DNA of 34,480 nt from Bacteroidales bacterium (lineage in GTDB: Bacteria > Bacteroidota > Bacteroidia > Bacteroidales > UBA932): positions 1 through 34,480 of the forward strand of contig JAFVAU010000009.1 of NCBI GenBank assembly GCA_017480345.1, in the 5' to 3' direction. Shown piece after piece: positions 1 to 34,480 of the stretch; position 1 is the stretch's first letter; every line of letters begins with the position of its first letter. The notes beneath the pieces were generated by a model. It had not been told where the DNA came from and did no database searches. It was given only the letters and a program-made list of their open reading frames with translations. The position numbers and the translations under genes are program-made.

Positions 1-99
1 ATTTACTCCTTCGAAATAATACTCTCGAATAATTGTCTCTTTTTCTTCCGCGCTTAGATAATTCCTTTCTTTGCGAGGTCTACCTGTTGGTTTTGTCAT
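1..99 (-). CDS. IS3-type transposase OrfA, N-terminal fragment
   Basis: The first 33 residues of a protein that runs off the left edge. The peptide starts MTKPTGRPRKERNYLSAEEK and continues with an acidic/basic helix (ETIIREYYF). A basic GRPRK-type head followed by a helix is what is seen at the start of OrfA helix-turn-helix proteins of IS3-like elements, which bind the IS ends and are joined to the DDE catalytic OrfB by frameshifting. No catalytic residues fall inside the window. The start is the only ATG downstream of the element's end. AT-rich codon use differs from the GC-rich genes to the right, which fits a mobile origin. Confidence 0.5.
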   Translation of the reverse strand, partial: MTKPTGRPRKERNYLSAEEKETIIREYYFEGVN

Positions 100-140
100 C
101 TTTAGTTGACTGTTGTGTCAACTTTTTTCAGCGTAAGACA
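1..140 (-). mobile_element. IS3-family insertion sequence, end only (truncated by window)
   Basis: Read on the minus strand this is the left end of a probable IS3-family element. It begins TGTCTTACGCTGAAAAAAGT at base 140, with the TG terminal dinucleotide typical of the family, and leads into a transposase-like gene starting about 40 bases inside. A 6-bp inverted repeat (GTTGAC/GTCAAC, about 105-122) lies just ahead of the gene and could be a transposase site or a structure limiting read-through translation. The rest of the element is outside the window, so the other terminal repeat and the target duplication cannot be checked. The family call rests on the end sequence and the encoded N-terminus. 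Confidence 0.55.
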
Positions 141-235
141 GTCCTTCCTTCCTGATCACCCTGGTGGACAGGCTCTGCAGCCTGCTCCTGTGGGTGCTGG
201 AGGTGATTGCCACCATGTGACATGTCCCTCCGCCC

Positions 236-304
236 TTTCGGCAACAAAATGGGTACGTTTTTGTCGCCGAACTACGGTTTTGCACGTTTCGGCAACAAAA
301 TGGG
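236..304. repeat. 18-bp direct repeat pair with hairpin
   Basis: TTTCGGCAACAAAATGGG occurs exactly twice, at 236-253 and 287-304, starting 51 bp apart. The first copy also forms a hairpin with the following bases: CGGC-A-ACAAAA (239-249) pairs with TTTTGT-C-GCCG (259-269), one mismatch. The second copy ends just before the -7 element of the hexosaminidase gene. It could be an interspersed intergenic repeat or a regulator site. Confidence 0.6.
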
Positions 305-314
305 CATATTTTCG

Positions 315-322
315 TATCTTTG
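315..322 (+). promoter_or_regulatory. -7 promoter element of the GH20 gene
   Basis: TATCTTTG matches the Bacteroidetes -7 consensus TAnnTTTG, 16 bases before the chosen ATG. No clear -33 TTTG lies at the expected distance; the 18-bp repeat occupies that zone. Confidence 0.55.
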
Positions 323-338
323 TGAAAAACCATTCAAC

Positions 339-2228
339 ATGAAACGACTGATTGCCGCTGTTTTTGCCTCGCTGGGCCTCACGTTGGCTATGGCGCAGGT
401 GCCTGCCCCGGCAGAGTTGATTCCGGCCGATGGAACCCCCAATATCACGAAGGAACTCTCCCGCAAGATTGGCGGGAAGGCGTTTGCCAAGAAAACCGCT
501 TCCTTGCCGGCCTTTGCCTTCGAGCAGGCCTATGAGCTCACGGTAACGCCCAAGGGCTACCGCGTGCAGGCCAATACTCAGACGGGCTATTTCTATGCCC
601 TGCAAACCCTCTCTCAGATGCAGACCTGCGGGACGGTGTACGACTATCCCCGCTTCCAGTACCGCGGTTTCATGCTGGACATCTCCCGCCATTTCCGGGA
701 CAAAGACTTCATCCTCAAGCAGATGAAGGCCCTGGCCAACCTCAAGATCAATCAGCTGCACCTGCATCTGACAGACGATGCCGGCTGGCGCCTCCAGGTG
801 GACAGCTATCCGCTGCTCACTTCCCAGGCCGCCTGGCGTGTGGGCTCCAACTGGCAGGAATGGTGCAACCTGGATCGTCAGTACTCCCAGGAAGGGGCTC
901 CGGAGGCCGTGGGCGGCTATCTCACCAAGGCCGATATCCGTGAAATCCTGGCCGAAGCCCAAAAGCTTCACATGAACGTGATTCCGGAGATTGAGATGCC
1001 CGGTCACAGCCGCGAGGTGGTGTTTGCCTATCCGGAGGTAGGCTGCCGCGAGGGAAGCTACGAGCTCTGCCCCGGCAAGGAAGCCACCTTCACCCTGCTG
1101 GAAAGCGTTCTGGAAGAGGTTATCGAGCTTTTCCCTTCCCCTTACATCCATATCGGCGGAGATGAGGCCGACAAGGAACATTGGAAAACCTGTCCGGACT
1201 GCCAGGCCCGCATGAAGGCCGAAGGACTCAGTTCCGTGGAAGAGCTCCAGAGCTATCTGGTCAAGCGCATCGAGCGCTTCATCAACGCCCACGGCCGCCA
1301 GCTGCTGGGCTGGGACGAGATTCTGGAAGGTGGCCTCTCACCCAATGCCACCGTCATGAGCTGGCGCGGCACCCAGGGAGGCCTGGAGGCCATCCGCCAG
1401 GGACACGACGCCGTCATGACTCCGGGCCGATTCTGCTACCTGGACAAGGTGCAGGACGCCCCCATTTATGAACCGGAAGGCTTCGGCGGTTACCTCCCCT
1501 TGGACGTGGCGCATTCCTATGACCCGCTCTCGGAGATTCCGGAAGACTCCTACGGGCATCTTCTGGGCGTCCAGGGCAACCTCTGGCACGAGCGCATCCC
1601 TACGCCCGAACATACGGAATACATGATGTACCCGCGCGTGGCGGCCATTGCCGAGGTGGGCTGGAGCCAGCCTTCCCGCAAAGACGGCTTCCGCGAAAGG
1701 GTTACCCGCTGGAACGACGCCCTTATCGCGGCCGGGTACAACGCCTTCGACATCAAGAAGGAAATGGGTGAACGCCCGGCCTTCAAGCATGGCATCCGGC
1801 ATGCCGCCGTGGGCAAGAAAGTCACCTACAAGGAATTCTGGAACCGGGGCTATCCCGCCGCCCGGGAAGCCACCTTCACGGATGGCCTCGGCGGTGGCTG
1901 GTCCTACGGAGACGGCCGCTGGCAGGGCTTCCTCTCAGACATTGACGTAACCATCGACATGGAGCAGGTGCAGGACATCCACTTTGTGGGCGGCACCTTC
2001 CTATGCGAGCCCGGCCCCGGCATCTTCCTTCCCAAATCCGTTGAAATCTGGCTGTCGGCCGATGGCGAAAACTTCACCCAGGCTGCCGTAGTGCCCCAGG
2101 AAATCCAGAAACCCAGCCAGAGTTATGTACTCTTCGGCGCCCCCATTACGGGGCAGGCCCGTTACGTGCGCTTCGTGGCCCATCCCAGCCGCGGCTTCCA
2201 GTTCCTGGACGAAGTGATTGTAAACTGA
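339..2228 (+). CDS. Secreted beta-N-acetylhexosaminidase, GH20 family
   Basis: A 629-residue glycoside hydrolase family 20 enzyme that would release terminal N-acetylglucosamine or N-acetylgalactosamine from glycans in the periplasm or at the cell surface. The start at 339 gives a clean signal peptide (MKRLIAAVFASLGLTLAMAQ) directly behind the -7 element; the frame is open further upstream but only through the repeats. An N-terminal GH20b-like domain (about 20-105) precedes the TIM barrel, with HLHLTDDAGWRL near residue 140, PEIEMPGHS near 212 and the catalytic Asp275-Glu276 in HIGGDEAD. GWDEI and MSWRG follow. The last ~140 residues look like a discoidin/F5-8C-type carbohydrate-binding module (VEIWLSADGENF, ARYVRFVAHP). 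No partner genes for glycan uptake (SusC/SusD) are adjacent, so it appears to be a stand-alone enzyme. Confidence 0.92.
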   Translation: MKRLIAAVFASLGLTLAMAQVPAPAELIPADGTPNITKELSRKIGGKAFAKKTASLPAFAFEQAYELTVTPKGYRVQANTQTGYFYALQTLSQMQTCGTVYDYPRFQYRGFMLDISRHFRDKDFILKQMKALANLKINQLHLHLTDDAGWRLQVDSYPLLTSQAAWRVGSNWQEWCNLDRQYSQEGAPEAVGGYLTKADIREILAEAQKLHMNVIPEIEMPGHSREVVFAYPEVGCREGSYELCPGKEATFTLLESVLEEVIELFPSPYIHIGGDEADKEHWKTCPDCQARMKAEGLSSVEELQSYLVKRIERFINAHGRQLLGWDEILEGGLSPNATVMSWRGTQGGLEAIRQGHDAVMTPGRFCYLDKVQDAPIYEPEGFGGYLPLDVAHSYDPLSEIPEDSYGHLLGVQGNLWHERIPTPEHTEYMMYPRVAAIAEVGWSQPSRKDGFRERVTRWNDALIAAGYNAFDIKKEMGERPAFKHGIRHAAVGKKVTYKEFWNRGYPAAREATFTDGLGGGWSYGDGRWQGFLSDIDVTIDMEQVQDIHFVGGTFLCEPGPGIFLPKSVEIWLSADGENFTQAAVVPQEIQKPSQSYVLFGAPITGQARYVRFVAHPSRGFQFLDEVIVN

Positions 2229-2238
2229 TGAAGAAAAA

Positions 2239-2270
2239 TTTGCGTTGTCCAAATTTTCTACCTATCTTTG
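2239..2270 (+). promoter_or_regulatory. Promoter of tRNA-Val
   Basis: TTTG at 2239-2242 and TATCTTTG at 2263-2270 are separated by 20 bases, a textbook Bacteroidetes sigma-ABfr promoter. The tRNA begins 10 bases after the -7 element, so the primary transcript has almost no leader. Confidence 0.8.
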
Positions 2271-2280
2271 CAGTCCTTTT

Positions 2281-2355
2281 GAGGGCATAGCTCAGTTGGT
2301 TTAGAGCGCTTGCTTGACAGGCAAGAGGTCCGCAGTTCAAATCTGCGTGTCCTCA
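2281..2355 (+). tRNA. tRNA-Val (anticodon GAC)
   Basis: A complete cloverleaf can be drawn: acceptor GAGGGCA/TGTCCTC, D stem GCTC/GAGC, anticodon stem CTTGC/GCAAG with loop TTGACAG (GAC, valine), T stem CGCAG/CTGCG with loop TTCAAAT, discriminator A. CCA is not encoded. It stands alone with its own promoter and terminator. Confidence 0.95.
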
Positions 2356-2371
2356 CAAAAGAAAACAGAAA

Positions 2372-2406
2372 GAGGCGTTTGCAGGTTTGTAAACGCCTCA
2401 TTTTTT
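2372..2406 (+). terminator. Rho-independent terminator after tRNA-Val
   Basis: GAGGCGTTT (2372-2380) and AAACGCCTC (2391-2399) form a 9-bp perfect stem with a 10-base loop, followed by six T residues at 2401-2406. It lies only ten bases ahead of the next start codon. Confidence 0.85.
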
Positions 2407-2415
2407 CAATGATGC

Positions 2416-3222
2416 ATGGGTGTACGGTACGATAGCGAAAAACAGCGCTTCGTGTTCGATTTCGAGCACGACGGCCAGGAGGATATCGTCAGTCTCACCG
2501 GTAACGGTTATGAGGTAGAGGCTTTCGGCAAATGCTTCTACTATGGCTATGAATTCGGGGAAGATGTCAGTGGCGCTCTCCGCTCTTCATTTATCCAGCA
2601 TGTCAAGTTTTCCGAGAACCTTCAGGAAGATCCGGCCCTTACTCAGTTCATCCAGAAAGCGGTGAACGACCTAAGTCACCGCATCAACCTGTATGATTAT
2701 GACCTGGTGGTGATGCCCGAGTCTTCCAGCCGTGTAAACAATTACATGCTTCGGTACATCTACCGTTTTGCCCAGCCCACTCTGAGGAAGATGGAACTGG
2801 TGAAGAATTTACCGGCCAACATCTCATTCGACATGGACGCCTTCACCGAGGCTTATTTGAACGATGTACTGGAAAACGGACGTCCCCGTTACACCGAAAA
2901 CCAGAAGGAAGAAGTTCGCCATCAGATAGGCCAGATGCTTGACCTCATCCACCGGAAGGACTATTTCACCATCGCCAAGGATGTAAAGAAAAGCCGGTTC
3001 CGCCCTTATATGATGGAATTCCTGCGCTTTGCTTCTCCGGCCGACGAGCAGCTTTGCCGCACCATCCGGGAGCAGAATGTGCTGGTCATTGACGATGTCA
3101 CCACCAGCGGCTCCACCTTGGGCGAAGTGCTTCGCACTCTCCGTATCCTTAACGAGGACAACCACATCTCCATTTTCAGCCTCATCGGCCGTAAAGACCT
3201 CATGGCCGATATGGCCGGGTAG
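2416..3222 (+). CDS. Phosphoribosyltransferase-fold protein
   Basis: A 268-residue cytoplasmic protein with a type I phosphoribosyltransferase signature: near residues 218-230 the run [14 protein letters not shown] has the hydrophobic-Asp-Asp-x-x-Thr-x-Gly-x-Thr PRPP-binding loop. A second strand, [16 protein letters not shown] (about 92-107), fits the early strand of the same fold. There is no base-specific motif that would name the substrate, and the N-terminal ~90 residues are not recognised. No ribosome site or promoter is evident: the ATG sits immediately behind the tRNA terminator, so expression may depend on read-through or a non-canonical promoter. The protein ends close behind the core domain, next to a group II intron remnant. 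It could serve nucleotide salvage, be a ComF-like factor, or be an accessory gene at a tRNA locus; the substrate is unknown. Confidence 0.7.
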
Positions 3223-3287
3223 GGTTTGCAATCCACTTCCTATTTTATGTCAATCAAGCAGGAGGAAAACAAAGAGTTTCGGAGTTT

Positions 3288-3445
3288 TCTTCCTACTTTC
3301 TTGTCCATCGGGCCAACCTTTTGCCGCCGGCTTCCTTCAGATTCCACCTCGCGATGGACACCCTTGCCTTTGGCTGTGACCTTCCCACTATCAGGGCGGT
3401 CTGGGGACTTGCACCCGTTAGACTGCGTTCGTGCTGGGCGAACAG
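3288..3445 (-). mobile_element. Group II intron 5' remnant (domain I region)
   Basis: On the minus strand this begins GTTCGCCCAGCACGAACGCA and contains TCTAACGGGTGCAAGTCCCC and GGAATCTGAAGGAAGCCGGC. These segments resemble the conserved 5' and domain I parts of bacterial group II intron RNAs. There is no reverse transcriptase gene and no domain V/VI hairpin towards 3223, so only a 5' fragment remains. Both boundaries are approximate. The assignment is from recalled consensus; a covariance search would settle it. Confidence 0.5.
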
Positions 3446-3483
3446 AAAACAGACACTTGCGGGTTTTCGCAGTGGTCTGTTTT
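3446..3483 (-). terminator. Bidirectional terminator hairpin
   Basis: AAAACAGAC (3446-3454) pairs perfectly with GTCTGTTTT (3475-3483), and inner TGCG/CGCA extends the stem. The A-run on one arm and T-run on the other allow action in both directions. It follows the minus-strand barrel gene by 17 bases. Confidence 0.75.
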
Positions 3484-3499
3484 CGTATTGGGCGTTAAA

Positions 3500-4135
3500 C
3501 TACAACGTGAGCCCAATGGTAACGCCCATCTCGATCACGTTGCTTGTCTCCTTGCATGCGAGGGGCATCACACCCTCGGTGTTGAAAACGTCTCCGAACC
3601 CCTTTTTGTAGCGGAAGAAAACGGCGAAGTTGTCAGTGAAGTTGTAGCCGGCTCCCGCCCCAACGGAGAATCCCATGGGGCTTTTTGCTTTCGGGTCATG
3701 CTTCGCCTCGCTTGTGCCGTTAAGTCTGCGCTCGCAGGAGGCATAGATGTCGAATTGCGGCCTTATTTCCAGGAAGAGGCCATTTCGGAAGGTGTACTTG
3801 TAACCTAGGGCAAAGAACACATCCATGGCCTGCACACGGTGTGTGGAACCATTTTCGACTTCCTGTACGCCGGCATTGAGCCATTCTACGCCGACGTTGA
3901 GATTAATTCCGCTCTGCTGACGCTTCCCGAACAAGAATTCAACATGCATGGAGCCGACGATACCCGGCTGGGGTGAGATTTTGTGATAAGGGTTGTCGGA
4001 AACCGACCAGAACGTGTAATTGGGGCCGACTTCCAGACCGATAAAGGCCCAGTCATGTTTCTTGACCGGTTCCTGTGCCCAGGCAGCACCCGTCACGGCG
4101 AGAATGGCTGCCATTGTGATAAAAAACTTTTTCAT
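3500..4135 (-). CDS. Outer-membrane beta-barrel protein (PorT/OMP_b-brl-like)
   Basis: A 211-residue exported protein. Residues 1-20 form a signal peptide ending AWAQ, then alternating polar/hydrophobic strands with aromatic girdles (WAFIGLEVGPNYTFW, FFALGYKYTFRNGLFLEIRP, FSVGAGAGYNFTDNFAVFFR) typical of small 8-stranded barrels. The last strand reads VIEMGVTIGLTL, a C-terminal barrel signature without a charged tail. The length is usual for the family. It starts 12 bases after the stop of the gene before it on the same strand, so the two are probably co-transcribed, and a hairpin terminator follows. The family gives structure rather than function; ligand or pore activity is not evident. Confidence 0.75.
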   Translation of the reverse strand: MKKFFITMAAILAVTGAAWAQEPVKKHDWAFIGLEVGPNYTFWSVSDNPYHKISPQPGIVGSMHVEFLFGKRQQSGINLNVGVEWLNAGVQEVENGSTHRVQAMDVFFALGYKYTFRNGLFLEIRPQFDIYASCERRLNGTSEAKHDPKAKSPMGFSVGAGAGYNFTDNFAVFFRYKKGFGDVFNTEGVMPLACKETSNVIEMGVTIGLTL

Positions 4136-4147
4136 AATATATGTGGT

Positions 4148-5812
4148 CTATAGGTTTTCAATGACGTACGGCGTCCCGTCGCTGAGGGTGAATTCCATGC
4201 GTCCGACGCACAGCGTATCCATGCTCACCACATACCGCGCCCCCTCAAGAGCCGTCTTGCTCATGGCCGGAAACTCCTCCTTAAACTGTCGGGCTTTGTC
4301 CAGGGGTACATACAAGGTATAAGGGTTATGATGCGGCGTGGCGCTGTTGCTGAGATAGAAACAGCCGTTGTCGGCATCGTAGTCGGAGAGGCTGATCTTG
4401 TAGCCGTTCATGCGGTCGTGCCGGGCGTTGTCCAGACTCCACACCACAAAGCGGGTACCGGCATCGCTCAGTTTTATGGCGAGGTATTCCTCCTGCAAGC
4501 CGGGATTGGACTTTCGCGCTTCAAATTGGGCGGTGGTCTCGAATTCGTCTTTGGTGACGCTCAGCTGCTGCGCCAGACGTTTGACATATTGTGAATAGGA
4601 TTCCCTTTGGCAGGTGGCAGCCGCCAGTTCCAGCTCCTGCTCGTCCGTGTACAGCGGCGGGACCGCCAGTACGCCGTCGTCGGTAAAGAGGCCCGATTTG
4701 CCGCCGGTGGTGACTTTGTAGAACACCAACTCCGGTGCCAGCTCGCTGCTGTAGCGCTCGATGCTGTCGAACGTCGCTTGCAAAATGGGACGTCCATCGA
4801 GGGCACAGACGCCTGCACTGCCTCCTCTGGGGCGATAAAGGATGTCGCGGCTGCCCACGTCCATCCATTCGTTATTGTGGGGGAGCACCTCGCGGTCTCC
4901 GAGCTGCAAACCCCAGCCGCTGGTCTCCAGATAAGTTCCGAGGAGCAGTTCTCCGCCAATTTCTCCGGCAGGCGCCACTCCCTCCCAGGCCGGATCGGCA
5001 AGATAGGCGCCGTTGCGCCCCAGCACGCCCCACTTGCCATTTTCCTTGATGGACACATACATGTCCCCAGTCGGCGGCCAATAGGCTTTTGCATCTTCGA
5101 ATTCCTTGTCCACCAGGTGATAGCCCTCGTCGTTTTCATTGGGGAGGTAAAGTTTGCAGGGACCCTTGCCGTTGTCGCCATAATACAATATGATGGGCGT
5201 GCGCTTTGTCCCGAAGTAGTACGTGCTGCCGAACTCGAAAGCCACGAGGGTGCGGCCGCTGTACGGGTCGATGATGCCCCACCTGGCCCCTTTCTTTTTG
5301 CTGAGCTTGAGCGCGATGACGGCGTTCATGTCGCAGATGATCAAGTCGTCGTACCAGTAGGGCTTGAGCAGCCAGCCACGGCTGTCGTTGTTCCAGATAC
5401 CCTTTCGCTGTGAGCGTTCGTCATAGACAACATTGTTGGAGCCGTTGGCCCCCCAAGTACTGTGGTTGATGAGCACCGGCCGCTCCGACAGGTGGGGCAG
5501 TTCGTCATTGGCGATGCTGGCCGCGAGGGCCTGGCCGATGATGGGCAGCATGGTGCCGGCGACAATCTGGGAAGTCGAAGGCGACGATGGGCGGTAATAG
5601 CTCCCGCTGTAAAAGGAGCTCCCGGAGGATGACTGTGCCTGCTGCGGTGGCCTGTAGGACGGGCACCAGGTCTTGTGTGCTTCTCCTCTGGTGGTGCGGG
5701 CTTCGCAGTGTGCGCAGACTGCTTCGCTGACCGGCGGAACATCGATTTGGGCACGGGCACTGAATGCTCGGGGAAGGACAATCAGGGCCATCAGTATTAC
5801 AATCCGTCTCAT
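4148..5812 (-). CDS. Secreted protein with WG-like repeats, unknown function
   Basis: A 554-residue exported protein. The start at 5812 is chosen because it gives a signal peptide (MRRIVILMALIVLPRAFSAR, cleavage near ARAQ) and lies 20 bases behind a -7 element, although the frame stays open upstream. The first ~50 mature residues hold four cysteines (VCAHCEARTTRGEAHKTWCP), suggesting a small metal or disulfide site, then a Ser/Tyr-rich linker. The middle has WG-repeat-like segments such as ENGKWGVLGRNGAYLADPAW and GGKSGLFTDDGVLAVPPLY, which form beta structures in Bacteroidetes surface proteins. The C-terminal ~150 residues are not recognised. It is divergent from the sensor kinase gene and shares an intergenic region containing a perfect palindrome, so it may be under that system's control. 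The function is unknown. Confidence 0.65.
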   Translation of the reverse strand: MRRIVILMALIVLPRAFSARAQIDVPPVSEAVCAHCEARTTRGEAHKTWCPSYRPPQQAQSSSGSSFYSGSYYRPSSPSTSQIVAGTMLPIIGQALAASIANDELPHLSERPVLINHSTWGANGSNNVVYDERSQRKGIWNNDSRGWLLKPYWYDDLIICDMNAVIALKLSKKKGARWGIIDPYSGRTLVAFEFGSTYYFGTKRTPIILYYGDNGKGPCKLYLPNENDEGYHLVDKEFEDAKAYWPPTGDMYVSIKENGKWGVLGRNGAYLADPAWEGVAPAGEIGGELLLGTYLETSGWGLQLGDREVLPHNNEWMDVGSRDILYRPRGGSAGVCALDGRPILQATFDSIERYSSELAPELVFYKVTTGGKSGLFTDDGVLAVPPLYTDEQELELAAATCQRESYSQYVKRLAQQLSVTKDEFETTAQFEARKSNPGLQEEYLAIKLSDAGTRFVVWSLDNARHDRMNGYKISLSDYDADNGCFYLSNSATPHHNPYTLYVPLDKARQFKEEFPAMSKTALEGARYVVSMDTLCVGRMEFTLSDGTPYVIENL

Positions 5813-5832
5813 AGCTGCATAGGTGTTTTCTG

Positions 5833-5840
5833 CAAAAATA
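5833..5840 (-). promoter_or_regulatory. -7 promoter element of the WG-like gene
   Basis: On the minus strand TATTTTTG fits TAnnTTTG, 20 bases before the ATG. The region where a -33 element would lie runs into the adjacent palindrome and has no clear TTTG. Confidence 0.5.
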
Positions 5841-5858
5841 ATCTGCCGGAATGAATTG

Positions 5859-5881
5859 TTTGTGGCGGAATCCGCCACAAA
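5859..5881. promoter_or_regulatory. Perfect 23-bp palindrome, candidate operator
   Basis: TTTGTGGCGGA and TCCGCCACAAA are exact complements around a single central A. The site sits between the divergent promoters of the WG-like gene and the sensor kinase, with no T-run for termination in either direction. A dimeric regulator site is the simplest reading; an RNA hairpin in an unseen longer transcript is the alternative. Confidence 0.6.
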
Positions 5882-5916
5882 CGGCCGATGGGCAAGGATA
5901 ATTCGGCAGGAATTGA

Positions 5917-5924
5917 TACCTTTG
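5917..5924 (+). promoter_or_regulatory. -7 promoter element of the sensor kinase gene
   Basis: TACCTTTG matches the -7 consensus and ends six bases before the ATG, so transcription would start at or next to the start codon. No -33 TTTG is visible at the normal distance. Confidence 0.45.
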
Positions 5925-5930
5925 TAGTGG

Positions 5931-8711
5931 ATGCGCCGTATAGCTGTCATACTGTTTCTGATTGTATCCTTCGTCATAGATGCCCGGTCGCAGCCGGGCA
6001 TGACACCCCGTTTTGTCAACTTCAGCGCGGCCGACGGATTGCCGTCCAATACGGTGTATGCCGTCACACAGGATGCTGACGGAATTCTTTGGGTGGGTAC
6101 CCGCGGGGGCCTCAGCCGCTTTGACGGCGAGCACTTTCAGACCGTTCTCCCCGACAAACGCATTACGGCGCTGGCCGCTGACCATGGAGCTCACCTCTGG
6201 GTAGGAACGACTGATGGCATCCGGGCCGACAGTTCATGGGCTCTGCCGGGGAGTCACATCCGCGCCATGCTTTGCGATTCAGACGGTTCTATTTGGGCCA
6301 CCATAGGCGACAGCCTGCTGGTGAAAATGAGCTGTTCTCCCAAGGAGGGCATCCGGGAGGAAGAGAGGACCGCCTACAACAAACGCTGGCACGAGGGCGA
6401 CTACCCCTATTTTCAAATCTACGAGGATAGCCGCGGAACACTGTGGCTGGGCGGGCGGCTCGTGCGTACGCAGTTTGTGCGCGACCGGGGTCGTCCCATG
6501 ACGGAGCTGCGTTTCCAGGATATGGGACAATGCATGGGCAGCTATTCCGAGCTGAACGGAACCTTGTATGCCTTCTGCGATGGCGATAACTCGCTCAACA
6601 CTTTCGAGGGAGCGCGGACCATCTCCCACGGCCGCCTTCCTGTTTCCCATGCCCGCCTGCTCTCCGACAGCAAGGGCAGGCTATGGGCCGCAGGTTCCTA
6701 TGGGCTGGGATTGGTGAATCCGGAGCATCCGGAAGAATCTGTGGTTTACCGGCATTTGGCCGACGACCCCCATTCCCTTGCGTCCCACGAATGCTACTGC
6801 ATCTACGAAGACCGCCAGGGCAACCTCTGGGTGGGCGGTGACAACGGTCTCTCCGTGCTGAGTACGGCCATGCAGCATGTCCAGACCATTGATATACCCA
6901 AAGTCTCGGCCCTTATGGAAGATCGTGCCGGCCGCTTGTGGGTGGGAACTACGGATAACGGGACCTTTGTAATGCCGGAAAAACGTCAAGTCTCACAGGA
7001 CAGTCCCGTATCGGCCCTCTACGAGGACAGCGAGGGCTCCATCTATATCGGCCTGTATGCCGGCTACGGTTTCCATGTCTGGAAGAATGGCCGCGTTGCA
7101 AGGGCTTCGGTCAGCGGCCCCATTCCTGCACAGCAAGACGTCGTTGCCTGGGAAGACCGGAGCCACTACAACTGGATAAAAGACTTTCTGGAGGACCGGG
7201 ACGGCCGCTTTTACGTGGTAACGTGGGAAGGCGTAGGCATCAACGAATGGGACCGCCGCAGCGGGAAAACACTGCCTGCGGAGTGGCTGAGCCCGTTCCC
7301 CTATCCGCTGCCTCACCTGGATTCGGCCATCTACCTGAGTTCCCGTCTGGGAAGCCGACTCATAGAGGATGCGGAGGGGAACCTGATTTACGGCACTACC
7401 GAGGCCGGGCTCAATATCATAGATCATCATACCAGAGAGGTAACCAAATACTACAAAGGTAATTCCAGCATTCCGGATGACTGCGTTACCGACCTGTGCA
7501 TTACACCGGACGGAACGCTTTGGGCGGCCACACACGCCGGACTGTGGTCTGCAGGCCGGCAGACCCTGCTGCCAGGTAAAATGGTACAGTCTGTGCTTTC
7601 CGATGCGCGTGGCCGCCTGTGGGCCGGAACGGAGGATGGTCTGTGGTTCGTGGATACCGATGGCAGCGTCGGCGTTGCACGGAAGGCCCTGGGGTTCCCC
7701 TCTGATATTTACGGAGAACGTACAGCCTGCGAGCTCTCAGACGGCCGCCTGGCCTTCGGCGGGCCGGAAGGGGTGGCTATTTTCCACCCCGACAGCCTGC
7801 TCTCGCTGAAAGCATCGAATCATCTGCTTCTGGCCTCGCTCGTGCAGCATCGCTACCGTCTGAATGGCGGAGAGTGGGCCCCGGGCCACTTCACTGGTCT
7901 TCCAGACCATATTCGCTCCGGTCGATATATCCTGGAAGAGCAAAGCTCCGACATCTTTGGCCGATGGGAGCGCGGAGAAACCGCCGTGCGCACCCTCCGG
8001 GTGCCATGGCCCCTGTGGCTCCGCTGGCCTATCCTGCTGCTGTATGGCCTTGTGCTCGCAGCGGCCATCTGGACGCTTCTCCGTCTTCGGGAACGCCGCC
8101 TGCTGGAAAAGGAACTGGACATGCGCAACCGGCTGTTTTCCATCATATCGCATGACCTTAGGAACCCGATTCAAGGAAACCGCCTGCTCACCCACCAGCT
8201 GCTGGAGCAAGTGGACAAACTCTCCCGTGAGCAGATGAAGGGAGGTCTGGAGGCGCTCGCTTATTCGGTAGACAATTCATCGGCCCTGTTGGAAAACCTG
8301 TTGCTGTGGTCGCTAAACCAGAAGGGCATGCTGGAGCCGGTGATACGGGAAGATAACTTGCTGGCGTTGGCCACAGAAGCCATTCAAAGCGTCCGGGAGA
8401 ATGAAATCATTGCTTTGGAGATACCTCAAAACCTTATGGTACGCACCGACCGGAACATGCTCCTGACCTGCCTGAGAAACCTGTTGGACAATGCGGTAAA
8501 AGCTTCGCCCGAAGGAGGAAAAGTGCTTTTACATGCGTGCGGGAACCGTATCTCTATCCTGGACCAAGGTCCTGGCATGCAGGAAGCCACTGCCGAGTGG
8601 GGGCACGGTCTTGGCCTTGTGATTACCCGCGAACTCCTGGAGAAGATGGGCGCAAGCATGCATGCGGAGAATCGGCCCGAAGGGGGACTACAAATAACGA
8701 TACTCCTATGA
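5931..8711 (+). CDS. Sensor histidine kinase with reg_prop beta-propeller
   Basis: A 926-residue inner-membrane sensor. After a signal peptide (MRRIAVILFLIVSFVIDARS) come about ten two-component-regulator propeller repeats of the form D-x-x-G-x-L/I-W-V/A-G, e.g. DADGILWVGTRGG, DRQGNLWVGGDNG and DARGRLWAGTEDG. A Y_Y_Y-like strand region (HRYRLNGGEW) leads into one membrane helix near 700-717. The cytoplasmic part has the phospho-acceptor His741 in SIISHDLRNP, an N box (LRNLLDNAVKAS, about 848-860), and G boxes DQGPGM and GHGLGL. Unlike hybrid sensors of polysaccharide loci there is no fused receiver or AraC domain; instead the stop overlaps the start of a separate response regulator by four bases. 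The propeller would sense a periplasmic ligand, whose identity is unknown. Confidence 0.9.
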   Translation: MRRIAVILFLIVSFVIDARSQPGMTPRFVNFSAADGLPSNTVYAVTQDADGILWVGTRGGLSRFDGEHFQTVLPDKRITALAADHGAHLWVGTTDGIRADSSWALPGSHIRAMLCDSDGSIWATIGDSLLVKMSCSPKEGIREEERTAYNKRWHEGDYPYFQIYEDSRGTLWLGGRLVRTQFVRDRGRPMTELRFQDMGQCMGSYSELNGTLYAFCDGDNSLNTFEGARTISHGRLPVSHARLLSDSKGRLWAAGSYGLGLVNPEHPEESVVYRHLADDPHSLASHECYCIYEDRQGNLWVGGDNGLSVLSTAMQHVQTIDIPKVSALMEDRAGRLWVGTTDNGTFVMPEKRQVSQDSPVSALYEDSEGSIYIGLYAGYGFHVWKNGRVARASVSGPIPAQQDVVAWEDRSHYNWIKDFLEDRDGRFYVVTWEGVGINEWDRRSGKTLPAEWLSPFPYPLPHLDSAIYLSSRLGSRLIEDAEGNLIYGTTEAGLNIIDHHTREVTKYYKGNSSIPDDCVTDLCITPDGTLWAATHAGLWSAGRQTLLPGKMVQSVLSDARGRLWAGTEDGLWFVDTDGSVGVARKALGFPSDIYGERTACELSDGRLAFGGPEGVAIFHPDSLLSLKASNHLLLASLVQHRYRLNGGEWAPGHFTGLPDHIRSGRYILEEQSSDIFGRWERGETAVRTLRVPWPLWLRWPILLLYGLVLAAAIWTLLRLRERRLLEKELDMRNRLFSIISHDLRNPIQGNRLLTHQLLEQVDKLSREQMKGGLEALAYSVDNSSALLENLLLWSLNQKGMLEPVIREDNLLALATEAIQSVRENEIIALEIPQNLMVRTDRNMLLTCLRNLLDNAVKASPEGGKVLLHACGNRISILDQGPGMQEATAEWGHGLGLVITRELLEKMGASMHAENRPEGGLQITILL

Positions 8712-9361
8712 TAAACGTATTGCTCATAGAAGATTCCGCCGTATTTACGATGGGACTCAGACTGGCTTTGACGGCCGAAAAGAGCTTTGCCCGTGTTGAG
8801 GCTGTTGCTACTCCGGGCGGAGCAGTATCCTTCCTCAACGCCCATCCCCAGACAGACGTCGCCGTTGTGGATATAAGCCTGGAGGCCGAAACGGACGGAT
8901 TAACGCTCCTCGGCATCCTCCGGGAAGCCTTCCCTTCCGTGCGTACGCTGGTGCTGTCCCACTACAAGAAACCGGCTTATATTCTCAAAGCCATCAATGC
9001 AGGCGCCTGCGCGTACCTGGCCAAGGATTCCTCACCGGAGTCCATCGTCGGGGCCATTGCCGAGGTTGCCAGCGGCAAGTGCCTCTTCTTTGGCGAAACC
9101 ATCGATTCGGCCAAAATCACCAGACTCTTTGGCGGACAGGAGAATCTTCTTTCACGTAAGCCGCAAGGTCTTACGCCCCGGGAACTGGAAGTGTTGCAAC
9201 TCACCGCTTCCGGCTACAGCAACGCCCAGATTGCATCGGCCCTGGAAATCTCGCTCAATACCGTGGACAGCTATAAAGAACGCATCAAAGGAAAATTCGG
9301 CCTGGACAGTGTTGTGGAGTGTGTCGCCCACGCCACCCAGGACGGGATAGTCAGTGTATGA
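8708..9361 (+). CDS. LuxR/NarL-type response regulator
   Basis: A 217-residue DNA-binding response regulator and likely partner of the kinase ahead of it, with which it shares an ATGA overlap. The receiver domain has the acidic pair Glu8-Asp9, phospho-acceptor Asp55 (VAVVDIS) and the conserved Lys in YLAKDSS (about 110). The C-terminal helix-turn-helix begins LTPRELEVLQLTASGYSN and continues IASALEISLNTVDSYKERI, the GerE/LuxR signature. Possible targets include the divergent WG-like and barrel genes, given the palindrome upstream of the kinase. The start codon is fixed by the overlap and by the immediate MINVLLIEDS receiver start. Confidence 0.9.
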   Translation: MINVLLIEDSAVFTMGLRLALTAEKSFARVEAVATPGGAVSFLNAHPQTDVAVVDISLEAETDGLTLLGILREAFPSVRTLVLSHYKKPAYILKAINAGACAYLAKDSSPESIVGAIAEVASGKCLFFGETIDSAKITRLFGGQENLLSRKPQGLTPRELEVLQLTASGYSNAQIASALEISLNTVDSYKERIKGKFGLDSVVECVAHATQDGIVSV

Positions 9362-9414
9362 TCTTGCATGGTGACCAATCGGGAAAATGTCCGCCGCAAG
9401 TTGCCATCCGTTGA

Positions 9415-10236
9415 TCAAAAGACACAGTGGGTGGGGTCCACGCCGGGGGTGGGAACATAGTTCACCTTCACGCCATCGGCCGATACTTCCACTACGTTAT
9501 ATCCGGGCGTCCCATGTCCCAGGGCGTTGCACACGGGGCCGGCGGTGATAAAGCGGATGCCGTCCACTTCCGAGGCATATTCCTGGTGGCAATGCCCGGC
9601 GAAAACGATATCCACGCCATATTTCTTGAACAGGCCGATGTATTCTTCCCGCTTCTCGAAGGAAAAATTGAAATAGTCTTCCGGCTCGTCCGAGCTTTCC
9701 CGAATCACCGGGCAGTGAAGGAAGACGAAGGTGTATCGGCAATCTTGGGACTGGGTCAGCTCTTTCTCCAGCCATTCCCACTGCTCCTGCTCGGCCTCCT
9801 GAACGCCGTCCTTGATGCAATTGGAATCCATGCCGATAAAGGCACATCCCCTGTCCCGGAAAGCGAAGCGGTCATAGCCCCGGTGGGCAATGTAGGCAGC
9901 CTGCTTCTCACGGGTGAATCCCCGATAGTCGTGATTGCCGGGGACGGCGTATACCGGCGCTTCAAGCTCCGCGAGCCTTGTCCGGTAAACCGAATCCTGC
10001 ACGGGGTCCTGGGGATCATTCACCAGGTCTCCGGTCACGAAGACATAGGCCGGATGGAGGGCATTGGCGGCATCCACGGCAGCCTTCATCAGGGAATCCG
10101 AGTGCGCATAGGCCGGGGAATTGTCTTTGAATCCAATCTGCGTGTCGCTCATCTGAATGAACACGAAGGGCTTTTGGGTCTGGCAGGCCGTAGCCAGCAG
10201 TGCCAGAAAAACAGTAACGATGATGGAACGTTTCAT
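9415..10236 (-). CDS. Calcineurin-like metallophosphoesterase, lipoprotein
   Basis: A 273-residue lipoprotein phosphoesterase. The start at 10236 gives a lipobox signal (LALLATAC, Cys18); an earlier in-frame ATG would place a charged stretch ahead of it. Metal-binding blocks are in family order: MSDTQIG, GDLVNDP, GNHDYRG, HCPVIRES and GHCHQE. The first block has Asp-Thr-Gln where most family members have Asp-x-His, a variant known in CSTP1-like phosphatases. The substrate could be a phosphoprotein, nucleotide or phospholipid; the sequence does not decide. It has its own -7 element and convergent placement with the response regulator, with 53 bases between the stops and no clear terminator. 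Confidence 0.85.
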   Translation of the reverse strand: MKRSIIVTVFLALLATACQTQKPFVFIQMSDTQIGFKDNSPAYAHSDSLMKAAVDAANALHPAYVFVTGDLVNDPQDPVQDSVYRTRLAELEAPVYAVPGNHDYRGFTREKQAAYIAHRGYDRFAFRDRGCAFIGMDSNCIKDGVQEAEQEQWEWLEKELTQSQDCRYTFVFLHCPVIRESSDEPEDYFNFSFEKREEYIGLFKKYGVDIVFAGHCHQEYASEVDGIRFITAGPVCNALGHGTPGYNVVEVSADGVKVNYVPTPGVDPTHCVF

Positions 10237-10253
10237 TCTGAAAAGGGTTTTCG

Positions 10254-10261
10254 CAAAGATA
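10254..10261 (-). promoter_or_regulatory. -7 promoter element of the phosphoesterase gene
   Basis: On the minus strand TATCTTTG, 17 bases ahead of the lipoprotein start. No -33 TTTG stands out. The palindromic repeat region begins 20 bases further upstream. Confidence 0.55.
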
Positions 10262-10281
10262 CGAAAAAAGCTCGACTGAAT

Positions 10282-10428
10282 CATTGCCACGTTGACAGAA
10301 AATCGGCCTTAGGAACAGGCCTGGATGTCAACGCGGCAAGGTTTTCAAGAAAAAAGGCCGATTTCATTGCCACGTTGACAAGAAATCGGCCTTTAACAGC
10401 ATTCTGACTGTCGACGCGGCTACGATTT
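10282..10428. repeat. Two tandem imperfect-palindrome repeat units
   Basis: Two units start 83 bp apart with CATTGCCACGTTGACA (10282 and 10365). Each carries a complementary arm with the same 42-base offset: TGTCAACGCGGCAA at 10326 and TGTCGACGCGGC at 10409. Between the arms are ATCGGCCTT motifs, and a reversed copy (AAGGCCGATTT, 10354-10364) could pair with either, giving alternative folds. The second arm of unit two ends just before the stop codon of the ApbE gene. Confidence 0.7.
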
Positions 10429-11467
10429 AGTTCTTCAGCGCGAAGCCGGGGGAAGCCCATTCCTTCATGTTGCCGTCATCGTCCGTGTAGATGAGGTAGC
10501 CTTCCAGGTTGGGGTCTCCCAGGATGAGCACCTGGGCGCCATGAAGGCCCGTGACCATGCACCAGGTGGCAATGGCGTCGGATTCTGCGGCGTTAGCGGA
10601 GGAAACCACGGTGGCACTGAGGAGGTTGTGCTGCACGGGATAGCCGGTACGGGGGTTGATGGTGTGGGCGTACTTGCGGCCGTCACGAATATAGTACTTG
10701 CGGTAATTGCCGGAGGTAACAATACCGGCCGGCTTCCCTTCCGAGTTCCAGATGCCGCTGAGGCCCTCGTCACCCAGGCCCTGCTCGTTGTTCTTGCGGT
10801 CTACGGGACGGTCCACGCCCACCGTCCAGGGCTGGCCGGAGGGATTCACCCCGTCGCACCAGATTTCTCCGATATCTATGAGCATGTCCTTCACACCCAG
10901 ACTGTACAGGTACTTGGCAATGATGTCGCAGCTGTAGCCCTGCGCAATAGCGTTGAAATTGAGGCTGGGATAACCCATTGCGGCCGGGTCCACATAGCCG
11001 TCCACGACCGGAAGTTCCGCCGGAAGATGGCCCATGCCGCACTTTTCCAGCAGGCGGGCTATCTCCTCATCCGTAGGGAAGGTGCTGTTGCGGAAACCGA
11101 AGCCCCAGGCATCGTACAGAGGGGCGGCGGCAAAATCCAATGCGCCGCCGGAACGTTCCCAAAGACGATATCCCACCCGGTACATGTCCAGGAACATCTG
11201 GGAGGAAGGAATCTTTTCTCCCGCATTGAAACGGGAAATGAGGGATTTCTTGTTATAACCGGAAAGCGTGGTGTCTATCTGGAGAATGAGGGCGTCTATA
11301 CTGTCCCGGACGGTTTCCACCGGCACGGAGACACCTTTCATGTTCATCTTCACAGTGTAGCTGTTTCCCTGGGCATAGCCGCTGATTTGAACATATTCAT
11401 CCTTTTGTCCTCCGCACGAGGCCAATACAAAAAGTAAAAAGGTTGAAATGAACAAAAGCTTCTTCAT
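10427..11467 (-). CDS. apbE: FAD:protein FMN transferase, ApbE family
   Basis: A 346-residue lipoprotein (LLFVLASC lipobox) of the ApbE family, which attaches FMN covalently to Thr residues of periplasmic flavoproteins such as RnfG/NqrC. Family blocks are present: NFNAIAQGYSCDIIAKYL, MLIDIGEIWCDG and HTINPRTGYPVQHN, with SANAAESDAIATWCMV towards the C-terminus, containing the Mg-binding Asp. GEIWCDG departs slightly from the common GGEI(R)xxG block but keeps Gly and Glu. The start at 11467 is used because it gives the lipoprotein signal peptide; an ATG seven codons upstream is less likely. No flavoprotein target gene is adjacent. Confidence 0.9.
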   Translation of the reverse strand: MKKLLFISTFLLFVLASCGGQKDEYVQISGYAQGNSYTVKMNMKGVSVPVETVRDSIDALILQIDTTLSGYNKKSLISRFNAGEKIPSSQMFLDMYRVGYRLWERSGGALDFAAAPLYDAWGFGFRNSTFPTDEEIARLLEKCGMGHLPAELPVVDGYVDPAAMGYPSLNFNAIAQGYSCDIIAKYLYSLGVKDMLIDIGEIWCDGVNPSGQPWTVGVDRPVDRKNNEQGLGDEGLSGIWNSEGKPAGIVTSGNYRKYYIRDGRKYAHTINPRTGYPVQHNLLSATVVSSANAAESDAIATWCMVTGLHGAQVLILGDPNLEGYLIYTDDDGNMKEWASPGFALKN

Positions 11468-11485
11468 CTTGGCAAGATTTTTGTG

Positions 11486-11513
11486 CAAATTTACGAAATA
11501 ATTGCGATATTTG
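11486..11513. promoter_or_regulatory. Back-to-back promoters of apbE and the FISUMP gene
   Basis: TAAATTTG on the minus strand (11493 to 11486) serves apbE. GATATTTG on the plus strand (11506-11513), a one-base deviation from TAnnTTTG, could serve the FISUMP gene. With only 12 bases between them, the two polymerases would compete. Confidence 0.45.
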
Positions 11514-11532
11514 TAAGTTGAAGTAAGAATTT

Positions 11533-12498
11533 ATGAGAAAAAGCATATTCTATATAGGTCTCATCGCGGCCCTTGTGGCAACGGGGGCTTCCTGCAAAAA
11601 AAAGGAAGAAACCACCAAGCCCTCCCTTACCGGCCTCACCATCAAGGCCGACAACAAGACCTTCATGCCGGAAGGAACCGTTGTCCGTGTCAATGCCAAC
11701 GTAAGCGACGTCGCCGCCTCGGACAACTCAGACGCGGAGAAGATTGGAGAGCTGGGCCTGGTTTATTATGTAACCGGAGGCCAGCGGGACACTGTTACCC
11801 GGGATGCCCGGAAGATGAACCCGGAATATATTTTTGAAACCGGCACGCCCGGGAATTACACCCTCACCTGCTACGTTTTTGCCATCAACGACAAGTATTA
11901 CTCCACCTCCACCTCCTTCTCTTTCACGGTGGTGGATCCCACATCGGCCCTTTCCGACATTCCCCCGTCCAATCCCATTGTCATAAACGACAACCTGTAC
12001 AACAGCTTCACCACCAACGGCCTCACCTGGATGGGAGACAACCTGTTCGGCACAGAGACGGGCAACAATTATCAAAACTCAGATGTCCTTTCCTCCGTCT
12101 TCGGAAAATACTACACCTGGGAAGAAGCCCAGGAGGCCTGCCCCGAAGGCTGGCACCTCCCCTCGGCCGATGAATTCGACACCTGCCTGGGAGAAAAGGC
12201 CGGAGACCTGATGGTGGACGCCAGTTTCATTGACAAGAAGATGTGGGAATATTGGCCACAGGTCAAAATCACCAATCTCAAAAGCTTCAACGCCCTTCCC
12301 GTAGGCTACCAGGACTACACGGACGAGGAAAACCCGGAAGAGGGATACCTCAAATATGCCTGCTTCTGGACCAGTGACGAAGCCGGAGAAATGGGTGTCT
12401 TCCGCTACATCTACTGCGAGGACGAAGACATAAAAAAAGGCCAGGGCAGCAAGACCACCCTGGGCATGAGCGTACGCTGCGTCAAGATAAGCGATTAG
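11533..12498 (+). CDS. FISUMP-domain lipoprotein
   Basis: A 321-residue surface-type lipoprotein: signal peptide MRKSIFYIGLIAALVATGAS followed by the lipid-accepting Cys and a KKKEE stretch. Residues ~35-135 form an Ig-like/bacterial surface domain. The C-terminal half is a Fibrobacter succinogenes major paralogous (FISUMP) domain, recognised by TWMGDNLFGTE, YYTWEEAQEACPEGWHLPSA and the closing SVRCVK. These domains occur in cell-surface lipoproteins of Bacteroidetes and Fibrobacteres; their molecular role is unclear. Its stop codon directly abuts the stop of the converging LolA-like gene, with no room for a terminator. Confidence 0.85.
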   Translation: MRKSIFYIGLIAALVATGASCKKKEETTKPSLTGLTIKADNKTFMPEGTVVRVNANVSDVAASDNSDAEKIGELGLVYYVTGGQRDTVTRDARKMNPEYIFETGTPGNYTLTCYVFAINDKYYSTSTSFSFTVVDPTSALSDIPPSNPIVINDNLYNSFTTNGLTWMGDNLFGTETGNNYQNSDVLSSVFGKYYTWEEAQEACPEGWHLPSADEFDTCLGEKAGDLMVDASFIDKKMWEYWPQVKITNLKSFNALPVGYQDYTDEENPEEGYLKYACFWTSDEAGEMGVFRYIYCEDEDIKKGQGSKTTLGMSVRCVKISD

Positions 12499-13023
12499 TT
12501 AACGGAGATCCGTTACAAGATAGCCGGAAAGCGATTTCTCATCCATGGAGAAGTCGCTTTTTCCTTGCTCTTCCCCATACACGATGCCGCTGAGGACAAA
12601 GCGCGCCCGAGTCTCGTCGTCCAGCGTCAGGGTTATATCCAGGCTGTCCTCTCCGGCTGCGTTCACCTGAAGTTTGTCCATGTAGTTCCTATATGAGCCG
12701 ATAAAAAGGGCCGGATTGGTAAAGAGGTCCTCTTTCTGGACGGCCTCCACCACGGCCTCCTTGGCCTCGGGATCCAGCGTCCAGCGCGTGCTGCCGTCGC
12801 TCACCACCTTCATGCCCAGGCCTTCCAGGATGTAGGCATTGCCTTCCACCGTTACCTGCCCGTCCGTAACCGGGGCAAAATCCGCCCCTTTCCGGGAAAG
12901 GCTGTAGGAATAATGGAAATGCACCCGCTTTCCCGCCACCTTGTCCAAGAGCGGGATGCCTTCCTGAGCCTGCAGGCCCCAGAAGGACAGCGAGAATAAG
13001 AGGATTGAGACTAAACGCTTCAT
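12499..13023 (-). CDS. LolA-like outer-membrane lipoprotein carrier homologue
   Basis: A 174-residue periplasmic protein with a signal peptide ending LQAQ. The body (VHFHYSYSLSRKG, GNAYILEGLGMKVVSDGSTRWTLDPE, AVVEAVQKEDLFTNPALF) has the layout of the Bacteroidetes LolA-like family, a half-barrel that would carry lipids or lipoproteins across the periplasm. The position right behind ftsK, with a four-base ATGA overlap, is the conserved arrangement in this phylum and supports the call. It is shorter than E. coli LolA and lacks clear sequence identity, so the cargo is inferred from family and context. Confidence 0.75.
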   Translation of the reverse strand: MKRLVSILLFSLSFWGLQAQEGIPLLDKVAGKRVHFHYSYSLSRKGADFAPVTDGQVTVEGNAYILEGLGMKVVSDGSTRWTLDPEAKEAVVEAVQKEDLFTNPALFIGSYRNYMDKLQVNAAGEDSLDITLTLDDETRARFVLSGIVYGEEQGKSDFSMDEKSLSGYLVTDLR

Positions 13024-15407
13024 TGTTGCCTGAAATGTTGCAGGATTTCTTCCAGTTCTGCGATGTCCTTCACCAGAACCTCACGCGGCTTGGCCCCGTT
13101 CTGCGGGCCCACGATGCCGGCGGCTTCCAGCTGGTCCATCACTCTTCCTGCCTTTGCATATCCCATGCCAAGCTTGCGCTGGAGGTCCGAGGTGGAGCCC
13201 CGCTGATTGAGGACCACGGTACGGGCGGCTTCCTCAAAACGCTCGTCCAAGGTCTTCATGTCTACCATGCCGCCACTTCCCTCCTCTCCCTCGGACGGAG
13301 CCGGTTCGGGCAGGTAATAAGGCGTATTGTAACTCTTCTGATAGCCAATCTGGTTGCCCACGGCGTTGGTAAGGTCCACAATTTCGTCGTTGCCGATAAA
13401 GGCGCACTGCACGCGCTCCATCTCCACACCGCTGTACAGGAGCATGTCTCCCCGGCCGATGAGCTTGTCCGCTCCCGGCTGGTCCAGGATGGTGGCGGAG
13501 TCGATGCGGGAGGTAACGCGGAAAGCGATGCGCATGGGGAAGTTGGCCTTGATGAGGCCGGTAATCACATCCACCGTAGGACGCTGGGTGGCCAGGATTA
13601 CATGCAGACCGGCGGCGCGGCCCTTCTGGGCCAGACGGATCACGGAGGTGGTGATGCTGCGGGCCAGGGCCTTGGATTCCGGACCGGCCCCCACGGACAT
13701 GGTAAGGTCTGCGTATTCATCAATCACCACCACTATGTACGGCAGGAAATGATGGCCTTCGTCGGCCCTCAGGTGATGCTCCTTGTATTTGGCGTTATAG
13801 AGCTTGATGTTGTTCACCAGGCCTTTGGACAGAAGTTCGTAACGGGCGTCCATCTCCACGCAGAGGGACTGCAGCACGGCGGCGGCGTCCTTGGCGTTCT
13901 TGATGATGGCCTTTTCCTTCTCCTCCTCTTCACTGTTGGTAGGAAGCACTGCCAGATAGTGGTGCAGCAGCTTTCCATAAGCACTGAATTCCACCATCTT
14001 GGGGTCCACGAACACGAATTTGAGCTCCGAGGGGTGCTTGGCATACAGCAGGGAGGCCACAATCACGTTCAGGCCCACGGACTTACCCTGCTTGGTGGCA
14101 CCGGCCACCAGGAGGTGCGGAGCATCGGCCAGGTCGAAGACCTTCACCTGCTGGGAAATGGTGTAGCCGATGGCCACAGGCAGCTCAGCCTTGCTTTCGC
14201 GGAAGGAGGCGTCGTTCAGAAGGGATTTGAGCGGCACGATGGAGGCAACGTCGTTGGCCACCTCGATGCCCACGGAATCCGACAGGGTGGTGATTCTCAC
14301 GCCCCGGGCGCCCAGGCTTATGCCGATGTCTTCCTGCAACTGCTTGATGGCGGCGATCTTCACGCCCGGCGCGGGATAAACTTTATATAAGGTAACCGTG
14401 GGGCCCACGATAGCCGTCACGTCCCGCACCTGGATCTTGTAGTTGGCCAGGGTATTGCGGATCTTGGTATTGTTGCGCACCAGCTCGTCCTGGGATACCT
14501 CATGCCGGGCATTGGTGTAGTCTCCCAGGATGCTCAGTTCGGGCGTACGGTACTTGGGAAGGCCGTCCGGAGGGTCCAGCCGGTTGTCGATGGGCTTGAG
14601 CGGCTCCCTCACCTCCTGCTCCAGGGTATCGTCCCTCTCAATCCTGATGGCCGATTCCCCTTCCTCCGCCGGAGCCTCCTGATCATGGGAAGGAGTGGTC
14701 ACAAAGACCGGCTGTACGGGGGCGGGATCCTCATGCACCACCACGGGCTCTTCCTCTTCCACAGCATCCTCCTCCACTTCCAGCGTATCGGCCGTTTCCA
14801 TGGGAAGTTCCGAGGCGGGATCCGGCTCCTCCACCTCCCGCTTCACGCCCATGATCCAGTCGGAGAAACGGCGGCTCATAGCAAACAGCCACAGTCCCAG
14901 GAGTACCAGCAGGATGACGCCGGTCACAATCTCTCCCACCTGGGAAACGCTCCAGCCCACCAGGGCGGCGCCGGCCCGGCCTCCCATACCGCCTCCGAAA
15001 AGGTAGTTCCAGGGGGCGTACAGGTCTGCGAAGGCGAGCATCCAAGAAAGGAGGAAAGTGAAGGTGAGAAGGCCCAGGAACCATTTTCCCAGGCGGATGC
15101 GGCCGGCCGGCCAGATGAGCTTGATGCACCAGCCCAGCAGGAAAACCACCAGGCAGAAGGCAGCCAGGCCGAAGCTTTCCGTCACCAGGAAATGGCCCAG
15201 GGAAAGCCCGCCGGAAGCCGCGGCATTGCGCACGGCCCCTCCGGAAGAGAGCGCGCTCTGGTCCGGCCTCCAGCTGAAGATATAGGACAGGACGGAGACA
15301 CTCACCAGCACGGTGAGAATCAGCACTGCGGCAACGCCAACAAAGCGAAGGCCAACCTGCCTTCGCTCACTCAGATTATTCCACCACCGGCTCAGAGGAT
15401 TCATCAT
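13020..15407 (-). CDS. ftsK: DNA translocase FtsK
   Basis: A 795-residue septal DNA pump that clears chromosome termini from the division plane and activates XerCD recombination. Four membrane helices lie in the first ~185 residues (e.g. VGVAAVLILTVLVSVSVL and IVTGVILLVLLGLWLF). An acidic, proline-containing linker (~200-290) follows. The motor has Walker A GATKQGKS (about 435-442), FVDPKMVEFS and Walker B VVVIDEYADL (about 558-567). The C-terminal gamma winged helix (from about 735) includes STSDLQRKLGMGYAKAGRVM. Length and domain order are normal for Bacteroidetes. The start overlaps the DUF4290 stop by four bases. Confidence 0.96.
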   Translation of the reverse strand: MMNPLSRWWNNLSERRQVGLRFVGVAAVLILTVLVSVSVLSYIFSWRPDQSALSSGGAVRNAAASGGLSLGHFLVTESFGLAAFCLVVFLLGWCIKLIWPAGRIRLGKWFLGLLTFTFLLSWMLAFADLYAPWNYLFGGGMGGRAGAALVGWSVSQVGEIVTGVILLVLLGLWLFAMSRRFSDWIMGVKREVEEPDPASELPMETADTLEVEEDAVEEEEPVVVHEDPAPVQPVFVTTPSHDQEAPAEEGESAIRIERDDTLEQEVREPLKPIDNRLDPPDGLPKYRTPELSILGDYTNARHEVSQDELVRNNTKIRNTLANYKIQVRDVTAIVGPTVTLYKVYPAPGVKIAAIKQLQEDIGISLGARGVRITTLSDSVGIEVANDVASIVPLKSLLNDASFRESKAELPVAIGYTISQQVKVFDLADAPHLLVAGATKQGKSVGLNVIVASLLYAKHPSELKFVFVDPKMVEFSAYGKLLHHYLAVLPTNSEEEEKEKAIIKNAKDAAAVLQSLCVEMDARYELLSKGLVNNIKLYNAKYKEHHLRADEGHHFLPYIVVVIDEYADLTMSVGAGPESKALARSITTSVIRLAQKGRAAGLHVILATQRPTVDVITGLIKANFPMRIAFRVTSRIDSATILDQPGADKLIGRGDMLLYSGVEMERVQCAFIGNDEIVDLTNAVGNQIGYQKSYNTPYYLPEPAPSEGEEGSGGMVDMKTLDERFEEAARTVVLNQRGSTSDLQRKLGMGYAKAGRVMDQLEAAGIVGPQNGAKPREVLVKDIAELEEILQHFRQQ

Positions 15408-16075
15408 TTCTTACCCTTTTTCCCTTTGAAATTGCGGTTGAACTTGCCGCCCTTGTTTCCTCCTCCGAAACCCAGGTTCATGCCCGGGCGATTGAAGGAG
15501 GCATCGGCGGAAATCTTGGAGAGTTGCAGGCCGGCGGGCACCTTCACGCGGCCCTCGGAGAGGCGCTCGATATCCTGGAAGATGGTTTCATCGGCCACGG
15601 TATCTTTGTTCCAGATGAGGTACTGCTGGCGCATGTAGATGGCCAGGGAACGGATCATGGCGGTCTTTACCTCGCCTTCCGGCTCGGAGGCGATGAGTTC
15701 CAGGATGCTCTCTATGTTGCGGCCGTAATGACGGGCGCGAATGGGCTTGGTATTGAGCGGAATGGGATCCGGTTTGCTGTTTACGAATTCCGGGAAAGGC
15801 TTGGGGAAGGGGCTGTCCACATCCAAGTCGTAGCCCGCAATGATATACAGGTGGTCCCAAAGCTTCTGGGAGAAGTTCTCCTGCTGATGCACCTGCGGAT
15901 TCAGGCTCTCCATTACCTTGACCACGGAAAAGGCCTGCTCCGTACGCTTGGCCTTGTCCGGAATTTCCTTCAGTTGCTCCACCATCTTGAGCACGTTGCG
16001 ACCGTACTCCGGCATCTGCAGCTTTTCCACTTCTGTATTGTAATAAAGCTTGATAGAATTCTCACTGGCTTCCAT
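15404..16075 (-). CDS. DUF4290-domain protein
   Basis: A 223-residue cytoplasmic protein matching the Bacteroidetes-restricted DUF4290 family (LYYNTEVEKLQMPEYGRNV at the N-terminus, IPLNTKPIRARHYGRNIES in the middle). The core is helical to about residue 180. The tail is basic and glycine-rich (GGNKGGKFNRNFKGKKGKK), resembling RNA- or DNA-binding tails. The function is not established. It lies 12 bases behind the helicase-nuclease gene and overlaps ftsK, so the three are translationally coupled; a DNA-metabolism or division role is possible from context only. Confidence 0.85.
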   Translation of the reverse strand: MEASENSIKLYYNTEVEKLQMPEYGRNVLKMVEQLKEIPDKAKRTEQAFSVVKVMESLNPQVHQQENFSQKLWDHLYIIAGYDLDVDSPFPKPFPEFVNSKPDPIPLNTKPIRARHYGRNIESILELIASEPEGEVKTAMIRSLAIYMRQQYLIWNKDTVADETIFQDIERLSEGRVKVPAGLQLSKISADASFNRPGMNLGFGGGNKGGKFNRNFKGKKGKK

Positions 16076-16087
16076 AGAACATCTTGT

Positions 16088-19060
16088 TTAGTCTACAAAG
16101 ATAATCAAATTATCCTCCAAATACCAAAGGTAGCCCGAAACTTTTTCATAACCCATTTTGCGATAGAGGTTTACATAATCGCGCACCTGGTACCGGTATT
16201 TCTTCTGGTCCTGGCCGAACTTGTAATCCACAATGTCCACCCGTCCGTCCGGATGCAGCACCACGCGGTCCGGCCTGTGCTCCTGCCCGCCGGGAGAAAG
16301 GAGGGAGGCTTCGCAGCGCACGCCCACCTGCGGGGAGAACCAGTCCCGTTCCCGGACGGAAGCGATGCGCTGTCCCAGGAAAGAGAGGGTTTCCTCCTTG
16401 AGGGACAGGGGCAGGTCTCCGCTCAGGATGGCGCTCTCAACGGCCCCGGGCAGGTCTTCGGGCAAAGTGACGGAGCCCAGGATGGCATGCAGCACATTGC
16501 CCCGGATGCGGGTGGAGGCCAGCACGCCGGTGCTCCCTTCCTCGCCAAAATAATCGGCCGCCTCGGGACTCAGGCGCAGGCGGCTGCCGCTGTCCGAGGG
16601 ATAGGACTCGAAGCCGGGATTCAGCTCATCGACCCCGCTCTTCTCCCTTTCGAGGGTGGAAAAGTCAAAGGGCTGCCCCGCCTTGTACTCCGTGGAGCCC
16701 GTGAAGGCGTAGAGGAAATCCGCCATGTTGTTGAACTTCCCGGAAGCGGGAGGAGGGGATGCAATGACCTTGAGGCCGTATTTGGGGCGCGTCAGGGCCA
16801 CATAGAAGATGTTGATGGCGTCCACGGCCTGCATCTGCCGCTCCGAAAGGTACTCCTCCTCGAAGAAGGTCTGCGCAGAGCCCTTGGTGAGCTCCACCCG
16901 GTAAAGCCCCTTCGCTTCCTCCTCCAGGGCCGATCCTTCCACTCGGGGACGCGCCCAGGTGGTGGGAGCCTTGTACAGCGTCACCTTCTCTGCGAAAGGC
17001 ATAATCACAAAGGGGAATTCCAGGCCCTTGGCCTTGTGCACCGTCATGATACGGATGGAATTGCCGGCCGACGGGGACGCAATCCGGGGGGATGCCTCTT
17101 CCCAGTTTCGCAGGAAGGCGCCCAGCTGGTTGCCGCCGGTCTCGGTCCACTCCCGCAGGTAGTCCAGGAAGGAAAGGATATAGGGAATCTCGGCCTCGAA
17201 GGTGTCCGGATCGGCCTTTTTGAGGTCCCGGAGGATGCTTTCCGCCAGCTCCGACAGGGAATGGTAGTTCAGGGGAATCTCCACATCCATGGAACGGGCC
17301 AGGTAGCCGGCCACCTCCCCCTTCCCCTCCGTGGGGGCGCTGTCCACCAGGGAGAGCTGGGAGACCAGACGCCGCACGGTGACGGAGGATTTCACATAGA
17401 GGGAATCGTCGGAGACCACCGGATACCCGCGGGCAAGCAGTTCCCCGGCCACCAGGGCGCCATCGGCATTTCCCCGCACCAGGATGGCCACATCCGACCA
17501 CTCCGCTCCCCTGCCCCGGACGTCTTCCAGGGTGGTGAAAATCTCCTGCAGCTGGTCTTCGGTAAACAGCACCTCCACGCTGCCGGGGGCTTCTTCGTTC
17601 AAACGCGGCTTCTGGGCCACGTCTTCATACATCTTCTGAATGAGGGTAGTTCCCATCACTTCGTCCAGCTGCCGGGAGGCCTGCGTGAAGAAAGCGTTGT
17701 TGAACTGCACGATCTCCCGGCAAGTGCGGTAGTTGCTGTCCAAGGCCGTGATTTCCGGCTTGTCGAACTCCTGCTCCAGCCGGCTTCCCAGCAGGCGCCA
17801 GTCACTTCCCCGCCAGCGGTAGATGCTCTGCTTCACATCCCCCACCACTAAGCAATCGTTGCCGGAATCTATGCTTCCGTGCACCAGGGGGCGGAAATTG
17901 TCCCACTGGATGTCCGAGGTGTCCTGGAACTCGTCCAAAAGGAAATCCTCGTAGCGCACGCCCATCTTTTCGTAGATGAACGGAGTGTCCGTGCCGTCGA
18001 TAATCTTGTGCAAAAGGGTGTTGGAATCTTCCAGGGAGAGGACATTCTTCTCTTTCTGCAGCTGCGTGAAAGCGTCCCGCAGTTCCTGGGCCACGCCCAA
18101 GCTGTAGAGCTGTCCTTTCAGGATAAGGGCGGTATTGTACTCCTTGCAAGGCCGGTCAAAAACGGCGAAATACGATTTCAAAGGGCCGTCAATGGCCGGC
18201 TGAAGCACGGGCAGCAGGTGCGCGTTCCCCTTAGTGAACCACTCCTCGGGATTAGAGGCTCGGCGGATGAAGGCTTCCGTGGGAGGCACAGGGCTGTCCA
18301 GACCCTTCCGGATGGCGCACATAAAGCCCCTGTAGGTATCTTCCGGCTTCACGCCCACGCTGTCAAACGCATCCAGAACGGCCTGCGAGGCCGCTTTTAC
18401 CTTCTCCGGGTATGCCTTGATAATTTTCTCGCAGCGGCCGCGGAGCCTGTCCATGGCGTCCTTCTCATAACGCAGTTCCCCCTCCGGAATCTGGGAAAGG
18501 CCCTTTGCCATCTCCTGCAAGTCCTCCTCCAGCTTCATCTTCCCTTTGTCTCGCAGGTTCTGCCGGGCACTGCGCGTGAGCCAGTCCAGCAGCGGGCCGT
18601 CCTGGTCAGAGAGGGAGTCCAGCACCCGGTCCACGCTTTCGGAGACCAGGGAATCGCGGTCCACCTGCACCTGATAGGATGCAAACTGGCCAATCTCCCG
18701 GGAGAAGGCCCGCAAGGTCTGCTGGAAAAAACGGTCGATGGTGGAAACCGCAAAGGCGGAATAATCGTTCAGGATGAGCGAAAGCTGCTCGGAGGCCTTT
18801 TTTTGCAAGGCCTCCACGGTGGGCAGCGTTCCCGGAACCAGGTCCTTTATATAAGGGGATTCCTGCGGCTCCGTAGAAAGCCGGAACAGTTCTTTCAGGA
18901 TACGGCGCTTCATCTCGTCCGTGGCCTTGTTGGTAAAGGTAACGGCCAGCACATGCCTGTAGGCGTCGGGCTGGTCGCTCCCCACGATGAGGCGGATATA
19001 TTCCCGCGCCAGGTTGTATGTTTTGCCGGACCCTGCCGACGCTTTCAAAATCTTCAGCAT
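16088..19060 (-). CDS. UvrD/AddA-like helicase-nuclease
   Basis: A 990-residue superfamily 1 helicase fused to a PD-(D/E)XK nuclease, of the AddA/RecB type used in double-strand break repair. Motif I is ASAGSGKT (residues 7-14), Ia TFTNKATDEMKRRIL, II LLDEFQDTS (about 373-381), III VGDVKQSIYRWRG, IV LDSNYRT, V MTVHKAKGLEFP and VI FYVALTRPKYGL. The nuclease core reads HRPDRVVLHPDGRVDIVDYK, with Asp and Lys-x spacing near 930-947. In this phylum an AddB-like nuclease is often next door, but here the upstream neighbour is a divergent small gene, so the partner must lie elsewhere. Its -7 element is 7 bases ahead of the start codon, and it heads the ftsK operon. Confidence 0.9.
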   Translation of the reverse strand: MLKILKASAGSGKTYNLAREYIRLIVGSDQPDAYRHVLAVTFTNKATDEMKRRILKELFRLSTEPQESPYIKDLVPGTLPTVEALQKKASEQLSLILNDYSAFAVSTIDRFFQQTLRAFSREIGQFASYQVQVDRDSLVSESVDRVLDSLSDQDGPLLDWLTRSARQNLRDKGKMKLEEDLQEMAKGLSQIPEGELRYEKDAMDRLRGRCEKIIKAYPEKVKAASQAVLDAFDSVGVKPEDTYRGFMCAIRKGLDSPVPPTEAFIRRASNPEEWFTKGNAHLLPVLQPAIDGPLKSYFAVFDRPCKEYNTALILKGQLYSLGVAQELRDAFTQLQKEKNVLSLEDSNTLLHKIIDGTDTPFIYEKMGVRYEDFLLDEFQDTSDIQWDNFRPLVHGSIDSGNDCLVVGDVKQSIYRWRGSDWRLLGSRLEQEFDKPEITALDSNYRTCREIVQFNNAFFTQASRQLDEVMGTTLIQKMYEDVAQKPRLNEEAPGSVEVLFTEDQLQEIFTTLEDVRGRGAEWSDVAILVRGNADGALVAGELLARGYPVVSDDSLYVKSSVTVRRLVSQLSLVDSAPTEGKGEVAGYLARSMDVEIPLNYHSLSELAESILRDLKKADPDTFEAEIPYILSFLDYLREWTETGGNQLGAFLRNWEEASPRIASPSAGNSIRIMTVHKAKGLEFPFVIMPFAEKVTLYKAPTTWARPRVEGSALEEEAKGLYRVELTKGSAQTFFEEEYLSERQMQAVDAINIFYVALTRPKYGLKVIASPPPASGKFNNMADFLYAFTGSTEYKAGQPFDFSTLEREKSGVDELNPGFESYPSDSGSRLRLSPEAADYFGEEGSTGVLASTRIRGNVLHAILGSVTLPEDLPGAVESAILSGDLPLSLKEETLSFLGQRIASVRERDWFSPQVGVRCEASLLSPGGQEHRPDRVVLHPDGRVDIVDYKFGQDQKKYRYQVRDYVNLYRKMGYEKVSGYLWYLEDNLIIFVD

Positions 19061-19066
19061 TTCCTA

Positions 19067-19102
19067 CAAAGATAATCATTAAAAAAATTTTTCTTATCTT
19101 TG
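19067..19102. promoter_or_regulatory. Divergent promoters of the addA-like and small-protein genes
   Basis: TATCTTTG occurs once on each strand: minus strand 19074 to 19067 for the helicase-nuclease operon and plus strand 19095-19102 for the small-protein gene. Each lies where the other promoter's -33 element would be expected, so simultaneous occupancy looks hard. Confidence 0.65.
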
Positions 19103-19125
19103 GGAAACTAAAACTTTTCAATCAA

Positions 19126-19587
19126 ATGGCAAACATCAGCGACTACATCCAGCAACTCGTCGGCTCTGCCGCCGGAAACGTAGAAATCCCCTCCAACCTG
19201 AAAGACCAGATCCTGGGCGGACTGTCCAGCTCCATCATGGGCTCCCTCACCCAGACGGCCACCAAGGCCGGCGGCCTGGACGAAATCAAGGGTCTGCTCA
19301 CCGGAAAAGCGGATGCAGCCACCAGCAGCATCACCGCCCTGGCCGGCAATCTCTTTAATAACAATGTACTGAGCAAGCTCAATCTGGGAAGCCTGGCCCC
19401 CGCCCTCAGCGCCCTCATCCCCGGCATCATGGGCAAGCTCTCCGGCTTCCTCAAAGACCAGGACGGAGACGGAGACGTAGACATCAACGACATCCTCCTC
19501 TCCCTCAAGGGCAACTCCGGAGCCGCCGCCGGCATCCTGGGTGCTGCCACCAGCATCCTGGGCGGCCTCCTGGGCAAGAAGAAATAG
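19126..19587 (+). CDS. Small Gly/Ala-rich protein with EF-hand-like loop
   Basis: A 153-residue protein without signal peptide. The start at 19126 lies 24 bases behind a -7 element; the frame is open further upstream but overlaps the divergent promoters. The sequence is rich in Gly, Ala, Leu and Ser with amphipathic repeats (GGLSSSIMGSLTQTATKAGG, LAPALSALIPGIMGKLSGFL). It has one calcium-loop-like segment, DQDGDGDVDINDILLSL (about 112-128), resembling a single EF-hand or dockerin loop. The end is GGLLGKKK. The general look is that of DUF937/YidB-like small proteins, but no family is certain. It has its own terminator and precedes the NfeD-flotillin operon. Confidence 0.6.
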   Translation: MANISDYIQQLVGSAAGNVEIPSNLKDQILGGLSSSIMGSLTQTATKAGGLDEIKGLLTGKADAATSSITALAGNLFNNNVLSKLNLGSLAPALSALIPGIMGKLSGFLKDQDGDGDVDINDILLSLKGNSGAAAGILGAATSILGGLLGKKK

Positions 19588-19615
19588 TCTCTTTCCCCCT
19601 CAAGGGAACTGTTTT

Positions 19616-19648
19616 GGGCCGATGTTTGAATCATCGGCCCAATTTTTT
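19616..19648 (+). terminator. Terminator built from an inverted ATCGGCC pair
   Basis: GGGCCGATG (19616-19624) and CATCGGCCC (19632-19640) make a perfect 9-bp stem with a 7-base loop, followed by a T-rich run. The arms are two inverted copies of the 7-mer ATCGGCC that is frequent across the window. Confidence 0.85.
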
Positions 19649-19680
19649 AATTTTTTTATTGCAATTCAATAAATATTTAT

Positions 19681-19688
19681 TATATTTG
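19681..19688 (+). promoter_or_regulatory. -7 promoter element of the NfeD-flotillin operon
   Basis: TATATTTG, 22 bases ahead of the NfeD-like start, in an AT-rich stretch. A poor -33 match (TTATTG) lies near 19656-19661. Confidence 0.55.
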
Positions 19689-19710
19689 CAGAAACAAATA
19701 CTGATAAGCT

Positions 19711-20319
19711 ATGATTGCAACCTGGTGGGCTGGTCTCAGCCTTGTTATGAAGATTCTCTGGGGCGTCACCCTGACGGCGTCCCTCATTTTCATCATCCAA
19801 AGCATCCTCACCTTCGTCGGAGCCGACGTTGACTCCGACTTCGACGTGGATGTGGACACCTCCATGGACGGGAGCGACCTCTCCAACATTGACGGCGGGG
19901 CCAACCTGTACACCTTCCGTAACTTCGTGAACTTTATCCTGGGCTTTGGCTGGAGCGCCATCCTGCTGCAGGAGGCCATCCCCTCCGTCGCCTTCCGGAT
20001 TTTCGTCTCCGTGCTCATCGGCGTAGCCCTGGTGGCGGCCGTGATGTACCTGTTCAAGTGGCTCTCGGGCATGCAGCAGAGCGGCAACATCAATCTGCAG
20101 AAATCGGCCGCCGGCTGCGAAGGGAAGGTGTATCTCACCGTCCCGGCCGCCCGCAGCGGCTCCGGCAAGGTGCAGATCACCATCAATGGCGCCGTCCGCG
20201 AATACGACGCCGTCACGGAGAACGAAGAGCCCCTCAAGACCGGCACCGGCATCCGGGTGGTGGACGCCCTGGACGCGGGCACCCTCCTGGTAGAAGAAAC
20301 AAACACTTACACCATTTAA
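19711..20319 (+). CDS. NfeD-like membrane protein (flotillin partner)
   Basis: A 202-residue inner-membrane protein. Hydrophobic segments at about 6-36, 69-90 and 94-118 flank an acidic, periplasmic-looking segment (ADVDSDFDVDVDTSMDGSD). The C-terminal ~75 residues (GCEGKVYLTVPAARSGSGKV to GTLLVEETNTYTI) form the small OB-fold beta domain of NfeD/YuaF-type proteins. Such proteins are encoded beside flotillins and are thought to help build membrane microdomains. Only three bases separate its stop from the flotillin start, so co-expression is nearly certain. The Asp-rich loop is notable and might bind divalent cations (inference). Confidence 0.85.
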   Translation: MIATWWAGLSLVMKILWGVTLTASLIFIIQSILTFVGADVDSDFDVDVDTSMDGSDLSNIDGGANLYTFRNFVNFILGFGWSAILLQEAIPSVAFRIFVSVLIGVALVAAVMYLFKWLSGMQQSGNINLQKSAAGCEGKVYLTVPAARSGSGKVQITINGAVREYDAVTENEEPLKTGTGIRVVDALDAGTLLVEETNTYTI

Positions 20320-20322
20320 GAT

Positions 20323-21714
20323 ATGACACAGTTGTACCTCATCCTCATCATTGTGGCCGTGGTGTTCGTCACCCTGGCCGCCATCCTCAAGCGCTATCGC
20401 CGCTGCCCTTCGGACAAGATCCTTGTCATCTACGGTAAGACCGGAAAGAACGCCGGAGGTTCCATCTCATCGGCCCGATGCATCCACGGCGGCGCAGCCT
20501 TCATCTGGCCCGTCTTCCAAGATTACGCCTTCCTGGACCTCAAGCCCATCTCCATCGAGTGCAACCTCACCAACGCCCTGTCCAAGCAGAACATCCGCGT
20601 AGACGTTCCCTGCCGCTTCACCGTGGGTATCTCCACCGAGCCGGAGAACATGACCAACGCCGCCGAGCGCCTGCTGGGCCTGAGCGTGGACAGCATCCAG
20701 AACATCGCTACGGATATCCTCTTCGGCCAGCTGCGTCTGGTGATTGCCACCATGGACATCGAGGAAATCAACGCCGACCGTGACAAGTTCCTGGCCAACG
20801 TATCCACCAACGTGGAGGCGGAGCTCCGCAAGATAGGCCTCAAGCTCATCAACGTGAACGTGACGGATATCCGCGACGAGTCCGGCTACATCGAGGCCCT
20901 GGGTAAGGAAGCCGCCGCCAAGGCCATCAACGACGCCAAGAAGAGCGTGGCCGAGCAGAACCGTTACGGTGAAACCGGCAAGGCCATGGCCGACAAGGAC
21001 ACCCGTATCAACGTGGCCGCCGCCGACGCCGATGCCGTGAAGGGTGAAAACAGCGCCAAGATTGAGATTGCCAACTCCGACGCCCTCCGCCGTCAGAAGA
21101 CCGCAGAGGCCGACCGCATTGCCGTGGCCGCAGAAAAGGTGCAGGCCGCCAAGGCCCTGGAAGAGGCCTACCAGAGTGAGCGCGACGCCGAACTGGCCCG
21201 TGCCGAGCGGGAAGAGGCCACCCAGAAGGCCAATATCGTGGTGGCTGCAGAGATTGACAAGCAGAAGAAAATCATCGAGGCCGAGGCCGAAGCCGAGCAG
21301 ATCCGCCGCAAGGCCAAGGGTGAGGCCGACGCCATCTTCGCCAAGATGGACGCCCAGGCAAAGGGTATGCTGGAAATCCTCACCAAGCAGGCCGACGGTT
21401 TCAAGAATCTGGTGAGCGCCGCCGAGGGAGACGCCCAGAAGGCCGTCCTCATGATGATTGCCGACAAACTGCCCGAGCTGGTGAAGACCCAGGTAGAGGC
21501 CGTCAAGGGCATCAACATAGACAAGGTAACGGTTTGGGACGGAGGCAATTCCTCCGACGGCAAAACCGCCACGTCCAACTTCATCTCCGGTATGATGAAG
21601 AGCGTTCCCCCGCTGGACGACCTCTTCAAGATGGCCGGCATGGAGCTCCCCACCTACCTGAAGGGCAAGGCCGAAAAGGCCGATGAGCAGCCTCAGCCCG
21701 AGGCCAAAAAGTAA
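20323..21714 (+). CDS. Flotillin family protein (SPFH domain, YqiK/FloT-like)
   Basis: A 463-residue membrane scaffold. An N-terminal membrane segment (LYLILIIVAVVFVTLAAIL) is followed by the SPFH/band-7 domain (about 30-190; KILVIYGKTGKNAGGS, NIRVDVPCRFTVGISTEP, KIGLKLINVNVTDI). A long Ala/Glu/Lys-rich coiled coil (~190-350) follows with flotillin-type EA repeats (EAEAEAEQIRRKAKGEAD). The C-terminal part includes GMLEILTKQADGFKNLVSAA and a hydrophilic tail. Flotillins oligomerise in membrane microdomains and influence secretion, division and fluidity. Length and domain order are normal. It is the second gene of the operon, followed by a small transcriptional regulator after six bases. Confidence 0.93.
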   Translation: MTQLYLILIIVAVVFVTLAAILKRYRRCPSDKILVIYGKTGKNAGGSISSARCIHGGAAFIWPVFQDYAFLDLKPISIECNLTNALSKQNIRVDVPCRFTVGISTEPENMTNAAERLLGLSVDSIQNIATDILFGQLRLVIATMDIEEINADRDKFLANVSTNVEAELRKIGLKLINVNVTDIRDESGYIEALGKEAAAKAINDAKKSVAEQNRYGETGKAMADKDTRINVAAADADAVKGENSAKIEIANSDALRRQKTAEADRIAVAAEKVQAAKALEEAYQSERDAELARAEREEATQKANIVVAAEIDKQKKIIEAEAEAEQIRRKAKGEADAIFAKMDAQAKGMLEILTKQADGFKNLVSAAEGDAQKAVLMMIADKLPELVKTQVEAVKGINIDKVTVWDGGNSSDGKTATSNFISGMMKSVPPLDDLFKMAGMELPTYLKGKAEKADEQPQPEAKK

Positions 21715-21720
21715 GCGCAT

Positions 21721-21930
21721 ATGCCGATTATCACCAATATTGATGTCATGCTGGCCCGCCGGAAAATGTCTTCCGGCGAGCTGGCCCAGAAAGTCGGCAT
21801 CACTCCCGCCAATCTTTCCATCCTCAAGTGCGGAAAGGCCAAAGCCCTCCGCCTGAGTACCCTGGAGGCCCTCTGCAAGGCCCTCGACTGCGGACCGGGC
21901 GATATCCTGGAGTATCGGCCCGATGAATAA
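21721..21930 (+). CDS. Cro/C1-type HTH regulator, small
   Basis: A 69-residue DNA-binding protein of the XRE family, YozG-like. The helix-turn-helix covers about residues 17-44 (SGELAQKVGITPANLSILKC), followed by the family's GKAKALRLSTLEALCKALDC and a short PGDILEYRPDE end. It has no sensory domain. Six bases separate it from the flotillin stop, placing it in the same operon, so it could feed back on that operon or act elsewhere. A terminator follows directly. Confidence 0.88.
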   Translation: MPIITNIDVMLARRKMSSGELAQKVGITPANLSILKCGKAKALRLSTLEALCKALDCGPGDILEYRPDE

Positions 21931-21934
21931 AATG

Positions 21935-21966
21935 AAGCCCGACGTTTGATAACGCCGGGCTTTTTC
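21935..21966 (+). terminator. Terminator after the flotillin operon
   Basis: AAGCCCG-a-CGTT pairs with AACG-c-CGGGCTT around a TGAT loop, one mismatch, then a T-run. The loop region overlaps the -33 element of the following promoter. Confidence 0.85.
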
Positions 21967-21975
21967 TTATCTTTG
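21945..21975 (+). promoter_or_regulatory. Promoter of manC-sstT, overlapping the terminator
   Basis: TTTG (21945-21948) and TATCTTTG (21968-21975) are 19 bases apart. The -33 element lies in the loop/stem of the preceding terminator and the -7 element directly behind its T-run. Confidence 0.75.
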
Positions 21976-21995
21976 TGTCCTTAATAACACAAAGA

Positions 21996-23036
21996 ATGAA
22001 CACACACGTAGTCATCATGGCCGGAGGAATCGGGAGCCGTCTGTGGCCCCTTTCCACCCCGGATGTTCCCAAACAGTTTATCGACGTGCTGGGCGTGGGG
22101 CGCAGCCTCATCCAGCTCACGGCAGACCGCTTTGCCCCGGTTTGCGCCCCGGACCACTTCTGGGTGGTGACGGGAGAGCGTTACGCCGCCCTGGTGAAAC
22201 AGCAGTTGCCCCAGATTCCCCAGGACCAGATTCTCTGCGAGCCCGAGGGCCGCAACACCGCCCCCTGCATTGCCTACGCCTCCTGGAAAATCCGCAAGAA
22301 AGACCCGGATGCCAACATTGTGGTAACCCCGGCCGACGCACTGGTGCTCAAGACGGAGGAATTTGCGGACACCATCTCCAAGGCCCTGGCCTTCACCCAG
22401 GAGCGGGACGCCATCGTGACGGTGGGCATCACCCCCTCCCGCCCGGAAACCGGCTACGGCTATATCCACGCCACCGAGGCCCTGCAGGGCCAGCTGGTGA
22501 AAGTGAGCGAGTTCAAGGAAAAACCGGACCTGGACACCGCCATTTCCTATATGGAAGACGGCCACTACTTCTGGAACGCCGGCATCTTTGTCTGGAACGT
22601 GAACACCATCATCCGGGAACTGAGCGCCTATGCGCCCCAGATTGCCGCCGTGATGGATGAGCTGGAGCCTTCCCTCCTCACGGACAGGGAAACGCCGGAG
22701 CTGCGCCGCCTCTTCCCCACCTGCGAGAAAATCTCCATCGACTACGCCGTCATGGAAAAATCCCGCTACATCTATGTAATTGCGGAAGACCTCGCCTGGA
22801 GCGACCTCGGCAGCTGGGGCTCTCTCCAGACCCATCTGAAGGCCGATGAGGAAGGAAATACGGTAGTGGGAGGGGACGTCCGTCTCTTTGACTGCCAGAA
22901 CTGCCTGGTGCACACCGCCTCCGAAAAGACCGTGGTGGTGGAAGGCCTGGACGGCTACATTGTGGCCGAATCGGCGGACCGCCTTCTGGTGTGCCGCCTG
23001 TCCGAAGAACAGCATATCAAAGAATACAGCGCATAA
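21996..23036 (+). CDS. manC: Mannose-1-phosphate guanylyltransferase
   Basis: A 346-residue nucleotidyltransferase making GDP-mannose from mannose-1-phosphate and GTP, for glycan and GDP-fucose synthesis. The nucleotide-binding signature MAGGIGSRLWPLSTPDVPKQ is at residues 8-27. Further family blocks are ILCEPEGRNTAPCIAYA, VVTPADALVL, GYGYIHATE, FWNAGIFVWN and DYAVMEKS, with WSDLGSWGSL near the end of the catalytic domain. It is the short form without a phosphomannose isomerase domain. The start at 21996 is chosen over an in-frame upstream ATG that would overlap the -7 element. The stop overlaps the transporter start by one base (TAATG). Confidence 0.93.
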   Translation: MNTHVVIMAGGIGSRLWPLSTPDVPKQFIDVLGVGRSLIQLTADRFAPVCAPDHFWVVTGERYAALVKQQLPQIPQDQILCEPEGRNTAPCIAYASWKIRKKDPDANIVVTPADALVLKTEEFADTISKALAFTQERDAIVTVGITPSRPETGYGYIHATEALQGQLVKVSEFKEKPDLDTAISYMEDGHYFWNAGIFVWNVNTIIRELSAYAPQIAAVMDELEPSLLTDRETPELRRLFPTCEKISIDYAVMEKSRYIYVIAEDLAWSDLGSWGSLQTHLKADEEGNTVVGGDVRLFDCQNCLVHTASEKTVVVEGLDGYIVAESADRLLVCRLSEEQHIKEYSA

Positions 23037-24247
23037 TGAATATTATCCAACGCTGGACCGGCACCAGCCTGGTCCTGAGGATTTTGATCGGCCTGGTCAT
23101 CGGTGCCGCCCTGGGCCTGCTGGTTCCCGGCTGGAAGGGCATCGGTATTCTGGGAACCCTCTTTGTGGGGGCCCTCAAAGCCATAGCGCCCGTCCTGGTG
23201 GCCGTGCTGGTGGCGGCTTCGCTTGCCAATGCGCACAACTCCCTGGGGCCCCGTTTCCGAACGGTCATCCTCCTGTATCTGGTGAGCACCCTCACCGCCG
23301 CCTTCACGGCCGTGGCGGGAAGCGAGCTCTTCCCCGTCTCCCTCAAGTTGGAAGCCACGGCAGAAGGAAACGCCCCGGCCGCCCTCACGGAGGTATTCGG
23401 TCACCTGGTGGAGAATATCGTGGCCAATCCCATCGCGTCCCTTTCCGGAGCAAACTATATCGGCATCCTGTTCTGGTCCATCCTGCTGGGCATAGCCCTC
23501 AAGAAACTGGCCTCTCCCACCACCATCCAAGTGGTCACGGACTTCTCCGAGTCCGTTACCCTGGTGGTCAAATGGGTTATCCAGTTCGCGCCCTTCGGCA
23601 TCCTGGGCCTGGTGTTTTCCGCCGTGTCGGAAAGCGGCCTGGAAATCTTTACGGTATACGGGAAGCTGATTCTCCTGCTGCTGGGCTGCATGCTCTTTAA
23701 CACGCTGGTCTTCAATCCCCTGCTTTCCTTCCTCTTTACCCGGCAGAATCCCTATCCCCTGCTGTGGGCCTGCCTGAAGGAAAGCGGCGTCAACGCCTTC
23801 TTCACGCGCTCATCGGCCGCCAACATTCCCATCAACATGGAACTGTGCCGCAAACTGGGTCTGGACAGGGACTTTTATTCCGTGAGCATCCCGCTGGGCG
23901 CCACCATCAACATGAACGCCGCCGCCATCACCATCACGGTGATGAGTCTGGCCGTGGCCCACACCCTGGGGGTCCAGATCAGTCTTCCGTCGGCCATCAT
24001 CCTCAGCGTCATCGCGGCCCTGGGCGCCTGCGGCACTTCCGGCGTGGCCGGCGGCTCGCTGCTCCTGATTCCCATGGCCTGCTCCTTCCTGGGCATCGGG
24101 AACGACGTGGCCATGCAAGCCGTGGCCATCGGCTTCATCATCGGCGTGGTGCAGGATTCCGTAGAAACAGCCTTGAATTCCAGCGGAGATGTGTTCTTCA
24201 CCGCTACGGCCGAATTCAGTGAGCGGCGGAAAGGCAAAAAAGTTTAA
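23036..24247 (+). CDS. sstT: Serine/threonine:sodium symporter SstT-like
   Basis: A 403-residue inner-membrane carrier of the dicarboxylate/amino acid:cation symporter family. It has about eight hydrophobic helices. The diagnostic blocks are NAFFTRSSAANIPINMELC (re-entrant loop 1 with the serine-rich motif), SIPLGATINMNAAAITITVM (helix 7 NMDGT-like region), GACGTSGVAGGSLLLIPMAC and VQDSVETALNSSGD. These match SstT rather than the glutamate or C4-dicarboxylate members. Length is normal. It is translationally coupled to manC through TAATG, an unexpected pairing of nucleotide sugar synthesis and amino acid uptake. It ends shortly before the tRNA-Lys promoter without a clear terminator. Confidence 0.92.
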   Translation: MNIIQRWTGTSLVLRILIGLVIGAALGLLVPGWKGIGILGTLFVGALKAIAPVLVAVLVAASLANAHNSLGPRFRTVILLYLVSTLTAAFTAVAGSELFPVSLKLEATAEGNAPAALTEVFGHLVENIVANPIASLSGANYIGILFWSILLGIALKKLASPTTIQVVTDFSESVTLVVKWVIQFAPFGILGLVFSAVSESGLEIFTVYGKLILLLLGCMLFNTLVFNPLLSFLFTRQNPYPLLWACLKESGVNAFFTRSSAANIPINMELCRKLGLDRDFYSVSIPLGATINMNAAAITITVMSLAVAHTLGVQISLPSAIILSVIAALGACGTSGVAGGSLLLIPMACSFLGIGNDVAMQAVAIGFIIGVVQDSVETALNSSGDVFFTATAEFSERRKGKKV

Positions 24248-24253
24248 AAAATC

Positions 24254-24284
24254 CTTGCAGATTCAAAAAAAGGTTGTACCTTTG
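24254..24284 (+). promoter_or_regulatory. Promoter of the tRNA-Lys pair
   Basis: CTTG (24254-24257), a one-base departure from TTTG, and TACCTTTG (24277-24284) are 19 bases apart, ahead of both tRNAs. Confidence 0.65.
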
Positions 24285-24316
24285 CAATCCCGTTTACGGG
24301 AAACCTCAAAACAGGA

Positions 24317-24389
24317 GACTCGTTAGCTCAGTTGGTAGAGCACAACACTTTTAATGTTGGGGTCTCGGGTTCGAGCCCCGAACGGGTCA
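24317..24389 (+). tRNA. tRNA-Lys (anticodon TTT)
   Basis: The cloverleaf is complete: acceptor GACTCGT/ACGGGTC, D stem GCTC/GAGC, anticodon stem CAACA/TGTTG with loop CTTTTAA (TTT, lysine), T stem TCGGG/CCCGA with loop TTCGAGC, discriminator A. CCA is not encoded. Confidence 0.95.
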
Positions 24390-24413
24390 CAAGACATAAC
24401 GCCAGTCTGAATT

Positions 24414-24486
<73 letters not shown>

Positions 24487-24489
24487 CTG

Positions 24490-24519
24490 AAAAGCTTCTG
24501 AGAAATCAGAAGCTTTTTT
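24490..24519 (+). terminator. Terminator of the tRNA-Lys operon
   Basis: AAGCTTCTGA (24492-24501) and TCAGAAGCTT (24506-24515) form a perfect 10-bp stem with a GAAA tetraloop, then further T residues. Confidence 0.88.
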
Positions 24520-24532
24520 GATTTATTATTGC

Positions 24533-24540
24533 TACCTTTG
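24533..24540 (+). promoter_or_regulatory. -7 promoter element of the M16 peptidase gene
   Basis: TACCTTTG, 24 bases ahead of the lipoprotein start. No correctly spaced -33 TTTG is visible. Confidence 0.5.
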
Positions 24541-24564
24541 TTACCATCAATAATAAAGCGAACG

Positions 24565-27447
24565 ATGAAAAGATTCTGCTTCCTGCTCCTGGCGGCCCTG
24601 GTGGCCGTCACAGCCTGTTCCCGTTATGAAACGGTGAAGGGAGACCCCATGGGCGTCAAAATTTACACCCTCAAAAACGGTCTCAAAGTTTACATGTCCG
24701 TGAACAAGGACGAACCCCGCGTCCAGACCTACATGGCCGTCCGGGTGGGCGGAAAGGACGACCCTGCGGACAACACCGGCCTGGCCCACTATCTGGAGCA
24801 CATGATGTTCAAGGGTTCCGAAATCCTGGGCACACAGGACTATGAGGCCGAAAAGCCCCTTCTGGCACAGATAGACAGCCTCTTTGAAGTGTACCGCAGC
24901 CTTACGGACCCGGCGGAGCGCGAGGCATTCTACCGCATCATAGACTCCGTGAGCTACGAGGCCTCCAAGCTGGCCATTCCCAACGAGTACGACAAACTCA
25001 TGTCCGTGATTGGCTCCGAGGGCTCCAACGCCTTCACCAGCGAGGACGTCACCTGCTATGTGGAGGAAATCCCCTCCAACCAGGTGGATGCCTGGGCCCG
25101 CATCCAGGCCGACCGCTTCCGCAACTGCGTCTTCCGCGGTTTCCACACGGAACTGGAAGCCGTCTACGAGGAGAAGAACATGAGCATGATAGACGACATC
25201 GAGAAAGCCATCGACGCCCTCAACGCCATGCTGTTCCCCCACCATCCCTATGGCACCCAGACGGTGATCGGCACCCAGGACCACCTAAAAAATCCTTCCC
25301 TGAAGGCCATCCGGAGGCAGAAAGACACCTACTACGTCCCCAACAACATGGCCATCTGCCTGTCCGGAGACTTTGACCCTGACCAAATGGTCCAGCTTAT
25401 AGAAAAATACTTCGGAGACTGGCAGCCCAACCCGGACGTTCCGGTAAGGACCATCGTCCCGGAGGAGCCTGCCAAGGAACCCCTGAGCCGCGATGTCTAC
25501 GGCTTCGAGGGTGAGTTCACCCTCCTGGGCTGGCGCGTTCCCGGCAACTCCACCGAGACGGCCGGCTACGCCTCCCTTGTGAGCGACATCCTCTCCAACG
25601 GCCTGGCCGGCCTCATAGACCTGGATATCGTCCAGGCCCAGAAGGTGCTGGAAGTCATGGTATCCCCCTATACCCGTGCCGACTGGGGCCTCCTGCTGGC
25701 CCAGGTCATGCCCAAGGAAGGCCAGTCCCTGAAAGAGGCCGAAGCCCTTATCAAGGCGCAGGTGGAACGTGTGGCCGCCGGTGATTTCCCGGAAGAACTG
25801 GTAGAAGCCGCCAAGGCCAATTACCGGCTGGCCATGATGAACAGCCTGGAGAACAACCGTTCCCGCGCCGGCATGATGATGAACACCTTCGTGGAAGGCC
25901 GCAGCTGGGCTTCAGAGGTGCAGAAGATTGAGAACACCCACGCCCTCACCAAGGCCGATATCGTGGCCTGGGCGCAGAAATACCTCACCGACGAAAACTA
26001 CGCCGTGGTGTACAAGCACTCCGGTCCGGACCCGTCCGTCAAGCGCATCAGCGCCCCCAAGATTACGCCCATCGTCACCAACCGTGACAAGCAGAGCGCC
26101 TTCCTGCAGGAGATTGCCCAGGCCCCGGTGGAGCCCATCGAGCCTCTCTTCGTGGACTTTGAGAAAGACATGGTGGTGGACACCGTGGGCGGCCTGGAAC
26201 TGCTGTACAAGCAGAATGTGAAGAACGAGATTGCCACCCTCACCTTCTGGTTCGACAAGGGCAGCAACCAGATGCCTGCCCTCCCGCTGGCCTCCGACTA
26301 TGTCCGTTATCTGGGGACGCCGGAAAAATCGGCCCAGGACATCTCCGTAGAGCTGTATTCCCTGGCCTCCAAGTGGAACATGAACGTGGGAGACTATCTC
26401 ACCACCATCACGCTCCGCGGCCTGGGAGAAAGCACCCCGAAAATCTATTCCCTGGTGGAATCCCTCTTTGAGCAGGCCGTACCGGACCAGGGCATCCTGG
26501 ATGGTCTCAAGGCCGATGTCATCCGCTCCCGGGCAGATTCCAAGAAGCGTCAGGGGGCCTGCAACGCCGCCCTGCAGAAGTACATGATGTACGGGCCGGA
26601 GCTTATCAAGACTTCCACCCTCACCAATGCGCAGGTGGCGGAAATAAGCTCTGAGGAATTGCTCTCCTCCCTGAAGGAACTCTTCGGCTGCCAGCACAAA
26701 ATCCTGTATTACGGACCGGCCACGCTGGAAGAGGTGAAGGCCCTGCTGGCCGCGCATTCCAACGACTCCTGGATGCCCGTGGTGAAAAATGTGCCTCCCA
26801 AGGTGCTCACCCGCACCCCCAAGGTGTTCGTAACGCCTTACAACTCGCGCCAGTTCAATTACATGCAATATTCCAACCGGGGAGAATCCCTCATCCTGGA
26901 GCAGGCTCCGTACGTGGATCTCTTCAACGAGTATTATGGTTCCGGCATGAACTCCATCGTGTTCCAGGAGATGCGCGAATCCCGCGCCCTGGCCTACAGC
27001 GCCGGCGCCCAGCTGGTTCGCCCGTCCTTCACCAATGACGAGTATTATTTCCGGGCCACCATCGCCTCCCAGAACGACAAACTGGTCAAGGCCGTGGAAG
27101 GCTTCAAGGAAATCATCGAGACGCTGCCCGAGGCTCCCGAGAACCTGGAGATTGCCAAGAGCGCTATCCTGAACAAGATCCGCACCCAGCGCACGCACGG
27201 CATCCAGGTGCTGTACCAGTACATCCGCAACCAGGAATTGGGCCTGACCGTACCCCGCGAGAAACTGGTGTACGACAAGGTGGGCCAGCTCACCATGTAC
27301 GACCTGTTGGCCACCCACGAGGAGTGGATCAAGGGCCGTACCTACCATTATGCCATCACCGGAGACGTAAAAGACCTGGACATGAAGTTCCTGGGCACCC
27401 TGGGCCCTGTCAAGGTAGTCTCCTCCGAAGAAATTTTTGGATATTAG
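24565..27447 (+). CDS. M16-family zinc peptidase, double-length lipoprotein
   Basis: A 960-residue insulinase/pitrilysin-type metallopeptidase, likely periplasmic and lipid-anchored (LLLAALVAVTAC lipobox; start chosen for that signal). The N-terminal active half has the inverted zinc motif His75-x-x-Glu78-His79 (LAHYLEHMMFKGSE) and a distal Glu in LEAVYEEKNMS. The fold continues with HHPYGTQTVIGTQDHL and NNMAICLSGDFDPDQMVQLI. The second half (from about 530) repeats the fold without the HxxEH motif and has QEMRESRALAYSAGAQL, the substrate-binding R/Y region typical of M16 partners. The gene thus encodes both halves of the clam-shell in one chain. It would degrade short peptides. A serine hydrolase gene follows after one base. 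Confidence 0.92.
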   Translation: MKRFCFLLLAALVAVTACSRYETVKGDPMGVKIYTLKNGLKVYMSVNKDEPRVQTYMAVRVGGKDDPADNTGLAHYLEHMMFKGSEILGTQDYEAEKPLLAQIDSLFEVYRSLTDPAEREAFYRIIDSVSYEASKLAIPNEYDKLMSVIGSEGSNAFTSEDVTCYVEEIPSNQVDAWARIQADRFRNCVFRGFHTELEAVYEEKNMSMIDDIEKAIDALNAMLFPHHPYGTQTVIGTQDHLKNPSLKAIRRQKDTYYVPNNMAICLSGDFDPDQMVQLIEKYFGDWQPNPDVPVRTIVPEEPAKEPLSRDVYGFEGEFTLLGWRVPGNSTETAGYASLVSDILSNGLAGLIDLDIVQAQKVLEVMVSPYTRADWGLLLAQVMPKEGQSLKEAEALIKAQVERVAAGDFPEELVEAAKANYRLAMMNSLENNRSRAGMMMNTFVEGRSWASEVQKIENTHALTKADIVAWAQKYLTDENYAVVYKHSGPDPSVKRISAPKITPIVTNRDKQSAFLQEIAQAPVEPIEPLFVDFEKDMVVDTVGGLELLYKQNVKNEIATLTFWFDKGSNQMPALPLASDYVRYLGTPEKSAQDISVELYSLASKWNMNVGDYLTTITLRGLGESTPKIYSLVESLFEQAVPDQGILDGLKADVIRSRADSKKRQGACNAALQKYMMYGPELIKTSTLTNAQVAEISSEELLSSLKELFGCQHKILYYGPATLEEVKALLAAHSNDSWMPVVKNVPPKVLTRTPKVFVTPYNSRQFNYMQYSNRGESLILEQAPYVDLFNEYYGSGMNSIVFQEMRESRALAYSAGAQLVRPSFTNDEYYFRATIASQNDKLVKAVEGFKEIIETLPEAPENLEIAKSAILNKIRTQRTHGIQVLYQYIRNQELGLTVPREKLVYDKVGQLTMYDLLATHEEWIKGRTYHYAITGDVKDLDMKFLGTLGPVKVVSSEEIFGY

Positions 27448-27448
27448 T

Positions 27449-28585
27449 ATGAAGAAACTTTTTGTTGCCCTTCTGGCGGCATCGGCCTGTCTGGCCTGCC
27501 AGAACCCGCAGAAGGCCTTCGAGCAGGAAATCGAGGCCTACCGCGCCTCCGTGCGGAATCCCGGCCTGGCCGTAGCCGTGGTCAAAGGCGGTGAGATTGT
27601 GTACAGCGCCGGCTTTGGATCGGCCTCCCTGGAGGAGGAGATTCCCATCGACCCGGAGCGTTCCCTGTTCCGCATTGCCTCCATCTCCAAGAGCTTCAGC
27701 GCCACCTCCATGATGCAGCTCATCGAGGCCGGCAAGGTTTCGCTGGACACGGACGTGAGCACCCTGGCGGGCTTCCCCATCCGCAATCCCAAGTTCCCTC
27801 AGAAGGTCATTACCCTGGAAATGCTCATGTCCCACACCTCCAGCCTCAACGACTCCCAGGGCTATTTTGTGCTGGATGCCGTGAATCCGGCCGTGAACCC
27901 GGACTGGGCCAAATGCTACAACGACTACGAGCCCGGCACCGGCTACGAATACTGCAACCTCAACTTCAACCTGGTGGGCACCTTCATCGAGAAACTCTCC
28001 GGCGAGCGCTTTGACCAGTATGTGGTGCACCATGTGCTGGAGCCGCTGGGCCTGTACGGCGGTTACTGCGTGGATTCCCTGGACGCCTCCCGCTTCGTGA
28101 AACTTTATTACTATGACGAGAAGGCCGACGCCATGAAGGAGTCCGTAGATGCCTACGCTCCCCGCAGCGAGCGCATCGCCAACTATACCTTCGGCTACGA
28201 CACGCCCGTGTTCTCCCCTACCGGCGGCATGAAGATATCGGCCTGCCACCTGGCCCGCTACATGATGATGCACATGGGCTGGGGAACCTCTCCTTCCGGT
28301 GTCAAGATAATCTCCGAGGAGAGTTCCCGTGCCATGCAGACGGAACGCTCCACCCCCGAGCACTACGGCCTGGCCCTCTGGAACGACTACGACACCATCC
28401 CCGGCGTGCACCTGGTGGGCCACACCGGCGGCGCCTACGGCCAGCGCAGCGCCATGTTCTGGGACTTGGACCACAACTTCGGCCTGGTGATGCTCTCCAG
28501 CGGCTCCGACAAGGAGGACGACGACGTCCCCAGCCAGGTAATCCCCGCCGTCCTCAATCTGATGTACAAGTACTTCTGTAAGTAG
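27449..28585 (+). CDS. Serine hydrolase, class C beta-lactamase-like (S12), lipoprotein
   Basis: A 378-residue lipoprotein (LLAASACLAC lipobox). The penicillin-binding fold is shown by Ser78-x-x-Lys81 (ASISKSF), Tyr168-x-Asn170 (YEYCNLN) and His325-Thr-Gly-Gly (GHTGGAYG), the three catalytic boxes of the S12 / class C group. Family members include D-alanyl-D-alanine peptidases, esterases and beta-lactamases; the sequence alone does not decide, and true resistance activity should not be assumed. It starts one base after the M16 stop, so it is translated from the same message. The pair suggests a peptide or peptidoglycan-fragment processing unit in the periplasm (inference). Confidence 0.88.
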   Translation: MKKLFVALLAASACLACQNPQKAFEQEIEAYRASVRNPGLAVAVVKGGEIVYSAGFGSASLEEEIPIDPERSLFRIASISKSFSATSMMQLIEAGKVSLDTDVSTLAGFPIRNPKFPQKVITLEMLMSHTSSLNDSQGYFVLDAVNPAVNPDWAKCYNDYEPGTGYEYCNLNFNLVGTFIEKLSGERFDQYVVHHVLEPLGLYGGYCVDSLDASRFVKLYYYDEKADAMKESVDAYAPRSERIANYTFGYDTPVFSPTGGMKISACHLARYMMMHMGWGTSPSGVKIISEESSRAMQTERSTPEHYGLALWNDYDTIPGVHLVGHTGGAYGQRSAMFWDLDHNFGLVMLSSGSDKEDDDVPSQVIPAVLNLMYKYFCK

Positions 28586-28591
28586 TGTTTT

Positions 28592-28704
28592 TTGGTGACA
28601 GCCAACTCACTGATTCTCATAGACTTCCCGTACATTTCTCGTTCGATTTTTGAACGAGAAATGTTGTATAAGGACATGAGTGTCAATCACTTAGTTGTCA
28701 CCAA
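28592..28704. repeat. 113-bp imperfect palindrome, MITE-like
   Basis: Outer arms TTGGTGACA (28592-28600) and TGTCACCAA (28696-28704) and inner arms ACATTTCTCGTTC (28632-28644) and GAACGAGAAATGT (28652-28664) are exact complements sharing one centre near 28648. The intervening parts pair imperfectly (CTCAT/ATGAG, TGATT/AATCA). It sits between the serine hydrolase stop and the next promoter. Its structure suits a non-autonomous mobile repeat; no flanking target duplication is obvious. Confidence 0.65.
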
Positions 28705-28735
28705 TTTGGGGGCCGATGGCGCAGGTGAGGGTGGT

Positions 28736-28767
28736 TTTGCGTCTTCGCCGAATATTTGGTATCTTTG
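28736..28767 (+). promoter_or_regulatory. Promoter of the DUF362-kinase-PqqD-ABC operon
   Basis: TTTG (28736-28739) and TATCTTTG (28760-28767) are separated by 20 bases, a near-ideal Bacteroidetes promoter. No further promoter of this quality appears before the end of the ABC transporter gene, so it probably drives all five genes. Confidence 0.8.
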
Positions 28768-28791
28768 CAAGAATAGACGAAACAAATTGAT

Positions 28792-29796
28792 ATGCTGAAA
28801 AGAGTATTCCCCCTTGCTGCCCTGGCAGCGCTCCTGATGGCCGCTCCGTGCTCCCTGGCACAGGAGAAGGTGCAGGAAAGCCCCGTCGTTTACTTTACCC
28901 GAGACATCTCTCCGGAAGGCCTGCTGAAGGTTTACAAGGCCCTGGGCGTGGAGCCCAAGGGCCGCGTGGCCGTGAAAATCTCTACCGGAGAGTCCATGAA
29001 ATCCAACCAACTGGCTCCTCAGCTCATCGCCCCGCTGGTGAAAGAGGTGAACGGTACGCTGGTGGAATGCAATACCGCTTATGGCGGCAGCCGTTTTACC
29101 ACGGAAAGCCACAGGGCGGAGATTGCCAAGCGCGGCTATGACAAGATTGCCGCCGTGGACATCATGGACGAGGAGGGAGAGATTAAGATTCCCGTGGTCG
29201 ATGACAAATGGATCAAGTACGATATCGTGGGCTCGCATATCCAGAACTACGATTTCATGATTAACCTGGCCCACTTCAAGGGCCATGCGATGGGCGGCTT
29301 CGGCGGCGTGCTCAAGAATGCCTCCATCGGCGTGGCATCGGCTGGTGGCAAGGTCAATATCCATTCGGCCGGAAAGAGCCAGCATACCAAACCCAACGGA
29401 GACCTGCAGGCTCCCAGCGGCTGGTTCTCTTCGCCCCAGAAGAATACTCCATTCATCGAGTCCATGTCGGCCGCTGCGCAGGCTGTGCACAATTATTTCC
29501 AGCAGCGCGAAGGCATCGTCTACATTGATGTCATGAACAACATCTCCATCGACTGCGACTGTGACGGCAATCCGCACAAGCCCACCATCCAGGATATCGG
29601 CATTGCCGCCTCGCTGGACCCCGTGGCCTTGGACAAGTTCTGCCTGGACCGGGTGATGAACCTGCCCCAGGACAAGAACAATGACACGAAGGCCCTGCTG
29701 GAGCGGATAGAGCAGCGGCACGGTACCCGCATTGTGTTCCGGGGAGAGGAAATGGGCCTTGGAAGCACGGAGTATCAGGTAATAGAACTGGATTAG
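28792..29796 (+). CDS. DUF362-domain exported protein
   Basis: A 334-residue protein with a signal peptide (MLKRVFPLAALAALLMAAPC to LAQ) and a DUF362 core. Recognisable blocks are PKGRVAVKISTGESM, ECNTAYGGSRFTTESHRA, DFMINLAHFKGHAMGGFGGV and the Cys-pair region IDCDCDGNPHKPTIQDIG, where DUF362/ferredoxin relatives carry metal or cluster ligands. It lacks the ferredoxin domain present in many relatives, and the function is unknown. Its stop codon directly abuts the start of the kinase-like gene, so it belongs to the operon by structure; whether it belongs by function is unclear, since it is exported and the next three products are cytoplasmic. Confidence 0.85.
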   Translation: MLKRVFPLAALAALLMAAPCSLAQEKVQESPVVYFTRDISPEGLLKVYKALGVEPKGRVAVKISTGESMKSNQLAPQLIAPLVKEVNGTLVECNTAYGGSRFTTESHRAEIAKRGYDKIAAVDIMDEEGEIKIPVVDDKWIKYDIVGSHIQNYDFMINLAHFKGHAMGGFGGVLKNASIGVASAGGKVNIHSAGKSQHTKPNGDLQAPSGWFSSPQKNTPFIESMSAAAQAVHNYFQQREGIVYIDVMNNISIDCDCDGNPHKPTIQDIGIAASLDPVALDKFCLDRVMNLPQDKNNDTKALLERIEQRHGTRIVFRGEEMGLGSTEYQVIELD

Positions 29797-30666
29797 ATGT
29801 ATACAAGCAAGACATATCTGGTAGCGGGCTTCCCGTTTACGGTGAAGGCCGATAAGACGCTCCTGGATAGGATGGACAACCTGAACCCGTTCGCGGCCGA
29901 CGGAACGGACGGCCACCTCTTCGACCTGGAGCAGGCGGAGGCCGTAGCAGCCCCGGAGGGTGAGCCGCTGTTCTGCACGCAGGACGGGCCGGACTTTCCG
30001 GAAATTGCCATCTGGACCGTTCCGGAGGGGCATCTCTTCCGGATGCGGCCGCTGCCGGGCAGGCCGGCAGCCGTTCAGCTGCAAGTGAATGAAGACTTCT
30101 CCAAGGCGGCCATGCAGTTGAGCGGTACGGACGATGTCTTTGCCCTCAACAATGCCCTCATGCTGCTTTATGCGTTTTCATCGGCCCGGAAAGGCGCGCT
30201 GGAAATGCACTCCTCCGTGGTGATGCACCACGGGAAAGGCTACCTTTTCCTGGGGAAGAGCGGCACGGGAAAAAGCACGCACAGCCGCCTGTGGCTGCAG
30301 AATATCCCCGAAACGGAGCTCCTGAACGACGACAACCCGGTTCTCCGCCTGATGCCGGACGGCAGCGCCCGCGTGTTCGGGACGCCCTGGAGCGGAAAAA
30401 CCCCTTGCTACAAGGCCCAGGACGTGCCGGTGGGCGCCATCGTGCGCATCGAGCAGGCTCCGGAGAATGCCATCCGGAGGTTAAGCCCGCTGGAGGCCTA
30501 TGCCTCGGTGATGGCTTCGGCATCGGCCTTCCGTCCCTTCAAAGAACTCTCCGACGGCTGGCACCGGACGCTGGAAAGCCTGGCAGTCGCCGTTCCTTGT
30601 TACATCCTCCGCTGCCTGCCGGACGACGCGGCGGCCATCCTTTGCCACAAGACCGTCCATGGATAA
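29797..30666 (+). CDS. HPr-kinase-like (HprK/PEPCK-fold) ATP-binding protein
   Basis: A 289-residue cytoplasmic protein. The P-loop Gly153-Lys-Ser-Gly-Thr-Gly-Lys159-Ser160 (LGKSGTGKSTHS) and the acidic LLNDDNPVLRL block ~25 residues later match the C-terminal domain of HPr kinase/phosphorylase. GTPWSGK and the preceding ALEMHSSVVMHHGKGYLFLG fit the same fold. The N-terminal ~120 residues differ from real HprK and there is no HPr or PTS context. Related small kinases occur in lasso-peptide and other RiPP clusters, where some phosphorylate a serine of the peptide. Here the gene lies between DUF362 and a signal-peptidase-like gene, with an 8-base overlap into the latter. Peptide or protein phosphorylation is the best guess; the substrate is unknown. 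Confidence 0.8.
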   Translation: MYTSKTYLVAGFPFTVKADKTLLDRMDNLNPFAADGTDGHLFDLEQAEAVAAPEGEPLFCTQDGPDFPEIAIWTVPEGHLFRMRPLPGRPAAVQLQVNEDFSKAAMQLSGTDDVFALNNALMLLYAFSSARKGALEMHSSVVMHHGKGYLFLGKSGTGKSTHSRLWLQNIPETELLNDDNPVLRLMPDGSARVFGTPWSGKTPCYKAQDVPVGAIVRIEQAPENAIRRLSPLEAYASVMASASAFRPFKELSDGWHRTLESLAVAVPCYILRCLPDDAAAILCHKTVHG

Positions 30667-31120
30667 GATTGTACTGCCCAACGAAGTGTTCCTGGAAGAG
30701 GTGGCCGTCCTGCTGGACGAAGGCCGCGACGTGACGCTCTCCCCCAAGGGAAGCAGCATGCTGCCTTTCATCCGGGAAGGCCGGGACAGCGTAGTCCTTC
30801 GGAAGGAGCCGTCGGTAAAGAAGGGAGACATCGTGCTGGTGCGCCTTCCGGGCCGATATGTCCTCCACCGCATCATCCGGGAGGAAGGGCAGCGCCTCAC
30901 CCTCATGGGCGACGGGAACATCCGGGGAACGGAATCCTGCACCCGGGCCGATGTTCTGGGCACCGTCAAGACCATCCTCCGGGATGGGAAGCCCCGCCAG
31001 CCCAACGAGGGCAGGCTCTGGGGGCGGCTGCTGCCTTTCAGGCGAATTATTTTAGGATTATACAGAAGACTCCCCTCTGTAAGTCCCTCCCCCGAGGGGA
31101 GGGGTTTCGGGAGGGGGTAA
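30659..31120 (+). CDS. S24/S26 (signal-peptidase-like) protein
   Basis: A 153-residue protein with the S24/S26 peptidase fold. LSPKGSSMLPFIREGRDSVV contains the Ser-Met-x-Pro nucleophile block, GDIVLVRLPGRYVLHRIIRE the second block with the His of Ser-His type (S26B) enzymes, and LMGDGNIRGTES the third. It has no N-terminal membrane anchor, unlike true signal peptidases. Similar stand-alone proteins recur beside PqqD and HprK-like genes in Bacteroidetes. It may cut a leader peptide or may only resemble the fold. The last ~15 residues (SVSPSPEGRGFGRG) are encoded by a GC-rich palindrome and look like a repeat-derived extension. It overlaps the kinase gene by 8 bases. Confidence 0.78.
   Translation: MDKIVLPNEVFLEEVAVLLDEGRDVTLSPKGSSMLPFIREGRDSVVLRKEPSVKKGDIVLVRLPGRYVLHRIIREEGQRLTLMGDGNIRGTESCTRADVLGTVKTILRDGKPRQPNEGRLWGRLLPFRRIILGLYRRLPSVSPSPEGRGFGRG
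31085..31103. repeat. GC-rich palindrome at the 3' end of the S24/S26 gene
   Basis: CCCTCCCC (31085-31092) and GGGGAGGG (31096-31103) form a perfect 8-bp stem with a 3-base loop, followed by another G-rich tract. It resembles short intergenic C/G-run repeats seen in Bacteroidetes and is read as coding sequence here. Confidence 0.55.
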
Positions 31121-31145
31121 CGTGATATGATTTTTTTTGAAAAAA

Positions 31146-31412
31146 ATGAAAATTAAGGAAGGATTTACCCTACGGACCCTTTGCGGGGAACACATTGTGG
31201 TGGGCGAAGGCCTCTCCCAGGTGAATTTCAACAAGATTATTTCGCTGAACGAATCGGCCGCCTGGCTCTGGGAGCGGGTGCTGGGAAAGGAGTTCAGCGA
31301 AGACACGCTGGCTGGGCTCCTGCTTGAGAAATACGACGTCCCCGAGGATATCGCCCGGGCCGATGCCGCCAAACTGCTGGCCCAGTGGAAGGAACAGGGC
31401 ATCGTTGCGTAA
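31146..31412 (+). CDS. PqqD-family protein (RRE-like)
   Basis: An 88-residue protein with the PqqD fold, the winged-helix module (RiPP recognition element) that binds leader peptides for modification enzymes. The core is QVNFNKIISLNESAAWLWER, LLLEKYDVPEDIARADAAKL and LAQWKEQGIV, all in the family order. The ATG at 31146 is preferred to a TTG three codons earlier. It lies 25 bases behind the S24/S26-like stop and its stop overlaps the exporter start by one base (TAATG). PqqD homologues imply a ribosomally made peptide substrate, yet no such precursor or radical-SAM or lasso cyclase gene is in the window. Confidence 0.85.
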   Translation: MKIKEGFTLRTLCGEHIVVGEGLSQVNFNKIISLNESAAWLWERVLGKEFSEDTLAGLLLEKYDVPEDIARADAAKLLAQWKEQGIVA

Positions 31413-33031
31413 TGAAAGATTTCCGTCAGTGCCTGCGCGCCATGGGCGCTTACTCCCGCCCCGTCTGGGGCTGGATGACGGTCACGGCCCTGATCGGGCT
31501 GGGGCGTGTTGCCGCTTCGCTGACCTTTGTCTGGGCAAGTAAACAGCTGGTGGACATTGCTACCCGGCAGAGCGACATGCCACTGGGGACGGGAATCGGC
31601 CTGTTTGTGGGCATCCTTTTGGTCCAGCTGGCGCTGATAACGCTGTTCAACTGGTGGGAGGGTTATTCCCAGGTGAGGACGCAGAACCGTCTGCGGAAGC
31701 ACTTCTTCGGCCACGTGCTCCGGAGCCGCTGGGACGGCCGGGAGCGTTTCCTGTCCGGAGACACCGTGAACCGCCTGGAGGACGACATCCGCGTGGTGGC
31801 GGAACTCTTCTCTTCCCGCATTCCGGGGCTGGTGATTACGATGGTGCAGCTGCTGGCTGCATCGGCCTATCTGCTGGTGCTGGCGCCCAACCTGCTTTGG
31901 GTGCTGCTCATCCTGATGGTGGCGGCGGTCTTCGGCTCCAAATTGTTTTTCAAGCAGCTTCGCCGGCTGATGGCGGCCATCCGCGCCCGCGAGAGCGAGA
32001 TCCAGCAGGTGATGCAGGAGAGTCTGCAGCAGCGGGTGCTGGTGCTCACGCTCACCAGCGTGGAACGGGTGCTGGAGAAGTTTGGCTGGCTGCAGGACGA
32101 CGTAGAGGGGAATGTACGCAAACGCCTCAATTATAATGCCGTAGCCCGCGGGCTCATGTTTCTTGGCTTCCAGGCCGGGCATGCCGCCGCCTTCATTTGG
32201 GGTGTGGTGGGCATTCTGCACGGGACGGTGACCTTCGGCACCATGACGGGCTTCATCCAGTTGGTGGGCCAGGTGCAGCGCCCTGTGGCGGAGTTTGGCC
32301 GGCAGATTCCGGCCTTCATCACGGCGCTCACCTCCATCGAGCGGCTCATGGAGCTGGAAGAGTTGGAAGAGGAGCGTGTGGGAGAGCCCGTTCTCCTGGC
32401 CGATGCGCCGGAAATTGTGGTCTCCCATGTAAGCTATTCCTATCCGGGTGGTCACGAAGCGGTGCTGAAAGACTTTTCCTGCACTTTCCCGGCGGGAGAC
32501 CTGTCCGTCATTATGGGCACCACCGGTATCGGAAAGAGCACCCTGCTGCGGCTCATCATGGGACTTCTGACGCCCCAGGACGGCAGCATTACGCTGGGCG
32601 GGGTTCCCGCCTCCGCTGCCACCCGCGGCAACTTCCTCTATGTGCCGCAGGGGAACAGCCTCCTCAGCGGTACCATCCGGAGCAATCTGCAGTTGGCGGG
32701 TCCTTCCGCCACGGAAGAGGATATGCGGCAGGCGCTGGAAACGGCGGCCGCCCTCTTTGTGTATGATTTGCCCAAGGGGCTGGATACGCCCTGCGGGGAG
32801 GTAGGAAGCGGTCTTTCAGAGGGGCAGGCCCAGCGCATTGCCATTGCCCGCGCCCTGCTGCATCCCGGCAGTGTCCTGGTGCTGGACGAAAGCACATCGG
32901 CCCTGGACGGGGAAACCGAGGCAAAGGTGCTGGAAAATATCTGCAGCCGTTTTGCCGGCCGCAAAACCATTCTCTGCGTATCTCACAGGCCGGCCGCCAG
33001 TGCGCTTGCCCGGCAGGTTGTAACTATTTAA
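31412..33031 (+). CDS. ABC exporter, fused membrane and ATPase domains
   Basis: A 539-residue half-transporter that would act as a homodimer. Five or six hydrophobic helices occupy about residues 1-285 (VTALIGLGRVAASLTFVWAS, IGLFVGILLVQLALITLF, LLAASAYLLVLAPNLLWVLL and others). The ATPase has Walker A GTTGIGKS (about 369-376), Q-loop YVPQGNS, signature LSEGQ (E in place of the common G), Walker B VLVLDES and H-loop CVSHRP. There is no N-terminal C39 peptidase, so any leader removal would fall to another protein such as the S24/S26-like one. It is the last gene of the operon and overlaps pqqD by one base. A peptide substrate is inferred from the neighbours. Confidence 0.9.
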   Translation: MKDFRQCLRAMGAYSRPVWGWMTVTALIGLGRVAASLTFVWASKQLVDIATRQSDMPLGTGIGLFVGILLVQLALITLFNWWEGYSQVRTQNRLRKHFFGHVLRSRWDGRERFLSGDTVNRLEDDIRVVAELFSSRIPGLVITMVQLLAASAYLLVLAPNLLWVLLILMVAAVFGSKLFFKQLRRLMAAIRARESEIQQVMQESLQQRVLVLTLTSVERVLEKFGWLQDDVEGNVRKRLNYNAVARGLMFLGFQAGHAAAFIWGVVGILHGTVTFGTMTGFIQLVGQVQRPVAEFGRQIPAFITALTSIERLMELEELEEERVGEPVLLADAPEIVVSHVSYSYPGGHEAVLKDFSCTFPAGDLSVIMGTTGIGKSTLLRLIMGLLTPQDGSITLGGVPASAATRGNFLYVPQGNSLLSGTIRSNLQLAGPSATEEDMRQALETAAALFVYDLPKGLDTPCGEVGSGLSEGQAQRIAIARALLHPGSVLVLDESTSALDGETEAKVLENICSRFAGRKTILCVSHRPAASALARQVVTI

Positions 33032-33102
33032 GCGCTATAAAACCGTAAGTAGGGACAACTCGGCGCTTTGACTAAAAGCGTGCTCTTATTGGTGCGGTTG
33101 CC

Positions 33103-33243
33103 CTACAGGACGGTTATCATTTCGAAGAAGTAGCCAAACAGGAAGAAGATAATGCCGGTGAAGATGAAAGACAGATAGGTGTAAAGCCGGGACCAATTGT
33201 GATTGGCCGTCGCGGTTGTGTTGTCTCGATTAAGTGTTTTCAT
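33103..33243 (-). CDS. Small single-span membrane protein, 46 residues
   Basis: A short open frame starting MKTLNRDNTTATANHNWSRL, then a hydrophobic stretch (YLSFIFTGIIFFLFGYFFEM) that can span the membrane once, ending ITVL. The polar head of ~20 residues would stay inside. It starts 12 bases after the stop of the secreted-protein gene on the same strand, so the two are likely co-transcribed. No family is recognised. The clear start, length of hydrophobic segment and operon-like spacing argue for a real gene; without homologues this stays moderate. Confidence 0.5.
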   Translation of the reverse strand: MKTLNRDNTTATANHNWSRLYTYLSFIFTGIIFFLFGYFFEMITVL

Positions 33244-33255
33244 CGTCTCATGGGT

Positions 33256-33597
33256 TTATTTGTTAGCTATATCGTAAATATCTTCTATCTCGGCAAATGG
33301 ATCATTGATAGAGGATACCTTTTTAAAAACTACAACTTCATCCGGAGCCACTTGGGGGACGGGAATGGGAGCACCTTGTGGGCAATACTGGATGGTCACA
33401 TCAACCACCTCGCCTGTTTGCTTATTGAGGACGACAACCTGGTAGAGCCCCTCTGGAACAGCGGCGGAACATATTTCTTTTGTAGTTCCTGTCATGTGAT
33501 CTTTTTTAGGGGGATTTGCATATGCCGGAGAAGCGGAGACAAGGCCCAACGTGAGGGTCATAGAAAGGAATGCGAAAAGAATAGAACTTGCTTTCAT
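33256..33597 (-). CDS. Small secreted protein, unknown function
   Basis: A 113-residue protein with a strong signal peptide (MKASSILFAFLSMTLTLGLV to AYA, cleavage near residue 27), leaving ~86 mature residues. Two cysteines (KEICSAA, QYCPQG) about 30 residues apart could form a disulfide around a strand-rich core (GLYQVVVLNKQTGEVVDVTI). The end is acidic (INDPFAEIEDIYDIANK). It is not recognised. It has a good promoter with paired direct repeats upstream and is followed by a small membrane protein. It converges on the ABC exporter gene. It is not an obvious leader-core precursor because it carries a Sec-type signal, but its position beside the peptide cassette makes it a possible client or immunity factor. 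Confidence 0.6.
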   Translation of the reverse strand: MKASSILFAFLSMTLTLGLVSASPAYANPPKKDHMTGTTKEICSAAVPEGLYQVVVLNKQTGEVVDVTIQYCPQGAPIPVPQVAPDEVVVFKKVSSINDPFAEIEDIYDIANK

Positions 33598-33637
33598 AAT
33601 TTTTGTTTTTTAGTTACTTGTTATCGTTTTGCTGGCA

Positions 33638-33668
33638 CAAAGTTCGAGAGCAAGTTTCTAACAACAAA
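33638..33668 (-). promoter_or_regulatory. Promoter of the small secreted protein gene
   Basis: On the minus strand TTTG (33668 to 33665), 19 bases, then GAACTTTG (33645 to 33638), one base off the -7 consensus. Transcription would begin about 33 bases ahead of the start codon. One TTAGAAA repeat lies in the spacer and another directly upstream. Confidence 0.6.
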
Positions 33669-33755
33669 AAAATATTTCTAACAAAATGAGGGGAATGCAT
33701 GCTGATTATCAGTCATTTGCATTTTCCGTTTCTAATGTGACGAAAAAGTTTCTAA
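33655..33755 (-). promoter_or_regulatory. Four TTAGAAA direct repeats in two pairs, candidate activator sites
   Basis: On the minus strand TTAGAAA occurs four times, with plus-strand TTTCTAA starting at 33655, 33675, 33729 and 33749. Within each pair the starts are exactly 20 bp apart, two helical turns, as in LytTR-type regulator sites; the pairs are 54 bp apart. The proximal pair overlaps the promoter of the small secreted protein gene. Confidence 0.55.
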
Positions 33756-33829
33756 TCTGCCCTTTTTCTGAGCAAATAAACCGGTTATGACCTCGTCATT
33801 TTCCTTTGCACGTTTCAAAAAACGGTATG

Positions 33830-33861
33830 CAAAAACACCGTCCTTCAGAGAAAGACGGTGT
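33830..33861 (-). terminator. Terminator of the 98-residue membrane protein gene
   Basis: ACACCGTC (33835-33842) and GACGGTGT (33854-33861) form a perfect 8-bp stem. Read on the minus strand it is followed by TTTTT. It lies about 80 bases past the stop of the membrane protein gene. Confidence 0.7.
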
Positions 33862-33937
33862 AAAAAGATTAAAGAAGCGGTTTGGGATGTCGGGCTAAGT
33901 TTGAGGTTGCCGGCCTAAAAATAACATGAGGGGAAAT

Positions 33938-34234
33938 CTATATTGTCAAGAAGATAGAAAGAATAATGGCAAATATGCACACCAGGGAAATATCCACCTC
34001 CTGCTTGTTACGAATGAACTTCACAATACCCATGATGGTTATAGCACACAATGAAACGATATAAACAATTTGCCGAATGAGGTGAGAAGCAGGCACCCGT
34101 GAGGTAAAGAAAAAGGTACTCACCACAAAGCATGCACACAGCAAAACTACGAGTGGAAAGGTGGTCTTTCCACTCTTGGCATCGGCATTTTCCTGCCTGA
34201 CGATTTTGAGTCGGTCACCTATACTGAACCACAT
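33938..34234 (-). CDS. Small membrane protein, three spans, unknown
   Basis: A 98-residue protein with hydrophobic segments at about 26-43 (TFPLVVLLCACFVVSTFF), 55-70 (IVYIVSLCAITIMGIV) and 82-98 (ISLVCIFAIILSIFLTI), and a polar N-terminus containing charged residues. No family is recognised. Codon use is AT-rich compared with the main operons, as for the other genes at this end. The start is the only ATG giving the full polar head. A hairpin terminator follows on the same strand. Confidence 0.5.
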   Translation of the reverse strand: MWFSIGDRLKIVRQENADAKSGKTTFPLVVLLCACFVVSTFFFTSRVPASHLIRQIVYIVSLCAITIMGIVKFIRNKQEVDISLVCIFAIILSIFLTI

Positions 34235-34266
34235 ATCGAAACGATTAAAGGTTTAATTTACATGTT

Positions 34267-34356
34267 TTATTGATTCATACAATCAAAATAAGCATCATTG
34301 GCAGCACTACTGCAACTGTCATAATCAATTGTAGTAGCGTACATATTCCGGAGCAT
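34267..34356 (-). CDS. Possible small peptide, 29 residues
   Basis: An open frame starting MLRNMYATTIDYDSCSSAAN and ending YFDCMNQ. It is acidic, with two cysteines separated by ten residues, and lies 32 bases ahead of the membrane protein gene on the same strand. No convincing ribosome site or promoter is seen, and the flanking sequence has short inverted repeats (GAGAC/GTCTC, AGTTC/GAACT, 34365-34420). It may be a chance frame; it is listed because its cysteine spacing and position next to unassigned small membrane genes make it worth testing. Confidence 0.2.
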   Translation of the reverse strand: MLRNMYATTIDYDSCSSAANDAYFDCMNQ

Positions 34357-34480
34357 ACCCACCCAGTCTGAGACGGCCTAAAAGTTCAGTTACGAACTAA
34401 AATCAGTCTCAAAAACCGGTGCCCGATTCCTTTCCCGGGAGACAGGGGAAAGAATGAAAAATGGCACAGAATGCTTTCAA
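34357..34480. other. Right-edge segment, nothing assigned
   Basis: Two frames on the minus strand are open from the window edge (ending near 34380-34410) but neither resembles a known protein. Short inverted repeats around 34365-34420 suggest the end of a repeat or regulatory leader. Confidence 0.4.

Follow-up and report, generated by a model that had tools for sequence, protein, structure and literature searches.

The DNA analysed here, called the window throughout, is a stretch of 34,480 nucleotides from a Bacteroidales bacterium. Twenty-four genes were called in it, one of which encodes an AddA-like helicase-nuclease (16088-19060). The heptamer ATCGGCC is present 57 times in the window, 31 times in the forward and 26 times in the reverse orientation, and is the most over-represented of its 7-mers. 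Forward copies lie at 3184-3190, 7010-7016, 7047-7053, 8279-8285, 8671-8677, 9235-9241, 11943-11949, 14124-14130, 14787-14793, 15590-15596, 16553-16559, 17210-17216, 20103-20109, 20469-20475, 21914-21920, 23087-23093, 23812-23818, 26328-26334, 27481-27487, 27619-27625, 28237-28243, 30180-30186, 30522-30528, 31253-31259, 31595-31601, 31861-31867 and 32896-32902. Reverse copies lie at 425-431, 929-935, 1425-1431, 2057-2063, 3204-3210, 5533-5539, 5883-5889, 7959-7965, 9633-9639, 12165-12171, 13454-13460, 14649-14655, 16928-16934, 21678-21684, 22841-22847, 25953-25959, 26511-26517, 28711-28717, 29847-29853, 30851-30857, 30946-30952, 31358-31364 and 32398-32404. Two further copies are inverted and overlap (ATCGGCCGAT, 9475-9484). 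The repeats at 10281-10393 hold three copies, two of them forward within intergenic repeats (10302-10308 and 10385-10391) and one reverse within an inverted repeat (10356-10362). A hairpin at 19616 (-20.2 kcal/mol) has two inverted copies as its stem and is followed by a T run, giving a terminator-like element at 19617-19639.

Dinucleotide shuffling of the window (100 shuffles) gave a mean of 6.96 copies and a maximum of 15, in line with the random estimate of about six in a preliminary description of this DNA. That description had proposed strong over-representation from about 50 copies, 29 and 25 by orientation, and our recount bears it out. It had set the span at 339-32902; the end is correct, but the first copy is the reverse one at 425. 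Its three copies in palindromic repeats (then placed at 10282-10428) and its terminator with two inverted copies in the stem are also present. Plus-strand variants of the final base number 15 (ATCGGCA 7, ATCGGCG 6, ATCGGCT 2), close to the dozen or so reported earlier. As had been stated, the word occurs both in and between genes: 45 copies fall within the called genes, compared to a mean of 10.3 and a maximum of 18 in 200 synonymous-codon shuffles, and the remaining 12 lie outside them.

The excess extends far beyond the window, with 3333 copies of ATCGGCC in a 2.22 Mb genome compared to 274 of the reversed control. In coding DNA, 592 copies were observed and 117 were expected under a synonymous-codon shuffle, and this five-fold excess indicates a preference at the level of DNA. 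The word had been described as frequently formed by an A-ending codon followed by TCG GCC, and this rare-codon frame (nnA TCG GCC) was indeed seen 175 times against an expectation of 6; a second rare-codon frame, GGC CGA T, was seen 32 times against 2.6. Intergenic DNA carried 97 copies in 72 kb. Genes of atypical codon use were not depleted, with 4.7x in the lowest quartile and 5.0-6.3x in the remaining three. Among the regions sampled, the longest one with few copies, selected for that reason, is a mobilizable element with 4 copies in 11.3 kb, where 18 were expected.

Could codon use, codon-pair bias or base composition by itself produce the excess? Common codons (GCC GAT, ATC GGC) carry part of the signal, as the copies retained in the shuffles attest, and other words, TCCGGA among them, are also raised about two-fold in genome G000 by the same measure. 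The preliminary description had held that counts near expectation under codon-pair bias would overturn its reading; the five-fold excess stays under the synonymous-codon shuffle, which is not an explicit codon-pair model. Codon pairs are hard to credit, since the excess is found between genes, on both strands, in rare-codon frames and in four combinations of frame and strand, and such an origin would require a codon-context rule operating in all four as well as in intergenic DNA. A relative also has a second form of the word that differs by one base. This explanation is therefore hardly credible, and we conclude that the over-representation is genome-wide, independent of orientation, exerted at the DNA level and overrides codon choice.

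No strand bias was detected for ATCGGCC with respect to genes (292 vs 300), contigs (p 0.76 in samples of 14 contigs, all of which contained the word) or the region around ftsK (454 vs 455 in 36 homologous loci). Replication polarity was thus judged per contig and around ftsK, the origin not having been located. The lack of strand bias had been taken earlier to argue against both Chi and KOPS. A KOPS-type polarity, which would switch solely at the origin and terminus, is indeed excluded, whereas Chi is weakened but not excluded. An enrichment at terminators, which the preliminary description had proposed to look for, was not seen: convergent intergenic regions contained 1.09 copies per kb compared to 1.58 in codirectional ones, and 14 adjacent GGCCGAT..ATCGGCC pairs lay within 60 bp of each other over 414 kb, compared to about 16 estimated by hand from density.

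Conservation in related genomes, also suggested earlier as a check, was apparent around ftsK: in close relatives, defined by an FtsK identity of 72% or more, each of the 36 loci scored had ATCGGCC at 2-6.5x, compared to 0.3-1.0x at four outgroup loci. The genus also includes word-free relatives, and a quick tree leaves the monophyly of the word-bearing lineage unsettled. One genome, UBA4230, carries a clear second form, with TTCGGCC at 4.8x and ATCGGCC at 4.1x (codon shuffle, 318 kb), compared to 1.6x and 7.4x in a sister. Genome-wide, UBA4230 has 3128 copies of TTCGGCC and 1702 of ATCGGCC; its five sisters have 637-882 and 3173-3900, respectively. L029 and L033 likewise have raised levels of TTCGGCC. 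In most comparisons of same-form relatives, ATCGGCC is conserved above average: 27 of 31 copies were shared by L046 and L040 (46% for all 7-mers), with a modest excess between the window and L035 (12/17 vs 55%) and a slight one between the window and L033 (5/14 vs 31%). Across the switch in form, 1 of 35 copies was conserved. Of the other frequent 7-mers, 3-64% were conserved as well as ATCGGCC, depending on the pair.

The preliminary description had further suggested a search for com genes, and part of the set was found. ComEC is present in 184 of 199 family genomes, including G000, and in the two members examined (L040 and L049) it is a short form consisting of the bare channel domain without DUF4131. 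DprA was found in 16 of 17 genomes; among word-bearing genomes, G261 shows none, and in G263 the sole DprA is divided between two frames. Neither gene tracks ATCGGCC, as both also occur in motif-free relatives. The type IV pilus/type II secretion ATPase (PF00437) was over the curated cut-off in none of 13 genus genomes, 3 of them at least 90% complete, and in 13 of 14 control genomes; 11 of the 13 showed weak matches below the cut-off. Of the pilus machinery, the search covered this ATPase.

We propose that ATCGGCC is a lineage-specific word for recognition of self DNA, kept across the genome through a DNA-handling protein that recognises it in double-stranded DNA whichever way it is oriented, most likely for uptake and recombination of free DNA; we give this reading a probability of roughly 0.4. 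Fragments bearing the word would enter cells and recombine with greater frequency, spreading it through the genome by a drive akin to that of DUS and USS. Uptake is our best guess at the function, and we infer a dedicated reader acting in it. The route would dispense with a recognisable type IV pilus and perhaps employ machinery of the kind reported for Riemerella, via the encoded ComEC channel and DprA. The uptake-type reading offered earlier gains from three hallmarks of such sequences, the over-representation beyond composition and codon choice, the equal use of both orientations and the conservation in the lineage with a second form one base away, and also from the presence of ComEC and DprA. 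It loses from the pilus ATPase and terminator results, the short ComEC, the failure of ComEC and DprA to track the word, the near-normal enrichment in genes of atypical codon use and the small excess conservation in some pairs.

Alternatively, an orphan DNA methyltransferase or a methylation-dependent repair system may act on the word, or on a site within it, and so create and maintain it, as has been proposed for HIP1 in cyanobacteria. The high density of copies in genes and intergenic DNA alike would suit such an origin, and in some species HIP1 gives way to alternate HIPs (PMC4390886), much as a second form appears here. G000 strongly avoids GATC (942 vs 3142), suggesting modification or restriction in the lineage. 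However, ATCGGCC is not palindromic, and none of its one-base neighbours is depleted enough to have supplied the copies. C5 methyltransferases (PF00145), the class searched, were found in just 5 of 17 genomes and not in G000, making a 5-methylcytosine/Vsr route unlikely there. We consider a methylation-linked origin unlikely.

A Chi-like role, in which the word regulates an AddAB helicase-nuclease, allowing repair of broken DNA of the cell itself but degradation of linear DNA from outside, appears rather unlikely. The window encodes the AddA-like protein, and 13 of the 14 genomes examined for an AddB-like protein have one. Adjacent copies are more often opposite in orientation, as would suit a direction-dependent reader: same-orientation pairs were 278/636 in G000, 273/604 in G264, 214/481 in the UBA4230 set and 373/813 in the named loci. 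This effect is weak, however, and reversed in one set (140/249). Known Chi sites are biased towards the leading strand, and the polarity expected of them was missing. AddB is also present in the word-free G013, G029, G082 and L063. Moreover, five sisters with the same word carry AddA and AddB alleles of two divergent groups: AddA identity of L040 is 84-85% with L046 and L073 but 73% with L050 and L069, and AddB identity is 86-97% within and 78-80% between these groups. Over-representation as such is shared with E. coli Chi (O/E 2.29; PMC3784561). Less probable still is a binding site for an abundant protein, whether chromosome-organising or of another kind, with selection for sites all along the chromosome; the occurrence in coding and non-coding DNA of every contig sampled, free of polarity, would fit, but the spacing is uneven (gap CV 1.11; 0.99-1.27 in three genomes).

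The word perhaps marks the DNA of these closely related gut bacteria as their own. Should ATCGGCC prove to be an uptake tag, this would point to selective exchange of naked DNA among them without pili. The word-bearing bacteria of this group are uncultured. A strong tag in rumen Bacteroidales, word-free congeners and a sister species whose second form differs by one base constitute a natural experiment, in which a gene varying in step with the tag would be expected to encode the reader. We tentatively suggest, as a possibility we hold with some doubt, that rumen Bacteroidales have sequence-specific self-DNA recognition with evolving dialects, which would operate without a type IV pilus and through a new type of reader. 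We know of no earlier system of this kind with dialects in Bacteroidota.

To our knowledge, genome-wide self-tags with a known or proposed function are few: the uptake sequences of Neisseriaceae and Pasteurellaceae, Chi and HIP1. Chi is likewise non-palindromic and over-represented, with AddAB-like proteins encoded here too, but ATCGGCC has no strand polarity and stays while AddAB alleles diverge. HIP1 is also short and very frequent, and low or replaced in some relatives (PMC4390886); unlike ATCGGCC it is palindromic, and it is tied to orphan methyltransferases, of which the C5 class was not found in G000. Inverted pairs at terminators or between genes are typical of Neisseria uptake sequences, not of all uptake sequences. 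Pasteurellaceae uptake signal sequences are non-palindromic, mostly genic and free of strand bias, like ATCGGCC, but have an extended AT-rich flank, which was not seen around our copies, and the pilus ATPase sets the two apart as well. Riemerella belongs to the same phylum; its transformation requires ComEC, DprA, ComF and RecA, together with four proteins that show no homology to the machinery known so far (PMC8459023), and a preference of R. columbina for its own DNA has been reported (PMC7965970). The putative Riemerella uptake words come from a k-mer table and are unproven according to their authors; they include A-rich 10-mers, unlike ATCGGCC (PMC7965970). The pattern of ATCGGCC most resembles a DNA uptake sequence with dialects. 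Neisseriaceae DUS number thousands per genome, are consistent within clades and have dialects as little as one base apart (PMC3630211), although the DUS is a 10-mer and ATCGGCC a 7-bp core, in a Bacteroidales host lacking a pilus ATPase over cut-off and terminator enrichment. Simonsiella muelleri has two DUS dialects separated by one A/T transversion, a pair that resembles TTCGGCC and ATCGGCC in UBA4230 (PMC3630211).

The heptamer ATCGGCC, counted in either orientation, was the top 7-mer of the window, with 57 copies, of which 31 were forward and 26 reverse; shuffled sequences averaged 7.0. The window, whose genes are of Bacteroidales type, is one whole contig of a genome of 2.22 Mb in 46 contigs (G000). 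The complete genome held 1669 forward and 1664 reverse copies of the word, 3333 together, versus 274 of the reversed word used as a control. ATCGGCC was again the leading 7-mer in a 414 kb sample of G000 (19 stretches and the window, 18.6% of the genome), with 671 copies versus 137 expected under an order-3 Markov model, and the strong over-representation reported in the preliminary description was thus borne out. Also strongly repeated in this sample (L009-L027 and the window) were two 12-letter words, AACGAGAAATGT with 16 copies and GCGAGTAACGTC with 12. At 10281-10393 of the window, a 30-nt intergenic repeat with inverted arms and a strong hairpin occurred twice, 83 bp apart, with ATCGGCC in each copy; its 14-nt core, TTGCCACGTTGACA, was absent from the 203 loci searched.

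Synonymous shuffles and an analysis of reading frames led us to reject codon use as the source of the excess. When the codons of each gene were permuted among synonymous positions, the excess persisted in the G000 sample (592 coding copies versus 117), in another set of G000 genes (573 versus 112, with a maximum of 127 over 20 shuffles) and in the window alone (45 versus 10.3, with a maximum of 18 over 200 shuffles). Frames made of rare codons were in excess (nnA TCG GCC, 175 versus 6; GGC CGA T, 32 versus 2.6), as were frames made of common ones (xxG GCC GAT, 247 versus 46; ATC GGC C, 104 versus 49); two other frames were small (10 versus 4.2 and 5 versus 4.4). Density was 1.35 copies per kb in intergenic versus 1.68 in genic DNA. 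Enrichment was least in the lowest GC3 quartile of genes (3.8x, compared with 5.3-5.8x in the rest), and genes of atypical codon use were not depleted (4.7x). The excess is therefore a preference at the DNA level, and the equal numbers of antisense and sense copies (300 and 292) make a role at the RNA level unlikely.

All seven positions of the word mattered. Several one-base variants were mildly raised, among them ATCGGCA (1.5-2.8x) and TTCGGCC (0.9-1.9x outside the genome UBA4230). Changes in G000 were all depleted at position 6, mostly depleted at position 5, and neutral or depleted at position 4. VSP-type C-to-T repair was rejected as an origin, because single mutants were insufficiently depleted and a C5 methyltransferase was not found in G000. 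A G before the word was disfavoured. In G000, GATC stood at 0.30x and GATCGGCC at 1.5x, equal to the product of 1.5x, so that general GATC avoidance accounts for the preceding-G effect and an extended motif was discarded for this genome. Two pooled sets of relatives gave 1.06x and 1.09x for GATCGGCC versus products of 3.4x and 2.2x; being two to three times below the prediction from GATC avoidance, these values indicate that a weak extra dislike of a preceding G may exist. GATC itself was strongly avoided in G000 genes (942 versus 3142 by synonymous shuffle) and about two-fold in relatives, which suggests a history of GATC-directed restriction or modification.

The distribution of the two orientations fitted 50:50 in the 14 G000 contigs sampled (chi-square 10.0, 14 df, p 0.76), and 454 and 455 copies were counted around ftsK in 36 homologous loci. 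The preliminary description had held that the lack of strand bias argues against Chi or KOPS. This absence of polarity excludes KOPS but only makes Chi less likely. Copies were not evenly spaced, and a role in termination, for which the preliminary description had proposed a check of enrichment at terminators, was rejected, as no excess was seen there. Adjacent copies in the G000, G264 and G259 samples were opposite beyond chance, with 44-45% in the same orientation. Neighbours shared an orientation in 278/636 pairs in G000, 273/604 in G264, 214/481 in the UBA4230 set and 373/813 in the named loci, sets that are not fully independent because the named loci are homologous; three other genomes of the genus (G027, G036 and G005) showed the opposite trend (140/249). 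For 399 frequent control words in G000 the mean same-orientation fraction was 0.56 (sd 0.06), and the first percentile, 0.437, was the value of ATCGGCC. This orientation repulsion is weak and unexplained.

FtsK of the window shared 72-95% identity with the proteins of uncultured Bacteroidales or Bacteroidia, many labelled as rumen or ruminant MAGs, and 57% with that of Candidatus Cryptobacteroides. We scored 40 of 50 ftsK loci, leaving out eight shorter than 9 kb and two from Psychrobacillus. All 36 loci at or above 72% FtsK identity showed 2.0-6.5x ATCGGCC by synonymous shuffle (at least 3x in 30), and the word ranked first in 28; the UBA4230 locus gave 2.5x. Four more distant loci gave 0.3-1.0x. 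L044, though weak in its short locus, carried 1641 copies genome-wide (control 279), and the L063 genome 294 (control 134). Copies among 36 other genomes of the genus were most numerous in G027 (2598), G036 (1912), G005 (1795) and G003 (1571). The codon shuffle gave 3.6x, 3.2x and 3.2x for the first three; the small and atypical G003 sample (12 kb, GC 0.16) allowed no judgement. Other genus samples yielded 44 copies versus 29.6 expected (G014), 18 versus 16.3 (G008), 9 versus 10.8 (G013), 17 versus 17.1 (G022), 7 versus 15.7 (G082) and, in a member without the word, 10 versus 8.6 (G029). Only G000 (1.5) and G144 (0.63) exceeded 0.5 copies per kb among 199 family genomes sampled; the next densest, G127, was not enriched by codon shuffle (38 versus 33.8). 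G258 held 173 copies (control 33). Locus and whole-genome counts together indicate that ATCGGCC marks a group of close relatives within one genus. This group may or may not be a clade: in a quick FtsK tree with open forks, the word-free, long-branched L063 and L064 appeared beside L051, L053, L054, L065 and L072.

No equally strong other word was found in the samples of G013, G022, G082, G014, G008 or G127. In the G029 sample (L101-L105), ATTGCC occurred 121 times versus 45 by synonymous shuffle (2.7x), which could reflect another word or codon context. Seven family genomes (G079, G080, G085, G125, G161, G187 and G197) held 0-26 copies each of ATCGGCC and TTCGGCC in 1.7-3.0 Mb, perhaps owing to GGCC avoidance by restriction.

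Five gaps longer than 3.5 kb were poor in the word, and all except that on L026 were annotated. The longest lay on L024, a stretch of G000, where 6868-18137 held 4 copies versus 18 expected and the wider 6495-19850 held 7 versus 22. A mobilizable element at 6495-16280 of L024 was poor in the word. Besides a relaxase and an integrase it encodes two Schlafen/AlbA proteins, and it gave a weak NikA-like match; since this stretch was picked for its poverty in ATCGGCC, it serves as an illustration and not as a test. Another gap contained a PD-(D/E)XK transposase and another a SusD protein.

A second form, TTCGGCC, predominated in UBA4230 (L049), with 3128 copies versus 1702 of ATCGGCC; five sister genomes had 637-882 and 3173-3900, respectively. 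Codon shuffles gave 445 versus 92 for TTCGGCC and 242 versus 59 for ATCGGCC in UBA4230 (318 kb), and 112 versus 68 and 577 versus 78 in its sister L073 (361 kb), indicating that UBA4230 favours WTCGGCC, with T commoner. TTCGGCC was also raised in two further species, L029 (1780, control 608) and L033 (1609, control 687), and no other genome stood out among 199 in the family search. At 35 aligned TTCGGCC sites of L049, L040 had TTCGGCC in one and ATCGGCC in five. Conversely, 4/24 ATCGGCC sites of L040 were retained in L049 and 5/24 had become TTCGGCC, where all 7-mers keep 29%; 4/6 aligned ATCGGCC sites of L049 were common to L040. Relatives of the same form kept ATCGGCC above the average 7-mer in the pairs compared: between L046 and L040 (27/31 and 27/40 versus 46%), L073 to L040 (29/34 versus 54%), L069 to L050 (24/26 versus 77%), and from the window to L035 (12/17 versus 55%), L028 (7/12 and 7/14 versus 38%) and L031 (4/7 versus 24%). 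The conservation looked for in relatives was thus present in most such pairs but slight from the window to L033 (5/14 versus 31%). Depending on the pair, 3-64% of other frequent 7-mers matched it.

The preliminary description had likened the word to an uptake signature, with com genes as a point to check. ComEC was encoded in 184 of 199 family genomes, including G000, with no match within the window, and DprA in 16 of 17 (complete in G000, split in G263, missing in G261). Both genes were therefore found, but their presence does not track ATCGGCC. Many relatives carry comEC some 3 kb downstream of ftsK, on the opposite strand. In L040 (14959-16044, 361 aa) and L049 (14948-16018, 356 aa) it is a short channel-only form that has no domain besides Competence; a 710 aa form with DUF4131 occurs in another genus of the family. 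No pilus or secretion ATPase exceeded the cut-off in 13 genomes, 11 of which gave weak matches below it.

A HIP-like word linked to methylation appears unlikely to us; C5 methyltransferases occurred in 5 of 17 genomes. A Chi-like word is a shade more doubtful, given the lack of polarity in the 14 contigs and 36 ftsK loci. The window encodes an AddA-like protein; an AddB-like protein is encoded in another part of G000 and is present in 13 of 14 genomes, word-bearing or not. By presence alone, neither these proteins nor ComEC, DprA, the pilus ATPase or the C5 methyltransferase track the word. Between sister species, AddA and AddB diverge much more strongly than the genes next to them (L040 6356-9328; loci L148-L153): AddA of L040 is 73% identical to that of L050 and L069, and FtsK 93%. 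From these sequences, the divergence looks like exchange or fast evolution. A chromosome-binding word we consider improbable.

A word that is orientation-free, lineage-bound, provided with a second form and dense in the genome's own genes has the pattern of an uptake sequence. We hold this reading tentatively, at a probability of about 0.4, since the classical uptake machine was not found. A literature search brought up no uptake or Chi word described for Bacteroidales, which is not proof of absence. In Riemerella, of the same phylum, transformation is described as depending on ComEC, DprA, ComF and RecA, together with four proteins that lack homology to known machinery (PMC8459023). The second form of UBA4230, one base away from ATCGGCC, resembles the case described in Neisseriaceae of one genome with two dialects a single A/T transversion apart (PMC3630211).
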